Assembly: GCF_001742225.1 (NCBI RefSeq)
Contig: NZ_CP017076.1
Span: 1,389,001-1,453,000 of the forward strand
Reading direction: 5' to 3'
DNA length: 64,000 nucleotides
Origin: Novosphingobium resinovorum
GTDB taxonomy: Bacteria; Pseudomonadota; Alphaproteobacteria; Sphingomonadales; Sphingomonadaceae
A model generated the notes under the pieces. It made no database searches, had not been told where the DNA came from, and saw nothing but the letters and a program-made list of their open reading frames with translations. Positions 1-64,000 of this stretch are shown here, piece after piece; the stretch's first letter is position 1; the number at the start of each line of letters is the position of its first letter. Both the position numbers and the translations under genes were made by a program.

Positions 1-38
1 GTATCCTGACGCGAACGTAGCCGGTCACGGCCAGCGGT

Positions 39-55
39 CCCGGATAAAGTCCGGG
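39..55. repeat. short inverted repeat upstream of the LysR gene
   Basis: CCCGGA, a five-base loop and TCCGGG form a small hairpin ending about 20 bases before the LysR start. The arms resemble the core of the stronger hairpin at 8236-8266, so this may be a worn copy of the same element or the terminator of a gene left of the window. The bases before it are too few to decide. Confidence 0.3.
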
Positions 56-75
56 GCGACGAAAAGGAGCACCCC

Positions 76-993
76 TTGTCCGAAGCCGGAATGCGATACC
101 TGCTGGAAGCGCTCAGCGCGGGATCGATGCGCGCGGCGGGGGACCGGCTCAACGTCGCGCCGTCCTCGATCAGCCGCCAGATCGCGCAGCTGGAAAGCCA
201 GTACGGCCTCGCCCTGATCGAGAAGGGGCGGCGCGGCGTGCGCCTGACCCACGCGGGCGAGATCGTCATCGCCCACTACCGCAACCAGCTGGCCGACCGC
301 GAGGCGCTGCGTGCCAAGCTGGAGGAACTGCGCTCGGTCCGCACGGGCCAAGTGACCGCAGCCATCGGCGACGGCTTCGCGGGGCAGAGCTTCACCTCGA
401 TCGTCAGCCAGTTCTCGCAAGCGAACCCGCTGATCCGGCTGGAGATCCTCACCGGTTCCACCACCGAGATTCTGCGCATGATCGCGGATGACGAGGCGCA
501 TTTCGGCCTCGTCTTCTCGACTCCGAACGACATGAAGATCCACGTCCGTTCGGTGATCGCGCAGCCGCTGATGGCGATCATGCTCCCTGACAACCCGCTG
601 GCCGCACAGCCGAGCGTCACCATCGCGCAGCTGGCGCAAGTGCCGCTGGTGCTGCCGCCCGCGCATTTCCGCATCCGCCAGATCCTGAGCGCGGCGGAGG
701 CCAATTCAAAGACCTACTTCCAGCCCGCGATCACCTCGAACTCGATCCACGTCATGCAGGACATGGTGCGCGCGGGGATCGCCGTTGCCATCCTGCCGCA
801 GATTTCGGTGTGGTCCGAACTGACCGAAGGCGCGATGGTCAGCGTGCCGATTGCCGACGACAGCATCGAGGAAACCACCACCAGCCTCGTCCTGCGCTCC
901 GGCCGCCAGCTGGAAGGCGCGCCGCTGCGCCTGCTCAAGCGCATCGAGGCGCAGTTGCGGCAGTGGAACCGGCCGGTGGGGCGGGAACGGTGA
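76..993 (+). CDS. LysR-family transcriptional regulator
   Basis: LysR-type regulator of 305 residues, the usual family length. An N-terminal winged helix-turn-helix lies at about residues 6-65 (GDRLNVAPSSISRQIAQLE), followed by a periplasmic-binding-protein-like effector domain to the end. The start is a TTG: AAGGAG at 64-69 sits six bases before it, whereas the next ATG at 91 has no well-placed ribosome site. It precedes a symporter, a DapA-family enzyme and a trimeric dehydrogenase on the same strand. Three T-N11-A palindromes before those units (1119, 2978, 7217) are plausible binding sites for it. The effector is unknown, probably the amine or imino acid handled by the neighbours. Confidence 0.9.
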   Translation: MSEAGMRYLLEALSAGSMRAAGDRLNVAPSSISRQIAQLESQYGLALIEKGRRGVRLTHAGEIVIAHYRNQLADREALRAKLEELRSVRTGQVTAAIGDGFAGQSFTSIVSQFSQANPLIRLEILTGSTTEILRMIADDEAHFGLVFSTPNDMKIHVRSVIAQPLMAIMLPDNPLAAQPSVTIAQLAQVPLVLPPAHFRIRQILSAAEANSKTYFQPAITSNSIHVMQDMVRAGIAVAILPQISVWSELTEGAMVSVPIADDSIEETTTSLVLRSGRQLEGAPLRLLKRIEAQLRQWNRPVGRER

Positions 994-1011
994 TGTCAGG
1001 TTACCTTCGGA

Positions 1012-1090
1012 TCGTCATTGCGAGCGTAGCGAAGCAATCCAGGGCAGTATGAGGTCGCCCTGGATTGCTTCGCTACGCTCGCAATGACGA
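1012..1090. repeat. perfect 34-bp inverted repeat (REP-like)
   Basis: Arms 1012-1045 and 1057-1090 are exact reverse complements of 34 bases around an 11-base loop, containing CATTGCGAGCGTAGCGAAGC. It lies between the LysR stop and the next gene. Motifs of this kind are widely dispersed in alphaproteobacterial genomes (general knowledge), so it is read as a REP-like mobile palindrome that may also terminate transcription. No run of T follows either arm. Confidence 0.75.
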
Positions 1091-1118
1091 GATGGGTGGA
1101 AGGTAATCATACGGGTCG

Positions 1119-1139
1119 GCGTTTCGTTTTTCGCAACGT
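1119..1139. promoter_or_regulatory. LysR-type operator, copy 1 (imperfect)
   Basis: GCGTTTCG, a five-base spacer and CGCAACGT match the palindrome seen perfectly at 2978-2998, with six of eight bases in the left arm. T1123 and A1135 keep the T-N11-A spacing typical of LysR sites. Its centre is 85 bases before the ATG at 1214. Further GCAAC half sites follow at 1165 and 1195. Confidence 0.5.
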
Positions 1140-1213
1140 TTCGAGCATTGATTCGTCATTGAATGCAACGTTGACGGCGTCCACGCTGCTCATTGCAACA
1201 TCCGAGAGCACTG

Positions 1214-1447
1214 ATGACTGACCCGACCGACAACCCCGAAGACACCGGCCTGTCGCGCGCCGACCTGCTGCTGTTGCTGCCGTTCGTGTGGCAGCTGGGC
1301 TTCGCGCCATGGGCCAACGGCGTCGAGTGGGCGCCGCTGGGCCTGCCGTTCGGTATGGTCTGGCAGATGGCGGGTATCCTCTTCGCTACCGCCGTTCTGG
1401 GCCTCCGCTTCATGCTGGACGCGCGCAATAAGGAGGGCGGGGCATGA
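1214..1447 (+). CDS. small membrane protein paired with symporter (DUF3311-like)
   Basis: A 77-residue protein with two hydrophobic stretches, about residues 13-33 and 40-62, consistent with two membrane helices. Small proteins of the DUF3311 kind are often encoded just before sodium:solute symporters and probably act as an accessory subunit. The ATG at 1214 was chosen over a TTG at 1193 because GAGAGCA lies just upstream and the conserved-looking part starts there. Its stop overlaps the symporter start at 1444, so the two are translationally coupled. Family assignment is from size, topology and position. Confidence 0.75.
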   Translation: MTDPTDNPEDTGLSRADLLLLLPFVWQLGFAPWANGVEWAPLGLPFGMVWQMAGILFATAVLGLRFMLDARNKEGGA

Positions 1448-2898
1448 TCCTTTCGCTCATCCTGCTGATCGTGTGCGGCACTGTCGCCGGGTCGATGCTC
1501 TATGGTCGCCGCAAGCAGAAGCGCGCGCAGACCATGGAGGAATGGGCGCTCGGTGGCCGCAAGCTGGGCACGCTGGTGTTCTGGTTCCTCAACGCCGGTG
1601 AGATATACACGACGTTCGCCGTGCTCGGCATCTCGGGCTTTGCCTGGGCTTACGGCGCGCCTGCCTATCTGGCGTTCTGCTCGGTCTCGCTGTCGGCGGC
1701 GCTGGGCTATTGGCTGACGCCGATGATCCATGCCTATGGGCGGCGCCACGGCCTTGTCACGCAGGCGGACTTCTTCGCGCACCGCTATCAGGCGCGCTGG
1801 CTGGGCGTCTGCGTGGCGGCGGCGGGGCTGATCGCGCTGGTGGTCTACGTGCAGATCCAGGTCACCGCGCTGACTCTGGTGGTGCGCCTCGCCGCAGGGC
1901 CGTGGGTGAGCCAGGGCGCGGCGGCGGGCTTTTCGGTCGTGCTGATGCTGCTCTTCGTGTTCCTCGCGGGCCTGCGCTCCGCCGCCTTCGCCGCGGGCGT
2001 GAAGGACGTGGTGATGCTGATCGTGGTGATCGTGCTGGCCTGGACCGTCGCGAGCGTGGTGGGCGAGGCCTCGGTGCTCGACGTCTTCCGCACCGTCGGC
2101 GAGCGTTTCCCGCAGGCCACCCGCTTCCCCGGTCTCAAGCCCGAACTCGGCCTCGACGTGACCTGGCTGGTGACCTCGGCGATCAACGTGGCGCTGGGGA
2201 CGTACATCTTCCCGCACATGTTCCAGCTGTGCTACTCGGCCGACAGCGGCACGACGATCCGGCGCAACGCGGTGTTTCAGCCGATCTACTCGCTCTCGTA
2301 TTTCTTCATCATCCTGCTCGGCTTCGCTGCGCTGCTGGCCGGGACCAAGGCGCCCGGCGGCGACCCCAATTCGCTGCTGCTGGCCTTCGTGGAGCAGCGC
2401 TATCCGGCCTGGATGCTCGGCGTGCTGGCGGGGACGGCCTCGCTGTTGGCGCTCGTGCCCGGCTCGGTGCTGCTGCTGACCTGCGGCTCGATCTTCGGCC
2501 GCAACATCGTGCGCCCGCTGGTTCCGACCATAGACGACCGCACCGAACTGCTCGTCTCGCGCCTCGCGATGGTCGTGTTCGCCGCGATCGCGCTTTACCT
2601 GACTTTGGGTGCGAGCGGCTCGCTGGTCGAGATCGGCCTGTCCGCCTATGCCGCGATCGGCATGCTGGCGCCGGGCGTCTACTGCGCCTTCCTGCTGCGC
2701 CGCACTAGCGCCGCCGCCGTCCTGGGCGGATTGCTGACGGGTTATGCAGTGCTCTGGATGCCAACGTTGTCGAGCCTTGCCGCCGCATGGTTTCCGCACT
2801 GGGAGATCGGCCTCGTCGCGCTGATCGCCAATGCCGCGGTAACCGTGGGCCTGTCTCTGGCAAGCCCGCGCAAGGAGCTCGTCGCCCAACCCGCCTGA
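1444..2898 (+). CDS. sodium:solute symporter family transporter
   Basis: Integral membrane protein of 484 residues with about 12-13 hydrophobic segments, matching the solute:sodium symporter (SSS) family in length and pattern. An early cytoplasmic loop has the family motif EEWALGGRKLG (about residues 31-41), and SAAFAAGVKDVVM lies mid-protein. It follows a small two-helix protein and precedes the DapA-family gene, with a LysR-type operator upstream of the pair, so it is the likely importer of the substrate used by the downstream enzymes. The substrate (amino acid, opine or other carboxylate) cannot be read from the sequence. Confidence 0.9.
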   Translation: MILSLILLIVCGTVAGSMLYGRRKQKRAQTMEEWALGGRKLGTLVFWFLNAGEIYTTFAVLGISGFAWAYGAPAYLAFCSVSLSAALGYWLTPMIHAYGRRHGLVTQADFFAHRYQARWLGVCVAAAGLIALVVYVQIQVTALTLVVRLAAGPWVSQGAAAGFSVVLMLLFVFLAGLRSAAFAAGVKDVVMLIVVIVLAWTVASVVGEASVLDVFRTVGERFPQATRFPGLKPELGLDVTWLVTSAINVALGTYIFPHMFQLCYSADSGTTIRRNAVFQPIYSLSYFFIILLGFAALLAGTKAPGGDPNSLLLAFVEQRYPAWMLGVLAGTASLLALVPGSVLLLTCGSIFGRNIVRPLVPTIDDRTELLVSRLAMVVFAAIALYLTLGASGSLVEIGLSAYAAIGMLAPGVYCAFLLRRTSAAAVLGGLLTGYAVLWMPTLSSLAAAWFPHWEIGLVALIANAAVTVGLSLASPRKELVAQPA

Positions 2899-2923
2899 CG
2901 ACAGGCGACTGAGGCGCAAGACA

Positions 2924-2955
2924 ACGCCGCGTCCGGTTTCGACCGGGCGCGGCGT
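2924..2955. terminator. hairpin after the symporter gene
   Basis: Two 14-base arms, 2924-2937 and 2942-2955, pair with one G-U wobble around a TTCG loop. The hairpin lies 26 bases past the symporter stop and before the operator at 2978. TTCG loops are especially stable. There is no long T run, so an intrinsic terminator is likely but not certain. Confidence 0.5.
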
Positions 2956-2977
2956 CTTCGTGTCCAAGCCATGTCCG

Positions 2978-2998
2978 ACGTTGCGGCCAGCGCAACGT
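2978..2998. promoter_or_regulatory. LysR-type operator, copy 2 (perfect palindrome)
   Basis: ACGTTGCG-N5-CGCAACGT is a perfect 8-base palindrome with T-N11-A geometry (T2982, A2994). It sits 128 bases before the DapA-family start and in the same promoter region as a short GTTG-N5-CAAC repeat at 3019-3031. It is the best of three copies in this region. Confidence 0.6.
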
Positions 2999-3125
2999 TT
3001 TCGCCCGATGCGCGCCATTGTTGGAAAACAACCCCGCTGGCATCGATCGTCTGAAGGCAGAGAGCGGGACAAAGATCGCGCCGCTGCAGCAGGAATTTCC
3101 GCAGGTCAGGAACAAGGACGAAGCA

Positions 3126-4052
3126 ATGACGGTCAGCAAGCGGTCACGGGTGAACTGGCAGGGCTATATCCCCGCGATCACGACCCCCTTCATCGACGAG
3201 GACACCCTCGACGAAAAGGGCCTCGGCCTGCTGCTGGAATGGCTCGTCGATCAGGGCATGCACGGCCTCGTGCTGGCGGGCACCACCGGCGAATGGACCA
3301 GCATGCGCCCGGACGAGCGCAAGCGCCTGTTCGAACTGGCGGGTAGCCAGATGGCGAAGAAGGTGCCGCTCATCGCAGGCTGCTCCAGCTTCACCGCGCG
3401 CGAGACGATTGCTTATGCGCAGGCCGCCGCCGAGGCCGGTTTCGAGGGCGTGCTCATCACCCCGCCGCCTTACGTGCGCCCGCTGCCGAACGAGATCGTG
3501 GCGTTCTACGAGGAAGTCGGCGCCGCCATCGACCTGCCGATCTGCGTCTACAACTGGCCTCCGGGCACCGGCATCGACATGCCGCTGGAGACGCTGCGCC
3601 GCCTTGCCGACATCGACGCGATCGTCGCCATCAAGCAGTCCACCCCGCGTTTCACGCACTTCGCCGAGACCGTTTTCGCGCTGGGCGAGCAGGTCCGCGT
3701 GTTCGGCTATCCGATGGACGAACTGGGCCTGACGATGCTGCGCGTCCACGGCGGCGACGGCACGATGGGCGCGGGCGGCGTGCTCGGCCGCAACCAGACC
3801 GGCTTCTACGACAAGCTGTGGGCCGGTGATATCGAGGGCGCACGCGAATGCGGGCGCAAGGACCGGGTGCTGATGGAGGAATGGTACACGCCGGACCTCG
3901 TCGGCAGGTTCGGTTCCGGCCCGGCGATCCTCAAGGCCGCGCTCGATGCCATGGGCCTGCCCGGCGGTCCGGTGCGCAAGCCGCTGATCGACGTCACCGG
4001 CAAGGACCGCGAAAGCATTGCCGAGACGCTGCGAAAGCTCGATATGATCTGA
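3126..4052 (+). CDS. dihydrodipicolinate synthase (DapA)-family aldolase/deaminase
   Basis: TIM-barrel class I aldolase-superfamily enzyme of 308 residues. Visible family residues are GTTGE (52-56), Tyr142 in YNWP and the Schiff-base Lys170 in AIKQS. The ATG at 3126 has AAGGACG upstream; an upstream alternative at 3018 only adds unrelated sequence. It is followed two bases later by the first subunit of a trimeric FAD/[2Fe-2S] dehydrogenase. In hydroxyproline catabolism, a DapA-family deaminase (pyrroline-4-hydroxy-2-carboxylate deaminase) acts right after such a dehydrogenase, so that is the closest model. No proline epimerase or semialdehyde dehydrogenase is present, so the real substrate may differ. 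It is not expected to be the lysine-pathway DapA. Confidence 0.85.
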   Translation: MTVSKRSRVNWQGYIPAITTPFIDEDTLDEKGLGLLLEWLVDQGMHGLVLAGTTGEWTSMRPDERKRLFELAGSQMAKKVPLIAGCSSFTARETIAYAQAAAEAGFEGVLITPPPYVRPLPNEIVAFYEEVGAAIDLPICVYNWPPGTGIDMPLETLRRLADIDAIVAIKQSTPRFTHFAETVFALGEQVRVFGYPMDELGLTMLRVHGGDGTMGAGGVLGRNQTGFYDKLWAGDIEGARECGRKDRVLMEEWYTPDLVGRFGSGPAILKAALDAMGLPGGPVRKPLIDVTGKDRESIAETLRKLDMI

Positions 4053-4054
4053 CC

Positions 4055-5269
4055 ATGAGGATGCCGACGACGACCCACTGCGATATCCTGATCGTCGGCG
4101 GCGGACTCGTCGGCTGTGCTACGGCCTGGCACCTTTCCCGCTTGGGTTTCAAGGTGTTGCTGGCCGAGCGGGGGCACCTCAATTCGGGTGCCTCCGGGCA
4201 GAACGCGGGCTCGCTGCACTTCCAGATCGAGCGGCGCTTCCTCGAACAGGGCGAGAAGGCCGCCGCCGACGGCGCGCGCATCGTCTCGCTCAACCGCCTC
4301 GCGATCGAGGAGTGGAAGGGCATCGAGGAGATGCTCGGCCGGCCGCTCGATGTCGCCATGCACGGCGGACTGATGGTCGCCGAGACCGAGGCGGAGATGG
4401 ACCTCCTTGCCTTCAAGGTGGCCCGCGAGAACGAACTTGGCTTGCCCACAAGGGTACTCAACGGCACCCAACTGCACCATAAGGCCCCCGCACTGTCCCC
4501 CAACCTTGCCGGAGCCGCTTGGCTGGAGGACGAAGGCCATGCCAACCCGCGCATCCTCGTCGATGCCTTCGCCGATGGCGCGCGCGGGCAGGGGGCGGTG
4601 GTGCAGACGGGCACCGCACTCGCCGGACTCTCGATGCAGCGCGACCGGACCTATCGCGCCACGCTGCAAGGACTTGACGGCGAGGTCACGGCGAACACGC
4701 CGCGCGTGCTGTTGGCGGCGGGGCATTGGGTGCCGCGCCTTGCCGGGCTGCTCGGGCTCAACGTGCCGCTCTATCCCGCGCCGCTGATGATGAGCGTGAC
4801 CGATCGGACCGAGCCGGTGCTGCCTTACCTCATCCAGCACGTCGGGCGGCGGCTGTCGATGAAGCAGACCGAGGACGGCAACCTGCTGATCGGCGGCGGC
4901 TGGCCCTCGCGCCTTGCGAAGCGCGCCGACGGCACCCCCGATCTCGACCGTCCCGCGATCGTCGAGCTCGCCAACTTGCGCGCCAACCTGGAAGTCGCCG
5001 CGCGAGTCATGCCGGGGCTGGCCGAGCGCTCGCTGCTGCGGACATGGACCGGCACCACCTGCATTTCCGCCGATCAGCTTCCGATCGTCGGTGAGGTCGC
5101 CGCCGCGCCGGGGCTGTTCGTCGCGGCGGGGGGATCGCTGTTCACGCTTGGCCCGGTGCTGGCGCGGCTGCTCGCGCGCACGATCGCGGAAGGGGCCACG
5201 CCGGAAGAACTGACGATGTTCACGCCGCGCCGCTTCGCGCACCTCGATGCCTTCGCGGTGTTGCCGTGA
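4055..5269 (+). CDS. FAD-dependent oxidoreductase, catalytic subunit of trimeric amine/imino-acid dehydrogenase
   Basis: DadA/glycine-oxidase-type flavoenzyme of 404 residues. The Rossmann motif VGGGLVGCATAWHLSRLGF starts at about residue 14, and a C-terminal FAD-closing segment holds TGTTCISADQLPIVGE. It corresponds to the beta-like catalytic subunit of HcnC, opine oxidase and D-hydroxyproline dehydrogenase complexes, which oxidise a C-N bond of a secondary amine. The ATG at 4055 lies two bases after the DapA-family stop. Its stop overlaps the GTG of the ferredoxin-like subunit (GTGA), implying coupled translation and fixed stoichiometry. The substrate is inferred to be an imino acid or opine-like compound. 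Confidence 0.85.
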   Translation: MRMPTTTHCDILIVGGGLVGCATAWHLSRLGFKVLLAERGHLNSGASGQNAGSLHFQIERRFLEQGEKAAADGARIVSLNRLAIEEWKGIEEMLGRPLDVAMHGGLMVAETEAEMDLLAFKVARENELGLPTRVLNGTQLHHKAPALSPNLAGAAWLEDEGHANPRILVDAFADGARGQGAVVQTGTALAGLSMQRDRTYRATLQGLDGEVTANTPRVLLAAGHWVPRLAGLLGLNVPLYPAPLMMSVTDRTEPVLPYLIQHVGRRLSMKQTEDGNLLIGGGWPSRLAKRADGTPDLDRPAIVELANLRANLEVAARVMPGLAERSLLRTWTGTTCISADQLPIVGEVAAAPGLFVAAGGSLFTLGPVLARLLARTIAEGATPEELTMFTPRRFAHLDAFAVLP

Positions 5270-5559
5270 AGCGCGTCGAACAGGGCGTCACCCGGCCCGC
5301 GCCGGTCGCGGTGGAACTCGACGGCGCGCCGGTCATGGCACATCCCGGCGAGACGGTGGCGGTTGCCGTGCTATCCGCCACGCCGCGCTTTCGCGACGAC
5401 CGTTCGGGACAGGCGCGGGGGATGTTCTGCAACATGGGCACCTGTAGTGAATGCACCGTCTGGATCGCGCGCGGGGATGCGCCATGGCGCCGCCTGCGCG
5501 GCTGTCTCGTGCCCGTAGAGCCGGGCCTGCGCATCCGCACCGAAAGGCCGGAAGCATGA
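5266..5559 (+). CDS. small [2Fe-2S]-binding subunit of the dehydrogenase (HcnA-like)
   Basis: A 97-residue protein of the size of the HcnA/SoxA N-terminal ferredoxin-like subunit. The cluster-binding cysteines are visible in FCNMGTCSEC followed by RGCL, the CxxxxCxxC...C pattern of the Fer2_4 fold. It starts with GTG overlapping the preceding stop and its own stop overlaps the next ATG (ATGA), so it sits between two flavoprotein subunits in a tight operon. Its role is to pass electrons between the flavins and the electron acceptor. Confidence 0.85.
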   Translation: MKRVEQGVTRPAPVAVELDGAPVMAHPGETVAVAVLSATPRFRDDRSGQARGMFCNMGTCSECTVWIARGDAPWRRLRGCLVPVEPGLRIRTERPEA

Positions 5560-6956
5560 GCACTTACGACGTCGCCATCGTCGGCGGTGGTCCGGCGGGC
5601 CTCGCCGCTGCGGAGCGGACGCTGGCGGCGGGCCTCTCGACATGCGTGATCGACGAGCAGCAGCGGCCCGGCGGCCAAATCCTGCGCCAGCCTCCCACGA
5701 CGTTCTCGGTCCCCGGCTGGCTTAGCGGCGCGCCTTATCGCAAGGGCCGCGCGTTGCTGGATCGGGTGAGCGGCGACGCGCGGCTGCAATGGCTGGGTGG
5801 CCGCTCGGTGCTGGGCATCATGCCTGATGGCGAGGGTTTCGCGCTGACGCTCTCGGGCACGGCGGGCGGTATCGAACAGGTGCAGGCGCGGCGCGTGCTG
5901 GTGGCAGGTGGTTGCTATGACATGCCGGTGGCGCTGCCGGGCTGGACGCTACCCGGCGTCATGAGCGCGGGCGCGGTGCAGACGCTCATCAAGGCGCAAC
6001 AAGTGCTGCCCGGCCAGGGGATGGTCCTGTTCGGCACCCATCCGCTGATGATCGTCCTCGCGCAGCAGATCGTCGAGGCTGGCGGTGAATTCGCCGCCGT
6101 CTGCTTCGCGCAGCCCTTTGCCGCCATGGCGCGCACGGCGCTGGCGCACCTCCCGCGCGCCATGGCGAGGCCGGGGCCACTGCTTGCCGCTGCAGCCGGG
6201 ATCATGGCGCTACGCCGGGCCGGGGTGCCTGTTCGCTACGGTGCGCAGGCGTTGCGCTGCGAAGGCACCGACGCGGTGGAGCGCATCGTCTTCAGCAACG
6301 GCGAAAGCATCGCCTGCGACGTCGCCGCGATGTGCTACGGCTTCCTGCCGCAAGCCGACCTGATCCGCCAGATCGGCGCCGAGGTACGCTGGTCCGACCC
6401 CGCCGGAGGCTGGGAAGCCATCCACGACGAAGCCATGCGTTCGACCGTGCCGGGCCTCTACGTCGCGGGCGAGACTACCGGTGTCGCGGGCAGCGATGCG
6501 GCGATGGCCGAGGGCGCGTTGGCGGGGGTGACCATCGCGCAGGACGCGGGCGCTCTGTCGGCCGAGGAAGCGGCTGCGGCTATACGCAAGCCTCAGGCCG
6601 AGCGACAGGCGATGCAGGGCTTCATCGATCTTCTGCGCGGGGTCGCCGATCCCCGCCCATGGCTGCCGGAGCCGGAACCGGATACCCTGCTCTGCCGGTG
6701 CGAGGACATTTCCGCCGGAACCATCGATCGCGCGATTGCCGATGCGCTGGAAGTCGGTCCCTCGTTCGGGGCGAGCGCGATCAAGCTGCGCTGCCGGGCG
6801 GGAATGGGGCTGTGCCAGGGCCGGACCTGCGAGCACGCGCTGGTGCGCCGCATCGCCTCGGCGCGGGGCTGCCGAGAAGCCGAGGTGACCGGCTTCCGCC
6901 CGCGTTTCCCGGCACGCGCGGTGTCGGTGGCGGACTTACTGGATACCCAAGAATAA
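5556..6956 (+). CDS. FAD/NAD(P)-type oxidoreductase subunit with C-terminal [2Fe-2S] domain (HcnB-like)
   Basis: A 466-residue pyridine-nucleotide-disulfide-reductase-like subunit. GGGPAG (residues 10-15) binds FAD and a second Rossmann region lies mid-protein. The C-terminal 80 residues carry LLCRCED and CRAGMGLCQGRTC, the cysteine set of BFD-like [2Fe-2S] domains found in HcnB and opine/hydroxyproline dehydrogenase alpha subunits. It overlaps the ferredoxin-like gene by ATGA and ends the operon before a long repeat region. The three subunits together make a membrane-linked dehydrogenase that probably reduces the respiratory chain. Confidence 0.85.
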   Translation: MSTYDVAIVGGGPAGLAAAERTLAAGLSTCVIDEQQRPGGQILRQPPTTFSVPGWLSGAPYRKGRALLDRVSGDARLQWLGGRSVLGIMPDGEGFALTLSGTAGGIEQVQARRVLVAGGCYDMPVALPGWTLPGVMSAGAVQTLIKAQQVLPGQGMVLFGTHPLMIVLAQQIVEAGGEFAAVCFAQPFAAMARTALAHLPRAMARPGPLLAAAAGIMALRRAGVPVRYGAQALRCEGTDAVERIVFSNGESIACDVAAMCYGFLPQADLIRQIGAEVRWSDPAGGWEAIHDEAMRSTVPGLYVAGETTGVAGSDAAMAEGALAGVTIAQDAGALSAEEAAAAIRKPQAERQAMQGFIDLLRGVADPRPWLPEPEPDTLLCRCEDISAGTIDRAIADALEVGPSFGASAIKLRCRAGMGLCQGRTCEHALVRRIASARGCREAEVTGFRPRFPARAVSVADLLDTQE

Positions 6957-6965
6957 CCCCCTCCT

Positions 6966-7193
6966 CCCGCTCAGCCTGAGCTTGTCGAAGGCCCTGCGGC
7001 TGGCGCCTGGAGCCTGGAGCGCGACTTCCGCCGATCCATCGTCATTCCCGCGAAAGCGGGAACCCATCTCCTGACGCCGCCTGTTGCACGGGCATCAGAT
7101 GGGTCCCCGCCTTCGCGGGGATGACGACCGATGTTTCGAGCAACACTATCACGCTTTAATTCCCGGGCCTTCGACAGGCTCAGGCTGAGCGGG
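6966..7193. repeat. nested palindromes, two repeat families
   Basis: The outer arms 6966-6994 and 7165-7193 (29 bases, one mismatch) contain GCTCAGCCTGAGC and TCGAAGGCCC. Inside them lies a second inverted repeat, arms 7040-7069 and 7097-7126 (27 of 30 matching), containing CGTCATTCCCGCG. Both are of the dispersed kinds found across sphingomonad and related genomes (general knowledge). The arrangement looks like one element inserted into another. It fills most of the 353-base gap between the dehydrogenase operon and the VOC gene; no gene is seen there. Confidence 0.75.
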
Positions 7194-7216
7194 GGATGGG
7201 GAAGCGGCGGGCCTTT

Positions 7217-7237
7217 ACGTTGCGTCCATCGCAACAT
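7217..7237. promoter_or_regulatory. LysR-type operator, copy 3
   Basis: ACGTTGCG-N5-CGCAACAT differs from the palindrome at 2978 by one base and keeps T-N11-A. Its centre is 83 bases before the VOC start, nearly the same distance as copy 1 from its gene (85), suggesting the same promoter architecture. Confidence 0.55.
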
Positions 7238-7309
7238 CTTCGCTCAGTCCACGTCATTGCCGGAACACTCGTGCGGCGTAGGCTGGCCGCTTCCCAGCCG
7301 GAGATTCCC

Positions 7310-7801
7310 ATGACCGACGCCGCGTCCGACCGCCCCATCTTCATCGAGGCCGACCACGTATCCTGGACCGTGGCCGATGCCGACGCCGTCGCGCAGTGGT
7401 ACAAGGACGTCTTCGGCGCCACCGAACTGTTCCGCATGGGCCCGCTCGACGCCGCGCAGATCCCGGTGGGCGAGGACGGCCGCGACTGGATGGAAAGCCA
7501 CGTCAATGTGCCGGGCGCCTGCCTGACGCTGATCATGCTCAAGCTGACGGCGAACCTGAACTTCCAGCTTGTGCAGTACGACAAGCCCGCCGATCGCGGT
7601 ACGACCCTGCCGCGTAACTGCGATGCGGGCGGCCACCACCTCGGCATCAAGGCGGACGATGTGGAGAAGGCCAAGGCCTATCTCGCCGCTCATGGCTGCA
7701 CGCCGATGGAGACCATCGACATCACCGAGGGGCCGCTGGCGGGCAAGAAGAACCTCTATATTCTCGACCCCTGGGGCCACCAGCTCGAGATCGTCGACTG
7801 A
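7310..7801 (+). CDS. VOC-family (glyoxalase/bleomycin-resistance-like) enzyme
   Basis: A 163-residue single VOC unit: two beta-alpha-beta-beta-beta modules. Candidate metal ligands are His16 in ADHVSW, the histidines in GGHHLGIK and the terminal Glu in GHQLEIVD. The ATG at 7310 is chosen because the VOC fold begins there. It lies 22 bases before the RidA gene and has its own LysR-type operator. It may isomerise or cleave a product of the upstream amine dehydrogenase, but VOC proteins are too diverse for a specific reaction. Confidence 0.8.
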   Translation: MTDAASDRPIFIEADHVSWTVADADAVAQWYKDVFGATELFRMGPLDAAQIPVGEDGRDWMESHVNVPGACLTLIMLKLTANLNFQLVQYDKPADRGTTLPRNCDAGGHHLGIKADDVEKAKAYLAAHGCTPMETIDITEGPLAGKKNLYILDPWGHQLEIVD

Positions 7802-7823
7802 CCTTTCCTGACAGGAGCCTGCC

Positions 7824-8228
7824 ATGACCAGCACCCGCATCAATCCCGAGACGCTCTATCCCAGCGTCCAGTACGGTTTCTCGCACGCCACGCTCGACGA
7901 GGCGACCGGCACCCTGCACCTCTCGGGCCAGGTGGCCTGGGACAAGGACTACAACGTGGTCGGCGGATCGGACGTGGGCCTTCAGGCGCGTCAGGCGCTG
8001 GCGAACATCAAGGACGTGCTGGCTTCGCAGGGCGTCGGCCCTGAAGCGGTGCTGCGCCTGCGTACCTTCATCGTGAACTACGACGTCTCGATGCTGGCCG
8101 CGATCGGGCCGGAATTGGGCGCGTTCTACGGTGATGTGGTGCCCGCCTCGAACACCGTGGTCGGTGTCTCGGCGCTGGCGATGCCCGAGTTCCTGATCGA
8201 GATAGAGGCCATCGCTACGGTGAAGTAA
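7824..8228 (+). CDS. RidA-family (YjgF/UK114) enamine/imine deaminase
   Basis: A 134-residue RidA-family protein of normal length. The conserved arginine of the RLRTFIV segment (about residue 77) and the C-terminal LIEIEAIATV strand carrying the conserved Glu are present. RidA proteins hydrolyse reactive imines/enamines released by amino-acid oxidation, which fits a locus with a C-N-oxidising flavoenzyme. Co-transcribed with the VOC gene and the last gene of the regulon; a hairpin separates it from the convergent eCIS operon. Confidence 0.88.
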   Translation: MTSTRINPETLYPSVQYGFSHATLDEATGTLHLSGQVAWDKDYNVVGGSDVGLQARQALANIKDVLASQGVGPEAVLRLRTFIVNYDVSMLAAIGPELGAFYGDVVPASNTVVGVSALAMPEFLIEIEAIATVK

Positions 8229-8235
8229 GGCGCAC

Positions 8236-8266
8236 TCGTCGTCCCGGAGCAAATCCGGGACGACGA
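8236..8266. terminator. bidirectional terminator between RidA and the eCIS operon
   Basis: Perfect 13-base arms (8236-8248 and 8254-8266) around a five-base loop fill the 41-base gap between two convergent genes. The position and symmetry fit a shared terminator. The core CCCGGA/TCCGGG resembles the hairpin at 39-55. Confidence 0.65.
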
Positions 8267-8269
8267 TCA

Positions 8270-11200
8270 TCAAGGCACGTTGTCGCGCAGCCGCATCCAG
8301 CCCGGCGCCTCGACACAGACCCCCGCGCCGACGGCGAGATTGTCCGCCGCGAGCCACTGGACCGTCTCGTCCTGAGGCTTGCCTTCGGAGACCACGCGGA
8401 TGCCGATGCGCGCCAGCGTGATGGCGTTGGCATTGGCGTGCAGGAACCGCCCGAGCCAGCCCCAGATACGGATGCCCTCGTGGAAGCGGCGGTCGTTGCC
8501 GGGGGCGAAGTCGATTTCGTTCTCGTTCACCCGCACCTGCGCGGCATTGCCCACGTAGATGCCGTGACCGCCCCACAAGTACTCGACCGGCAGGCGCAGC
8601 GCCATGCGGTTGGCGATGACGGCGACGCTGGCGAAGTCCCGGTGGTCCCCGGGGCCGTCGCCCTCGCGGGCCAGCGCGACATGGACGCCTTCGAGGAAGG
8701 CGGCGATGTCGTTGCGGGCGATGCGGGTTGTCCGGCCTTGACCACCGGCGACGACGATCGCCTGTCCGCCGACCACGCCGAGACCTTTGCGCAGTCGCTC
8801 GAACCACGCCGCGACGGCGGGGAACTTGGCGCGCAGGTCGGGATCGGCGACGAAGCGGCGGGTCAGGTCAGCAATAGCGTCCCAGGTGCGCTCCTCGGTT
8901 TCGGCCGTGATCTCCTGCGCGAATTCGCGGGCGATGCGAATCCAGGTTTCCTGATCGATCTCGGATTCGAAGGCGACGCGCCATTGCCCGGCAGGAATGG
9001 TGATCAGGCCCTTGCCATCTGTGGCAGCGGGTTTCGGGGCCTCGGCCACGGTCATCTCGCCGCCGCGGATGAGGTCGCCGAGCAGTTCGGGCGATAGCTG
9101 GATGCCGGTCTGTCGCCCCATGACCTTGCGCACCCGGTCGGCAGGCGCGCGGAAGGCGGACGTGGCGGACGTGTCCGCCAGAGCCTTGTCGGTCAGGCGG
9201 CGCATATAGGCCTGCACCGCGTCGGTGCTGGCCGTGTCGGCGGCGGCGGGCGGCTCGGCGGCGATCAGCTTGCGCCATTCGGGCGCCTCGACCATCGAGG
9301 CCATGCTCACCGCGTATGGCCCGACGAGGACCGCATTGCCCGGCACCGGCGTGCGCGTTTCGGCCGGGGTGAAGTCGCGGGCAAGGTGCCTTGCCAGCAT
9401 CCCGTGGCGACGCGGATCGGCGGCGAGTTCCTCCAGCGTGAACCGCTCGGGCAAGTGAGAGACGCGCAGGCGGTTGCCCTCGATAACGGAGTCGATGGCG
9501 TCGGTGACCAGCACGCCGTCCTGCCCGAAGCCGCAGGTGAAGGCGCAATCCACGATCCGCACGAAGCTGACCGGAACGGGCTTGCCGTCGCGCTGCGTGC
9601 CGGACACGGTCACGCAGGTCCGCTCGTTTCCGCGCGCGGTGCCGCACGTGACGGTCAGGTCCTCGAGCGTCACGGTATCGACCCCGATGGCGGTGATCGC
9701 GCCCCGGCGGCGGGGCTTGTGATCAAGTAGATCGGCGGTCGCGGCGACGGTCAGCTCGCGCATCGAGAGGCTGGCGCAGTCGATGAACTCCAGCACGCTC
9801 TCCCCTTCGCTGCACAGCACTTGGCTGGCCGCTCCACCGCCGTGGATGACGACGTGGCCGAGGCCGGTCAGGATCACCGGCTCCCTGGTCTCGAACCGGC
9901 CCTGCCGGAAGCAGATCGTCACGTCCTCGCCCTTGGGCAGTTCGCTCAGGGTCTTCACCCAGTCGGTGCCGGGCGAGAGCGTGACTTCCACGCAGCCGCC
10001 GCCGACGCGATTGGCCAGTTCCTCGATCGCACGCTGGACGGTGACGATCCCGGCGAGGCTGGGCGTGGCCGCCGGGTCGTAGGACACGCGCGCGGCGGTG
10101 GAGAGGCTGGCCCCGAAGGTGACGGCAAGGCCCACCCGCTCATCGGTGGAATCGATGAGTTCGGCACGGACCTGCTGGGTCGCGGTAGCGGCGTCGAGTG
10201 CCCAGGCGACGGTCGCCTCGCCCTTGTCGTCGGTGAGGGCGATGACGCTGGAGAAGCCGCTCGCGGGCGGGATGACGTTGAGCCCCCCGCTGCCCGACAG
10301 CACCGTGAAGCGCACGCGGGCATTCTGGACCGGCATGGTCCCGCGATACACGCCGACGCGCAGCAGGTCGGCGAGGGGACACAGGCGCATCGGCTGGGTC
10401 GGATCGGGCAGCGCCTCTTGCCCGTCGCCGCCGAGTAGCGCCAACTGCCGCATCCGGGTGAGCGGCGGGAACAGAGGGCGGCAGTCGCCCACGAAAGTCC
10501 ACGCGCCGCCGGTGCAGTCGAGCACGGCGAGGCGGGCATAGGCATGTTCGATGCCTTGCGGTGACTGCTGTGCGGGGGCGCCGCCGCTCTCGGGCCAGTC
10601 GATCCCGCTGCCGCTGCGGGCAGGGATCACCCACCAGTCGCCTGAGCGATAGGCGCCCCCGGCGAGGAAGGCGACCTCCAGCCCGCTCTCCAACGGTAGG
10701 AAACCGTCGTTGGTGCCGGGCACGGTGATGGCAACGGCACCGGGCGAATCCCACGCGCGGACCTTGGGATTGCGACCGAAGGAGCTGATCGCGATCGGCC
10801 CGTCGGCAGTCGGCGCGTCGAGCCGGACGCGGTTGCCGGTCAGGCTGACGATGCGCACCAGCGTTCCGGGGCGGCCGGCAAGTTCGGCGTCGTCGTCGGT
10901 CAGTTCGATCCACTGGCCGGGGCTCAGGCCGCTTACCGCGTCGCGGCCGGTCTCGGCGAGGGTCAGGGTATCGCCATTGCTTTCCAACCAGCGCGTGGCG
11001 AAGGCGGCATTGTCGCGCGACCATTTGAAGGTCGCCCCTCCGCCTGCCGTACCCGGCTTGTGAATCTCGACGCGGTAGAGGTGGTTTTCGAGCCGCTGAT
11101 AGCCTGCGGTCTCGGGAAAGGCGCAAGGGTTGGCCTCGGTGTCGGCGGGCTTGCCGCGCGCGGCGATCGTGCCGTTCGGGCGCTGGATGAAGGAGGTCCA

Positions 11201-11749
11201 CCCCGGCACCGCCGCGTCGCAGGTCACCGCGCCGTCGCCCGCATCGCCTGCCCGAAGGAAACCGACCTGCTCGACCACCTGCAGCCGCGTCGTGGTATCC
11301 ACGCCCAGCGATTCCTCGACGAGTTCATCGTCCTCGATCGCGGTGACGTGGCGGTGCCAGACGTCGACGAAGGCGATGTAGCGCCCGTCCGGCGGGCTGG
11401 CCGAGCGGCTGCCGTCCGCCGCGACGAAGACCGGCGCTCCGGCAGGCAGGAAGGGCTGCGCGTCGTGAAGGAACTTGCCGGGGTTCATGCAGCGCACGCC
11501 GTCGACGTAGAGCGTGCCCGCGCCGACCCCCAGCTTGCCTGCCGCCTCGACGGTGATCGCGAACCCGGCATCGCCCTGCGGCGCGCCGGATGGGCCGATT
11601 AGGTCTGCGGCGGTGCGCCTGTCGCGGTGGAGCTGGATCGCGCTGGCCTCGTTACTGTCGGCGTCGAGCGCGACGCGGCCCTGTTGCAGCAGGACGGCCT
11701 CGTACTGGCGGGCGGGATCGAACCGCAGCCGGGAAAAATCGCCTTTCAT
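8270..11749 (-). CDS. DUF6519 / right-handed beta-helix protein, last gene of the eCIS operon
   Basis: A 1,159-residue protein. The N-terminus (MKGDFSRLRFDPARQYEAVL) is typical of DUF6519 proteins linked to phage-tail-like clusters. About residues 590-760 show the short repeated strands of a right-handed parallel beta-helix (VVIHGGG, VTLEDLTVT), and a second helix-like stretch follows near 960-1110. Such folds occur in tail fibres, spikes and surface-binding proteins, so a role as fibre or target-binding appendage is inferred. The ATG at 11749 is used; an in-frame ATG at 11833 would lie inside the upstream gene. It follows the tail-protein-I-like gene by 19 bases. Confidence 0.7.
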   Translation of the reverse strand: MKGDFSRLRFDPARQYEAVLLQQGRVALDADSNEASAIQLHRDRRTAADLIGPSGAPQGDAGFAITVEAAGKLGVGAGTLYVDGVRCMNPGKFLHDAQPFLPAGAPVFVAADGSRSASPPDGRYIAFVDVWHRHVTAIEDDELVEESLGVDTTTRLQVVEQVGFLRAGDAGDGAVTCDAAVPGWTSFIQRPNGTIAARGKPADTEANPCAFPETAGYQRLENHLYRVEIHKPGTAGGGATFKWSRDNAAFATRWLESNGDTLTLAETGRDAVSGLSPGQWIELTDDDAELAGRPGTLVRIVSLTGNRVRLDAPTADGPIAISSFGRNPKVRAWDSPGAVAITVPGTNDGFLPLESGLEVAFLAGGAYRSGDWWVIPARSGSGIDWPESGGAPAQQSPQGIEHAYARLAVLDCTGGAWTFVGDCRPLFPPLTRMRQLALLGGDGQEALPDPTQPMRLCPLADLLRVGVYRGTMPVQNARVRFTVLSGSGGLNVIPPASGFSSVIALTDDKGEATVAWALDAATATQQVRAELIDSTDERVGLAVTFGASLSTAARVSYDPAATPSLAGIVTVQRAIEELANRVGGGCVEVTLSPGTDWVKTLSELPKGEDVTICFRQGRFETREPVILTGLGHVVIHGGGAASQVLCSEGESVLEFIDCASLSMRELTVAATADLLDHKPRRRGAITAIGVDTVTLEDLTVTCGTARGNERTCVTVSGTQRDGKPVPVSFVRIVDCAFTCGFGQDGVLVTDAIDSVIEGNRLRVSHLPERFTLEELAADPRRHGMLARHLARDFTPAETRTPVPGNAVLVGPYAVSMASMVEAPEWRKLIAAEPPAAADTASTDAVQAYMRRLTDKALADTSATSAFRAPADRVRKVMGRQTGIQLSPELLGDLIRGGEMTVAEAPKPAATDGKGLITIPAGQWRVAFESEIDQETWIRIAREFAQEITAETEERTWDAIADLTRRFVADPDLRAKFPAVAAWFERLRKGLGVVGGQAIVVAGGQGRTTRIARNDIAAFLEGVHVALAREGDGPGDHRDFASVAVIANRMALRLPVEYLWGGHGIYVGNAAQVRVNENEIDFAPGNDRRFHEGIRIWGWLGRFLHANANAITLARIGIRVVSEGKPQDETVQWLAADNLAVGAGVCVEAPGWMRLRDNVP

Positions 11750-11768
11750 TCGTCCTTCTCCTGCATGA

Positions 11769-13958
11769 TCAGCTGGCCGGCAGCAGTCCGGCTTCGAGGC
11801 CGAGGCCCAGGTATTCGTCGAGCGCGATGGCAAGGTTGGCGCGGCGCTGCGGCTCCTCGAGGAAGCGCCAGACCCCCATCGAACCGCCGTTCGCCGCGCC
11901 TTGCGTCAGCGCGGGATCGCTGCCCCACGAGAGGCGCGCGAAACCTGCAGCGCCCGGCTCCAGCGTTTCGAAGGCGAGGCCCAGACGCGCGGCGATGGCG
12001 GCCTGATCTGCGGCCGCGCCGGCTTCGCGAATGGCGAGGTCGGGCTGGCAGCGGAACTGGCGCGGGCCGGTGGAGCCGGGAGGCACCAGCGAGTAGCGCA
12101 GGCATCCCACCTGCCGCCGCGTCGCCGCGAGCGTGCGGGCGAAGATGCAGTCGCTGGCGGTGATCGAACGCACCTGTGTCTGGCCGAGAACGGTCGCTCC
12201 CGAGAGCACCGCGCGCGCGCCGGGCATGGTTGCAGGACCGAGCACCACGCTTTCCGTCACGTCCAGCCCCGGCACCGTCGCGGGCGCGGAAAGAGCGGGC
12301 AGGACGCTGCGGCGCAGGGTCACGTTCAGCCGGTCGTGGTCCCCGGCGATGGTGAGGCCGTCCGCGCCGAGCACGGTGCTGTTGGACACGACCAGTTCGC
12401 CGAGGTTCGCGGACCCGTCCGCCGCCACCCTGAGCGCGCCGCCGACCAGCAGGCCGTCGATCACCAGCGCGCCGGGATCGAGCGCATCGGCCGGAGCGGT
12501 CCCGGCGACGGCGATGTCGCCGGTCACGCAGGCGCGCCGGTCGCGGGCGGTGAGGGAGCCGGGACGAAGGTCGCTGCCGCCGCCCTCGCGCGGGGTTTCC
12601 GGCCAGTCGGCGCTGGCGAGGAGCAGCAGGCTGCCGCGGGGCAGGGCGATCGTGCGGGGGCCGGTCAGGTCTTCGTCGAAGCGGTCGTTGTCGAGCAGGA
12701 CGATGGCGCCCACTGTCCCGGCAGGCTGCGCGTTCCACAAGGCCACGGCCTCGGTCAAGCTGGCGAGCATGATTCCCGGAAGCGGAGCGCGGCGACGGCT
12801 GACGCCGACCTGCCAGGTGATCTCGCGCCCGCCGAGCAGCGTGGCGATTGCGGTGCTGCGATCGTAGGGGCCGCCGCCGAGGTCGCCCGGCGCCGCGAGG
12901 GCGTGCCTGACGTGGACGCCCGCAGGCTCCACGCCCTCGGGAAAGGCGATGCGGCCGCGCACCGGGTCGAAGGCGGCAGTGATGGCCCGGGTCACGGTGC
13001 TTCCCGTGGCATCAAGGTAGTCGAGCGTCGCAGGAGGTCGTCGCCATCCGCGCGCGTCGGCCACGTCATGCAGGTCCGCGCTGGCCAGTTCGGCGGAGGG
13101 GACCGCGACGAAGGCATCGCTTGTGCTGGCTTGCACCCAGAGTTGGACCGGCGGGCGATCGTCGAACCACAGCGGCGTGGGCGTGCGTCCCGCCGCCATG
13201 TCGGCGCGCATGGCTTCCAGTTCGAGATACAGCCTGCGCCGGTCGAGTAGAGTGGGCAGGTCGGCCTCGCCCGCCGGAACGTCGGCAGCAAGCGGGCTTG
13301 GCGGGTTCCACAAGGGCAGTTCCCGCCCCGCAGGATCGCAAAGGAAGCGCCCCGGTCCGGCAGGCGCGGCTTCCACGGCGGCAAGCGGGTAGACCTGCTG
13401 GCGCCACGCGAAGATGCCGATGTTCGGTACGTTGTAGCGGCCCCGCCCGCGCGCGATGGGCCGCGCGTCCAGCGTGTGCGGCAGCGCGTCGAAGGCGGTG
13501 TCGTGGCGCCGCATCCGCTCCGGTTCGCGCACCGTGGCGGTAGCGGGCGCGTCGAGGCGCAAGTGGCGCAGCGCCTGCGTGGTGGCGAGGCGGCGGAACA
13601 TCTCGGCCGGCACGGCGGGCCAGCCCGTCGTCGCGCGGGTCAGGGTGCCGATGATCCCCAGCGTGCCCTTGCGCCGCCGCAGGCCGACGGTCTGCGCCAC
13701 CCATGCACGCTTGGAGAAGTTCTCGGTCGGGGTCAGCGCCCGCACGGCGAGGAGGTCGGCGATGTAGGGCACCGCCCATTCGGGGCAGGTCTCGATGAAC
13801 CAGCTCTCGCTCAGTTCCTCGATGGCGCGGGCGACGCGGTCGGCCTCCCCGCCCATGATGTCGAACAGCGCGGTGACTGCTCCCCCGGCATTGAGGTCGG
13901 CCTCGCGCAGATAGGCGGGCAAGGCGGCGTATAGGCGATCTGCATCCATGCGCATCAT
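11769..13958 (-). CDS. phage tail protein I-like baseplate component (Cis12-like)
   Basis: A 729-residue protein. The first 110 residues (ALPAYLREAD, FIETCPEWAVPYIADLLAVR) match the tail protein I/Afp12-type N-terminus found in eCIS and phage baseplates. Residues from about 480 contain short repeated valine/glycine strands resembling a beta-helix, suggesting a baseplate-to-fibre connector. The ATG at 13958 overlaps the upstream stop by four bases (ATGA). Placed between the wedge proteins and the DUF6519 protein, it should sit at the outer baseplate. Confidence 0.75.
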   Translation of the reverse strand: MMRMDADRLYAALPAYLREADLNAGGAVTALFDIMGGEADRVARAIEELSESWFIETCPEWAVPYIADLLAVRALTPTENFSKRAWVAQTVGLRRRKGTLGIIGTLTRATTGWPAVPAEMFRRLATTQALRHLRLDAPATATVREPERMRRHDTAFDALPHTLDARPIARGRGRYNVPNIGIFAWRQQVYPLAAVEAAPAGPGRFLCDPAGRELPLWNPPSPLAADVPAGEADLPTLLDRRRLYLELEAMRADMAAGRTPTPLWFDDRPPVQLWVQASTSDAFVAVPSAELASADLHDVADARGWRRPPATLDYLDATGSTVTRAITAAFDPVRGRIAFPEGVEPAGVHVRHALAAPGDLGGGPYDRSTAIATLLGGREITWQVGVSRRRAPLPGIMLASLTEAVALWNAQPAGTVGAIVLLDNDRFDEDLTGPRTIALPRGSLLLLASADWPETPREGGGSDLRPGSLTARDRRACVTGDIAVAGTAPADALDPGALVIDGLLVGGALRVAADGSANLGELVVSNSTVLGADGLTIAGDHDRLNVTLRRSVLPALSAPATVPGLDVTESVVLGPATMPGARAVLSGATVLGQTQVRSITASDCIFARTLAATRRQVGCLRYSLVPPGSTGPRQFRCQPDLAIREAGAAADQAAIAARLGLAFETLEPGAAGFARLSWGSDPALTQGAANGGSMGVWRFLEEPQRRANLAIALDEYLGLGLEAGLLPAS

Positions 13959-16630
13959 TGCACCTGCGTCAGCTGGAGGGCGGCGGGATCGATCGTCAGC
14001 AGCTCCGCGCCCTGCCACCCGTTGCCGAGGCGCGCGGCGGTGGCCGCGGGAAGGACGGGGGCAACCGAGGCGGACTGGTCCTGCCGGTGGAAGCGGGTGA
14101 ACCGCGCGGCGGTCACGCCGTCGACCGCGTGCAGCACGGCGGAGACTTCGGCGAGGCTGGCGGGATGGGCGAAGGCGCGCGCCGCGAACCCGAAGACGGC
14201 CAGCAGCGCCTCGCGCGCGGCGGCCATGACCACGGCGGCGACCGCGTCGGCGGCAAGTACCAGCCCGGCGTGCAGGACAAATCGGCGCGATCGATAGGGG
14301 GCGAGCGCGATCGGCAGGCCGTGGCGTTGCCCGGCATAGTCCCCGCCGCTGCGCACGGCGGCGATCGACTGCTCCAGGTTGTCGAACAGGGCGTCGCCGG
14401 GCAGGGGGGCGCCGCCGCGCGTGTCGGCGATTGTCAGGACGACGGCGCGCAGCGTCCGGTCGCGTACAAGGGTGGCGTCGGCCTTGCCGATCCCGGCGAA
14501 CGTGCGCGCATAGTCCGCCGCGTCGGCGAGGCTGACTATGCGGGCCATCGTGCGCACGGTGCTCGGCGCATTGGCGCGTGCGGTGGCGAGGGTCTCGGGG
14601 TCTTCGGCGCCCGATGCAGGGAGCGGGTTGACCACGCCGGAGAGTCCGGCGGGCCGCTGCAGCGGCTGGCTCAGCTGCCCGGCCCTGAGCATCCCGACAA
14701 GGCCGGTGCCGATGCGGTAGCGGGCGATCAGGTTGCCCTTGCCGCTCGGCGGGCGCGCGCCGGTCACGCCGTCGCCGAACTGGATGGTGACGGTGCCGTC
14801 GTCGGCGGTGCGGGTGGTGAACACCCGGTCGCGCGGGCCCTTGCTGACGAAGTCCGCGACTTCGCGCCAGCGGGCGGGTCCGATGCGCAGTTCCAGCGTG
14901 CTCGCGCGGCCGAGCGGCGTGGGGGCCGATACCCAGGTCAGCGGCTTGCCAGGCAGCGCCACGGCCTGGAAGGCGAGCGTCGCATCGCCGTTGCCGATGG
15001 CGTCCTCGCGCGTTTCGCCGTGGCTGGCGGCGACGACGTTGGCGTTGATCCGCAGGCTGCGCGGGGTGAGCGGCGGGTCGATCTCGGCGGTGAAGGTCAG
15101 GCGGGTGGCGTCCCGTGCCGGGGGGGCGAGTTGCGGCGCGTCGCCGCCCGCCGCGACCGTGCCGATCTGAGCGATGGTGAGGATGCGCGCGGCCGCCGCG
15201 CCGCTCGCGGCCTCGGAGCCGGTCAGGGCGACGCGCTGGCCGACCGAAAGCCCGGCGACGCGGCGGCTCAGCGTCACGCTCTTGCCGCTGACGGCTTCGG
15301 TCACCGGCGTCATCGCCCAGCCGAGCAATTCGCTGACGCCGTGCACGGTGGTCGAGCGCGGCGAGAAGGCCGTCATCGCAGGGCCGCTCAGCTTCAGGCG
15401 GGTGACCTTGCCGGACATGCCGAAATCGCTGACGCTGATCTCGCTGGCTTCGGTGACCTTGTAGGTCTCCATAGTCGTCCCGGCGCGCAGCACGACCCAG
15501 CTTCCCGCCACGAAGCGTTCGTAGACCTGGTCGAGATCGACATAGTCGCGGGTGGCGGGGAACGGCGCATCGGCCCAGCTGGAACGCCTGCGCGCATAAA
15601 GGCCGGGCGCGAGCTTGCGGGTGGTGTCGAACTCGATGATCTCGCTGATGTCGTCCAGGATGCCGCCGTAGCCGATCGCGCTTACGGCGGTGTCGCCGAT
15701 GCCGCCCACGATGGCCCGCTTGATCGCCTTAGCCTCCAGCGCGGCTGCGGCGATCGGCAGGAATTCGCCGACGCGCAGGGCGAGGGGCAACGACTCCCAC
15801 GCGGGCGCATTGTGCCCGAACAGGCTGGCGCGCTGGCGCAGAGCGAAGACGCGGGGCGCCAGCTGCGGAATGGCAGCGGCGGTGCCGAGCGGTGCTTCGA
15901 GGACGACTTCGCTGCGTGCCGGGATCTGGTCGGCGGTGTCAGGAGGCACGTCGGTCACGCCCGCGACGCGGCGGGCCTGCCAGCGGGGGCTGGTGGTCGC
16001 GGTGTCCCGCTCGGAGCCGACGATTAGCACCATGTCGCCAGTGCGCAGCTGCGTGGGCGGCTGCAGCATGAGCCTGTCGTCCCCCGCCTTCGGTGCGACG
16101 TAGCGGACGCTTTCGGCGCGCAGGTCCTGCCAGTCCGGGCGGGCGTCCATGGCGGCGTCGGTCTCGAAGATCTGCGGCTTCTCGTCGGGGCCAGGGATGC
16201 TCATGATCCCGGACCCGGCGGGGAGCGAGACGATCTCCGGCGAGCCGGGAATGGTGTCGCAGGTCACCGCCAGCCAGGCCGAGGCGGAGACGCCGGGTGC
16301 GGGCGCATAGCCGATCAGCCGCGCCAGTTCGAGCACCGAACGCCGCTCGGTGGCGGGGTGCAGGAAACCTTCGTTGCCGATGCGCTCATTGTAGAAGGCG
16401 AGGATGTCGAGCGCAGTGGCCCAGCCGTCGAGCAGGGCGATGGCCGGGTCGGCGGGGTCGCGCGTGGTCAGCCGGGCGAGCGCCGGCGCCTTGTGCAGCC
16501 GGTCCAGCATCGCGCCGTTGAAGCCTGCGTGCGTGGCCAGTCGCCACGGGATCATGGCGAGGTTCGCAGCGGGCGTGTCCGGCTGCGTGTCTGCGCCACC
16601 GAAGCAGGCGCATTCGGGGTCAGTGGTCAT
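13955..16630 (-). CDS. putative baseplate assembly protein (gpJ/Afp11-like wedge), copy 2
   Basis: An 891-residue protein. The N-terminus (DPADPAIALLDGWATALDIL, FYNERIGNEGFL) is characteristic of the family annotated as putative baseplate assembly protein in tail-like clusters, with baseplate-J-like sequence in the C-terminal third (FVSKGPRDRVFTTRTADDG, IQFGDGVTGARPPSGKGN). These proteins form the wedge ring around the spike that triggers sheath contraction. It overlaps both neighbours by four bases. It is clearly a paralogue-like partner of the preceding gene, sharing the FGD(D/G) and NPLPA(S/Q)G(A/G) motifs. Confidence 0.85.
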   Translation of the reverse strand: MTTDPECACFGGADTQPDTPAANLAMIPWRLATHAGFNGAMLDRLHKAPALARLTTRDPADPAIALLDGWATALDILAFYNERIGNEGFLHPATERRSVLELARLIGYAPAPGVSASAWLAVTCDTIPGSPEIVSLPAGSGIMSIPGPDEKPQIFETDAAMDARPDWQDLRAESVRYVAPKAGDDRLMLQPPTQLRTGDMVLIVGSERDTATTSPRWQARRVAGVTDVPPDTADQIPARSEVVLEAPLGTAAAIPQLAPRVFALRQRASLFGHNAPAWESLPLALRVGEFLPIAAAALEAKAIKRAIVGGIGDTAVSAIGYGGILDDISEIIEFDTTRKLAPGLYARRRSSWADAPFPATRDYVDLDQVYERFVAGSWVVLRAGTTMETYKVTEASEISVSDFGMSGKVTRLKLSGPAMTAFSPRSTTVHGVSELLGWAMTPVTEAVSGKSVTLSRRVAGLSVGQRVALTGSEAASGAAAARILTIAQIGTVAAGGDAPQLAPPARDATRLTFTAEIDPPLTPRSLRINANVVAASHGETREDAIGNGDATLAFQAVALPGKPLTWVSAPTPLGRASTLELRIGPARWREVADFVSKGPRDRVFTTRTADDGTVTIQFGDGVTGARPPSGKGNLIARYRIGTGLVGMLRAGQLSQPLQRPAGLSGVVNPLPASGAEDPETLATARANAPSTVRTMARIVSLADAADYARTFAGIGKADATLVRDRTLRAVVLTIADTRGGAPLPGDALFDNLEQSIAAVRSGGDYAGQRHGLPIALAPYRSRRFVLHAGLVLAADAVAAVVMAAAREALLAVFGFAARAFAHPASLAEVSAVLHAVDGVTAARFTRFHRQDQSASVAPVLPAATAARLGNGWQGAELLTIDPAALQLTQVQ

Positions 16631-19047
16631 CGTCCGCCCTCCATGTCGAAGCGGATGCGGCCCCGGTCGGGATGGTCGGGGTCGTTGTCGAGCCGCAGCA
16701 GTTCCGGGCCAGTCGGTGCGATCACGCCGTCGGCGACCGGGTCTATCGGCGGCGCCCCGGCGCGGCCGAAGCGCGTCAGCATCGCCGATCGCACGCCTTC
16801 CACGCCTACGGCAGCGGCGAGGATCGCGCTGGCGTGCACCGGGTCGCCGAAGCTGCGGCGGTCGGGATGGAAGAACCCCGGCGTCCCGTCCGGCGCGGTG
16901 GCCGCGCTGAAAGTGCGCTCCAGCCGCTGCCGCACATCGGCGAGGATCGCGTCGGGATCGACGCAGACGTGCATCACGATGTCGAGCGGCACGTGGACCG
17001 GGGCGGCGACTTCGAGGTCGAAACCGGCCATGCGCTTCGCTTCCAGATGGGCGAAGAGGTCTGCGGCGAAGTCCGGGTCGTCCGTCGCGGACAAGCCGCC
17101 GATGCGGTCGACGATGAGGAACACGGTGTACCAGCTTCCCGTCCAGCGAATGCGCGCCTGTGCGCGCTGGACGCCGAGCAGTTCCTCCAGTGCGGCTGCA
17201 TAGTCGGCCTCGGTCACCGCGCGGTCCTGCCGGGCGACGCGGGCGGGGGCGAAGCGGCGGATGTGCGCGGCATCCTCCCGGTCGCGGCCGCCCTGTGCCG
17301 GGAGCGGGTTGGTGACGGCGACGATACCTTCGTGCGGCGGCAGGGCGACGTGGCGCAGCACGTCGCGCCCGACGTTTCCGGCCGCGCCGCCGCCCAGCCG
17401 GTAGGCGACGGAGAGGCGTGTGCCCAAGGCAGGCCGCACGCCCAGCCGGTCGTCGCCGAAGCGCAAGCTCACGGTGCCGCCGTGCTCGACTTCGGCGACG
17501 GCGGCGCGAGCGAAGCGGTCGGCGCCGAGCAGGTCAGGCAGGATGTCCCATGCCTGCGCTCCGTCGTTCAACCGGATCGCGGCATGGGTGGGCGCTTGGG
17601 CGGGCGGGGCAAGGAAGCCGGAGACCGGCCCCGATGCAGCGAAGTCCGCTGCGAAGACGACGCCTGCATGCGCCAGTTGCGGACGATAGGGCCGGTCCGT
17701 GTCCCGGGCGGTGTCGGGCAGGAGCGTGGCCTGCGGCTCCCAATGCCCCGCATCGGCAGGGGCAAGGTTCGCCATGGCGAGGGCGCAGGGACGCACTTCA
17801 CCGGCAAGGCTCAGGCTGTCGAGAGGCAGCGCGAAGGGCAGGGCGTCCTCCTCGTCCCACGCGACGTCGCAGACCGGGGTGCCGTCCACCGGATCGACGG
17901 CGTGGCGCACGGCGGTCAGCCGCACCGCATGGCGCAGGCGCGGGTCGGCGTCAGTGGCCGCGCCGGTATCGGGATCGGCGCTCTGGAGCAGCATCAGCAG
18001 GTCGCCGGGGGCAAGGTTCAGCCGGGGCTCGTCCACCAGAGTGACGCCGAGCGCGCCGGGCGGCAGGCAGCAGGCCGCATCGGACCAGGTGTGGATGGGG
18101 ATCGCGTCGTGGGCGGACCACAAGGTCACGTCGGCCATCGTCTCGAAGATCGCCGCGCCCGAGCGTAGCGCCGCGTCGCGCTGCGCGGCGGTCTTCAGCA
18201 CCGCCTCGCGCCCGGGCTGCATCCCGGCGACGAGCTGACCGGCGGGCAGCACCCGGCCGTCCATCGCCGATCCCGCCGCGACGCCGAAGTGGACGAGCGT
18301 GCGGGCATTGGCGCCTTCGTCCACGCGGTAGTCGACCAGCCGCGCGTGGCGGCGCAGCGATATGCGGCTGCGCGCGGTGCCGAGGTAGGCTTCGGTGCCC
18401 GCCGCGTCCTGTGCGTAGCTGAGCCGGTCGGCGTGGTACGCCAGCGTCTCCACCAGCGCGAGGTAGGGATCGGCCGCGCCCCGATCGCGCCAGCCGGGCA
18501 TCAGCACCGCCAGCCTGTCGAGCATGACGCGGCGGAAGCTGGCGTAGTCCTTCGCGAGATAGTCGATGCGCGGTTCCTCGGCCACGACCGGGGGGCAGCG
18601 GTGCACGGGGGCGCAGTCGAATTCGCTGGGGCAACCGGCCTTGAACAGGAAGTCGATGGCGGCAAGGCGCGGGTCGAAGCGCTGCGGTGGTTCCTCCTCC
18701 CCGCTCGCACTGACGAGGTGCAGGACGTAAGTGGAGAAATCCCCGGCGGCATTGACGCGCAGGCGTATCCGGTTACCGTCGGTTTCGATCAGTTCCTCCA
18801 CGCCGATCCCGGTCACGCGGTCGCCGCCGGTCACGCTGAAGTTGGCCGCGACCAGCGGCGGCGAAGCGGGAACGCCATCGGTCTCGCCGGGCAGCGCATG
18901 GACGAAGAACACGTCGATCAGGGTCTGATCCGGGGAGGCGATCTCCAGATAGTCGAAGCCGTTGATGGCGTCGGGCTGCGGGTCGCCCAGGGTATCGCGC
19001 ACCGCCGCCACGCGGCGCGCCTCGCGGCAGAGGTAGCGGGCGGTCAT
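16627..19047 (-). CDS. putative baseplate assembly protein (gpJ/Afp11-like wedge), copy 1
   Basis: An 806-residue baseplate-wedge-like protein. It shares with its downstream neighbour the segments LVETLAYHADRLSYAQD, VSLRFGDDRLGVRPALGT and VTNPLPAQGG, the last two also found in gpJ-type proteins. The start at 19047 (MTARYLCREARRVAAV) overlaps the gp25 stop by four bases; an ATG further upstream would run through the gp25 gene. Two different large J-like proteins in tandem are normal for several eCIS types, where they form the inner and outer wedge. Confidence 0.82.
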   Translation of the reverse strand: MTARYLCREARRVAAVRDTLGDPQPDAINGFDYLEIASPDQTLIDVFFVHALPGETDGVPASPPLVAANFSVTGGDRVTGIGVEELIETDGNRIRLRVNAAGDFSTYVLHLVSASGEEEPPQRFDPRLAAIDFLFKAGCPSEFDCAPVHRCPPVVAEEPRIDYLAKDYASFRRVMLDRLAVLMPGWRDRGAADPYLALVETLAYHADRLSYAQDAAGTEAYLGTARSRISLRRHARLVDYRVDEGANARTLVHFGVAAGSAMDGRVLPAGQLVAGMQPGREAVLKTAAQRDAALRSGAAIFETMADVTLWSAHDAIPIHTWSDAACCLPPGALGVTLVDEPRLNLAPGDLLMLLQSADPDTGAATDADPRLRHAVRLTAVRHAVDPVDGTPVCDVAWDEEDALPFALPLDSLSLAGEVRPCALAMANLAPADAGHWEPQATLLPDTARDTDRPYRPQLAHAGVVFAADFAASGPVSGFLAPPAQAPTHAAIRLNDGAQAWDILPDLLGADRFARAAVAEVEHGGTVSLRFGDDRLGVRPALGTRLSVAYRLGGGAAGNVGRDVLRHVALPPHEGIVAVTNPLPAQGGRDREDAAHIRRFAPARVARQDRAVTEADYAAALEELLGVQRAQARIRWTGSWYTVFLIVDRIGGLSATDDPDFAADLFAHLEAKRMAGFDLEVAAPVHVPLDIVMHVCVDPDAILADVRQRLERTFSAATAPDGTPGFFHPDRRSFGDPVHASAILAAAVGVEGVRSAMLTRFGRAGAPPIDPVADGVIAPTGPELLRLDNDPDHPDRGRIRFDMEGGR

Positions 19048-19430
19048 GGCAGCGGCCTTTCGATCGTCGCCAGCTTCGTTTCGCCGCTGGCGCGCAGGAC
19101 GTAGGCGACGCGGATGCGCAAGGTGGCCTCCTCGATGGTCACTTCCACCTGCCCGACCTCGATCAGATCGCCGAGCCACTGGCCGAGCGCGCCCTGCAGG
19201 CCGAGTTCGACGGCCACGGCGATCGAGGGATCGTTGCCGCCGAACAGGATCTGCCGCAGGCCGCTGCCGAAGTCGGGCCGCATCACCCGCTCTCCGGGAG
19301 AGGTCAGCAGGAGCTGGCCGATCAGCATCCGCACATAGCCCTCGGCGTCCATGGCGGCGGTGCGACCACCGGAATCGAAGGCGAGGGGGAAGGCGATGTG
19401 CGGCGCCTGCGAGGTGGCTGGCTGGGTCAT
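19044..19430 (-). CDS. gp25/GPW-family baseplate wedge protein
   Basis: A 128-residue protein of the T4 gp25/TssE/GPW family. Recognisable are the ILLTSPGERV-type motif (here LLLTSPGERVMRPDFGSGLR, about residues 40-59) and the C-terminal IRVAYVLRAS strand. gp25 nucleates the sheath at the baseplate, so its presence shows a contractile device. The start overlaps the PAAR-like stop (ATGA). Confidence 0.9.
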   Translation of the reverse strand: MTQPATSQAPHIAFPLAFDSGGRTAAMDAEGYVRMLIGQLLLTSPGERVMRPDFGSGLRQILFGGNDPSIAVAVELGLQGALGQWLGDLIEVGQVEVTIEEATLRIRVAYVLRASGETKLATIERPLP

Positions 19431-19771
19431 TGCGCGATCACTCTCGTCTGCACGGTGGTGACAGTGGGCGGGCCTTGCGGGATCTGCTCGGCGCTCTTGC
19501 ACAGGCCCGGCGAGGTGGAGAGGATCAGCGGCTGCCCTCCGGCGGTGACGCGGGTGGCGGGCACCAGCCACTGCACGGTGACGCAGGGCTGGGGCTTGGT
19601 GCCCGCGCCTACCGGGACCTGGAACGGGCAGGCGGCGATCGTCGCCATGTCGGCCGTGGTCGCGGCGGGCATCCCGCCCAGCATGACGCGCGGCGATCCG
19701 GGGGCGATGCTCATCTGCCCGGAGTGGGGGCACATGCCGAGCGCGCCGATGTGGAGGATCGGGCCGGGCAT
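19427..19771 (-). CDS. PAAR-like spike-tip protein
   Basis: A 114-residue protein rich in Gly, Pro, Val and Thr with short strands. HIGALGMCPHSG near the N-terminus and later Cys residues could bind a metal, as in PAAR tips that sharpen the spike. Its place between the gpV-like spike and gp25 fits the Pvc10/PAAR position. It starts one base inside the gpV stop (TGATG). Assigned from position and composition rather than a clear PAAR motif. Confidence 0.65.
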   Translation of the reverse strand: MPGPILHIGALGMCPHSGQMSIAPGSPRVMLGGMPAATTADMATIAACPFQVPVGAGTKPQPCVTVQWLVPATRVTAGGQPLILSTSPGLCKSAEQIPQGPPTVTTVQTRVIAQ

Positions 19772-20286
19772 CAGGTCACCACCAGCGCGCCCTGGTTCAC
19801 GGTCACGGTTGGCCCCGTGAGCATGATCGTCGCGCCCTTGCCGTTGGTGATGGTGATGCCGACGTCGTTGATCGCGATCATCGCGCCGGTCATGGTTTTG
19901 AGCAGGAAGCCCCCGGTCGGCCCGGGGGTGTCGCTGATCATCAGCGTGTTCTGCCCGGCGGTCTGGATCACGAAGTTCGACAGGCCGGGCGTGCCCGCCA
20001 TCGCCAGCGGCGGGACTTCGCTGGTGCTGTGGTAGTAGCACCCGGTCCAGATCGGGTAATTCAGGTTGCCCTGTTCGAACTCCACCCACACGCCCGCGCC
20101 GATCTGCGGCAGCCAGTGCATGCCCATCTGCTTGCCGGTGGCGGGAAAGCACGGTTCCGCCCATGTCGAGGGGGCGAGGCCGGGACCGTCGGGAACCTGC
20201 ACCATCAGGCGGCCAGTCTGCATCGGGTCGATGTTGTTGATCACCGTGCCTCGGTACTTTCCGTAATAGCGGCGGGTCTCGGTCAT
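19771..20286 (-). CDS. baseplate assembly protein V-like spike (gpV/gp5 C-terminal type)
   Basis: A 171-residue protein. The N-terminal OB-fold segment (YRGTVINNIDPMQTGRLMVQ) and the following GVWVEFEQGNLNYPIWTGCY match the gp5/VgrG-core found in phage baseplate protein V. The C-terminal 60 residues are repetitive beta-strand (VGITITNGKGATIMLTGPTV), as in a short triple-stranded spike. It is encoded apart from the gpD-like hub rather than fused as in VgrG. Overlaps the hub gene by four bases. Confidence 0.88.
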   Translation of the reverse strand: MTETRRYYGKYRGTVINNIDPMQTGRLMVQVPDGPGLAPSTWAEPCFPATGKQMGMHWLPQIGAGVWVEFEQGNLNYPIWTGCYYHSTSEVPPLAMAGTPGLSNFVIQTAGQNTLMISDTPGPTGGFLLKTMTGAMIAINDVGITITNGKGATIMLTGPTVTVNQGALVVT

Positions 20287-21464
20287 GCGGCCACCTCCTG
20301 CGTCCATGAGCCGTGCGCATTGCGTGTCAGCTGGAAGTTCTGGCGGAGTTCCCCACGCTTGATCGAGGTCGTCACCGACTTGACGAGGTAGACGCCGTCG
20401 TGATGCGGCCCGGCCCCGCGCACCGGCACCAGCCGCCCGGGCACCAGCACCCGGCCGTAGCGCGCGACGTCGAGCGTGCCCGAGGCACCGACCACGCGGC
20501 TGGCCTGCGCGGCTTCTCCCAGCCCGCGCATGACCAGTTCGGGGACGTCGAGCCGTGCCTGCGTCTCCCGGTCCGAATTGCGGCCGAGGTCGGCGAGCTT
20601 GGAGAAGCGGGCATAAGGTATCCAGCCCGGCCCCATCGGCGGGCTCAGGACCTCTCCGGGAATGGGGATCGGGATGGTGAGGCCGGTGCCGCGCACTTCC
20701 TGACTGAGCAGGTAGGGCAGCAACTTCTGAGTGCCGTCGAAGGTGAAGTTCAGCGACTGCACGTTGGATGCCTGATCCATGTTCACCGTCAGCGCGGGCT
20801 GCATCGAGAAGCCCTGGCTGTTGAAGTTGCCGCCCGGCGTCAGGCCGCCGAGGTCCGGTCCCCAGTAGGCGGTCGTCACGCCTTCCTCCTCGGTCGGCTC
20901 GACCATGAAGACGTAGCCGCAATCGCGGGCGAGACGGTTGACGTGGCCGTAGTCGGTTCCTTGCTGGACGTGCCAGCCGTTCACCGGATTGGGGATCGTC
21001 CAGCTCGGCGGGGGAAGGATCGCGGCGATCACACCCAGCGGCGTCCACCGGGCGAGGATGAAGGCGACCTGGCCCATCGGCGGCATGCCCGGCATCGGCA
21101 GGCCGGTGACGTCGTACTGGTCCATCAGTTGTGTCACGTCGCCGCCGGTGACGCTGAGGGTGGCCTTGCCGCTCTCGTTCGACTGCGCGACGTCGTAGCG
21201 GGCCACGAAACCGTCGAGCAGCACCGTGCGCAAGCCGTCGATGGTGAGCGAGAAGATGAACCGCTTGCCCGGCGTGAACATGCCGCCGGGGAGCATCTCG
21301 GTCTCCACCGCGCCGCCTTTGGCGAGGTTCAGCTTCATCTGGAAACCGCCGCGCGGAGACTGGCGGGTCACCTGCAGTTCGGTGATCGCGTCGATCAGCG
21401 CGGGCGGCACCGGGTCATGGGTGATGAACCCGGTGCGGATCGAGAGCTGCGCGCCCCTAAGCAT
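20283..21464 (-). CDS. phage late control D-like hub protein (gpD)
   Basis: A 393-residue protein of the gpD/gp27-type hub family. The N-terminal beta-barrel region covers about residues 1-120, and WHVQQGTDYGHVNRLARDCGY at about 165-185 is the family's signature stretch. The hub forms the trimer that joins tube to spike. It starts eight bases inside the LysM-like gene and overlaps the gpV-like gene by four. Together with the next gene it equals the two halves of VgrG/Pvc8. Confidence 0.85.
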   Translation of the reverse strand: MLRGAQLSIRTGFITHDPVPPALIDAITELQVTRQSPRGGFQMKLNLAKGGAVETEMLPGGMFTPGKRFIFSLTIDGLRTVLLDGFVARYDVAQSNESGKATLSVTGGDVTQLMDQYDVTGLPMPGMPPMGQVAFILARWTPLGVIAAILPPPSWTIPNPVNGWHVQQGTDYGHVNRLARDCGYVFMVEPTEEEGVTTAYWGPDLGGLTPGGNFNSQGFSMQPALTVNMDQASNVQSLNFTFDGTQKLLPYLLSQEVRGTGLTIPIPIPGEVLSPPMGPGWIPYARFSKLADLGRNSDRETQARLDVPELVMRGLGEAAQASRVVGASGTLDVARYGRVLVPGRLVPVRGAGPHHDGVYLVKSVTTSIKRGELRQNFQLTRNAHGSWTQEVAA

Positions 21465-21825
21465 CGCCCTGCGCCTGATGCGTGGGGCCGGGCAAGGGCA
21501 CCATGACCCGCGAGCCGGGCGTCGCGGCGAGCGCGTCGATGTCGGACAGCCCGGCCGCGTCGGCGAGGCGCCAGTCCAGTTCGGCCCGGCCGTAGGCCCG
21601 CGCCGCGATGAGGTCGGCGCGGTCGCTTACTCCGATTTCGGCGACCCCGGCGGGGGAGAACGCCTCGGGCGGCGGGATCAGCCGCCGGGTGACGTAGGCC
21701 GCGTCACTGCCGTCTGGCAGCGTGACGGTGGCGAGCGGCAGGCCTTGATAGCGGCTGGTCGCGCCGAATGCGGGCTCGGCGCCGGGGGTAAGGCCGGGCA
21801 GGACGGGAAGCTGCGACGTGCTCAT
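21457..21825 (-). CDS. gpX/LysM-like small tail protein
   Basis: A 122-residue protein. The C-terminal half has a LysM-like pattern (SDRADLIAARAYGRAELDWR, then DAAGL), typical of P2 gpX/gp53-like proteins that glue the tube initiator to the hub. The order tube initiator, this gene, gpD, gpV is the conserved order in eCIS and P2-like phages. No signal peptide, so it is structural rather than a wall hydrolase. Overlaps the previous gene by four bases. Confidence 0.7.
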   Translation of the reverse strand: MSTSQLPVLPGLTPGAEPAFGATSRYQGLPLATVTLPDGSDAAYVTRRLIPPPEAFSPAGVAEIGVSDRADLIAARAYGRAELDWRLADAAGLSDIDALAATPGSRVMVPLPGPTHQAQGDA

Positions 21826-22478
21826 TGCAGCGCCTCCAGCCCCAGATCGGACAAGGCCCGTCCGCCGAAGCGCCCGGCGAGGCTCTCCTTGCGCCCCTGA
21901 TAGGCGAGGTAGAGCGAGGCAGGCCAGCTGGTGAAGCCGAGGTCGTTGGCATTGAGCACCCGCAGCGACAGCTTCACTTTCGCGCGGATCGGATTGAGCG
22001 CGGTGTCGAAGGCGTCCTCGGTCACGCTCATGTCGGTCAGGCGCACCGGCATCACCCGCGAACGGCCCCAGACGAAGACGGTCAGCGGTTCCGGCGCGGG
22101 CAGCACCTCGATCGCACCGCGCGCCGCCTGTGCGTGGGCCGCGCGCATCGCCGCGAGGCCGGGGTAGAGCATCCGTTCGAGGATCGCGAGCTGGGGCCAG
22201 AGGCCTAGCGTGGCGGCATCGTCGGTCGGCTCGGCATTCTCAAGCGCATCGGTGGCGTCGAGTTCGGCTTCCAGCGAGATCGTCTCGGTCGGCGGGCCGG
22301 TTAGGCGGGTCGCCTCCTCCGCCGGGGCGCCGTCGGACGCGCCGCGCGGCTGCAGGGTGCGGGAGAGGGTGTCGGGGTTGTACTGCAGCGGCACGACCTC
22401 GCTCAGCACGCCGGTCTGCGCCTCGACGCGCACGAGACCGGCCTTGAGCAGACGGGGGGTGAGGGGGGAACTGGCCAT
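21822..22478 (-). CDS. tube-initiator protein (CIS tube protein, Afp7-like)
   Basis: A 218-residue protein with the family signature of CIS tube proteins: VPLQYNPDTLSRTLQPRGAS near the N-terminus (about residues 24-43) and VFVWGRSRVMPVRLTDMSVT followed by FDTALNPIRAKVKLSLRVL. It forms the first ring between hub and inner tube. The ATG at 22478 follows the DUF4157-OmpA stop by 16 bases. A longer in-frame start at 22808 would lie within that upstream gene and is rejected. Confidence 0.85.
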   Translation of the reverse strand: MASSPLTPRLLKAGLVRVEAQTGVLSEVVPLQYNPDTLSRTLQPRGASDGAPAEEATRLTGPPTETISLEAELDATDALENAEPTDDAATLGLWPQLAILERMLYPGLAAMRAAHAQAARGAIEVLPAPEPLTVFVWGRSRVMPVRLTDMSVTEDAFDTALNPIRAKVKLSLRVLNANDLGFTSWPASLYLAYQGRKESLAGRFGGRALSDLGLEALQ

Positions 22479-22494
22479 CGTCGCGCCTTTTGCT

Positions 22495-23856
22495 TCAGGG
22501 TTTCTTTTTCTTCTTCTCGGCCCAGGGGGGATCGAGCAGGTCGATCGAGAGCCCGCGCACCGAGGTGCCCCGGATCTCGTCTTCCTGCTGCCAACGGTCC
22601 CACTGGTTCGGGTTTTGTCGGTACTGGTAGGATTCGTAAGCACTGGAGATTGAGCGGCGGGCCAGCCAGTCGCCGATGTCCGCGCCGAACACGCCGCTCC
22701 AGAACGGTAGCAGTCCGCGATAGAGAGACTCTGCCGCGGCGGCGTCCCGCAAGTCCACCGACTGCCCGCGCAGCGCCGCGGAACGTGCAAGGGCGGTCCA
22801 GTCCACACCCTCGCCGCGCCATGGGAAGAGGCTCTCGTTACTCAGTGGCGGCACCAGCGTGGCATCGAAGCGTGGCGCGTAATCCGAGGGTAGCAGGCTC
22901 GCCCCGTAGCGCGGCGCGAAGCGGGGATCGAGGAGGGGGGCGGACGCCTCCGGCTCGCTCCCGGCAGGCGGCGGTGCGACATCCGGACGTCCCCCGACAA
23001 GCGGGCTCGGATCGAGCTGCAGGCGAAAATCGCCGAGCAGGCCGATGCTGGAAAGCTCCGGCGCATCGCGCAGGCGGATGCCGACGCGCCGGTTCTCTTC
23101 CACGGGGCCGAAGTCCTGCACTTCGCCTTGCGCGTGGACGTCGAGCAGCGAACCGGGCGGCAGCAGCGGTTCGATCGCCCTGCGCACGGCGACGCCGCGA
23201 TGGGCGGACAAGTTGGCGTTGTAGGCGTCGTCGCCCTCCAGTGAAGCGTAGCCGTAGACGTCCACCCACAACCTGCGGCTGCGCCCGCGCATCAGGCCCT
23301 CGATCGTGGCGACGTCGCCGGGGTCGAGGTCGGCGCTGTCGCGCTCGAACAGGACGTGGCCGGTCTCCGGCATCACGCCTTCGCCGCGCTCGAACGCATC
23401 GCGCGGGGGCGCCGAGCCGATGCCGCGCGGGCGGGGCGGATCGTCGTGGAGCGCGATCGGCGGCGCGGCTCCGGTACGGGCCTGCGCGACATGGGCGAGT
23501 TCGTGAAGCAGTACCGGCGCGCCCGCTCCGGCGCCCAGCACGACCTCGTCCCCCAGAGCGAAGGCATTGGCGCCCAGCACGTGCGTGCGCTCCCGCGCTT
23601 CGGCCCCGGTGTGGAGGCGTACTCCGGCCAGGTCGATGCCCAGCTGTGCCTCGGCCTGTCGCCGCACCGTGCCCGGCAGCAGGGAGCCGCCGCTGCGGGG
23701 GAGCAGTCCGGCCTCGTCCCGGGCTGCCCGGCGAGATGCGGGCAGCCCGCCGAGCAGCCCCGGTGCGGCCAGCCCGCGCACGGCGGTATCGTGCGCGCGG
23801 TTCTCCAGCGTGGGGCGTGCCGCTTCGGGAGAAGCGCGGGGGGAGGGCGCGTTCAT
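22495..23856 (-). CDS. eCIS-core (DUF4157) protein fused to an OmpA-like domain
   Basis: A 453-residue protein. An eCIS-core/DUF4157 metalloprotease-like segment spans about residues 60-130 with HELAH at 118-122 and the family's LGIDLAGVRLHT. An OmpA-like domain follows at about 155-260 (LFERDSADLDPGDVATIEGL, then YNANLSAHRG). Aligned by eye to E. coli OmpA, the peptidoglycan-contacting Asp of YTD is replaced by Ser (YAS) while the later Arg is kept, so wall binding may be altered. The last 190 residues have no recognised domain. No signal peptide. It overlaps the giant gene by four bases. It may anchor the device to the envelope or be loaded cargo; neither is proven. Confidence 0.75.
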   Translation of the reverse strand: MNAPSPRASPEAARPTLENRAHDTAVRGLAAPGLLGGLPASRRAARDEAGLLPRSGGSLLPGTVRRQAEAQLGIDLAGVRLHTGAEARERTHVLGANAFALGDEVVLGAGAGAPVLLHELAHVAQARTGAAPPIALHDDPPRPRGIGSAPPRDAFERGEGVMPETGHVLFERDSADLDPGDVATIEGLMRGRSRRLWVDVYGYASLEGDDAYNANLSAHRGVAVRRAIEPLLPPGSLLDVHAQGEVQDFGPVEENRRVGIRLRDAPELSSIGLLGDFRLQLDPSPLVGGRPDVAPPPAGSEPEASAPLLDPRFAPRYGASLLPSDYAPRFDATLVPPLSNESLFPWRGEGVDWTALARSAALRGQSVDLRDAAAAESLYRGLLPFWSGVFGADIGDWLARRSISSAYESYQYRQNPNQWDRWQQEDEIRGTSVRGLSIDLLDPPWAEKKKKKP

Positions 23857-26800
23857 GGACGGTCCTCCCGGGGCCTGCCGTTCGCGTCGAGGCTCCGGAA
23901 TTCCCCGGCGGTGTCGAGTGCGGGAGCCCCTGCGCGGCGCGGGGCGGGTGTCTCTGGCACCGGGCAGACCTGATCCGGATTGAGCGTGACGATCAGATTG
24001 GTGACGCTCGCCTCGGACAAAGTTCCTTCGGCCGTACGCGGGGTCAGCCCGGCAAAGCCGATCTCGGCATCGGCGATACGGCCGATGTGCACCGCGCCGG
24101 TGCGAACGTCACGCGATCCGCGTCCGCGCGTCGGGAAGCGCAAGTCGAGCGCGCTGAGATCGAAATGATCGAGCCGTACCGCCAGTGCGCCGAGGCGCTC
24201 GGGATTGGTGATGCCCTGACGGCGGAGGCTCGGGTAGGCGTTGAAGATCGGATCGAGCGGTTGCAGCGCCCCCGTGACCGTGAGGCCCCCGAGCGCGTGC
24301 GGCGCGAGTGTCGCCGTCCCTATCGATCCCAGCGAGACGGTGAGATCCGAACCGTTGTCCAGCCCCAGCGCGAGCGCCAGCCGGTCGATCCTGAGCGGAG
24401 CGGCGTAGTCCGTGCCGCCGGAATCCGAGGATGCCGACGGTGCGCGGGGAGAGCGTGCGCGCAGCAGGGTTTCCAGGTCGATCCGGCCCGCCTCCGCCTC
24501 GCGCAGGTGATTGCCTTCGAGGTTCCATTCGAAGAAGTCGTGATAGATCGGGATCGGCTCCGGCGTGGGCCCCATGCCTTCGGGATCGCCCGGCGGGTAG
24601 AAGTGGAAGCCGGCCCCGATGAAAAGCGTCGATCCTTCGAGGTGGAAGTCCACCAGGGCATCGGCGAGGTTGGGGATCTGGCCCTCGAGGTCGGCGTAAT
24701 TGATCGAACCGTTGGTGATCGGAACGTTCACCCCGAAGGTGTAGTCCAGCGAAGGGATGCCCAGCGCCCCGTCGATCCCGTAGGCGCCGGCGAGCGTGAA
24801 GCTGCCGTTGACGTGGCTGAACAGCTCGTGGTTCGCGGCGAGCCATGCCGCGCCCGCATCTCCCGCCAGATAGCGCGAGGCTGTTGCCCCGCTGCCGCTT
24901 CCCCCGCCTGACGGGATCGGATCGATGCGGAACCACGCGTCGGTGATCGTCGCCGAGGGAATCTCGATGACGCGGCGGCCCTGGTTGTTGCCGCCGAGAT
25001 CCACCGCGACTTGCGGGGACTCGATGCGGCGGATGTCGAGGTGGATGCCCGCACCCTCGTCGTCGTAGCGCAGGCCGCGTGCGTTGAGGCCGGCGAGGGT
25101 GACGTGGCCGCCTTCCGCCGCGTTGTAGGACAGTCGATCGCCGCCGATGCCGGTGCCTTCGCCGAACATGTCGTGCCGGGTGCCGCCCGCTCCCCGGCGC
25201 ACGCGGATGCGCTGGTCGGGATCGCCCATCACGTAGCCGACGATCTGGGTGGCGGACCAGTTGAGGAGGTCGATGCTCATCGGCCCGTCGCCCGCGAGGT
25301 TCGCCTGAAGCACGTCGGCATCGAAGGCCATGCGGGCATTGAGCGAGCCGACCAGCTGCGCCTGCAGCCGCTCGGTGTGAAGTGCTTCGGCGCGTACGAT
25401 CCCGGTGATCGCGGTGCCTCCGGCGGAGGGCACGATCTCCAGCGGCTCGTTGGTGGCGGGATCGGCAGGGCGGCCGACAAGGACAGGGCCGACCGTGAAG
25501 GGCTCGCTCTCCGGCAGGTCCAGCCAGAGGTCGAGGCTCGCAAGGTGGATACGCATCCCCGAGGCGGCCACCCGGCCAAGGCGCAATTCGTCGATGACGA
25601 TGCGTTCGTAGGGCGTGCCTGCAGCCGCCGCTGCCGCGGGCGTGGGATGCAGGTGCACCGAGAGCCGCGCGGTGATGTCGCTGACCGTGATCTCGCTGGT
25701 GTCGGGGGCGAGGATCTGCATCGACGGTCCCGAAAGCTCCAGCTGGGAGAGGTTCAGGCTGTCCAGATGCAGCGGCGCGCTGCCGTTCGCGCCGATCGAG
25801 ACGACGTTGCCGGAATAGCGGATCAGCCCGGTGTCGAAGTTGCGGAACCCATAGCCGAGATCGACACCCGGCCCGGTGCCGTCTCCATAGTGGACCGTGC
25901 CCGCGCCCGAGATTCCCGTAGCCCGTCCCTCGATCGCACCGCCGGGATCGAAGGCGAAGTCGATCCTTCCCGCGTTCAGCATGCCGCTCACGCGCAATTG
26001 TTCGCCGTAGCGCACGAGGAAGTCGGTCTCCACCGAGCCGATCGAGCCGCGCGCCCTTGCTGCACCGGCGGTCGGCCCGATGGTGGTCGCCGCGCCGCCG
26101 AGGCCGATCAGCAGGTTGTGGACGTTGATGTCGGACAGCGTCGCCGCCTCTCCCGGCACGAAGCGCCCGCCCGGTGCGGCCTCGGGCAGTTCCAGGTGCA
26201 GCGAACCGGCATCGACGACGATCCGCGCGGCGCTGATGCGGTCGACATGGAGGCTGTCGATCGCGAATTCGCTGCGCTCGTCCGCCAGCGAGGAATAGCG
26301 GCCGGAGAAGCGCACGCCGGTGGCCACCGTCGGGCCGTCGGCGCGGATCGTGGTGCCGTCGGCGGTGTGCCAGCGGATGCGGCTGAAGGTCAGGCTGTCG
26401 AGCCGCAGCGCATTGATCCGCGTGTCGCCGCCCGCCAGGACGACCTGCCCGGACACGTCGCCGCGCGTGATATGCATGCCCCCGCCGCTGCGTCCGTCCG
26501 CGCCGCGATAGGTGACGTCGGTGTCGGAGGCGACGAGGGCATCGAGGGCGACGGTCATCGTGCCGTCGCTGGCCATGTCGACACTGACCGCGCGAGGCGC
26601 GCGCTCGGCCCCTTCCGGCCGATCGAGCTGGCCACCGGCCTCCAGCATCCGGCCCATCGCGAAACGGAAGCGCATCTGGTCGAATCCGGCGACCTCGATG
26701 GCGCCGGACATCCGCGTCTCCTCGCCGCCGAGGTCGATGTCGAATCCTCGCAGCGCCAGCCCGAGCAGGGCGCCGGAGGTGATCTCGATCCGGTACGAAC

Positions 26801-29800
26801 TGCTGCCAGCAACCAGTTTCTCGTAGCCGAGGCCGCTGCCTTCGATCCGGCCGATGCGGAAGGTCTCGATGTGGATGTTGCGGAAATCGATGCCGCCGTT
26901 CTCTCCGGTGCGGCGGCGCAGCAGGATGTCGGCGGTGATGTCGCGCGCGGTGCTCAGGCCATCCGCCCAGATGTGATGGGTGCCGTTGTTGTAGTCGAGG
27001 GCCTGCAAGTCGAGCTGGCGCACCAGGAGCCCCTCGACATGCAGCCCGTCGGTAGCCACCCGCAACCCGGCGCTGACACCCGAGAGGGCGAGGGCCTGTC
27101 CCTCGCGCTCGGTGATGCCCGCGCCGTGGATGCCGCGCACCGCCACGGAACTGGCCCCGATCCGCGCGGAAAACGCCTCGCCGCCGCCTGCCGAGATGGT
27201 CGGTCCGGTCACGGTGACTTCGCGCACGCGGATGTCGAGCAGTTCGCCCAGCTGGCGCGACACTTCCAGCAGTTCGCGTTGGTCCTGCGGCGAGCGGGCC
27301 AATCCTTCCGGCACGCCGATGCCGAGCGAACGGCTCCGCAGTTCCTCGTAGCGACCGACCAGCGGGCGCAGGTGCAGCAGGTGCTCGCGCTCGGCGGGCA
27401 GAGGAGGCGGATCGGCGCGCAACTGCGCCTCGATCGCGGCGAGCGTGGGGATCGTCGCGGGCAGGGCAAGGTCGCGCAGGGTGAATTCGTCGGCGGTCAC
27501 GCTCGGCCCGCTCGCCGCTGTGCCGAGGCGTGCGGGCGAAGGGGGACCGGCGCTGACGAAGCGGCGGATCGCCTCCTCGCTGGTCATCTGGCGGAAGGCC
27601 AGCGCGGCAGTGTCGCCGCCGCCGCGTATGCCGGTCAGTTCCGCATGGCCAAGGCGGACCGGGCCGTCCACGCCGTCGACGCTGACCCGCGCAATGGCGA
27701 TGGAGAGGCCGCCGACACCGCCCACGCCCGTCTCGGCCTGCAAGGTGTCGAGCCGTGCCTGCTCGGCGGCGCTCAGGCGATGCCCTGCCTGCAGCCGCGC
27801 CATGAGCCCCAGCATTTCCGCCTCCAGCGGCTCCAGTGCGGCGAGCCGGGGCCGCAACTCCTCGCGATCGGCGACCAGCCCAGCGACTTGTTCGGGCGCG
27901 GCGGCGCGCGCCCGTTCGATCCGCGCGTCGAGGACGAAGATCTGCGCGCGCAGCGCCGCCGCGCGGTTGCCGCCTGCCGCCGCCGTGAAGCCCTCGACCG
28001 AGAGGCTGGCGACGCGCAGGTCGCCCATGTGAAGGCCCTGCGCGTCGATGCGCCCGACCGAGATGGTCGCGGTGCCCAGCGAGGTGTTCGCCGCCGCCCG
28101 CTCGGTCAGCGCGTCGCGGTTGAGCGCGAGGTCCCACACCAGGCCGAGCACATGGCCCAGGACCGGGGAATCGGGCAGCGGTGCGGTCTGGAAGCTGGCG
28201 CTGGCATCGACTCCGGCGATGCCGAGGTGGCGCAGGCCGGTCGGTTCGGCGTCCCCCGCGCGGGTGTGGACGATCTCGTCGAGCGAGACATCGTCCACAT
28301 GGAAGCGCCCGGCACGCGGCGCCCGCAAGTCCTCTGGCGCAAAGGTGAGCGCGAAATCGAGGTCGGTGAGCGAGACGGCGCCCGCGCGCAGCGTCGATCC
28401 GGTCGAGACGGAGGCGAACCGGGTGAGCGCGATCCGGCTGGCCCGCACGCGCATGAAACCGGCGGGCCCGTTGATCTCGATATCGACGACGTTGGGCTGG
28501 GCGAGCGCCGCCTCGCGGTTGTCCGAGCCGATGGAAATCCGCTCGCCCGGCGAACGCGCCAGCACCGCGCCGGTGTAGAGCGGAGCCCCGGCGTTGCCCT
28601 CCAGCTGTTCGAGGTCGACGGTCACCCTGAGCCCGGTGGTCTCGGCATACGTCGCGGATTCCCCGGTGAAGGGGTCGGTGCCGTGGACGGGGCGGGTGTA
28701 CTCCTCCAGTTCGTAGGCGCCGGTGCCGAACAGCATCGCCAGCAGGTGGCGGCTGCTCCGCGCGGCGCTGACCGTGTGCGGGCGCGGGAACGTGCGCCCC
28801 ACGCGCGGGTCGTAGAGCGCGAAACGTTCGACCAGCGGCCCAAGCGGCTCGCGGGTCCAGGCCCGTTGGCGGTGCGACTGCTCGAAGATCCAGTCGAAGT
28901 CGCCCGCCGTGATGCCCATCTGGACCAGCAGCGCCAGATCGGCCGGGTTCGTCCCGTCCCATGCCGCCGGGTCGGCCAGTTGGCGGCGCAGCGGGGTTTC
29001 CCCGCGCTCGTCAGGGCGGGTGAAGGCGAACGACAGCCCTGCCTCGTGGAGCATCGACTGCGACAGTGCCCCGGCGATCCGGGCGGCATAGGCGCCGCGA
29101 TCCTCAAGCTCGAAGGCGCGGCGCTGGTCCTCGGGCAGGGCGCGCAGGATGTGGAAGGCGAACAGCGCCTCCTCGAACGTCACCTCGTCGATGGTAATGA
29201 TCCACAGGAAGGTGCTGACGTGGAGCAGCTGCCGCAGGTCCTCGCGGTTGAACGCCGGATCGCGGGCGCCGAGGACAGTGGCGAGATCGTTCCAGTAGCG
29301 TCGGTCCTGTTTTACTCCGTCGGAGAGGGCGGAGAACAAGCGGCGCATCAGGCCCAGGACGTCAAGCCTTCGCACGACGGCCTGCAGGACGGACAAGCCG
29401 GGCGCCGGGCGCGTGGAGGCGGGCGCGGTTCCTTCCGGCGGCGCGTGGGCAGGAGCCGGCACGGCGAGCGCGGCCAGTCGCACGAACAGGCGATAGGCCG
29501 CCTCGGCGCTGTCGTCGAAGGCGCGGGCGGCGGCGATCAGTTCGGCCTGTCCTTCCAGCAGCGCGCCCGCCTCTGCGGTGAGGTCGGACAGGGAACCGTC
29601 TTCGCCGCGAACCACGATAAGCCCGGCCATGGCGGCTTCGGCGCGCAGGTCGTCCGGCAGTTCCTCGATCAGCCGCAGGTAGAGGCGGCCCTCGTCGAGC
29701 GACTGGAAGCGCGCCTGCTCGGCCGGCGGCATGGCGCGCAGCATGTCCCAGGCGAGCGAGGCCTCCCAGTCCCGCACTGCCCAGTCGAAGAAGCTGCGGC

Positions 29801-31106
29801 TCAGCAGGGTACGCATCCGGGCCATGGTCCTGTCCGGCCGCCGGGTGCGGACGAGCATCGCGAAGCCGCGCGCTTCGGGTGTCTCGCCCCGGCGGTCGAC
29901 GGGTTCGAGCGCGCCGATCCAGCGATCGACGATGCCTGCGCCGTCGAGCCGGGCGATGACGCTCTGCAGGCTGCTTTCCGGCAAGGGGGGAAGGGCGGCG
30001 TCCGGTGCAGGTGTCGGTGCGCCCGAGAAGCGCGGGTCCGGCACCGCGAGTGCGGGGTTTTCAGCCAGCAGCCGAAGCGCCTCACGGGCGTCCTCGCGGC
30101 TGGCGCCGGTGAGCATGATGGAGAGCGTGCGGCGCAAGTCCTCTTCGCGCCGGGTGAGGTCGGGCGCGGCCGCACGCCGTCCCGCTTCGGTGCGCGCGGC
30201 CCGGCGGCCGGCCTCCTCGCGGTCGTATTCGGGCAGGGCGGTTGTGCGCAAGGCGCGCAGGTCCGCGCCGTTATCGCCGCCTTCGAGGCGCGTGAGCTGG
30301 CCTATCGGCACGCGGCGCAGCGTGGTGACGGCGGCGTGATGTTCGGCCGGACTGAGCGAGCCGGGGTCGAGCCGCATCGCCCGGAAGATGCGATGGCCGT
30401 TGTCGGCGCGGTCCAGCATGTCCGTGGTGAACGATTCCGCTGCGGCCAGAACCTCGCGCCGATGGCTGCGTGCATGATCATCGCCAAGGCCGTTCGCGAG
30501 CGCGGCGAGCGGCCCGGTGCCCAGCTGCGCCGCCAGCACCCGCGCCGTCTCGAAAGGCAGCGGCGCGAGCAGGTCCAGCACGCGGGTCACGGCATCGGCG
30601 GACGGGGTTTCCTGCGCGAGCAGGCGAACCATGTCCTCGCGCTCGTCCCGGTAATTGGCCTCGACAACGTCTTCCAGACTGCGTGCGGGTGACGGCTCGG
30701 CCCCGTCGAAGTGCAGCGCGCCGCCGGTCGCCGCACGCGGGCGCGGCGCCATGCCTCCGCCGAGCAGGGTTGCGGCCAAGCGCTCGGCCTCGCGCTCGGC
30801 GGCAAGCGGCGAGGGCGGTGTCGCGGAATGCAGGCGGCCTTGCGCGACATGGACGAGTTCGTGCGCCAGCGTCAGGCGGCTCGCCTCGGATGCCGGATCG
30901 TAGCCGCGCAGCCACACCACGTTGCCCCGCGCCGCGCCCCGCGCCCCGGCATCGGCCAGCAGGCGGTCGCCCTCGCGATCGAGCCGGAGATCAACCTCGC
31001 TCGCCGCAAGGCCGAGAGCCGGGGCGAGGCAGGCGAGCGCGTCTTGCGCGGCCTCGCGCGGGGCGCTCACGCTCTCGGTCGGGGAAGGGGCGGCGCGTTC
31101 GCTCAT
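23853..31106 (-). CDS. giant 2,417-residue eCIS-core (DUF4157) protein with repeats and long beta-rich region
   Basis: The largest gene in the window. DUF4157-like region at residues 30-120 with HELVH at 82-86. A mostly helical part follows to about 820, holding two copies of a ~105-residue module (380-485 and 573-678; compare LRAMPPAEQARFQSLDEG with LRALPEDQRRAFELEDRG). Residues ~825-2417 are dominated by alternating hydrophobic/polar strands and glycine turns, interrupted by two coiled-coil-like helices near 1090-1180 and 1290-1360. No signal peptide, no membrane helix. It is joined by four-base overlaps to genes on both sides, so it is made with the particle. Possible roles are tape measure, cargo/toxin or surface structure; none can be chosen from sequence alone. 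Confidence 0.75.
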   Translation of the reverse strand: MSERAAPSPTESVSAPREAAQDALACLAPALGLAASEVDLRLDREGDRLLADAGARGAARGNVVWLRGYDPASEASRLTLAHELVHVAQGRLHSATPPSPLAAEREAERLAATLLGGGMAPRPRAATGGALHFDGAEPSPARSLEDVVEANYRDEREDMVRLLAQETPSADAVTRVLDLLAPLPFETARVLAAQLGTGPLAALANGLGDDHARSHRREVLAAAESFTTDMLDRADNGHRIFRAMRLDPGSLSPAEHHAAVTTLRRVPIGQLTRLEGGDNGADLRALRTTALPEYDREEAGRRAARTEAGRRAAAPDLTRREEDLRRTLSIMLTGASREDAREALRLLAENPALAVPDPRFSGAPTPAPDAALPPLPESSLQSVIARLDGAGIVDRWIGALEPVDRRGETPEARGFAMLVRTRRPDRTMARMRTLLSRSFFDWAVRDWEASLAWDMLRAMPPAEQARFQSLDEGRLYLRLIEELPDDLRAEAAMAGLIVVRGEDGSLSDLTAEAGALLEGQAELIAAARAFDDSAEAAYRLFVRLAALAVPAPAHAPPEGTAPASTRPAPGLSVLQAVVRRLDVLGLMRRLFSALSDGVKQDRRYWNDLATVLGARDPAFNREDLRQLLHVSTFLWIITIDEVTFEEALFAFHILRALPEDQRRAFELEDRGAYAARIAGALSQSMLHEAGLSFAFTRPDERGETPLRRQLADPAAWDGTNPADLALLVQMGITAGDFDWIFEQSHRQRAWTREPLGPLVERFALYDPRVGRTFPRPHTVSAARSSRHLLAMLFGTGAYELEEYTRPVHGTDPFTGESATYAETTGLRVTVDLEQLEGNAGAPLYTGAVLARSPGERISIGSDNREAALAQPNVVDIEINGPAGFMRVRASRIALTRFASVSTGSTLRAGAVSLTDLDFALTFAPEDLRAPRAGRFHVDDVSLDEIVHTRAGDAEPTGLRHLGIAGVDASASFQTAPLPDSPVLGHVLGLVWDLALNRDALTERAAANTSLGTATISVGRIDAQGLHMGDLRVASLSVEGFTAAAGGNRAAALRAQIFVLDARIERARAAAPEQVAGLVADREELRPRLAALEPLEAEMLGLMARLQAGHRLSAAEQARLDTLQAETGVGGVGGLSIAIARVSVDGVDGPVRLGHAELTGIRGGGDTAALAFRQMTSEEAIRRFVSAGPPSPARLGTAASGPSVTADEFTLRDLALPATIPTLAAIEAQLRADPPPLPAEREHLLHLRPLVGRYEELRSRSLGIGVPEGLARSPQDQRELLEVSRQLGELLDIRVREVTVTGPTISAGGGEAFSARIGASSVAVRGIHGAGITEREGQALALSGVSAGLRVATDGLHVEGLLVRQLDLQALDYNNGTHHIWADGLSTARDITADILLRRRTGENGGIDFRNIHIETFRIGRIEGSGLGYEKLVAGSSSYRIEITSGALLGLALRGFDIDLGGEETRMSGAIEVAGFDQMRFRFAMGRMLEAGGQLDRPEGAERAPRAVSVDMASDGTMTVALDALVASDTDVTYRGADGRSGGGMHITRGDVSGQVVLAGGDTRINALRLDSLTFSRIRWHTADGTTIRADGPTVATGVRFSGRYSSLADERSEFAIDSLHVDRISAARIVVDAGSLHLELPEAAPGGRFVPGEAATLSDINVHNLLIGLGGAATTIGPTAGAARARGSIGSVETDFLVRYGEQLRVSGMLNAGRIDFAFDPGGAIEGRATGISGAGTVHYGDGTGPGVDLGYGFRNFDTGLIRYSGNVVSIGANGSAPLHLDSLNLSQLELSGPSMQILAPDTSEITVSDITARLSVHLHPTPAAAAAAGTPYERIVIDELRLGRVAASGMRIHLASLDLWLDLPESEPFTVGPVLVGRPADPATNEPLEIVPSAGGTAITGIVRAEALHTERLQAQLVGSLNARMAFDADVLQANLAGDGPMSIDLLNWSATQIVGYVMGDPDQRIRVRRGAGGTRHDMFGEGTGIGGDRLSYNAAEGGHVTLAGLNARGLRYDDEGAGIHLDIRRIESPQVAVDLGGNNQGRRVIEIPSATITDAWFRIDPIPSGGGSGSGATASRYLAGDAGAAWLAANHELFSHVNGSFTLAGAYGIDGALGIPSLDYTFGVNVPITNGSINYADLEGQIPNLADALVDFHLEGSTLFIGAGFHFYPPGDPEGMGPTPEPIPIYHDFFEWNLEGNHLREAEAGRIDLETLLRARSPRAPSASSDSGGTDYAAPLRIDRLALALGLDNGSDLTVSLGSIGTATLAPHALGGLTVTGALQPLDPIFNAYPSLRRQGITNPERLGALAVRLDHFDLSALDLRFPTRGRGSRDVRTGAVHIGRIADAEIGFAGLTPRTAEGTLSEASVTNLIVTLNPDQVCPVPETPAPRRAGAPALDTAGEFRSLDANGRPREDRP

Positions 31107-31339
31107 GGCGCGCGGCCTTGGCCCGCGATCCCCGCATGGACGCGGGCGGCGGCGGCGCGGCCGATGTCCTCGGGGCGGGGCCGGGCGGGAAGACGCGGCG
31201 GCGCTGCGGCGCGCGACAGGCCGCGCTGGCCGACGAGACGCTCCAGCTCGGAGGAAAAGGCCGCCCCGGCGCGCCCTGCCTCATCGGCGTCGAGACCGTG
31301 GAAGACCAACTGGCCGACCTCGATCGCCACGCGGCTCAC
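31103..31339 (-). CDS. small conserved-position eCIS protein, 78 residues
   Basis: A 78-residue protein starting with GTG that overlaps the ATPase stop (GTGA) and ending in an ATGA overlap with the giant gene. The first 40 residues (IEVGQLVFHGLDADEAGRAG, then FSSELERLVGQ) look amphipathic-helical; the rest is Pro/Arg/Ala-rich. Function unknown. Its exact fit between two coupled genes argues that it is real. It could be a chaperone or adaptor for the adjacent giant protein (inference). Confidence 0.65.
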   Translation of the reverse strand: MSRVAIEVGQLVFHGLDADEAGRAGAAFSSELERLVGQRGLSRAAAPPRLPARPRPEDIGRAAAARVHAGIAGQGRAP

Positions 31340-33258
31340 AGCCAGCCTCCCAGTTCGGCCGAAGTGACCGGGCGCTCCAGCTTGCGGCATTCGAGCACGG
31401 CGGCTTCGTGCAGGTGGCGCATCTCCACGGCACCCCCTTGCGCAGCGGCGAGGAACGCGGCGTTGACGGCGATGCTGCGGATGTTGCCGGGCGCGACGTT
31501 GAGGCGCGCGAGGCGCTCGAAGTCCAGCCCCTCGGTCGGCGTGGCTTGCGGGAAGGCGCGTTCCCAGACGGTCCGGCGCAGCGCTTCGTCCGGGAAGGGG
31601 AACGCCACCACGAAGCGCAGGCGGCGGAAGAACGCGGCATCCAGCGATTCGCGCTGGTTGGTGGTGAGGATGGCGAGGCCGGTGTAGCTCTCCATGCGCT
31701 GCAGGAGGTAGCTGACTTCGATGTTGGCGTAGCGGTCGTGCGCGTTGCCGACTTCGCTGCGTTTGCCGAACAGCGCGTCGGCCTCGTCGAACAGCAGCAC
31801 CGCGCCGCTGCCCTCGGCGGCGGCGAAGACGCGGGAGAGGTTCTTCTCGGTCTCGCCGATGTACTTGCTGACGACTCCCGCCAGATCGACGCGAACCACG
31901 TCGGTGCCGAGGTCGGCGGCGATGACTTCGGCGGCCATCGTCTTGCCGGTGCCGCTGGAGCCCGCGAACAGCGCCGCGATGCCAAGGCCGCGCCCGCCGC
32001 GCGCTCCGAAGCCCCAGTCCTCGTGGACGTGGCGGCGGTGGCGCACTTGCGCGGCGATGGCGTGCAGCGCGGTCTTGAGTTCCGCGGGAACGATGAGGTC
32101 GTCCCACGTGGCGACGGGGTGGATGACTTCGGCGATGGCGGCGATACGCGCCTGCGCATGGGCGCGGGCCTCGCGGTGGAGCAGGTCGCGCGCGGCTTCG
32201 CGGTCCAGTCCTTCGGCCAACGGGCCGAGGCGCGCGATGGCGGTCGGGCCGATGGCGAACTGGCTGGCCAGGGCTTCGCTCGCGCCGTTGAGCCTGGCGG
32301 TCTGAGCCTGCCCCAGCGCCCGGGTCCAGAGGGCATGGCGCTCGGGCGCTTCGGGCACTTGCAGTGTCGCGGAGACAAAGGGGCGGCGGCATGGCAGCGC
32401 CCCCGCGCCGCCGCTGACGATGATGCAATCGTCCAGTCGATCAACGAGATCGGCGGCGAGCGCCGCCTGTTCGGGGGCGATGTCTTCGGGCAGCTCGATC
32501 AGCAGCGCGAGGCCGCCCAGCAGCGCCTCTCGCCGCCACAGGGCTGCGAAACCGTGGCGCTCGGCGGGAGTGGGCGGTAGGTTCGCCGCGCCAAGAACAT
32601 GGAGGCGGCGCCCCAGCCGGGTCGCCGCAGTCTGGGCGATGAGCCGGGCGTCGGCGGGCTCGCCGTGATGCAGGTGGATCGCGGGTACCTCTCCGTCCGC
32701 GCGCATCGACCACCAGCGCTCGACCAGCCGCTCCGCCTGGGCGCGGCCGGAGGGGCCGATTTCCGCGCCCGCCGCCACCGGGCGGACGAGCGGGGCGAGG
32801 CGTTCGTCAAGCGCGTCCTCTCCCAGCAGCGCGAGGAGGATGCGTTCGTCGATCAGGAGTTCGGAAAGGGTCGGTCGGTCGGGATCGGCGAGGCGCAGGC
32901 ACCGCAACGCGCGCAGCGGGGCGTCGGGACGCAGCGCCGACCATGCCGCCTCCGGCAGTACCGCCATGGCGAGGGCGGCGGTGATGCGGCCTTGCGGGTC
33001 GCCGGTCACGGCGGCACAGAGCGCTACGGAGCGTGCACTCAAGTGCGGCAGAGCTGCCAGCAGCAGGCAATCACGGGCGAATGCGATGAGGCCAAGGCGC
33101 TCGGCGAGACGCCTTGCCGGCCCACCGGATTGGGCGGCCTCCTGCGCTGCGTGCAATGTCGCTTCGGCGGCCGCGATTTGCTCGCCTGTTCGCGCGGCGG
33201 CAAGCGCGAGGTGCGCTTCGATCACGGCGATCTCGCCGGCGAGAGACGGCGCGCTCAT
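31336..33258 (-). CDS. AAA+ ATPase of eCIS (Afp15/Pvc15-like)
   Basis: A 640-residue protein. A poorly conserved helical N-terminal half is followed by a single AAA+ module: Walker A GSSGTGKT at 433-440, Walker B VLLFDEAD at about 487-494, sensor-1 LTTNQRE and an arginine finger region FFRRLRF. This arrangement and length are typical of the ATPase carried by nearly all eCIS loci, thought to help assembly or cargo loading. It overlaps both neighbours by four bases. Confidence 0.9.
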   Translation of the reverse strand: MSAPSLAGEIAVIEAHLALAAARTGEQIAAAEATLHAAQEAAQSGGPARRLAERLGLIAFARDCLLLAALPHLSARSVALCAAVTGDPQGRITAALAMAVLPEAAWSALRPDAPLRALRCLRLADPDRPTLSELLIDERILLALLGEDALDERLAPLVRPVAAGAEIGPSGRAQAERLVERWWSMRADGEVPAIHLHHGEPADARLIAQTAATRLGRRLHVLGAANLPPTPAERHGFAALWRREALLGGLALLIELPEDIAPEQAALAADLVDRLDDCIIVSGGAGALPCRRPFVSATLQVPEAPERHALWTRALGQAQTARLNGASEALASQFAIGPTAIARLGPLAEGLDREAARDLLHREARAHAQARIAAIAEVIHPVATWDDLIVPAELKTALHAIAAQVRHRRHVHEDWGFGARGGRGLGIAALFAGSSGTGKTMAAEVIAADLGTDVVRVDLAGVVSKYIGETEKNLSRVFAAAEGSGAVLLFDEADALFGKRSEVGNAHDRYANIEVSYLLQRMESYTGLAILTTNQRESLDAAFFRRLRFVVAFPFPDEALRRTVWERAFPQATPTEGLDFERLARLNVAPGNIRSIAVNAAFLAAAQGGAVEMRHLHEAAVLECRKLERPVTSAELGGWL

Positions 33259-34559
33259 ATCGTCACCAGCGGGGTGGCGAAGCGGCCGTCGCCGCCGGGG
33301 GTGAGCAGGCTTTCGGCGCCGTCGATGCGCAGGCGCACGAGGTAGTCGCCGCGCGCGATGGCGCGATAGGGGATTGCGATCTGCGCAGCCTCGTCCACGC
33401 TTTCGGCTAGGCCATTGGCGGCGGGAGCGGCGATGGCATAGCCGCGTGGAGGCCGCGAGGCGGGCGCGCCGCGTTCGTTGAGCAGCACTTCGACCCGCTG
33501 GTCACGGCCGATGGCGCGGGCGGCGGTGACCGTCAGGGTGCCGTCGGCGTAAACGATGCCGTCGATGGTCCGCGTCGCGGAATTGGCGGCGGAGACGGTG
33601 TTCACCACCGGGCGCAGGATCAGCGCGGCAGCGTTGGAGAACACACCCTCGTGCGCGGTGGCCGGATCGCCCATCTGGCGCGGGTGGATGACGGTGACGC
33701 TCTGCACTCCGGCGCGCGGGCGAGGGGCGGCGGCAAGGTCCACATTCAGGATGTGGGCGCGGGAATCGGAGGCGGGCGCGTGGTCGGTGGCGCCGATGCG
33801 GACCACGGTGCCGCTGGCGGCGAGCAGGCGCAGGCCGGCGATCGCCAGCGTGTCCTCGGTGGTCACCGCCGCGCTCGGATCATCGGCGAGGCCGACCCGC
33901 GCGATCTCGGGCAGCGCCAGCGTCTCGCCGAAGACGGCGCGGGCAGTGGCGGGCAGGGCGGTGCGGCCCTTCGCGCGCGGATCGATGAGCACGACGCTCG
34001 CTTCGTAGGCGACGGTGGTGCGGTAATGCGCTTGGAATGCCGACCAGATCCGCGACATGTCCTCCAGCGCGACGGCGGTGGGGGTCAGCTTGACCAGTTC
34101 GATCTGGTCGGCGAGGCCGCAGTTCTCCAGCGCCGTGGCGAGCGGGCTCGCGGCCGTGGGCACCAGTGCGCGGCGTACCGCCTCGCGCGTCAGGACCGCG
34201 TTCTCGCCGAGGATGCGCAAGGTGTGGCCGAGCAGGACTTCGGCGACGAACATCTCCGCCGCGAAGGTCGTGACGAGGTAGTGCAGCGTGAACGCCAGCG
34301 GCGGTGCGGAGACGAGGTCGCCGCCGCTGTCGCGCCCAGGCAGCCCGAGATTGCGCCAGGCCGCGTTGGGCGTGACCTGATGGAGATAGAGGTTCACCCG
34401 CGTCGGCTCGGGCTGGCCGGGCTTGGCGACGAGGTCGGGCGGCCCGGCACTGACGCCGATGGTGCCGACCGCGTCGCCTGCCTTGTCGAGCGCAAGGCCC
34501 TCCACCACGAGCTGGCGCAGCACGGCGGTGACTCCGGCGATGGCGAAAGGCGTGCTCAT
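33255..34559 (-). CDS. DUF4255/Pvc16-N family tail terminator protein
   Basis: A 434-residue protein. The N-terminal ~190 residues match the DUF4255 (Pvc16 N-terminal) family: PFAIAGVTAVLRQLVVEGL and TRVNLYLHQVTPNAAWRNLG, LHYLVTTFAAEMFVAEVLLG. Family members cap the distal end of the sheath/tube. The C-terminal half contains two immunoglobulin-like stretches (about 240-340 and 345-430) that could decorate the cap. It overlaps both neighbours by four bases. Confidence 0.85.
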   Translation of the reverse strand: MSTPFAIAGVTAVLRQLVVEGLALDKAGDAVGTIGVSAGPPDLVAKPGQPEPTRVNLYLHQVTPNAAWRNLGLPGRDSGGDLVSAPPLAFTLHYLVTTFAAEMFVAEVLLGHTLRILGENAVLTREAVRRALVPTAASPLATALENCGLADQIELVKLTPTAVALEDMSRIWSAFQAHYRTTVAYEASVVLIDPRAKGRTALPATARAVFGETLALPEIARVGLADDPSAAVTTEDTLAIAGLRLLAASGTVVRIGATDHAPASDSRAHILNVDLAAAPRPRAGVQSVTVIHPRQMGDPATAHEGVFSNAAALILRPVVNTVSAANSATRTIDGIVYADGTLTVTAARAIGRDQRVEVLLNERGAPASRPPRGYAIAAPAANGLAESVDEAAQIAIPYRAIARGDYLVRLRIDGAESLLTPGGDGRFATPLVTI

Positions 34560-35392
34560 CGTGCGCGCTCCCCGCCCGAAAGGAACTCTGCGAGCGAGGG
34601 GCCGGGCGACGGCGCAGGCGAGGCGGGCTGGCGCCGTGCGGGCGGCGGAACGGGGGGCGGGGGCACCGCATGGACGTCTATGCGCTCGATCCGGATGACG
34701 ACCGGCGGCTCGCCTCGGGGCGCCGAAACGGAGCGTTGGCGAGGTTGCGGAGCGGCGGGCGTGGGCCGGGGTATCGCATGCGCGACCGGCCGAGGAGCGG
34801 GTTCAGCGCGGCGCGGCGGGGGTGCCTGAACGTCCGGGCCGGGCGTTGTGCCGGCGCGTGCGTGGACTTCGACGTGGCGCATGATCTCCTGCAGCACCGT
34901 GCGTTCGGAGATCTGGAGGTTCGGGGAGGGCGAGTTGGCCATGCGGCGGGGAGCCGGGCGGTCAGGCGCTTGGGCCGGGGGGGGCGTGAGCGCAGGCGTA
35001 TGGCCGGGATCGGCAGGGGGCTGCGGTATCGCAGGACGTTCGCCACTCGGTATCGCCGTCTGGATTGGCGGCACGGCCTGAGAACGGAAGCGCGGTTCCG
35101 GATTCTCAGCGGACGTAAGCACTTGCGTAACCTGCACCACCGAACCCTGCCGGATTGTCGGCGCGGCGGCGGGGGCCGTGGTGCCCGGGCGCGGCGCCGT
35201 GCTTTCCCTTGGGGCGGAGGGCGCGTCCATGACCGTGCGCGGTATAGGCTGCACGCTCCCGGCGATCGGCTGCGCCGGTTCCTCGAAGGCCATATCTTCC
35301 CCGCCGCCCTCGTAAAGCGTGCGCGGGCGCGGGGAGAGCAGCGCCACGCGGCCTGAGGCGCGGGCGGCGAGGGTGGCGAGATAGCGGCTCAC
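34556..35392 (-). CDS. proline-rich linker protein of the eCIS operon
   Basis: A 278-residue protein. A short N-terminal part (SRYLATLAARASGRVALLSP) is followed by about 220 residues rich in Pro, Ala, Arg and Gln, including PPPPVPPPARR, and one predicted helix near 145-165 (SERTVLQEIMRHVEVHARAG). It has GTG start overlapping the previous stop and an ATGA overlap downstream. Low-complexity sequence suggests a flexible connector or assembly scaffold. No family is recognised with confidence. Confidence 0.65.
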   Translation of the reverse strand: MSRYLATLAARASGRVALLSPRPRTLYEGGGEDMAFEEPAQPIAGSVQPIPRTVMDAPSAPRESTAPRPGTTAPAAAPTIRQGSVVQVTQVLTSAENPEPRFRSQAVPPIQTAIPSGERPAIPQPPADPGHTPALTPPPAQAPDRPAPRRMANSPSPNLQISERTVLQEIMRHVEVHARAGTTPGPDVQAPPPRRAEPAPRPVAHAIPRPTPAAPQPRQRSVSAPRGEPPVVIRIERIDVHAVPPPPVPPPARRQPASPAPSPGPSLAEFLSGGERAR

Positions 35393-36096
35393 GCTGCCAG
35401 CTCCAGATAGGCCGCGCGGCGCTGCGGGGTCATCGCCAGGATGTCCGCCTCTCGCCAGCCATAGGCACGGGCGAGCGCGGCGACTTCCGCCAGCAGCCGC
35501 CGCGCCTCGGCGGCGACCGAACGGGCGAAGTGATGCGCGGGATCGTGCAGCGCCGGAATGCTCGCGCCGCAATGGGGGCAGGCGACGAGCAGCGTGATCG
35601 CCGCCAGCGGATCGGCAGCTTCCAGCGCATCCTCGATCGCGGCGACAACTTCGGGCGGGAGGTTCGCGGGATCGGCGGGCGCACCATCGCGGGTGCAGAG
35701 CGTCACCACGCGGGCGAGGAGGGCGCGCTCGGCCGCTTCGGGCTCCTTCATCGCCAGCGCCGCCATGTCGTGGCTGTCGGCGGGGCGGGCCTCGATCCGC
35801 CATGCGCCGGACGTTATCGCGATCGGCGCGACCTCCTCCGGCGCCATCGCCAGCAGGCTGTCGGCATCGAGGGTGACTTCCGCCGTCTCGCCGCACTCTG
35901 CGCAGGGCACGGTCGCCTCGATGGCTGGGCCGAACAGCCGCCGCTGGTGCGCGATCAGCTTCCCGTCACGCGCGCCGACGGGAAGGCGTGCAAGGCCATC
36001 ATCCCCGGCACCGGGCTCGGCGGCCCGAAGCAGGGCAAGCGGGTTCGTGCCCGCCTCCCAAAGTGCGAGCAGTCCCTCGACCGGGTTCGTGGACAT
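35389..36096 (-). CDS. T4-baseplate-like zinc-binding protein
   Basis: A 235-residue protein with two CxxC pairs (Cys65/68 in CAECGE and Cys173/176 in CPHCGAS), likely one zinc site. The C-terminal AYGWREADILAMTPQRRAAYLE is characteristic of the T4 bacteriophage base plate protein family (Pfam T4_baseplate) found after the tube gene in eCIS. It lies four bases after the tube stop. Its exact structural role in eCIS is not settled. Confidence 0.8.
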   Translation of the reverse strand: MSTNPVEGLLALWEAGTNPLALLRAAEPGAGDDGLARLPVGARDGKLIAHQRRLFGPAIEATVPCAECGETAEVTLDADSLLAMAPEEVAPIAITSGAWRIEARPADSHDMAALAMKEPEAAERALLARVVTLCTRDGAPADPANLPPEVVAAIEDALEAADPLAAITLLVACPHCGASIPALHDPAHHFARSVAAEARRLLAEVAALARAYGWREADILAMTPQRRAAYLELAA

Positions 36097-36100
36097 GGCC

Positions 36101-36625
36101 TTACTGCGGTTCGACGAAGCTCGGTTCGGAAGGCTCGGTTACCGCGTAGTCGCGCTCCCAGCCTTCGTTCTCGATCTTGATGTGCTGGATGGCCACCGCG
36201 TTGGCGTTGGCGTCGAGGTCGGGCATCGACTGGAACTCGCTGATCCAGCAGCGGAACAGGCGATAGACGATCGCGGGTTGCCCTGCCTCGTTGTAGAGTT
36301 CGATGGTGATGTCCTTGCGGAAGTCGGCGAGCGAGACTTCGGCGCCGAGGGCGGAACCGAAGTTCCAGACCTTGTTGGCCCACCGCTCGAACTCGACGTC
36401 ATGGGTGACGCCGCGTTCGAGGGTGACGGCCTCGAACTCGCTGCGGCCGGGCGACTTGCGGCTGGAGGAGGGATCGCCCCCCTCGCGGTGTTTGACTACC
36501 TCGGTAGTGCGCTTGAGCGCGCTGACCTTGCTGACGCCCGCGACATAGCGGCCGTCCCACTTCACCCGGAACTTGAAGTTCTTGTACGGGTCGAAGCGCT
36601 GGGCGTTGACGTTGAACTGGGCCAT
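36101..36625 (-). CDS. inner tube protein (gp19/Hcp-like, Afp1/5 type)
   Basis: A 174-residue member of the conserved phage-tail-region protein family that forms the inner tube. Signature segments are FDPYKNFKFRVKWDGRYVAG (11-30), LKRTTEVVKHREGG (37-50) and FRCWISEFQSMPDLDANANA near the C-terminus. The start has a very strong ribosome site (GGGAGGAG). Only one tube gene is present, so tube rings are homopolymeric. Lies 22 bases after the sheath stop. Confidence 0.93.
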   Translation of the reverse strand: MAQFNVNAQRFDPYKNFKFRVKWDGRYVAGVSKVSALKRTTEVVKHREGGDPSSSRKSPGRSEFEAVTLERGVTHDVEFERWANKVWNFGSALGAEVSLADFRKDITIELYNEAGQPAIVYRLFRCWISEFQSMPDLDANANAVAIQHIKIENEGWERDYAVTEPSEPSFVEPQ

Positions 36626-36647
36626 CGGGCAACTCCTCCCTTGCCGA

Positions 36648-38636
36648 TTACGAAGCGGCCTGACCGGCCAGCTGCTGGATGCGGATCATGACGAATTCCG
36701 CGGGCTTGAGCGGCGCGAACCCGACAAGGATGTTGACGATGCCCCGGTCGATGTCGGCCTGCGTGGTCGTCTCCTTGTCGCACTTGACGAGGTAGGCGTC
36801 GCGCGGGGTCTGGCCCTGGAACGCGCCCTGGCGGAACAGGCCGTGCATGTAGGTGGTGAGGTTCAGCCGGATCTGCGCCCACAGCGGTTCGTCGTTGGGT
36901 TCGAAGACGACCCACTGGGTGCCCCGGAACAGGCTTTCCTCGATCATGAGGGCAAGGCGCCGGACGGGTACGTACTTCCACTGGCTCGCTTCCACATCGG
37001 AGCCGACGCGGGTGCGCGTCCCCCACGAGAGCGTGCCGTAGACCGGCAGCGCGCGGATGCAGTTGAGGCCCAGCGGGTTGAGCAGCCCGTTCTCGGAATC
37101 GGACAGCTTGTAGACGAGCCCGCGCACCCCGCGCAGCTGCGCATCGGTTCCGGCGGGGGCCTTCCACACGCCGCGCTCGGCGTCGGTGCGGGCATAGAGC
37201 CCGGCGATCGCGCCGGACGGGCCGAAGGTGCGCAGCTGGAAGTCGTTCAGCGGATCGGCCATGCGGACGCGCGGGAAATACGTGGCCGCGTTGGCGCCCT
37301 TGACGGTCAGGCCCGAGGAAATCCACTCGAACGCGCGGTCGACGGTGTTCACGGTCGGCGGCGGGTCGATCAGCAGGAAGGCGCGGCGCTTGGTGCAATA
37401 GTCGAGCGCGGCCTGATAGATGGCGTTCGGGTCCAGCCCGGTATCGAGCGCGTTGGGATCGCCGGGGCTGGCGCGCGTGGCGTCGGGCAGGACGAGGATG
37501 TTGAAGATGTCCGCCTTTTCAAGCGCATGGATGCCGGTGAAGGCGGACGGACTGCCGATCACGTCGGCGCTCTGCGGCAGCTGGGTGCCGTCGGCGCCGG
37601 GGACGGGGTTGCGCTGGGCGGCTTCGGCCGTGCCGGTGCCGAGGCGGTAGCGACCGACGTTGAAGTTCGCCGCAGGCAGCTTGAGCATAGCGAGGGCGCC
37701 TGCCGGGGCGCTGTCCGCCAGCGAAAGCGTGGTGTCCACGGCGGCGGGGAGCAAAGCCGGGTCGAACATCGGGGCGATGCGCAAGGCCTTGCCCGATCCG
37801 GTGACGCCGACGGCGACGGCCGCGCCGGGCAGTGCGGCGGCCAGCGCCTGGTTGAAGCGCCGCTCCAGCAGCCGGGCCAGCGCCACGACCGAGGTGGGCA
37901 GTGTCTCGGCCTGCTTGATCAGCGTGACTTCGAGCGCGGTGACGGGGCCGCTGGGCCGGTTGGCGGTGACCCGGACCTTGTACGCCTTGTCGTTGGCGAG
38001 GCCGGTGATCCCGGTGGAGGTGACGGCGAAGTCGGTGCCGACGATCCCGCTCTCGGCCGGGCGCGCGCCGGGGCTCGCGGCGGGGACTTTCGCCGTGGCG
38101 AGGCGCGAGCCGTTGGCCGGGTCGTTGAGCACCGCCTCCACGAAGCGGGGCGAGGCGGTCGATACGCTGAGGTCTGCCCAGCGCTCGACGGCGCCGCTGC
38201 CGAGATCGGTCAGGGTGAGGTTGAAGTTGCTGGCCGATGCCCCGTCGTAATCGACGTCGGCGACGATCCCGTTGCCCCAGTCGCCCTTGCTGGTCGCGGT
38301 GAGGGTGAAGCTGACCTTGGCGGCGTTGGCGACGCCTTCCTTGAGGTTGACCTGCGCGGCGACCCCGTCGCTCTTGGGCACGCGCACGACGATCGCCTGG
38401 CCGCCGCCGTTCTGGAAGAACTGCTGGACCGAATAGCTCAGCTCGCTGTTGGCGGCGAGGCCGCCGAATTCGCGCTCGTAGTCGGCGTAGCTGAAGATCG
38501 TCGTCGCCCGGTTGTCGAGCCCGCGCGCGGTATAGCCGACGAAGGCGGCGATCGCGGTGGGTACGCCGGCCAGCGGACGCACGCCGCTGCCCAGTTCCTC
38601 GACGTAGACGCCGGGATAGGTCGGTACGATAGGCAT
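36648..38636 (-). CDS. contractile tail sheath protein
   Basis: A 662-residue sheath protein and the first gene of the operon. The N-terminus PTYPGVYVEELGSGVRPLAG (4-23) and the C-terminal YLVKCDKETTTQADIDRGIV plus FAPLKPAEFVMIRIQQ are classic sheath motifs that make the handshake between subunits. The ATG at 38636 follows GGGGGAGGAGG; the ATG nine codons earlier is rejected. A single sheath gene replaces the three of Afp/PVC. The middle 350 residues are long and carry an inserted domain probably exposed on the outside. Confidence 0.95.
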   Translation of the reverse strand: MPIVPTYPGVYVEELGSGVRPLAGVPTAIAAFVGYTARGLDNRATTIFSYADYEREFGGLAANSELSYSVQQFFQNGGGQAIVVRVPKSDGVAAQVNLKEGVANAAKVSFTLTATSKGDWGNGIVADVDYDGASASNFNLTLTDLGSGAVERWADLSVSTASPRFVEAVLNDPANGSRLATAKVPAASPGARPAESGIVGTDFAVTSTGITGLANDKAYKVRVTANRPSGPVTALEVTLIKQAETLPTSVVALARLLERRFNQALAAALPGAAVAVGVTGSGKALRIAPMFDPALLPAAVDTTLSLADSAPAGALAMLKLPAANFNVGRYRLGTGTAEAAQRNPVPGADGTQLPQSADVIGSPSAFTGIHALEKADIFNILVLPDATRASPGDPNALDTGLDPNAIYQAALDYCTKRRAFLLIDPPPTVNTVDRAFEWISSGLTVKGANAATYFPRVRMADPLNDFQLRTFGPSGAIAGLYARTDAERGVWKAPAGTDAQLRGVRGLVYKLSDSENGLLNPLGLNCIRALPVYGTLSWGTRTRVGSDVEASQWKYVPVRRLALMIEESLFRGTQWVVFEPNDEPLWAQIRLNLTTYMHGLFRQGAFQGQTPRDAYLVKCDKETTTQADIDRGIVNILVGFAPLKPAEFVMIRIQQLAGQAAS

Positions 38637-39134
38637 GAGGCCCCTCCTCCCCCTTGTCCGCACATGCGGATGGTGGATCGATGTTGATGGGAAATCGACC
38701 TTGAATGATTATCGCTACGTATAGCTACTTGGCGACCGGATCTGCTTGCGGCGACTCAATAGCACCGGGGGAAGTTCGGAGCACATGACGATCTATGTTA
38801 GAGTATGTTTGTCGTTGTGCGGCGAAATGACTTATTACGCAGATCAACTGATATTGGTTAACATCATGTAGTATTGCTTCTACTTGATTGGATTGTCTTT
38901 CCCTGAATTTCGACTGTCGTTGCGGGTTTTGCATGCGGTAAAGCGTGGCGCTTTGCCGCGTCACTCCGCGCAGGATTGAGTCGCTGCGCTTGCCATGACG
39001 ATGCAGCGGCAGGTCACCCGCTCCCTGCCCGTCGGCGCCACCGTTCAGAACAACTCATAGGTCGCGGCGACCAACTCGATTGTCCCGTGCGGCTTCGGTC
39101 CGCAGGTCATCCCGGCAATCTGAGGAGTCGATCC
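38637..39134. promoter_or_regulatory. divergent intergenic region, likely eCIS promoter
   Basis: This 498-base gap separates the sheath gene (-) from the flavin monooxygenase (+). Bases 38701-38940 are visibly AT-richer than anything else nearby. On the minus strand GATAAT (38713-38708) is a possible -10 about 72 bases before the sheath ATG, with no good -35, which would fit an activator or alternative sigma factor. A short palindrome AAAGCG-TGG-CGCTTT lies at 38940-38954. A possible 79-residue reading frame (38725-38964, -) shows no family features and is not called. Confidence 0.5.
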
Positions 39135-40481
39135 GTGCATCTCGCCCTGTTCCTTTCGCTTTCGGGCTCACATCTTGCCGGCTGGCGCCATCCGCTGGCC
39201 GAGCATGGCGATCCCTTCGACGTCGCCAACTACGCGCGGATCGCGCAGGCGGCGGAACAGGCGAAGCTCGACATGGTGTTCGTGGCCGACAAGCTGTCGA
39301 TCGACGACATCTACGGCAGTTCGTTCGAGGCCGCCGTCAGGTTGCGGCCCGCGATCCACGTCGAGCCGCTGACCCTGCTTTCGGCACTGGCCATGACAAC
39401 GGACCGGATCGGGCTGGGGGCGACGATCTCGACCAGCTATTCCGAGCCTTATCACGCTGCGCGCATGTTCGCGTCGATCGACCACTTCAGCAAGGGGCGC
39501 GCGGCCTGGAACGCGGTCACCTCCGTCAATGACGGCGAGGCGCGCAACTTCAGTCGGGCGGAGCATCTGGGGCACGCCGAGCGCTACGAACGCGCCGCCG
39601 AGTTCATCGACGTCGTGCGCCTGCTGTGGGACACATGGCAGGAAGACGCGATCACCGCCGACAAGGCGAGCGCGCGCTATGCCGATCCGTCGCGGATCCA
39701 CTACGCCGATCATCGCGGCACGTGGTTCCAGGTCAAGGGGCCGCTCGGCGCGGTGCGGCCGCCGCAGGGGCATCCGGTGCTGATCCAGGCCGGTGTCTCC
39801 GGGGCGTTCCAGTCTCTGGCCGCGCGCAATGCCGAAGTGATCTTCCCGGTGCAGTCGACGCTGGCCAAGGCGCAGGCGTTCTACGCCGACTTCAAGGCCC
39901 AGGTCGTGGCCGCCGGCCGGTCTCCCGATGCGGTCAAGGTGCTGCCGGGGGTGGTTCCGATCATCGCGGATACCGACGAGGACGCGTTCGAACTCGAAGC
40001 CCAACTCGACGCGCTGATCCATCCCGAGGCAGGGCTCAGCTTCATGTCGGGGAGCATGAACTACGACTTGTCCGTCCACCCGGCCGATGCGCCGGTGCCC
40101 GATATCCGCGATCGCATACGTGGCAGCAAGGGCCGCTTCGAAGTCGTGCTCAAGAGCGCGATGGAGCAGGGCATGACGCTGGGCGATCTCGGTCGAAGCT
40201 ATGCCAAGGGCCTCGCCTTCGCGAAGTTCGTCGGCTCGCCCGCGACGGTGGCGGACAGGATGGAGCAATGGGTTCGCGAGAAGGGCGCCGACGGCTTCGT
40301 CGTCATGCCGCCCTACATGCCGGGAGGGGCGGAGCGGTTCCTTTCAGGCGTCGTGCCGGAACTGCAGCGGCGCGGGCTGTTTCGCAGCGAGTACGCGGGT
40401 ACGACCCTCCGGGACCACCTCGGACTGGAGCATCCCGGCAACCGCTTCGATCTGGGCGAGGACATGCTGGCCGCGCAGTGA
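39135..40481 (+). CDS. LLM-class flavin-dependent monooxygenase (NtaA/SnaA/DszA type)
   Basis: A 448-residue member of the bacterial-luciferase-like monooxygenases of the nitrilotriacetate/dibenzothiophene-sulfone subgroup. Family stretches are DMVFVADKL, GATISTSYSEPYHAARMFAS and GRAAWNAVTS (where FMN and substrate bind) and FPVQSTLAKAQAFYADFK. The GTG at 39135 is chosen because TGAGGAG precedes it; earlier in-frame starts add only non-conserved residues. These enzymes use FMNH2 from a partner reductase, none of which is adjacent. The substrate is unknown: sulfur compounds, amino-polycarboxylates or other xenobiotics are possible. Stands alone between the eCIS promoter and a 479-base gap. Confidence 0.88.
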   Translation: MHLALFLSLSGSHLAGWRHPLAEHGDPFDVANYARIAQAAEQAKLDMVFVADKLSIDDIYGSSFEAAVRLRPAIHVEPLTLLSALAMTTDRIGLGATISTSYSEPYHAARMFASIDHFSKGRAAWNAVTSVNDGEARNFSRAEHLGHAERYERAAEFIDVVRLLWDTWQEDAITADKASARYADPSRIHYADHRGTWFQVKGPLGAVRPPQGHPVLIQAGVSGAFQSLAARNAEVIFPVQSTLAKAQAFYADFKAQVVAAGRSPDAVKVLPGVVPIIADTDEDAFELEAQLDALIHPEAGLSFMSGSMNYDLSVHPADAPVPDIRDRIRGSKGRFEVVLKSAMEQGMTLGDLGRSYAKGLAFAKFVGSPATVADRMEQWVREKGADGFVVMPPYMPGGAERFLSGVVPELQRRGLFRSEYAGTTLRDHLGLEHPGNRFDLGEDMLAAQ

Positions 40482-40960
40482 CGCAGCCGCGCACTTGGCG
40501 TTTCGGCGCCGTGGTGCCGGTCCGGGGCTCTCTCGAGTGGCTGCCCGGCAGCGAATCGGCATGTTGAAAGAGCCGGTCACCCGGAGGCGGCGCCATGCTG
40601 CTTCCCGGTGCCGCACGTGGTTCGTAACGACGAGATGAGGCGGATCGCATGTTCTCCAGAGGCCGGAACATTACACGAGTGCCGATCTCGCAAGTCATTA
40701 TTCGATTGCTCTAATTGCTTCGGGAATACAGGATTTGCCTGTTTCTCGGAGAAATCTCTTTGATGGCCGATAAGGTCAAGGCTATATTGCGGACCCGGAG
40801 TAATTGACCATGCGGAAGGTCCGGCCGACGCTTTTTCGGACAGTAGCGCAGATTTCGTGCTGCATTGCAGAAAGGGCGTAGACGACGCCGCTATCCCGTA
40901 TTACCATGTTTGAAATAAGTATTACTGACATGGGTGGTCAAATATTACGAGGGCAGGCGC
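40482..40960. promoter_or_regulatory. 479-base gap with a good sigma-70-like promoter
   Basis: No gene is seen here. On the + strand TTGATG (40760-40765), a 17-base spacer and TATATT (40783-40788) form a strong sigma-70-type promoter, predicting a leader of about 165 bases before the membrane hydroxylase gene. The second half of the gap is AT-rich relative to its surroundings. No clear riboswitch fold was recognised. Confidence 0.5.
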
Positions 40961-41947
40961 ATGGACGGGGTTCGCGTAGGTAAGAGATTGATCGGAACAC
41001 AGGCACCAGTCACTGTCGGCTGGGAGAATATCGGCAGGGTCGAAGGCGGTCCGGTGAAGCAGTTCGTCTTCACCTGGTTCCAGCCAACGGTGCTCTTCGC
41101 GCTGATCGCGTTCTGGTACTACGCCCCCAATTCCATCGCCAAGGCATCGACAGCGATCGGCATCGGCATCGGTTTCCGTCTGTTTCTCCTCGGCCTCGAA
41201 TGGGCCTTCCCGCGCTACGAAAGCTGGAACCTCACGTGGAAGGAACTGGCGACCGACCTGTTCTACGTCGGCCTCGGCTATACGATCCTGCGCATCATCG
41301 ACGGCTACATCGGCGACGGCGTGATGATCGAGGCGATCCAGGGCGCGTTCCACTGGGAAAAGTTCGCCTGGTTCACCGGACTGCCGCTGCTGCTGCAGGC
41401 GTTCCTGATCTCGTTCATCTTCGACTTCGGGCAGTACTGGATGCATCGCGGGATGCACAACTGGTATCCGCTGTGGCTGCCGCACTCGGTCCATCACTAC
41501 ATCACCCAGTTGAACATCAACAAGGGCGCGGTCGGCAACCCGGTGGAGCTGTTCCTGATCGGGCTGGGCGTCGGCGGGTTCTTCGACTTCCTGCCGCGCG
41601 CGTTCCTGCTGGCCGGGGCGATCGGCATGGCGGTCGGCAGCTACCAGCACATCAACGTGCGCTTCAATTCGCCCCGCTGGTGGCGCTTCCTGTTCCACAC
41701 GACCGAGCATCACAGCCTCCACCACTCGCAGGACTTCGAGGCGAGCCGCAGCAACTTCACCAACACCTACATCTTCATCGACCGCATCTTCGGTACGTGC
41801 GTCGACGGCGAGGCGGAGCTTCTGGGCATGGAAGGCGGCCGCCGCATGGGCATCCGTGAGCAGATGACCTTCCCCTTCACCGAAGGCTGGAAGACCCTGA
41901 AGGAACGCTTCGGCGGCACCCGCGCCACTGCGGTTCCGGCCGAGTGA
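40961..41947 (+). CDS. sterol desaturase/fatty-acid hydroxylase family membrane protein
   Basis: A 328-residue membrane protein with four or more hydrophobic segments and the three histidine clusters of the di-iron family: HRGMH, HSVHH and HTTEHHSLHH. Members hydroxylate or desaturate lipids, carotenoids or sterol-like compounds. The ATG at 40961 has GAGGGCAGG before it; a GTG at 40934 would add nine residues and cannot be excluded. No electron-donor gene is adjacent. The gene downstream begins 86 bases later on the same strand. Substrate not determinable. Confidence 0.85.
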   Translation: MDGVRVGKRLIGTQAPVTVGWENIGRVEGGPVKQFVFTWFQPTVLFALIAFWYYAPNSIAKASTAIGIGIGFRLFLLGLEWAFPRYESWNLTWKELATDLFYVGLGYTILRIIDGYIGDGVMIEAIQGAFHWEKFAWFTGLPLLLQAFLISFIFDFGQYWMHRGMHNWYPLWLPHSVHHYITQLNINKGAVGNPVELFLIGLGVGGFFDFLPRAFLLAGAIGMAVGSYQHINVRFNSPRWWRFLFHTTEHHSLHHSQDFEASRSNFTNTYIFIDRIFGTCVDGEAELLGMEGGRRMGIREQMTFPFTEGWKTLKERFGGTRATAVPAE

Positions 41948-42033
41948 CCGCCCGCATCGGGCGCGGCTCTCCTCCCATGCAAATGCAGTCCACGGACTTG
42001 GGCGGCCCTTGTGGCCGTGCCGAAAGGGATACC

Positions 42034-42663
42034 ATGAACGCGCGTTTCATCGACTGGATCTGGCATGTCAGGGGCAGCCTGCCGCTCGCGCCCGGACAGT
42101 CGCGCGAGGATGCCTTCGACCGCCTCACACCCCTGTTCTTCGAGAGCGGCACCGGCCACGAACGCGGCGGCGACACGCTGACCTTTACCAAGCGCGACCA
42201 GGCCGCGCAGGACAGGATGTCGGTCTTCGACGGCGGCACGCTCCGGATCGAGAACGGCGCGGGCGGGTCGGTACTGCGCTGGCATATGACCAGCCGGGCC
42301 TTGCTGTTCTGCTTCCTGGCGCCGCTGCTGTTCCTCGCCTTCGGGCAATTGACGATCGCCCTCGGCAAACTGGAAAAGCCCGCGGCCGAAGCCTCGGAAA
42401 AGAAGGACGAGAAAAAGGACAAGGCCGCGCCGGCGATGAACCCGATCGACAAGTTCCTCGGCGCACCGGCTCCGGAAAAGCCCAAGAAGGACAGCCCAAA
42501 AAAAGAAGGCAAGGACAAGAAGGAAGAGAAGAAGGACGACAAGCACTCGCCCACTTCCGCCTATGTCTTCGCCGGTATCTTCGCCGCGCTCTACGTCGGT
42601 GGGCGGATTCTCGAGGACCGGAAGATCAAGGCGCTGATCCGCAGGAAGCTCGCGGGCGCTTAG
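42034..42663 (+). CDS. uncharacterised membrane protein with Lys/Glu-rich loop
   Basis: A 209-residue protein of unknown family. Two hydrophobic helices lie at about residues 90-112 (LLFCFLAPLLFLAFGQLTIA) and 174-190 (AYVFAGIFAALYVGGRI). Between them are about 60 residues dominated by Lys, Glu, Asp and Pro, highly charged and probably disordered. Residues 1-85 form a soluble domain with no recognised motif. AAAGGGA precedes the ATG at 42034; an earlier ATG at 41944 is rejected. Probably co-transcribed with the membrane hydroxylase. Confidence 0.7.
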   Translation: MNARFIDWIWHVRGSLPLAPGQSREDAFDRLTPLFFESGTGHERGGDTLTFTKRDQAAQDRMSVFDGGTLRIENGAGGSVLRWHMTSRALLFCFLAPLLFLAFGQLTIALGKLEKPAAEASEKKDEKKDKAAPAMNPIDKFLGAPAPEKPKKDSPKKEGKDKKEEKKDDKHSPTSAYVFAGIFAALYVGGRILEDRKIKALIRRKLAGA

Positions 42664-42696
42664 GGCACGGGAGCCCGTCTCCTGCCGGTTCTCGTC

Positions 42697-42737
42697 GCAC
42701 GGACATCAGTTGGGCCCCGCCTCCGCGGGGATGACGA
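42697..42737. repeat. half copy of the 7086-7126 repeat
   Basis: These 41 bases match 7086-7126 at 37 positions (GCACGG.CATCAG..GGG.CC pattern, then GCGGGGATGACGA). Here only the one arm is present, with its own small CCCCGCC/GGCGGGG-type hairpin (CCCCGCCTCCGCGGGG). It lies between convergent genes and could act as a terminator. Confidence 0.55.
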
Positions 42738-42775
42738 AGAGCCTTTCAATGTGGAGTTTCGCACTTCCGTCCGCT

Positions 42776-43552
42776 TCAGGCGACGACGACCCTGACGCCA
42801 AGGTCGTTCAACCGGGCGGCCATGTCGCGGGGGATGCCGGGGTCGGTGACGATCGTGCCGATCTCGTCCAGCCCGCACACGATCGCGCCCGAGGACGAGG
42901 TGAACTTGCTGCTGTCGACGAGGAGGATGACTTCCTCCGCGCGCTCCATGAACCGGCGCTCGGCGGCGACGAGGATGACGTCCTGCTGCATCACGCCCTG
43001 CGGGCCGACGGCGGCGGCGCCCATGAACAGCTTGGGTGCGTGAAAGCGCGGCATCGATTCCTCGCCCGCCGGGGCCAGCACGATGTTCTGTTCCCGGAAC
43101 ACGGTGCCTGACGGCAGCAGCACCCGCGTGCCCTGCTGCGGCAACAGGGCATCGACGATATGCAGCGAATTGGTGAGGACCTGACAGTCCAGTCCGGCCA
43201 GATGCGGGCACATCTGCAGGGTGGTGGTGCCGCCGTCGATCATGATCCCCTCGCCCGGACGGCACAGCGCGGCAGCCGCCCGGCCGATCGCCTGCTTCGC
43301 CGGAAGGTGCTGCAGGATCGACTGTGCGAAGGGCGTCCCGGCAAGGCCGTCCTCGCGCTCTTCCTTCTGCTCCTGCGCCAGCTTGGCGCCGCCGTGCACG
43401 CGGACGATCAGGCCCTCTTCCTCCAGCCGCGTCAGGTCGCGCCGGATGGTCGCGGGCGATGCCTCGAGCCGGGCCTCGAGCGCGCGATACGTCACGAAAC
43501 CGGTGGCGGCTACCGCTTCGAGGATCAGGCGTTCACGCTGCGTGGAGTGCAT
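42776..43552 (-). CDS. DeoR-family transcriptional regulator
   Basis: A 258-residue DeoR/GlpR-type repressor. The N-terminal helix-turn-helix (YRALEARLEASPATIRRDL, about residues 22-40) is followed by RVHGGAKL, the DeoR family linker, and an ISOCOT sugar-phosphate sensor domain with IMIDGGTT and VLTNSLH. It is directly downstream of the rhamnose transporter and on the same strand, so it is the likely regulator of the rhamnose genes, sensing rhamnulose-1-phosphate or a related sugar phosphate (inference). A tandem TTATGTCGGT repeat precedes it. Confidence 0.88.
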   Translation of the reverse strand: MHSTQRERLILEAVAATGFVTYRALEARLEASPATIRRDLTRLEEEGLIVRVHGGAKLAQEQKEEREDGLAGTPFAQSILQHLPAKQAIGRAAAALCRPGEGIMIDGGTTTLQMCPHLAGLDCQVLTNSLHIVDALLPQQGTRVLLPSGTVFREQNIVLAPAGEESMPRFHAPKLFMGAAAVGPQGVMQQDVILVAAERRFMERAEEVILLVDSSKFTSSSGAIVCGLDEIGTIVTDPGIPRDMAARLNDLGVRVVVA

Positions 43553-43560
43553 TGGCTACC

Positions 43561-43580
43561 TTATGTCGGTTTATGTCGGT
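43561..43580. promoter_or_regulatory. tandem direct repeat before the DeoR gene
   Basis: TTATGTCGGT occurs twice in direct contact, starting eight bases upstream of the DeoR start on its non-coding side. Such a pair, one helical turn apart, is a plausible operator for autoregulation. Confidence 0.4.
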
Positions 43581-43630
43581 CTTTGCACGGCCCTATGGCC
43601 GAGTTTTCGATCATGATCCATCATTTCTGC

Positions 43631-44698
43631 TCACGGGTTCATGCCCGCCTCGATCATGTTGCCCGCCCCGATGATCACCGTCGAGCCGACGAGCAGGCCG
43701 ATCCCGGTCCAGACCAGCGTGCGCGTACGAAGGCTGGCGCCCTTCCACTCCTTCAGCGCAAAGCCCCAGAGCGTCGAGAACAGGATGATGGAAGCCATGT
43801 GGAGCGTCCACGAGGAGAAGCCGTAGCGTCCCATCTGGCTCTCGCCCATCGTGTAGAAGAAGAACTGGAAGTACCACAAGGTGCCGCCCAGAGCCGCCAG
43901 CAGGTAATTGACCAGAAGCCTAGGCTTTTCCCCGGTCGGCACTCGGCCGAGGAACTGGCCGAAACTGCGGTTGCGGCGGATGAGGATCGCGCACCAGATC
44001 GCATTGGTGGTGAGGCCGCCCGCAAGCACCACGCACAGCACCGGAAGCCCCTGGCTCAACGGATCGGTCCCGGCCGCCAGCGTCAGGTCGCGGATCGGCT
44101 GTCCGGCATCGAGGCCCCAGGCGAAACAGCCCGACATGACGCCCGAGAACACCGCGATCAGCAGGCCTTTGCGAAGGTCGAACTCGGCCACGCCCTCGGA
44201 AATCTTGCCGCCCAGGTCCTTGTCCTTGGCGCTCCCCGCCCGCGCGACGACGACGATCCCCGCCAGCGTCACCAGAATGCCCAGCAGCGTCAGTTGCCCG
44301 CTGGGGCGTGAGGCGATCTCGCCGATGGTGCCGTGGAAGATCGGCGGTCCCATCGTGCCGATCACCGTGGTCAGTCCCAGCGCCACGGCCATGCCCAGAG
44401 AGAGCCCGAGATAGCGCATCGTCAGCCCGAAGGTCAGGCCGCCGACCCCCCACATCGCGCCCCAGAACCAGCACCACAGCAAGGTCCGCGAAGGCGTGGA
44501 TGCCAATACGCCGAGCAGGTCCTCGGTGCGCAGCGAGGCGAAGAGCCAGGGCGCGATGGCCCAGGAGAAGATGCCGCCCGCAAGCCAGAATATCTCCCAC
44601 GACCACAACTTGATGCGCTTGTAGGGGACGTAGAAGCTGGCGGAGGCGAAGCCCCCAAGCCAGTGAAACAGGACGCCCAGCGGCGGATTGCCTCCCAT
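43631..44698 (-). CDS. rhaT: L-rhamnose/proton symporter RhaT
   Basis: A 355-residue membrane protein with about ten helices, the RhaT size. Typical features are GGFASASFYVPYKRIKLWSW near the N-terminus, FWGAMWGVGGLTFGLTMRYL and GGTLWYFQFFFYTMGESQMG. It imports L-rhamnose with protons. The ATG at 44698 has GAGAGG upstream; it begins 28 bases after the lactate dehydrogenase stop, so the order kinase, lactate dehydrogenase, transporter, regulator is one operon-like series. Confidence 0.92.
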   Translation of the reverse strand: MGGNPPLGVLFHWLGGFASASFYVPYKRIKLWSWEIFWLAGGIFSWAIAPWLFASLRTEDLLGVLASTPSRTLLWCWFWGAMWGVGGLTFGLTMRYLGLSLGMAVALGLTTVIGTMGPPIFHGTIGEIASRPSGQLTLLGILVTLAGIVVVARAGSAKDKDLGGKISEGVAEFDLRKGLLIAVFSGVMSGCFAWGLDAGQPIRDLTLAAGTDPLSQGLPVLCVVLAGGLTTNAIWCAILIRRNRSFGQFLGRVPTGEKPRLLVNYLLAALGGTLWYFQFFFYTMGESQMGRYGFSSWTLHMASIILFSTLWGFALKEWKGASLRTRTLVWTGIGLLVGSTVIIGAGNMIEAGMNP

Positions 44699-44726
44699 GA
44701 TTTTCGTGATCCTCTCTTGATGTATA

Positions 44727-45875
44727 TTATCGGGTGGCCGCCAGGCAGTTGCGGTCGATCTGGTCGATGCGGGTGGTGCCGGTGAGCGCCATGGCAACGC
44801 GCATTTCGGCCTCGATCAGCTTGAGCATCTTCGTGACGCCTGCTTCCCCTCCGGCCGCGAGCGCCCAGGCCCAGGCGCGGCCCAGCAGGACGCCCTTGGC
44901 GCCCAGCGCCAGCATCCGCACCACATCGAGACCGGAGCGGATGCCGCCGTCGGCCAGCACGGTCAGGCGGTCTCCCACCGCATCGACGATCGGGGGCAGG
45001 GCGCGGGCGCTGGAAAGCACGCCGTCGAGCTGCCGCCCGCCGTGGTTGGAGACGACGATGCCGTCCGCGCCCAGCTCTGCGGCTTCGCGCGCGTCATCCG
45101 GGTCGAGAACACCCTTGATGATCAGCGGCCCCTTCCATTCGCAGCGAATGAAATCGAGATCGCGCCAGTTGATCGAGGGGTCGAAGTTGTTTCGCATCCA
45201 GGCGAAGAAGTCCTCGATCCCGGTCCTGCCCTGTAGCACCGGGGCGACGTTGCCGAGCGTGTGCGGGCGTCCGTTGATGCCGACGTCCCATGCCCAGCCG
45301 GGCCGGGCGGCGGCCTGCGCGAAGCGCCATAGCGCGCCCTTGATGCCGCCGGACCCGGCAAGGCCGGTGTGGTAATCGCGATAGCGGCTGCCGGGGACCG
45401 GCATGTCGACGGTGAAGACGAGGGTGGAGCAGCCGGCCTCGACCGCCTGCGCCAGCAGGTCCTTCATGAAGGCGCGGTCGCGGATCATGTAGAGCTGGAA
45501 CCAGAACGGGCGGTCCGCAGCCCTGGCGACTTCGCCGATGGTGCAGGCACCAACCGTGGAGAGCGTGAAGGGAACGCCGGCGTTCTGCGCCGCCCGCACC
45601 GCCTGCGTCTCGCCGCGCCGGGCATAGAGGCCGGCCAGCCCGATCGGCGCCAATGCAAGGGGCAGGGCCAGCTTCTGGCCGAACAGCTGCGTCGACAGGT
45701 CCAGCGCCGAGACGTCGCGCAGCACGCGCTGGCGCAGGGCGAGTTCGGCAAGGTCGGAGACGTTGCGACGCAGCGTCGCCTCGGCATAGGAGCCGCCGTC
45801 GATGTATTCGAACAGGAAGCGCGGCAGCGTGCGGCGTGCGGCTTCGCGAAAGTCGGGGATCGAGGCGGTGATCAT
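44727..45875 (-). CDS. lldD: FMN-dependent L-lactate dehydrogenase
   Basis: A 382-residue alpha-hydroxy-acid dehydrogenase of the LldD type. It shows [20 protein letters not shown] (catalytic Tyr), [15 protein letters not shown], and the active-site [12 protein letters not shown] with the proton-abstracting His, then [20 protein letters not shown] for FMN. In this operon it converts L-lactate, made from L-lactaldehyde by the fused RhaD, to pyruvate, passing electrons to the respiratory chain. It overlaps the kinase stop by four bases. Confidence 0.9.
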
Positions 45876-47302
45876 GCGGTCAGTCCTGCGGGGGCCTTTG
45901 CCACGGCTTCGCGCCAGGCGTCGCGGTAGCCGAAGAGGTCGCCTTCCAGCGGTTCGACGCGGATGAGTTCGCCGCCCGCCTCCAGCGACGGGTCGATCAG
46001 GCGCAGCGCGCCGAACGAGACGTCGTTATGGGCATTGGCGAGGAAGACGCGGGTTTCCGGGCGCAGCGCGGCGAGTGCGCGCACGAAGACCTCGGCCTCG
46101 GAAAAGCGTCCCTCGATCAGCAGCCGGTCCTTCGAACCGATCAGGTCGAGCGCGGTATCCGCCACCAGCGCGGCGTAAAGGCAGATCGCCGCGCGTCGGG
46201 CGTACCAGGTTCCCTGCCACTCGACCGGCGCGTTGACCCAGCGCGCCTCGCCGTCGGGATAGGGGCCGAAGCCGGGCGCGAGCGTGGGCATCATCATCGT
46301 GCGGCGGCGCAGCAGCGCCGGGACTTCGGCCATCAGGCGGGGCTGGTCGGGCTTGATGTCGATGCGGCGGGTGTCGAGCTGGATGACCGTCTCGATCTCG
46401 CGCCCGCCCATGAAACGGGCCGAGGGCACGGGCGCGCCATAGGCATCGACGTTGACCAGCGTGTCGCGCCCTTCGGGCAGCGAGGCGATGGCGAAAGGCT
46501 CGGCGGCAAGGCGCATGGCGATGAACCATGTGCCGGTGGAAAGGATCGTCGCCTCCTGCCGCGCGATCTGCGCGAAGCCGCGCGCAGCGAGCAGCGCGGC
46601 GTTCGAATCGTGAAGTCCGGCAAGGACTTGCGCACTCGCGGGCAAGCCCGTCTCGGCCGCGAGTTCGGGGCGCAGGGTGCCCACGACCTCGCCTGCGCCG
46701 ACCACGGGGGCAAAGCGTTCGGCCCAGCCGAGGCGCTCGGCCATCGGGGAGAAGCGCGCTTCGCCGGGTGCCCAGAGGTCCGAGTGGCAGCCGAGGCTGG
46801 TCACTTCGCTGACCGCCCGGCCGGTGAGGAACCAGGCCCAGTACTGCGCCCAGGGCACCAGCGTCGCCCGCGCCATCGCCTCGGGGTGGCGCTGCGCCAT
46901 CCACCAGATCTGCGCGCCCATGTTGAGGCCGTCGGGCAGGGCGGGGGAGCCCGTCACGGCAAGCGCGTCGCGCTCGGCCCGGTAGGCGGCCATGACGTCG
47001 CTCGGGATCGGCTGTTCGTAGTCGAGCGGGGCGAAAAGCAGCCCGTCTTCTCCGATCGCGGCGAAGGCGGCGCCATGGGCCACGGGGATGATCGCCTCGA
47101 CGGGATGGCCTGCCCATTCACGCAAGGTTGCGCGCAGCCATTCGCCGATTCCCTCGGCGTCGAGGCGGCGAATCCCGTCGATTTCATGGGTCGGGTTGGG
47201 GCGCACCTGGCGGCACACAAGGGTACCATAACGGCACCACAGCGACACCTTGCTGAGGGTCTTGCCGATATCGACGACGATGTAAGCGCCTGTTCCTGCC
47301 AT
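45872..47302 (-). CDS. FGGY-family carbohydrate kinase (rhamnulokinase role)
   Basis: A 476-residue FGGY kinase. [18 protein letters not shown] is the N-terminal phosphate loop, [14 protein letters not shown] holds the catalytic Asp region, and [18 protein letters not shown] belongs to the C-terminal ATPase half. It is diverged from E. coli RhaB but, encoded divergently from RhaD and RhaI, it should phosphorylate L-rhamnulose. The start at 47302 ([11 protein letters not shown]) is preferred: GGAGAG lies just before it. Upstream ATGs at 47317 and 47347 are possible. Confidence 0.85.
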
Positions 47303-47424
47303 TCTCTCCGCCGCCATTTTCAACCAGGCAGCGATCTGCCTGAACATGGTGTTGATTGATTGCTTATGAGCGATTATTATCGAGTCAGATTGAACATGAA
47401 AAGAGGAAATGTCAGAGGGTGTCC
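47303..47424. promoter_or_regulatory. divergent rhamnose promoter region
   Basis: The 122 bases between the kinase and RhaD are AT-rich. TGAACATG occurs at 47341-47348 and 47391-47398 as a direct repeat 50 bases apart. CGAT-TATT-ATCG is a palindrome at 47371-47382, and its TATTATCG half recurs at 44725-44732 just before rhaT. These are candidate sites for the DeoR regulator. Confidence 0.4.
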
Positions 47425-49551
47425 ATGGAAACAATCACTGCCCCCGCCGCCCCGTTGAAATCCGCCCCCGCGCTCACTTTCGCCGTGCCGACCAGCCGGT
47501 GGGACGACTCGGTCGCGGCGTCTCTTTCTCCTGCCCAACTGCTGCTCTACCGCTCCAACCTGCTGGGTTCCGACCTGACTGTCACCAACTTCGGCGGCGG
47601 CAACACCTCCGCCAAGCTGGAAGAGGTCGATCCGCTGACCGGAGAGACGGTGGAAGTCCTGTGGGTGAAGGGCTCGGGCGGCGACATCGGCTCGATGAAG
47701 CTCGATGGATTCGCGACGCTCTATCAGGACAAGCTGCTTGGCCTCGAACAGCACTACGGCGGCCCGGACGACGACGACAAGATGGTCGGCTACCTGCCGC
47801 ACTGCACTTTCAACCTGAACGGCCGCGCGGCGTCGATCGACACGCCGCTCCATTCGCTGCTGCCTTTCGCGCATGTCGATCACGTCCACCCGGACGCGAT
47901 CATCGCGCTTGCCGCCAGCTCCGGCGGGGAGGCGGCGACGCAGGCGATCTGGGGCGGCCGGATCGGCTGGCTGGCGTGGAAGCGCCCCGGCTATACGCTG
48001 GGCGTGCAACTGCGTGACTTCGTGGCGGCCAACCCCGGCGTCGAAGGCGTAATGCTCGCGGGCCACGGCATCATCTGCTGGGCGGACAGCGCGAAGGCCT
48101 GCTACGAACACACCGTCGAACTGATCGCCGACGCTGCCGCCTACCTCAATGCGGGCCTTGCCGGGAAGCCCGCGTTCGGCGGCGCGGCTTATGAAACCGC
48201 CGGGGACCGCGCGGCAATCGCGGCCGATCTCATGCCCCGCCTGCGCGGCCTGATGACCGGAGCGCGGCGCAAGGTCGGCCACTATTCCGACGATGCCGAA
48301 GCGCTCGAGTTCGTGAATTCGGCGGACTTCCAGCGCCTCGCCGACCTTGGCACCTCGTGCCCCGATCACTTCCTGCGTACCAAGATCGCGCCATTGACGC
48401 TCGACCCGGCGCGGTTGCACGATGACGCCTACCTGGCGCAGAAGATCGCCGATTACCGCGACCTCTATGCTGCCTATTACGAGCGCTGCAAGCGTCCGAA
48501 CTCGCCCGCGATGCGCGATGCCAATCCGGTCGTGGTGCTGGTGCCGGGCATCGGGCGCATCACGTTCGCCACCGACAAGACCACCGCGCGCCTCGCCGGC
48601 GAGTTCTACGGCAACGCCATCAATGTCATGCGCGGGGCCGAGGCGATCGGCGACTATATCGCGCTCGATGAACAGGAAGCCTTCGACATCGAGTACTGGC
48701 TGCTCGAGGAAGCCAAGCTGCAGCGCATGCCCGCGCCCAAGCCCTTGGTCGGCCGCGTCGCGCTGGTGACCGGCGGGGCGGGCGGCATCGGCGCGGCGAG
48801 CGCGGCGCGGCTGATGGCCGAGGGCGCCTGCGTGGTTCTCGCCGACCGCGACGGCGCCGTCGTCGAGGACGTGCGCGCCGGTTTCGCCAGGCAGTTCGGC
48901 AAGGACGTGGTGCGTTCGGTGGTGTGCGACGTGACGGATGAGGCGCAAGTCGCCGAGGCCTTCGCCGTCGCCGCGCGCGAGTTCGGCGGCCTCGACATCC
49001 TCGTCGCCAATGCCGGCATCGCCTCCTCGGCGCCGATCGAGGAGACCACCATCGCGCTATGGAACCGCAACTACGACGTTCTGGCGCAGGGCTATTTCCT
49101 GACCAGCCGGGCCGCGTGGCCGCTATTGAAGGCGATGAAGGAACAGGGCGGCACCAGCGTCGTGTTCATCGGCTCGAAGAACGGCGTCGCCGCCGCCACC
49201 AATGCCAGCGCCTATGCCTCGGCCAAGGCGGCGGCCAACCACCTTGCGCGCTGTCTGGCGCTGGAGGGGGCGCCGCATGGCATCCGCGTCAACGTCGTCA
49301 ACCCCGATGCCGTCATCAAGGGCAGCCGTATCTGGGACGGCGACTGGCGCAAGGAGCGCGCGGGCGCCCATGGTATCGACACCGGCAAGGAACTGGAGGA
49401 ACATTACCGCCAGCGCTCCATGCTCAAGCGCGACGTGCTGCCCGGCGACATTGCCGAGGCGGTGTACTTCCTGGCGGGCGACCAGTCCGCCAAGTCCACC
49501 GGCAACATGATCAACGTCGATGCGGGCAACGCCCAGGCGTTCACGCGCTGA
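47425..49551 (+). CDS. rhaD: fused rhamnulose-1-phosphate aldolase / lactaldehyde dehydrogenase
   Basis: A 708-residue bifunctional enzyme. Residues 1-430 are a class II aldolase with VTNFGGGNTS (53-62) and the metal-binding FAHVDHVHPD (about 151-160) and GHGII. Residues ~445-708 are a short-chain dehydrogenase with VTGGAGGIG and catalytic YASAKAA. It splits rhamnulose-1-phosphate to dihydroxyacetone phosphate and L-lactaldehyde, and oxidises the aldehyde to L-lactate. This fusion is typical of the alphaproteobacterial pathway and explains the neighbouring L-lactate dehydrogenase. AGAGGG precedes the ATG at 47425. Confidence 0.93.
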   Translation: METITAPAAPLKSAPALTFAVPTSRWDDSVAASLSPAQLLLYRSNLLGSDLTVTNFGGGNTSAKLEEVDPLTGETVEVLWVKGSGGDIGSMKLDGFATLYQDKLLGLEQHYGGPDDDDKMVGYLPHCTFNLNGRAASIDTPLHSLLPFAHVDHVHPDAIIALAASSGGEAATQAIWGGRIGWLAWKRPGYTLGVQLRDFVAANPGVEGVMLAGHGIICWADSAKACYEHTVELIADAAAYLNAGLAGKPAFGGAAYETAGDRAAIAADLMPRLRGLMTGARRKVGHYSDDAEALEFVNSADFQRLADLGTSCPDHFLRTKIAPLTLDPARLHDDAYLAQKIADYRDLYAAYYERCKRPNSPAMRDANPVVVLVPGIGRITFATDKTTARLAGEFYGNAINVMRGAEAIGDYIALDEQEAFDIEYWLLEEAKLQRMPAPKPLVGRVALVTGGAGGIGAASAARLMAEGACVVLADRDGAVVEDVRAGFARQFGKDVVRSVVCDVTDEAQVAEAFAVAAREFGGLDILVANAGIASSAPIEETTIALWNRNYDVLAQGYFLTSRAAWPLLKAMKEQGGTSVVFIGSKNGVAAATNASAYASAKAAANHLARCLALEGAPHGIRVNVVNPDAVIKGSRIWDGDWRKERAGAHGIDTGKELEEHYRQRSMLKRDVLPGDIAEAVYFLAGDQSAKSTGNMINVDAGNAQAFTR

Positions 49552-49577
49552 TCGCGACGGGAAGAGGATAAGAGACA

Positions 49578-50870
49578 ATGACGAACCTGCCGATTTCCGC
49601 CGAACTGATCGCGGAAGCCAATGCCCGGGCCGCCGAGGCGCTGGAAGACGACTACGCCTCGCTGGGCCGCAAGCTGGAGCGTTCCGGCATCGCCATCGAT
49701 GCGATCAGGGACAAGGTTGCGGGCTTTTCCGTGGCGGTGCCGACATGGGGCGCGGGGCGCGGCGGCACCCGTTTCGCCAAGTTCCCCATCCCCGGCGAGC
49801 CCACCAATATCCACGAGAAGCTGGAGGACTGCGCGGTCATCAACCAGCTCTCGCGCCTGACCCCGCGCGTCAGCCCGCATTTCCCGTGGGACAAGGTCAG
49901 CGACTACAAGGGTCTGCGCGAGGAGGCGGCGAGCCTCGGCCTCGGCTTCGATGCGGTGAACTCGAACACCTTTCAGGACCAGAAGGGGCAGGCGCAGACG
50001 TATGCCACCGGCTCGCTCTCCTCGACCATCGAGGCGACGCGGGCTCAGGCCGTGGAGCACAACATCGAGTGCATCGAGATCGGCCGCCAGCTCGGCTCCA
50101 CCGACCTGACGGTCTGGGTGGGCGACGGCACCAACTTCCCCGGCCAGCAGGACCTCGGCCGCAGCCTCGACCGCTATCTCGACGCTGCGAGCGAGGTCTA
50201 CGCCGCGCTGCCGGACGACTGGCGGATGTTGCTGGAGCACAAGATGTTCGAGCCCGCGTTCTATTCCACCGTCATCAGCGACTGGGGTTCCTCGATCCTT
50301 GCCGCGCAGGAGCTTGGCCCCAAGGCCAAGTGCCTCGTCGATCTTGGCCACCATGCGCCCAACGTCAACATCGAGCAGATCGTGGCGCGCCTGCACCGGT
50401 TCGGCAAGCTCGGCGGCTTCCACTTCAACGACAGCAAGTACGGCGACGACGACCTCGATTCCGGCTCGATCAATCCGCACCAGCTGTTCCTGGTGTTCAA
50501 CGAATTGGTCGAGGCCGAACTGGCCCCGCGCGATGGCTTCAATCCCAGCTACATGATCGACCAGTCGCACAACGTCACCGACCCGATCGAATCCATGTTG
50601 TCTTCGGCCGAGGCGATCGGATCGTGCTACGCCAAGGCGCTGCTGGTCGACCGCGAGGCGCTGCATCTGGCGCAGGAAGCGAACGACACGATGATGGCCT
50701 TCCAGGCCCTGCGCCGGGCCTACAACGTTGACGTCTCGCCGATCCTGGCGAAGGCCCGCATCGATGCGGACGGCGCGGCGGACGTGCTGGGCGTCTACCG
50801 CGAAAGCCGCTGGCGCGACCGCAAGGCGCAGGAACGCGCCGCCGTGGGACTTGGCGCCGGCATCGTCTAA
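49578..50870 (+). CDS. rhaI: L-rhamnose isomerase, rhizobial type
   Basis: A 430-residue xylose-isomerase-like TIM-barrel enzyme of the L-rhamnose catabolism isomerase family. Segments SVAVPTWGAGRGGTRFAKFP, LVDLGHHAPNVNIEQIVARL and FHFNDSKYGDDDLD carry the metal-binding Asp, His and Glu residues. It interconverts L-rhamnose and L-rhamnulose. GGGAAGAGG precedes the start, 26 bases after RhaD. Confidence 0.92.
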   Translation: MTNLPISAELIAEANARAAEALEDDYASLGRKLERSGIAIDAIRDKVAGFSVAVPTWGAGRGGTRFAKFPIPGEPTNIHEKLEDCAVINQLSRLTPRVSPHFPWDKVSDYKGLREEAASLGLGFDAVNSNTFQDQKGQAQTYATGSLSSTIEATRAQAVEHNIECIEIGRQLGSTDLTVWVGDGTNFPGQQDLGRSLDRYLDAASEVYAALPDDWRMLLEHKMFEPAFYSTVISDWGSSILAAQELGPKAKCLVDLGHHAPNVNIEQIVARLHRFGKLGGFHFNDSKYGDDDLDSGSINPHQLFLVFNELVEAELAPRDGFNPSYMIDQSHNVTDPIESMLSSAEAIGSCYAKALLVDREALHLAQEANDTMMAFQALRRAYNVDVSPILAKARIDADGAADVLGVYRESRWRDRKAQERAAVGLGAGIV

Positions 50871-50893
50871 GGCATCGTCTGATGGACTGGCAC

Positions 50894-50926
50894 TCACCCG
50901 TCGGCGCGGATTGCGTCGGCGGGTGA
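50894..50926 (+). terminator. hairpin after rhaI
   Basis: TCACCCG (50894-50900) pairs with CGGGTGA (50920-50926), with an inner CGC/GCG stem. It begins 24 bases after the rhaI stop and ends before the LysR gene. Confidence 0.45.
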
Positions 50927-50968
50927 TCTCCGTCAGGGGTAGGCCCAGGCAGGCGAAGGCATACCGGA

Positions 50969-51889
50969 ATGGTGGAAGCAGGCGAATATCGGCGCAGTTC
51001 GGCGATCGACCCGCGCGCCCTGCTGACGTTCCGCGCGGTCTGCGATACCGGATCGATCAGCGCCGCCGCCCGGGCGCTCAACCTCTCGCAGCCCTCGGTG
51101 TCGAACACGATCTCGCTGCTGGAGCGCAAGCTGGGCGTCGTGCTGTTCGAACGCGGGCGTGGCGGCATCGTGCTGACGGCGGAAGGCGAAGTGCTCCAGC
51201 GCCGGGCCGAGGCCATGGCTACGCTGCTGGGCGATGCCGTGACCGAGATCGAGCACACGCGGCACGGCATCGCCGGACCCTTGCGCATCGGCGGCACGCC
51301 GGGCGCCCTGCTCACTCTCCTGCCCGGCGCGATCATGCGGGTGGAGGAGGCGATCGGCGACTTCGCGCTCAGCGCCATCGAGCGGCCCGACGAGGAACTG
51401 CTGGAGATGGTGCGCAAAGGGGCGATCGAACTGGCCTTCGTGACGACCGGCATCGAAAGCGTTCCGGCGGACATGAAGGAAGTCACGTGCGCCAGCGACC
51501 CATTCGTCCTGATCGTCGGCCCCCGGCACGAGAAGCTGCCGGGCCGCGTGTCGCTGCGCGAGGTCGAGAGCTACCCCTGGGTGCTGCCCGAGGCGCGCGG
51601 GGCGTTCCGGCGGCAGGTCGATGCGCTGTTCATCGCCGCGGGGGTGGCGGTGCCGCGCACGACGATCCGCTGCGACTCCCTCCTCACCACGAGGGCCATC
51701 GTAAGGGAGAGCGACCGGGTGACGGTACTGCCGCGAACCGTGGCGCTCGACGGGGTCACCGACGACAGCATCCGGGCCGTGATGATCGAGGAAGCCGTGC
51801 GTGAACGCAGCGTCGGCGTGCTGTGGCTGGCGGGGCGTCCGCTGTCTCGTCCGGCGCAGGCGATGATGGAGGCGCTGCAAAATCCATAG
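50969..51889 (+). CDS. LysR-family regulator of the aromatic/glycoside locus
   Basis: A 306-residue LysR-type regulator. The helix-turn-helix lies at about residues 18-77 (ARALNLSQPSVSNTISLLER). The effector domain (residues 95-306) is of normal length. It is followed 94 bases later by an amidohydrolase gene, and a perfect CCATAG-N7-CTATGG site overlaps its stop codon. It probably activates the downstream aromatic operon. It is clearly different from the LysR at 76-993. Confidence 0.9.
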   Translation: MVEAGEYRRSSAIDPRALLTFRAVCDTGSISAAARALNLSQPSVSNTISLLERKLGVVLFERGRGGIVLTAEGEVLQRRAEAMATLLGDAVTEIEHTRHGIAGPLRIGGTPGALLTLLPGAIMRVEEAIGDFALSAIERPDEELLEMVRKGAIELAFVTTGIESVPADMKEVTCASDPFVLIVGPRHEKLPGRVSLREVESYPWVLPEARGAFRRQVDALFIAAGVAVPRTTIRCDSLLTTRAIVRESDRVTVLPRTVALDGVTDDSIRAVMIEEAVRERSVGVLWLAGRPLSRPAQAMMEALQNP

Positions 51890-51902
51890 TCTGTTGCTAT
51901 GG
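51884..51902. promoter_or_regulatory. LysR-type operator overlapping the regulator's stop
   Basis: CCATAG-N7-CTATGG is a perfect palindrome with T51887-N11-A51899, a classic LysR site of the ATA-N7-TAT kind. The TAG stop of the regulator lies within it. Its centre is 91 bases upstream of the amidohydrolase ATG. Confidence 0.6.
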
Positions 51903-51983
51903 CATCGCAAAAAATCATTATTTTACTTTGTGGGTCTGCGCAGCTTAACAATCCAGCGATAACGATGATCGCAGGAGAGCAGG

Positions 51984-53243
51984 ATGCGGGCACTGATCCG
52001 CCAGGTTTCCATTTTCGACGGCACCGGCTCGGCGCTCCGGACAGGCTCTGTTCTGGTCGAGGGCGAGCGTATCGCCCGCGTCGCGCCGGGTGAGGACGCA
52101 CTTGCCGATGAGGCCGCCGATCTGGTGATCGACGGGCGCGGGCTGACCCTCATGCCCGGTATGGTCGATGCGCATACGCACCTGACCTGGGCTTCCTCGC
52201 TGGAGAAGGTCTACCACCAGTTCATCCTGCCGCATGACGAGTTGAAGGTCGCAGCCTGGCGCAATGCACGGGTGCTGCTAGACCACGGTTTCACCAGCCT
52301 CTACTCGGCCGGTGCCCTGGGCGACATGATCGAGCCGGATCTCGCCCGCGCCATCGAGGAGGGCGATACGCCCGGGCCGCGCCTCGTCCCCTCGACGCTG
52401 GAGCGCAGCCCCGAAGGCGACGATACCGGTGACGTGTTCAACGGCCGTGGTCCGGATGCGATGCGCCGTTTCGTGGCTTATTGCGCGGACGAGGGAGTCA
52501 AGTCGATCAAGCTCGTGGTCTCGGGCGAAGATGCGCTCAAGCCCGGCAGCGCGATGGACGTGCTCTATACCCGCGAGGAAATGCTGGCGGCGGGGGAGGC
52601 CACCCGCGAGGCCGGGATGTGGATCGCCTGCCATACTTATTCGCCCGAGGCGATCGGCCTCGCGCTCGATGCGGGCGCGCGAATCGTCTACCACTGCTCC
52701 TTCGCCGACGAAGCGACGGTGGAGCGGATGGCGGCGGAGAAGGACAGGTTCTTCTATGCCCCCGGTCCCGGTGTCTCGGTCGCCGCGCTGGAGGCGAACC
52801 CGCCGCCACACGTCGACATGACGCACATGAAGGCGAGCGCAAAGGTTCGCATGGACCTTGAGGCGAAGCTGATCCCGCAACTGAAGGCGCGCGGCGTGCG
52901 CGTGCTGGTCGGCGGCGACTATGGCTTCCCGTTCAACCCGCATGGCCGCAACGCGCGCGACCTGCAGCACTTCGTCGATTACTTCGGCTTCACTCCCGCC
53001 GAGGCGCTGCAGGCGGCGACCCAGCATGGCGGCGAACTTATGGGCATCGAGACCGGCGTGATCCGCGAGGGCTGGCTGGCCGATCTGCTGCTGGTAGACG
53101 GCGACCCGACGCAGGACGTTGCGATCCTGCAGGACAAGGATCGCCTGAAGATGATCATGAAGGGCGGCAAGCTGCACAAGGCTCCAAGTGACATCTTGGC
53201 TGGGGCCGGGGCCGGGGCAGGGGTCGCCGCCGCCGCGAACTGA
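51984..53243 (+). CDS. amidohydrolase-superfamily metal-dependent hydrolase
   Basis: A 419-residue protein of the imidazolonepropionase-like amidohydrolases. Metal-binding HTH at residues 64-66 (VDAHTHLTW), then SIKLVVSGED (possible bridging Lys), WIACHTYSP, RIVYHCSFAD and the metal Asp in LVGGDYGFP are all in place. The last 15 residues are Ala/Gly-rich. It starts the aromatic operon downstream of a LysR site. It could hydrolyse an amide, lactone or C-C bond of an aromatic intermediate; the reaction is unknown. GCAGGAGAGCAGG precedes the ATG. Confidence 0.85.
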   Translation: MRALIRQVSIFDGTGSALRTGSVLVEGERIARVAPGEDALADEAADLVIDGRGLTLMPGMVDAHTHLTWASSLEKVYHQFILPHDELKVAAWRNARVLLDHGFTSLYSAGALGDMIEPDLARAIEEGDTPGPRLVPSTLERSPEGDDTGDVFNGRGPDAMRRFVAYCADEGVKSIKLVVSGEDALKPGSAMDVLYTREEMLAAGEATREAGMWIACHTYSPEAIGLALDAGARIVYHCSFADEATVERMAAEKDRFFYAPGPGVSVAALEANPPPHVDMTHMKASAKVRMDLEAKLIPQLKARGVRVLVGGDYGFPFNPHGRNARDLQHFVDYFGFTPAEALQAATQHGGELMGIETGVIREGWLADLLLVDGDPTQDVAILQDKDRLKMIMKGGKLHKAPSDILAGAGAGAGVAAAAN

Positions 53244-53264
53244 GTTTTAACAGGGACGAAAATC

Positions 53265-54788
53265 ATGTCGTACGACGTCGTTGTCGTAGGCTGCGGCCCT
53301 GTGGGCGCGTTGGCCGCGAACCTTCTCGGCCTGAAAGGGCTGCAAGTCCTCGTTCTCGAACGGGAACTGGAACACTATCCCCTGCCGCGTGCGGTCCATC
53401 TCGACCATGAGATGATGCGCCTGTTCCAGTCGGCCGGGGTGATCGACCGGGTCGAGGGCGACATGATCGCCACTGACGGGCACCTCCATGTCGGCGCGGA
53501 TCACGGCGTCATCCGCTATATGGGCACGGTGGGCAAGCCGCGCCCGTTCGGCTGGGCGAACGACTACTTCTTCTACCAGCCCGAGTTGGAGGCCCACTTG
53601 CGCGAAGGCTTCGCCGGCATGGCGAACGTCACGCTGAAGCTGGGCGCGACGTTCACCGGTCTGGAGCAGGACGCAGGCGGCGTTACCGTATCCCACGACG
53701 AGGGCGGTGAACGGCAGACCGCCTCGGCCCGCTGGGTGATCGCCTGCGACGGCGCGCGGAGCACCGTGCGCAAGGCGCTGGGCGTGGACCTCGACGATCT
53801 CGATTTCGAGGAGCCCTGGCTGGTCGTCGATGCCGAAGTGCAGGGGCCGGTCAGCTTCCCGCCGATCGCGGGCGTGCCCGAAGGGGCAGACCTGCAGCGG
53901 CTGTCGGTGATGATGTGCGATCCGGTGCGCCCCGCGACCGTGGTGCCCGGCCGCCGCGATCATCGCCGCTGGGAATTCATGCTGCTCCCCGGCGAGGACG
54001 ACAAGGCGATGTCTGCGCCGGACAAGGTCGCCGAACTGGTCGGCGCGTGGATGGCCGACGTACCGCACGAGATCGTGCGCGCCGCGACCTATCGCTTTCA
54101 CGGCCTCGTCGCCCATCGCTGGCAGGTCGGCAATGTCTTCCTCGCGGGGGACGCCGCACATCAGACGCCGCCGTTCTTCGGGCAGGGCATGTGCCATGGC
54201 CTGCGCGACGTCGCCAATCTGGCCTGGAAGATGGACGCGGTGATCAATGCGGGCGCCTCGCCTGCGATTCTCGATACCTACCAGCCCGAGCGCGACCCGC
54301 ACGTGCGCGCGGTGATCGGCGCGGCGGTGGCGGCCGGGCGCTACATCTGCGAACTCGACCCCCACCTTGCCGCCACCCGCGATACCCGTATCCGTGAGGA
54401 AGCACGCGGCAAGCAGGGTGAGACCGCGCATGACCTGATCCCCGCGATCCGCGAAGGGCTGGTGCTTTCCGGCACTTCGGGTGCAGGCGCGCGCTTCGTC
54501 CAGCCGGTACTCGCCGACGGCAGCAAGCTGGACGAGTGCACCGGCGACGGCTGGCGCCTTTTCGTCCGCGACGACACCGTGCCGGGCGAGGCCGGGGGCG
54601 TCACCCGCGTCGTCGCGGCGGCGCTGGCGGACAATGAGGCGATCGCGTCGTGGCTTGACCAGCACGGCGTCGATGCCGTGCTGGTGCGCCCGGACCACTA
54701 CGTCTTCGGAACCGCCGCGGACAGCGCTGAGGACCTGCTGGCCGCCCGCGCGGCCCAGCTTTTCGATCACAAGGAACTGACCGCATGA
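53265..54788 (+). CDS. FAD-dependent aromatic monooxygenase (MhpA/PHBH-type)
   Basis: A 507-residue class A flavin monooxygenase. It has VGCGPVGALAANLL near residue 8 for FAD, the ACDGARSTVRKALG DG motif near 160, and GNVFLAGDAAHQTPPFFGQG near 285 for the ribityl chain. Its length and the family resemble 3-(3-hydroxyphenyl)propionate hydroxylase. It would hydroxylate a phenolic ring before ring cleavage by the downstream VOC protein. The stop overlaps the GlcG-like gene by four bases. Confidence 0.87.
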   Translation: MSYDVVVVGCGPVGALAANLLGLKGLQVLVLERELEHYPLPRAVHLDHEMMRLFQSAGVIDRVEGDMIATDGHLHVGADHGVIRYMGTVGKPRPFGWANDYFFYQPELEAHLREGFAGMANVTLKLGATFTGLEQDAGGVTVSHDEGGERQTASARWVIACDGARSTVRKALGVDLDDLDFEEPWLVVDAEVQGPVSFPPIAGVPEGADLQRLSVMMCDPVRPATVVPGRRDHRRWEFMLLPGEDDKAMSAPDKVAELVGAWMADVPHEIVRAATYRFHGLVAHRWQVGNVFLAGDAAHQTPPFFGQGMCHGLRDVANLAWKMDAVINAGASPAILDTYQPERDPHVRAVIGAAVAAGRYICELDPHLAATRDTRIREEARGKQGETAHDLIPAIREGLVLSGTSGAGARFVQPVLADGSKLDECTGDGWRLFVRDDTVPGEAGGVTRVVAAALADNEAIASWLDQHGVDAVLVRPDHYVFGTAADSAEDLLAARAAQLFDHKELTA

Positions 54789-55216
54789 CCCTGACGCTCT
54801 TGCAGGCGCAGACCATCGTGACCGCCACGCTGGCCGAAGCGCGTTCGCAGGGCGCGAAGGCTTTGGCGGTGATCGTGCTCGACGCCGGAGCCCACCCGGT
54901 CGCCTTCGCGCGTGAGGACGGGGCGAGTCTCTACCGCTTCGACATCGCCCGCGCCAAGGCCGAAGGGGCCGTGGGCATGGACGCCGACACCGCCGTCCTC
55001 GCCGAGCGTGCAAAGGGCAATCCGGTGTTCTTCCATAGCGTCAGCGCGGCCGTGGGGGGAGGCATCGCCTTCTCTCCCGGGGGCGTGGTGATCCGTGATG
55101 CGAACGGCGCCCTGATCGGCGCGGTGGGTGTCAGCGGCGATACGGGCGAGTGCGATGCCGACTGTGCGCTCGCAGGGATCAGGGCGGCCGGACTTGTCGA
55201 GGAGACCGAGGCATGA
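54785..55216 (+). CDS. GlcG/HbpS-family protein
   Basis: A 143-residue protein of the GlcG/HbpS (DUF336) family, seen as LAVIVLDAGAHPVAFAREDG and GGIAFSPGGVVIRDANGALI plus IGAVGVSGDTGECD. Family members bind haem or cobalamin, or act as helper proteins in aromatic and glycolate catabolism, and their roles vary. It overlaps both neighbours by four bases, so it belongs to the ring-degradation operon. Confidence 0.85.
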   Translation: MTLTLLQAQTIVTATLAEARSQGAKALAVIVLDAGAHPVAFAREDGASLYRFDIARAKAEGAVGMDADTAVLAERAKGNPVFFHSVSAAVGGGIAFSPGGVVIRDANGALIGAVGVSGDTGECDADCALAGIRAAGLVEETEA

Positions 55217-56103
55217 AACTGCGAAGCATCGAACTGGCGCTGCCCGATCCGGCCGCTGCTGCCGCCTTCATGACCGATGTGTGGGGCATGGCGCCCGCCG
55301 ACGTGATCGGCACGACCCATTACCTGCGCGGTTCCGGTTCCTACCCCTACCTCGTCGCCTTCGAGCAATCGGCGGACGAGTTCGTCCGCTCCACGACCTT
55401 CCTGTGCTCGGCGGAGGAGCTTGACGGTATCTCGGGCCGCGCCGCCGCCGCAGGCTGGCCGCACCGCGCCACGGTCAGCGAGGACCCCGGCGGCGGGCAC
55501 GGCCTGCTCGTCGAACTGCCCGAAGGCGAACTGCTGCGCTTCCTCGTCGATGCAGGCGAAGTAGAGCCGATCGCGGGCCGCGACCTGCCGGTCAAGCTCA
55601 CCCACGTCGTGTTCAACTCGGCCGATGCCGAGGCGTCCGGGCTGGCGGTGGAGGAAGTGCTGGGCTTTCGCGTTTCCGACCGGACCAAGGGCATGGTCTT
55701 CGTGCGCTGCAACGACAGCCACCACTCGACCGCTTTCGCGCGGGCGGGGATCAGTTCGCTTAATCACATCGCCTTCGAAATGGAGGACCTCGATGCGGTG
55801 ATGCGCGGCATTGGGAGGCTGCGCGACCATGCGCTGGCGCCTGCCTGGGGGCCGGGGCGGCATGGGCCAGGGGCCAACGTCTACGCCTACTACATCGCGC
55901 CGTTCGGGCCGGTGATCGAGTTCTCCACCGCCGTCGAGAAAGTGCCCGACGACTACCGTGTCGGCGCGCCGGAGGACTGGACCTGGCCGGAGAACCGCAT
56001 CGACCAGTGGGGCATCTCGGACAAGGATTTCGCCGGACTGCGCCGCGCCGAGGAACGCTTCCGCTTCCGCCGCGACTGGCAGGACGAAGCGCAAGGACAA
56101 TGA
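55213..56103 (+). CDS. type I extradiol dioxygenase-like VOC protein
   Basis: A 296-residue two-module VOC protein, the size of extradiol ring-cleavage dioxygenases. The 2-His-1-carboxylate iron triad can be placed at His131 (THVVFN), His185 (NHIAFEM) and Glu236 (VIEFSTA). It should cleave a catechol-type product of the upstream hydroxylase, with a fumarylacetoacetase-family hydrolase downstream handling the ring-opened acid. It overlaps the GlcG-like gene (ATGA). The specific catechol is unknown. Confidence 0.82.
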   Translation: MKLRSIELALPDPAAAAAFMTDVWGMAPADVIGTTHYLRGSGSYPYLVAFEQSADEFVRSTTFLCSAEELDGISGRAAAAGWPHRATVSEDPGGGHGLLVELPEGELLRFLVDAGEVEPIAGRDLPVKLTHVVFNSADAEASGLAVEEVLGFRVSDRTKGMVFVRCNDSHHSTAFARAGISSLNHIAFEMEDLDAVMRGIGRLRDHALAPAWGPGRHGPGANVYAYYIAPFGPVIEFSTAVEKVPDDYRVGAPEDWTWPENRIDQWGISDKDFAGLRRAEERFRFRRDWQDEAQGQ

Positions 56104-56144
56104 ACACCGCTGCCGCAGTTCCGGCAGGTCAGGAGAAAACGGAC

Positions 56145-56978
56145 ATGACCCAGTATATCAGTTTCCAGCGCCCCGACGGCACCAGCAGCTTTGGCCGTCT
56201 CGATGGCGAGACGGTGCTCGATCTCGGCGCACCCGGCGGTGATGCGTGGCTGAAGGACGCGCTCGCGGGCGATCTCTCGGTGCTTGTCGTTACCGGCGAG
56301 TTTGCCCGCGCCGCCGTCAGGCTGCTGCCGGTGGTGCCGAACCCCGGCAAGATCCTGTGCGTTGGGCTCAATTACGCCACCCACGTCGCCGAGACCGGGC
56401 GCGAGCAGAAGGAGCACCCGGCGATCTTCACCCGCTGGGCCGACAGCCTGATCGCCGACGGCGACGCCATGGTCCGCCCGCTCGAAAGCGAACGCTTCGA
56501 CTACGAGGGCGAGCTTGCGGTGATCATCGGCAAGGGCGGACGCCGCATCGCGCCCGATGATGCGTGGGACCACGTGGCCGGTTACGCGCCGTTCAACGAT
56601 GGCTCGATCCGCGACTGGCAGCGTCACAACATCCAGTTCACCCCCGGCAAGACCTGGCCCGGCACCGGCGCCTTCGGTCCGCACATGGTCCCGGCGGGTG
56701 AAGTCGAGGACCTTGCCGCGCAGCGCGTACAGACCCGCGTGAACGGCGAACTGGTACAGGACCAGCCGGTCTCCGACATGATCTGGGATATTCCCACGGT
56801 CATCGCTTATTGCTCGACCTTCACCGAACTGCACCCCGGCGACGTCATCGCCAGCGGCACCCCGGGCGGCGTCGGCGACAAGCGCAAGCCCCCGCTCTAC
56901 CTCAAGGCTGGAGACACCGTCGAAGTCTCGGTCGGCGTGATTGGCACCCTTTCCAACCCCGTCATAGATGAAGCCTGA
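56145..56978 (+). CDS. fumarylacetoacetate hydrolase (FAH)-family protein
   Basis: A 277-residue FAH-family enzyme. It has ILCVGLNYATHVAETGRE, the metal site FDYEGELAVIIGKG with Glu and VAGYAPFNDGSIRDWQ, and GDVIASGTPGGVG. FAH-family enzymes hydrolyse or decarboxylate ring-cleavage products (acylpyruvates, oxalocrotonates). The ATG at 56145 has AGGAG upstream; an ATG at 56100 overlapping the previous stop would add 15 residues and is a real alternative. Confidence 0.88.
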   Translation: MTQYISFQRPDGTSSFGRLDGETVLDLGAPGGDAWLKDALAGDLSVLVVTGEFARAAVRLLPVVPNPGKILCVGLNYATHVAETGREQKEHPAIFTRWADSLIADGDAMVRPLESERFDYEGELAVIIGKGGRRIAPDDAWDHVAGYAPFNDGSIRDWQRHNIQFTPGKTWPGTGAFGPHMVPAGEVEDLAAQRVQTRVNGELVQDQPVSDMIWDIPTVIAYCSTFTELHPGDVIASGTPGGVGDKRKPPLYLKAGDTVEVSVGVIGTLSNPVIDEA

Positions 56979-57022
56979 GCCGCTTCGACCAACCAGATAA
57001 CAAGTTCAAGGGAGAGACAGAC

Positions 57023-59296
57023 ATGACCATTCGCAAGATTGCGCTGCTTTCGGGCATCGCTCTGAGCACCATCGGCGCTCCTGCCCTTGCGCAGGACGCC
57101 GGTGCGCCCGCCGCCACTTCGACCGCCGACGCCTCGGGCAACGACATCATCGTCACCGCCCAGCGCCGCGCGGAGAAGGTGACCGAGGTGCCGATCTCGA
57201 TCACCGTCGCCAGCGCGGCCCAGCTCGAGCGTCAGCAGGTGAACACCGTCAACGACCTCGCCCGCATCGCGCCGAGCCTCGAAATCCAGTCGGCACCGGG
57301 CCAGAACACCGGCGGCGGCGGATCGATCCGCGGCATCGGCACCCTGACGTTCTCTCCCGGTGCGGTCGCCTCGGTGGGCGTCGTGGTCGATCAGGTGAGC
57401 CAGGGCAACGCCAATATCTCGGACCTGTTCGACATCTCCCGCGTCGAGGTGCTGAAGGGCCCGCAAGGCACGCTGTTCGGCCTGACGACCTCTGCGGGCG
57501 TCATCAACATCACCACCAATGCGCCCGAATTCGGCGAGTTCTCCGGCCGCGTGCGGACCGAGCTGTCGAACGCCGGGACGGCCGGCGCCAAATACGGCAA
57601 CCAGGTCGTGCAAGGCGTCATCAACGTGCCGCTCGCATCCAATGCCGCGATGCGCGTCTCGGGCGTCGCCAACTTGCGCCAGGGCGTCAACCGCAACGCG
57701 ACGACCGGTGATTTTAACAACAACGACCGCTACGGCGTGCGCGGCCGCTTGCTGTGGGAACCGACCGACCGCCTCACCGTCAACCTCATCGGCGACTATT
57801 CGCAGACCCGCTACGAGAACGGCGGCGATTTCTTCACTTTCGTCAAGACCAGCGGTCCCGGCTCTTTCCTCGGTGGTGCGGGCTTTGACGCGGTGGGCAT
57901 CACCGATCGCCTCGCCAGTTGCGGCGTGACCGTGCGGGAGGGCAACCTTGACTACTGCAACAACAACGACCAGGTCGGCAAGGCGACCAGCTATGGCGGT
58001 TCGCTGCAGGTGGACTATGCGGCGGATCCGTTCACACTGACCTCGATCACCGCCTGGCGCAAGGCGACCGAGACCGGGTACGGCGCGGCGTCCGACGTCT
58101 TCCGTGGCTCGCCGCTGGAACTGCAGGTGGCCAACGACCCGGTTGACCGCGACCTCGGCCTGTTCACGCAGGAGTTCCGCGTCAGCTCGGCCGCGGGCTC
58201 GCCTATCGAGTATACGGCCGGCGCGTTCTATTCGAGCCAGAAGCAGACCCGCATTCCCGAGATCGTTCGGGTCACGCTGGTCCCGGTTCCGGGCGTCGTG
58301 ATCCCGATCGTCACATCGACCACGCCCGCGCTGACTATCCGGGACGAATCGCTGGCCTTCTTCGGGCAGGCGACCGGCCACGTTTCGGACAGCTTCCGCC
58401 TGATCGGCGGCGTGCGCTACACGACCGATCGCCTTTCGCTGAACACCGCGACGTCCGAGACCGAAACCTTCCTCGACGTTGCCAAGTGGTCCTGGCGTGC
58501 GGGCGCGCAGTACGATCTGACGCCGACGATGATGAGCTACGCCACCGTATCGCGCGGGTTCAAGGGCGGTCAGATCGCGGTTCCGGCGGTGGGCGATCCC
58601 TCCGTTGTCCAGCCCGAGATCCCGACTTCCTACGAAGCGGGCCTCAAGGCCACGCTGTTCGGCGGCTGGGTGGCCGACCTCAGCGTGTTCTACATGAAGA
58701 TCCGCAACTTCCAGGCGCAGCAGTGCACGGTCGATGGCAACGGCATCATCTCGTGCGTCCAGACCAACATCAACGGCGTGAAGACGCGCGGCGCCGAGCT
58801 GAACTTCTTCGGCAAGGTGACGCCCAACCTATCGCTCAACACCGGCTTCATCTACGCCAAGGCGACTTATCCCGGCGGCTTCGTCGGCACAGACGGGACT
58901 GACATCGGCGGCACGCAGCTGGCTAATTCGCCGCGCTACAAGTTCACGCTCTCGGGCGAGTACGAGCAGGACTTCGGCGATACCCTGGCCGGGTTCCTGG
59001 CGGTGGACACCGTTTGGAAGTCGCGCGTGCGGTACGAAGCGAACTCGGTGGCGGACACGACCTTCCGCGCCCACTGGATGGTCGGCGGGCGGGTCGGCCT
59101 GCGCACGCAGGACCAGCGCTATTCGGTTGCGCTGTTCGTGCGCAACCTGTTCAACGTGCACGAACCCTCGCTGATGCAAAGCGACTTCCCCTACACCAGC
59201 ACGACGACTGCGGGGGCGAGCGAAGGCAACATCGGCGCGATCTACGGGCCGCAGTCGTTCCGCAACGTCGGCATCAGCCTGGACGCGAAGTTCTGA
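57023..59296 (+). CDS. TonB-dependent outer-membrane receptor
   Basis: A 757-residue receptor. A signal peptide (cleavage near Ala-Gln-Asp, residue 27) precedes the plug domain, with DIIVTAQRRAEKVTEVPISI as the TonB-box-near motif and GPQGTLFGLTTSAGVI in the plug. The remaining residues form the beta-barrel, ending in FRNVGISLDAKF with terminal aromatic. Receptors of this class import large or scarce substrates. Next to glycosidases and aromatic enzymes, it likely imports the glycoside. Confidence 0.93.
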   Translation: MTIRKIALLSGIALSTIGAPALAQDAGAPAATSTADASGNDIIVTAQRRAEKVTEVPISITVASAAQLERQQVNTVNDLARIAPSLEIQSAPGQNTGGGGSIRGIGTLTFSPGAVASVGVVVDQVSQGNANISDLFDISRVEVLKGPQGTLFGLTTSAGVINITTNAPEFGEFSGRVRTELSNAGTAGAKYGNQVVQGVINVPLASNAAMRVSGVANLRQGVNRNATTGDFNNNDRYGVRGRLLWEPTDRLTVNLIGDYSQTRYENGGDFFTFVKTSGPGSFLGGAGFDAVGITDRLASCGVTVREGNLDYCNNNDQVGKATSYGGSLQVDYAADPFTLTSITAWRKATETGYGAASDVFRGSPLELQVANDPVDRDLGLFTQEFRVSSAAGSPIEYTAGAFYSSQKQTRIPEIVRVTLVPVPGVVIPIVTSTTPALTIRDESLAFFGQATGHVSDSFRLIGGVRYTTDRLSLNTATSETETFLDVAKWSWRAGAQYDLTPTMMSYATVSRGFKGGQIAVPAVGDPSVVQPEIPTSYEAGLKATLFGGWVADLSVFYMKIRNFQAQQCTVDGNGIISCVQTNINGVKTRGAELNFFGKVTPNLSLNTGFIYAKATYPGGFVGTDGTDIGGTQLANSPRYKFTLSGEYEQDFGDTLAGFLAVDTVWKSRVRYEANSVADTTFRAHWMVGGRVGLRTQDQRYSVALFVRNLFNVHEPSLMQSDFPYTSTTTAGASEGNIGAIYGPQSFRNVGISLDAKF

Positions 59297-59298
59297 CG

Positions 59299-59781
59299 AT
59301 GGCTGTGCCGTCAGGGCCGTCAGGTCTGGACTTTCGGGCGCTGCGTCGCCGCGAACAGGGGCTCAGCGCGGTCATCAACGCGGTGCTGAGCGCGGTGTTC
59401 TTCGCCATTGTCTTCGGTCTTTCCGCAAGGCCGTTGACGATGGCGTCGCCGGATCGCTTCGCGCTCGATTTCGTGCCGCAAGGGGTGATGGTTTCACTCA
59501 TGGCTTCGCTGGTGCCGACCCTGCTGGTGCGGGCGAAGCTGCGCGGGATAGGGCTGGCGACGCCCGCAAGCGTTGCGGGGATCGTCCTGCGCGGCGTGGC
59601 TTGCGGCGTCGCCTCCGCGCTCGTCCTCGCGGGGCTGGCACTGTTCGGGCCGCTCCACGAAGTGCCCAGCCATCCGGCACTGGCTTTCAAGGTCGTGTAC
59701 GGCGCGCTGTTGGGACTTGCCTGTACGCGGCTGGCGGTGTCCTTCCTGTTCGACCGGACGCTGAAGGAGCAGGCTGCGTGA
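59299..59781 (+). CDS. small multi-pass membrane protein
   Basis: A 160-residue protein with about four hydrophobic helices (roughly 25-45, 60-75, 90-110, 130-150). No family is recognised. It begins two bases after the receptor stop and overlaps the esterase start by GTGA, so it is part of the same operon. It could help inner-membrane uptake, but that is only a guess from position. Confidence 0.7.
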   Translation: MAVPSGPSGLDFRALRRREQGLSAVINAVLSAVFFAIVFGLSARPLTMASPDRFALDFVPQGVMVSLMASLVPTLLVRAKLRGIGLATPASVAGIVLRGVACGVASALVLAGLALFGPLHEVPSHPALAFKVVYGALLGLACTRLAVSFLFDRTLKEQAA

Positions 59782-60635
59782 CCGATACGATCGCCGAACT
59801 CGGAACCCGCCTCGGCCCCGATGTTGTGGGCGCGGTGAGGGCGCTCTATGCGCCCGAGCAGGAGCCCCGCGCCGCCGCGCTTGCGTCGGTGGCGATCGAC
59901 TGCGCCTATGGCCCGCATCCGCGCAACCGGTTGGACCTCTATCGTGAGGGGGAAGGCGGGGGGCCGCGCCCGGTGCTGCTGTTCGTCCACGGCGGGGGCT
60001 TCCTTGTCGGCGACAAGGGCGGTGACGGGAACGGCAACGGGGGCTGGGTCAACGCCCATCTGGGCCGCTGGGCCGCCGTGAACGGGATGCTGGGCGCGGT
60101 GATGAACTACCGCCTCGCGCCCGGCGAGACCTGGCCCGCCGGGGCCGAGGATGTCGCCGCCGCCGTCACATGGCTGCAGGAGCACGCGGCCGAGCATGGC
60201 GGCGATCCCGAGCGGATCGTGCTACTGGGCACCTCCGCCGGTTCGGTTCACATCGCCGGGTTCCTGAAGCTGCGGAGCGACCATGCCGGGATGGTGCGCG
60301 CAGCCGTCCTGCTCTCGGGCCTCTACGGCTTCACCCCGCTCGATGAGCGCGACATGCTCTACTACGGGCCGCAGGACGCCTACGCCGGACGTATGCCGCG
60401 CAAGGCAGTGGTCGAGACTGCGCTCCCCTTGCTGCTCGCTTGCGCCGAGTTCGATCCGCCGCGCTTCCAAGCCGAGTGGGCCGGGCTTCTGCAGGCCCGG
60501 CTGGACCGCCACGGCTGCCTGCCGCGCACGCACTATGCCAGCGGCCACAACCATTACTCGATGGCCATGCACCTCGGCACCGCCGACCGGCGGCTTTCCG
60601 ACGAAATTCTGACCTTCATCTCCGCGCATTCGTGA
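59778..60635 (+). CDS. alpha/beta-hydrolase, HSL-like esterase
   Basis: A 285-residue serine hydrolase. FVHGGGFLVGD is the oxyanion-hole motif of the hormone-sensitive-lipase family and LLGTSAGSVH the nucleophile elbow with Ser; His is near SGHNHYS. It starts with GTG overlapping the previous stop. In a glycoside locus it may remove acyl groups such as acetyl or hydroxycinnamoyl esters (inference). No signal peptide. Confidence 0.87.
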   Translation: MTDTIAELGTRLGPDVVGAVRALYAPEQEPRAAALASVAIDCAYGPHPRNRLDLYREGEGGGPRPVLLFVHGGGFLVGDKGGDGNGNGGWVNAHLGRWAAVNGMLGAVMNYRLAPGETWPAGAEDVAAAVTWLQEHAAEHGGDPERIVLLGTSAGSVHIAGFLKLRSDHAGMVRAAVLLSGLYGFTPLDERDMLYYGPQDAYAGRMPRKAVVETALPLLLACAEFDPPRFQAEWAGLLQARLDRHGCLPRTHYASGHNHYSMAMHLGTADRRLSDEILTFISAHS

Positions 60636-60645
60636 GGAAATCCTG

Positions 60646-61962
60646 ATGACCCAGATAGACCGCCGCAGCATGCTCGCCGCCGCCGCCATGATCGCGGCTG
60701 CTCCCGCCGTGTCGCGCGCCGCCGCGAAGCGCCCGAGCCCGGCATTTCCCGCAGGCTTTCTGTGGGGGGCGGCCACCGCGCCGCACCAGATCGAGGGCAA
60801 CAATGTCGCCTCCGACCTGTGGCCGCTGGAGAACCAGCAGCCGACGATCTTCGCCCAGCCTTCGGGCGATGCCTGCAACAGCCTGGAACTGTGGGCCAGC
60901 GACCTCGACATCGTGAAGTCGCTCGGCCTCACGTCCTATCGCTTCGGCGTGGAGTGGGCGCGGATCGAGCCGGAGAAGGGCCTGTTCTCGCAGGCGATGC
61001 TCGATCACTACAAGGCGATCGTCGCGGGTTGCCACGCGCGCGGACTGAAGCCGCTGGTGACCTTCAACCACTTCACCGCGCCGCGCTGGTTCAGTGCGCA
61101 GGGCGGCTGGACCAACCCGGAATCGGCACAGCTTTTCGCGCGTTACTGCGACAAGGTGGCGCGGGCGATCGGCGCCGACATCGCCATGGCCATGACACTG
61201 AACGAGCCCAACCTGCTGTTGATCCTCAAGCCGATGCTGCCCCCGCCGGTATGGGACATGCAGCGCCAGACCCTTGCCGCCGCCGCCAAGCGCTTCGGCG
61301 TGGAGAAGTACGTCTGCGCCAACGTCGCCGCGCTCGAGGACCTCGACGCGATCCAGACCGGGCTGCTGGCCGGACACAAGGCGGCGCGCGCGGCGATCAA
61401 GGCGGTGCGTTCGGACCTGCCGGTCGGCTTCACTCTCTCGGTGCTGGACGACCAGGCGGCGGGCCGCAACTCGATCCGCGACAAAGTGCGCGCGGAAACC
61501 TACGGGGCCTGGCTGGAAGTGGCTAAAGCCGACGATTTCATCGGCGTGCAGAACTACGAACGCGCGGTGTGGAACGACAAGGGGCGGTTGCCGCATCCCG
61601 ATGGTGCGGACGTCAACTGGTCGGGCACCGAGGTATGGGCGCCCTCGCTCGCGGGTGCGGTGCGCTACGTCCATGAGGCGACGCGGGTGCCGGTGCTGGT
61701 GTCCGAGCACGGCGTCGGCACAGGGGACGACACCTTGCGCGCGCGCTTCATCCCCGCCGCGCTGGAGGGGCTCAAGCAGGCGATCGACGACGGAGTGCCG
61801 GTGCTGGGCTACATGCACTGGTCGCTGCTCGATAACTTCGAGTGGATCTTCGGCTACAAGCCTCGCTTCGGCCTGTGCAGCGTCGATCCCGCCACCTTTG
61901 CCCGCACGCCCAAGCCAAGTGCTTCGGTGCTCGGCGCGATCGCGCGGCGAAATGCCTTGTAA
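60646..61962 (+). CDS. glycoside hydrolase family 1 enzyme, Tat-exported
   Basis: A 438-residue GH1 TIM-barrel enzyme. The N-terminus DRRSMLAAAAMIAAAPAVSR is a twin-arginine signal with cleavage after Ala near 25. The acid/base Glu187 sits in TLNEPN and the nucleophile Glu354 in LVSEHG, a variant of the usual TENG. GH1 enzymes remove glucose or related sugars from aryl glycosides. It lies between an esterase and a rhamnosidase, suggesting stepwise removal of sugars in the periplasm. Confidence 0.88.
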   Translation: MTQIDRRSMLAAAAMIAAAPAVSRAAAKRPSPAFPAGFLWGAATAPHQIEGNNVASDLWPLENQQPTIFAQPSGDACNSLELWASDLDIVKSLGLTSYRFGVEWARIEPEKGLFSQAMLDHYKAIVAGCHARGLKPLVTFNHFTAPRWFSAQGGWTNPESAQLFARYCDKVARAIGADIAMAMTLNEPNLLLILKPMLPPPVWDMQRQTLAAAAKRFGVEKYVCANVAALEDLDAIQTGLLAGHKAARAAIKAVRSDLPVGFTLSVLDDQAAGRNSIRDKVRAETYGAWLEVAKADDFIGVQNYERAVWNDKGRLPHPDGADVNWSGTEVWAPSLAGAVRYVHEATRVPVLVSEHGVGTGDDTLRARFIPAALEGLKQAIDDGVPVLGYMHWSLLDNFEWIFGYKPRFGLCSVDPATFARTPKPSASVLGAIARRNAL

Positions 61963-62050
61963 CGCAGGCCGCCTTCACAAATTCGAATCAAGGCATAGAT
62001 CCTGCTGAGGCCCGATGCGGCTCCGCCAGGATAGAGATGGGGAGTATGGA

Positions 62051-64000
<1,950 letters not shown>

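Follow-up and report, generated by a model that had tools for sequence, protein, structure and literature searches.

The window, a stretch of 64,000 nucleotides from Novosphingobium resinovorum (contig NZ_CP017076.1, positions 1,389,001 to 1,453,000), contains 19 uninterrupted open reading frames (ORFs) on the minus strand, which form a single operon at window positions 8270–38636 and are designated g1 to g19. Fourteen of the 18 gene junctions overlap, the same figure as in an earlier note made from the sequence, and these overlaps suggest that the genes are translated as a unit. A promoter scan 5′ of g1 returned one weak site, with 0.5 expected by chance. The operon proteins were searched against Pfam, PHROGs, and NCBIfam (g4 against the first two), and some of them against the PDB. 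Family matches identified a sheath, tube, initiator, spike, PAAR tip, gp25, Tail_P2_I adaptor, two baseplate-J-type wedges, DUF6519 fiber, Pvc16-type cap, and AAA ATPase; the core eCIS set of PMC8213781, to which a DUF4255/Pvc16 cap and DUF4157 belong beside tube, sheath, spike, PAAR, gp25, baseplate J, and AAA ATPase, is complete in the operon, with PAAR and Phage_sheath_1 falling below the Pfam cut-off. All 19 ORFs are intact and the system is complete, as the earlier note had proposed.

The first genes encode the tail sheath (g1, 36648..38636, 662 aa), identified also by PF17482 (2e-11) and phrog_23 (2.5e-55) beside the sub-cut-off Phage_sheath_1 match, and the tail tube (g2, 36101..36625, 174 aa; PF06841, 8e-46), which is the only PF06841 match in the whole genome. 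Their amino acid identities to the proteins of Novosphingobium sp. CF614 are 90% and 100%, respectively. They are followed by g3 (35389..36096, 235 aa), a T4-type baseplate-hub assembly protein with two Cys-x-x-Cys pairs for which the T4_baseplate match is weak (PF12322, 0.0018, below cut-off; phrog_150, 4e-4), and g4 (34556..35392, 278 aa), a Pro-rich protein that matched no family in Pfam or PHROGs and whose conserved N-terminal motif, read by eye, is common to its positional counterparts in other phyla. The tube cap/terminator (g5, 33255..34559, 434 aa; Pvc16_N, 1.3e-39) precedes an AAA+ ATPase with a winged helix (g6, 31336..33258, 640 aa; PF00004, 6e-24; PF22977, 2e-9), which by its position appears to be Pvc15-like. 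Its small conserved companion g7 (31103..31339, 78 aa) has no family match in Pfam, PHROGs, or NCBIfam, has positional counterparts of 82–92 aa in three other loci and weak tblastn matches in four loci outside Novosphingobium, and is possibly a cargo adaptor.

Between g6/g7 and the tube initiator g10 is the cargo slot, occupied here by g8 and g9. The giant putative cargo g8 (23853..31106, 2417 aa) is the largest ORF of the operon, lies close to the baseplate genes, and contains an N-terminal eCIS_core (1.6e-9) with HExxH at residue 82, beyond which no domain was recognized. It has eight relatives in three phyla, and the nine members including g8 span 2376–2598 aa. No transmembrane (TM) helix was predicted in g8 (hydropathy maximum of 1.36 over 19 residues, 0 segments >1.8), and among seven slot relatives a single segment above 1.8 was found in one (L081). 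Profile self-alignment showed repetition in the C-terminal half of g8, for which no regular coil length had a period above shuffled controls. A search of the PDB with the g8 profile gave a best E of 0.09 and nothing to follow. The putative cargo partner g9 (22495..23856, 453 aa) comprises an eCIS_core (7e-16), an OmpA-like region (4e-5, below cut-off), and a C-terminal domain of ~105 aa, a three-part build that is the same in an alignment of five copies.

The remaining genes encode the baseplate, tip, and fiber. The tube initiator g10 (21822..22478, 218 aa; CIS_tube, 1.4e-6) has 34–47% identity in four plasmid records, and g11 (21457..21825, 122 aa) is a small baseplate protein with a weak match to phrog_1269 (baseplate wedge, 4e-4). 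For g12 (20283..21464, 393 aa), searches of Pfam, PHROGs, NCBIfam, and the PDB gave no match specific to it; it was assigned as the hub by position and by homology, the latter from a tblastn match (26% over 379 aa) located at the level of an S. anthocyanicus locus in which the gene preceding the spike is annotated VgrG/Pvc8. Next are the spike with an OB domain (g13, 19771..20286, 171 aa; Phage_base_V, 1e-20), the PAAR-like tip (g14, 19427..19771, 114 aa; PAAR_motif, 1e-4, below the Pfam cut-off), the gp25 wedge (g15, 19044..19430, 128 aa; GPW_gp25, 3e-13), the baseplate J wedge (g16, 16627..19047, 806 aa; Baseplate_J, 4e-8), and a second baseplate J-type wedge (g17, 13955..16630, 891 aa; TIGR02243, 6e-55, above cut-off; phrog_219 and phrog_6) that also matched baseplate J in the PDB (9gtp chain 1K, 1e-6). 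The Tail_P2_I adaptor g18 (11769..13955, 728 aa; PF09684, 1e-4, 22.5 bits versus a cut-off of 20.6) has a long C-terminal extension and is encoded upstream of the DUF6519 tail fiber g19 (8270..11749, 1159 aa; PF20129, 1.1e-60). PDB searches with g9, g12, g18, g19 (best E 0.02), and an initiator profile returned nothing informative.

The operon is intact and constrained. It is kept in N. resinovorum and in CF614, with dN/dS of 0.00–0.37 across the 19 genes against CF614, where just 51 of 278 residues in g4 and 60 of 78 in g7 were alignable. Against N. resinovorum, for which dS is merely 0.01–0.10, dN/dS ranged from 0.00 to 0.85, the values of 0.66–0.85 for g3, g4, g14, and g15 resting on too few changes to judge. 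The fiber g19 is among the faster evolving genes (71% amino acid identity and dN/dS of 0.34 against CF614). The site of the operon in CF614 is unrelated to that in the window and N. resinovorum. Judging by record titles, loci with this gene set are spread over more than ten phyla, and some are on plasmids; the operon has therefore moved, so that the constrained part of the “stable chromosomal device” described in the earlier note holds and its fixed chromosomal setting does not. Among the 149 genus genomes searched, a close orthologue of the right-hand neighbor (99%) is present only in G029 (N. resinovorum), the next best reaching at most 47% among the matches listed, and hence no empty insertion site could be demonstrated.

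The device itself is not new: it belongs to the published eBAP5 type of eCIS, with Tail_P2_I and DUF6519 (PMC12923769), and the new part of the system is the cargo slot, g8–g9. As described for eBAP5, the DUF6519 fiber lies downstream of the Tail_P2_I gene and baseplate J/gp25; these types are described as largely without Afp12 homologues (PMC12923769), and here there are two baseplate-J-type proteins, g16 and g17. The same source reports pectin-lyase-type ends and a “mega pectin lyase” fiber in Rhizobium grahamii, and its main text contains neither “Sphingo” nor “Alphaproteobacteria” (PMC12923769). Long relatives of g19 occur in Rhizobiaceae plasmids, covering 95–99% of its length at 32–34% identity in Ensifer and Ciceribacter. 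A plasmid of Streptomyces sp. NBC_00299 (NZ_CP108040.1) has the gene order of the window gene for gene from sheath to DUF6519, with one slot gene instead of two, and identities of 41% for the sheath, 76% for the tube, 41% for g16, and 47% for the spike. However, its 1164-aa slot protein has no tblastn match to g8; within the slot, nothing but the eCIS_core portion of g9 was matched. By match coordinates, three other plasmid records also follow this gene order. With Afp and PVC the operon shares the families of sheath, tube, initiator, spike, gp25, cap, and AAA ATPase, and the sheath-type chains Pvc2-4 and Afp2-4 match g1. The Afp/PVC layout differs from that of the window, which has a single sheath gene and a single tube gene, a DUF6519 fiber with Tail_P2_I, and the putative cargo within the operon.

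Two published systems resemble the slot. In the S. davawensis CIS, whose order could be compared from its authors' description, the largest ORF, with an N-terminal DUF4157, also precedes the initiator and spike genes (PMC11126660); that group spans Proteobacteria, Chloroflexota, and Actinobacteria, with one member cluster on a plasmid (PMC11126660). In g8, by contrast, no TM helices or EndA-type nuclease domain were found, and a second DUF4157 protein follows. Sle1/Sle2 of S. lividans SLP is described as a cargo of two genes in which the partner is a DUF4157 protein (PMC13277306), but Sle1 is coiled-coil/alpha-helical, lacks DUF4157, and is encoded upstream of the sheath (PMC13277306), whereas g8 itself contains an eCIS_core and is encoded between the ATPase and the initiator.

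When 80 loci were fetched in a genome scan, slot ORFs could be listed in 72; 66 of these had one to five slot ORFs with HExxH and six had none, and the summed slot length across loci ranged from 306 to 3078 aa. All ten slot proteins picked by hand for scanning contained eCIS_core, and three had a further family: Aspzincin_M35 (L073), LysM (L120), and Tlde1_dom (L045, below cut-off). A peptidoglycan hydrolase guessed by eye in a Rhizobium slot protein was rejected for want of Pfam support. A first test of co-variation with cargo gave 0 of 500 permutations for PAAR, with corresponding counts of 7 for g10, 12 for g12, 24 for g11, 33 for g16, 77 for g15, and 351 for g13. Over 57 loci, the cargo–PAAR association had an r of 0.19 (0/1000 permutations), falling to 0.07 (133/1000) without g8-type loci, and the cargo–hub association had an r of 0.05 (144/1000). 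We therefore rejected a general rule of cargo–PAAR co-variation and limit the claim of a tip–cargo link to g8–g9.

For this pair, each of the seven relatives that have g8 in the slot shows the g9 C-terminal domain immediately following g8, and a model of the domain, built from the very loci later counted, matches one of 78 other loci searched, some of them incomplete. Identities to the window are 61–65% for PAAR and 44–48% for the hub in the three non-Novosphingobium loci that have g8 with a full-length g9, and no other non-Novosphingobium locus reaches the lowest of those three (0/74 for PAAR, 0/73 for the hub). For other proteins, many other loci do reach the lowest of the three: initiator, 37/74; g11, 55/67; spike, 21/74; gp25, 56/74; g16, 37/74. 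The window group, L070, L081, and L115 occupy neighboring, weakly supported deep branches of the backbone tree, which makes shared descent a live alternative for the PAAR/hub closeness. We suggest tentatively that g8–g9 may represent an unrecognized class of injected cargo, namely a giant (~2,400 aa) TM-free protein with a repetitive, strand-leaning C-terminal half and a small partner domain, matched to a particular PAAR/hub tip, with tip and cargo moving together between phyla. It would then be a third type of CIS cargo beside nuclease-type Tme and Sle1/Sle2, and g8 might be threaded through the tube and refold on delivery into the target envelope.

Overall, we consider it probable that the product of the operon is a contractile injection system of the extracellular type, with the slot products g8–g9 as its two-part cargo and the envelope of competing bacteria as the likeliest target. 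In the producer, the eCIS_core domains together with g7 and the ATPase would bring g8–g9 to the hub/PAAR end and load the pair into the tube. Co-elution of a DUF4157 effector with the spike and initiator is reported for S. davawensis (PMC11126660), and Sle2, also a DUF4157 protein, was examined in a spike-complex binding assay and is an interaction partner of the effector Sle1 (PMC13277306). The DUF6519 fiber g19, held by the adaptor g18, would bind the target surface; the baseplate of g15–g17 would switch and the sheath g1 contract, driving the tube g2, tipped by g12–g14, through the target envelope, and firing would release the g8–g9 pair. The choice of target follows from the OmpA-like domain of g9, of a peptidoglycan-binding type, and from some slot proteins of relatives that look directed at the cell wall. 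Direct support comes from the operon, its family membership and conservation, the variability of the slot, the recurrent association between g8 and the C-terminal domain of g9, and the PAAR/hub closeness in three loci with the same pair; we infer how the cargo is loaded, that it is injected, what its target is, and what g8 does.

It is rather unlikely that g8 serves mainly as a tape measure, setting the tube length, or is a Tme-type tape-measure-derived effector and not free-standing cargo. Its nearly constant length over nine members would fit a ruler, as would its size and position near the baseplate genes, in which it resembles Tme (as described in PMC11126660), and no other tape-measure gene was recognized in the operon. 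Tme, however, ends in a nuclease and is predicted to contain several TM helices, and g8 has no TM-like segment, with no nuclease family (including EndA-type) in the nine members at E ≤ 1. Sequence-level searches with g8 matched none of 50,697 phage records at E ≤ 0.01 and no PHROG, and since the slot ORFs of related operons start at 306 aa and 6 of 72 such loci have none, the slot is not an obligate ruler in the lineage. We are similarly doubtful that the particle remains in the producer envelope, or attached to it, with the producer itself as target; this is the published behavior of the S. lividans CIS and of that of S. davawensis, which acts on its own producer (PMC11126660). The gene order resembling the S. 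davawensis group by its authors' description, the lack of a lysis family in the operon and 20 scanned flank ORFs, and an OmpA-like domain that could tie g9 to peptidoglycan would suit such a particle; the long DUF6519 fiber and Tail_P2_I adaptor, read as target-binding parts in PMC12923769, argue for release, as does the faster evolution of g19, a pattern that fits a role in target binding.

A prophage or prophage remnant is highly improbable, as the earlier note had also judged. The parts are related to contractile phage tails and phage sheaths align with g1, yet of 667 phage records with sheath matches none covers 80% of the query, and the sheath tree unites the sheaths of the window, CF614, and 30 eCIS loci (support of 0.90), with all six of the phages compared falling outside. 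The family scan of the operon returned no head, packaging, integrase, or lysis family, and that of 20 flank ORFs returned no capsid, portal, terminase, integrase, or lysis family, in keeping with the first reading; both the Pvc16 cap and eCIS_core serve as markers of eCIS. A type VI secretion system, with which the sheath/tube/spike/PAAR/gp25 logic is shared, is scarcely credible given the presence of the Pvc16 cap, eCIS_core, and DUF6519; IcmF (PF06761), the single T6SS membrane marker searched, had 0 matches in the whole genome, consistent with the absence of such genes claimed earlier.

With this operon, a complete injector of the DUF6519/Tail_P2_I type is placed in Novosphingobium, a Gram-negative genus that can be cultured and manipulated genetically; the functional studies of comparable systems cited here are in Streptomyces. 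The g8–g9 pair and its PAAR/hub link offer a testable case of how a contractile tail docks and delivers a giant protein, and slot comparison gives an easy way to locate cargo across hundreds of loci of this kind. The two slot genes, where the novelty lies, had not been singled out in the first reading.

The 19 ORFs of the operon follow one another on the - strand from 38636 down to 8270 and overlap at 14 of their 18 junctions, in agreement with the single - strand operon of the earlier note; the host genome measures 6.92 Mb in five contigs, and the GC content of the operon is 71.3%, compared with 67.5% and 66.8% for its flanks. Searches of this genome gave single matches to the tube family and to the sheath family (PF04984, below the cut-off) and two to eCIS_core, all within the operon, and no match to IcmF. 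With the genes numbered g1 to g19 in operon order, g10 encodes the tube initiator; its nearest named records come from Novosphingobium resinovorum VKM B-1172 (99%), a strain that carries the operon, and from Novosphingobium sp. CF614 (86%), which places the host in Novosphingobium. In the compared N. resinovorum genome, all 19 genes lie in the same genomic place as in the window at 93-100% amino-acid identity, and dN/dS ranges from 0.00 to 0.85, where dS is just 0.01-0.10. CF614 also carries all 19 genes, in unchanged order, with dN/dS values of 0.00-0.37 as computed by our own counting script, the alignable residues being only 51 of 278 for the Pro-rich g4 and 60 of 78 for the small g7. Amino-acid identity to CF614 is highest for the tube (100%), spike (95%), hub (92%), and sheath (90%), and lowest for the fibre (71%), the giant putative cargo g8 (70%), its putative partner g9 (69%), and the baseplate-hub assembly protein g3 (66%). 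The operon is intact and constrained.

Homology to CF614 ends at each boundary of the operon, which in CF614 is located between an aldolase/aminotransferase/flagellar block and ruvBA. In the window its neighbours are catabolic genes on one side and a luciferase-like monooxygenase on the other. Because homology stops at the operon ends and the neighbours differ, the operon moved, or was acquired separately, inside the genus Novosphingobium. The cap-protein family Pvc16_N, which marks eCIS in general, was present in 12 of the 149 genomes searched for the genus and in 29 of the 397 searched for the family; not all carriers resemble the window lineage. Nearby, N. resinovorum VKM B-1172 lacks an 8.25-kb block that the window has at 42657-50907, although the genes on either side are shared; the block encodes DeoR, RhaT, an FMN-dependent dehydrogenase, an FGGY kinase, an aldolase/short-chain dehydrogenase, and a xylose-isomerase-like protein, and probably serves L-rhamnose use.

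An annotated contractile injection system (CIS) on a Streptomyces plasmid has a gene order equal to that of the operon, and match coordinates in three further plasmid records run in the same order. By record titles, the gene set, taken as a set rather than as a locus-by-locus order, was found again in loci of more than 10 phyla, Methanosaeta included; 80 loci were retained from at least 565 relatives. The sheath phylogeny, which bears on a possible placement among phages, grouped the window and CF614 with 30 eCIS loci (the 30 of 47 having a sheath ORF of at least 400 aa) apart from six phage sheaths, with a support of 0.90, in agreement with the earlier assignment. Among solved structures, 8bky and 8bl4, which we take to be the Streptomyces coelicolor CIS, are the best relatives of the sheath. 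In the open literature, subscription papers and preprints being outside the scope, no description was found of a CIS in Novosphingobium or Sphingomonas, nor of OmpA together with DUF4157 in a CIS. The DUF6519 fibre stands behind the Tail_P2_I gene, the same architecture that is named eBAP5 in excerpts of PMC12923769, and both the gene order and the giant DUF4157 protein fit the cross-phylum group of S. davawensis as it is described in excerpts of PMC11126660.

Between the ATPase (g6) and g7 on one side and the initiator on the other is a slot whose proteins differ greatly from relative to relative. Of the 80 loci, 72 allowed their slot ORFs to be listed, and 66 of these 72 carry one to five ORFs with HExxH, a simple pattern that can match by accident and that overlooked at least one gene (the copy of g9 in locus L049). 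The 109 HExxH ORFs have a median length of 610 aa, and all seven above 2000 aa are relatives of g8; a Cupriavidus plasmid outside the 72-locus set has an unrelated slot ORF of 2225 aa. We found eCIS_core in all 10 slot proteins that we chose, three of which contain an additional family: Aspzincin_M35 (L073), LysM (L120), or Tlde1_dom (L045, just under the cut-off). With such variable proteins, lengths, and families, the slot behaves as an effector slot. The six loci without an HExxH slot ORF (L058, L069, L080, L098, L099, and L101) share the backbone and, going by their record titles, all come from Bacteroidota; their cargo may be encoded elsewhere.

The 2417-aa g8 is rare, occurring in three of 149 genus genomes and, among 289 class and 398 phylum genomes, in its own genome only. 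Its nine members, from Pseudomonadota, Acidobacteriota, and Actinomycetota, are those of the window, N. resinovorum, CF614, Aquincola tertiaricarbonis (L070), a Pelagibius MAG (L081), a Bryobacteraceae MAG (L115), Roseococcus (L116), a Bryobacterales MAG (L117), and S. anthocyanicus (L128). They align over their full length, at identities of 19-27% for distant members, 37% between L116 and L117, and 71% for CF614, with 47 invariant columns that include HExxH. All nine contain eCIS_core; the only other Pfam family shared by two or more members is Peptidase_M78, with weak matches in three. No relatives were found in the PDB, PHROG, or phage records, and no TM-like segment was found in g8. Averaged propensities, a crude method, lean to helix over approximately residues 1-800 and come close to balance beyond approximately residue 1300, and self-alignment of the g8 profile gave several registers. 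In L128, the g8 relative (26958-34328; 2456 aa) is the final operon gene, behind the DUF6519 fibre, with just a g7-sized gene in the usual slot.

The 453-aa g9 consists of eCIS_core, an OmpA-like domain, and a C-terminal domain. This last domain follows g8 in all seven loci whose slot carries g8. The protein encoded next after g8 in L116 and L117 is shorter than g9 (206-210 aa), with a Pro-rich start and this domain only. Among the 78 remaining of 85 loci searched, L128 included, the domain was found in one (L091). As six of the seven loci counted had, together with the window, supplied the domain model, the strength of the pairing lies in its position and near absence elsewhere.

Outside Novosphingobium, no other locus has PAAR and hub proteins as near to those of the window as L070, L081, and L115: the lowest level of the three is reached by 0 of 74 others for PAAR and 0 of 73 for the hub, compared with 21-56 others for the initiator, g11, spike, gp25, and g16. 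L070 alone is also top for the initiator and spike. Permutation tests over 57 loci associated cargo with PAAR (r = 0.19; 0/1000) and gave nothing for the initiator, hub, spike, gp25, or g16. Without g8-type loci, the PAAR value was 0.07 (133/1000); stricter thinning to 32 loci gave 0.185 (2/1000), and 0.085 (169/1000) without g8-type loci. We take these comparisons to suggest that the g8-g9 pair is specifically fitted to its PAAR/hub tip. Shared descent is the alternative. In the backbone tree, the window-type loci, L070, L081, and L115 occupy adjoining, weakly supported deep branches; a Streptomyces locus that lacks g8 falls within those branches, and L116 and L117 fall elsewhere.

From the known families, fibre binding would switch the baseplate, upon which the sheath would contract and eject the tube. 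Loading of the cargo would proceed via eCIS_core, the ATPase, and g7, by analogy with DUF4157 work as excerpted from PMC11126660, PMC13277306, and PMC11297309. The OmpA-like domain of g9 and the slot proteins of relatives point to the envelope of other bacteria as the putative target. The chief rivals to this proposed working are that g8 is a ruler and that the particle is intracellular or self-directed.

Loci from many phyla (among L044-L127) have a counterpart of g4 (34556-35392) at the equivalent position. The gene appears to represent a family that shares a conserved N-terminal motif, by eye approximately M-S-x-F-L-x-x-L-A-x-R ... P-R-x-x-S-L-F-E and variable, followed by a Pro-rich, probably disordered tail. 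In the backbone tree, L055, from a MAG labelled Williamsia, falls among Bacteroidota loci, a placement suggestive of mis-binning or transfer. Among the phage loci L167, L168, and L170, a gene order resembling g1-g3, with sheath, tube, and baseplate(-hub), is seen in Bacillus phage SP-15 and Streptomyces phage BRock, and may reflect the phage lineage from which this type of CIS derives; in phage pSt2308, the third gene, after sheath and tube, is hypothetical.
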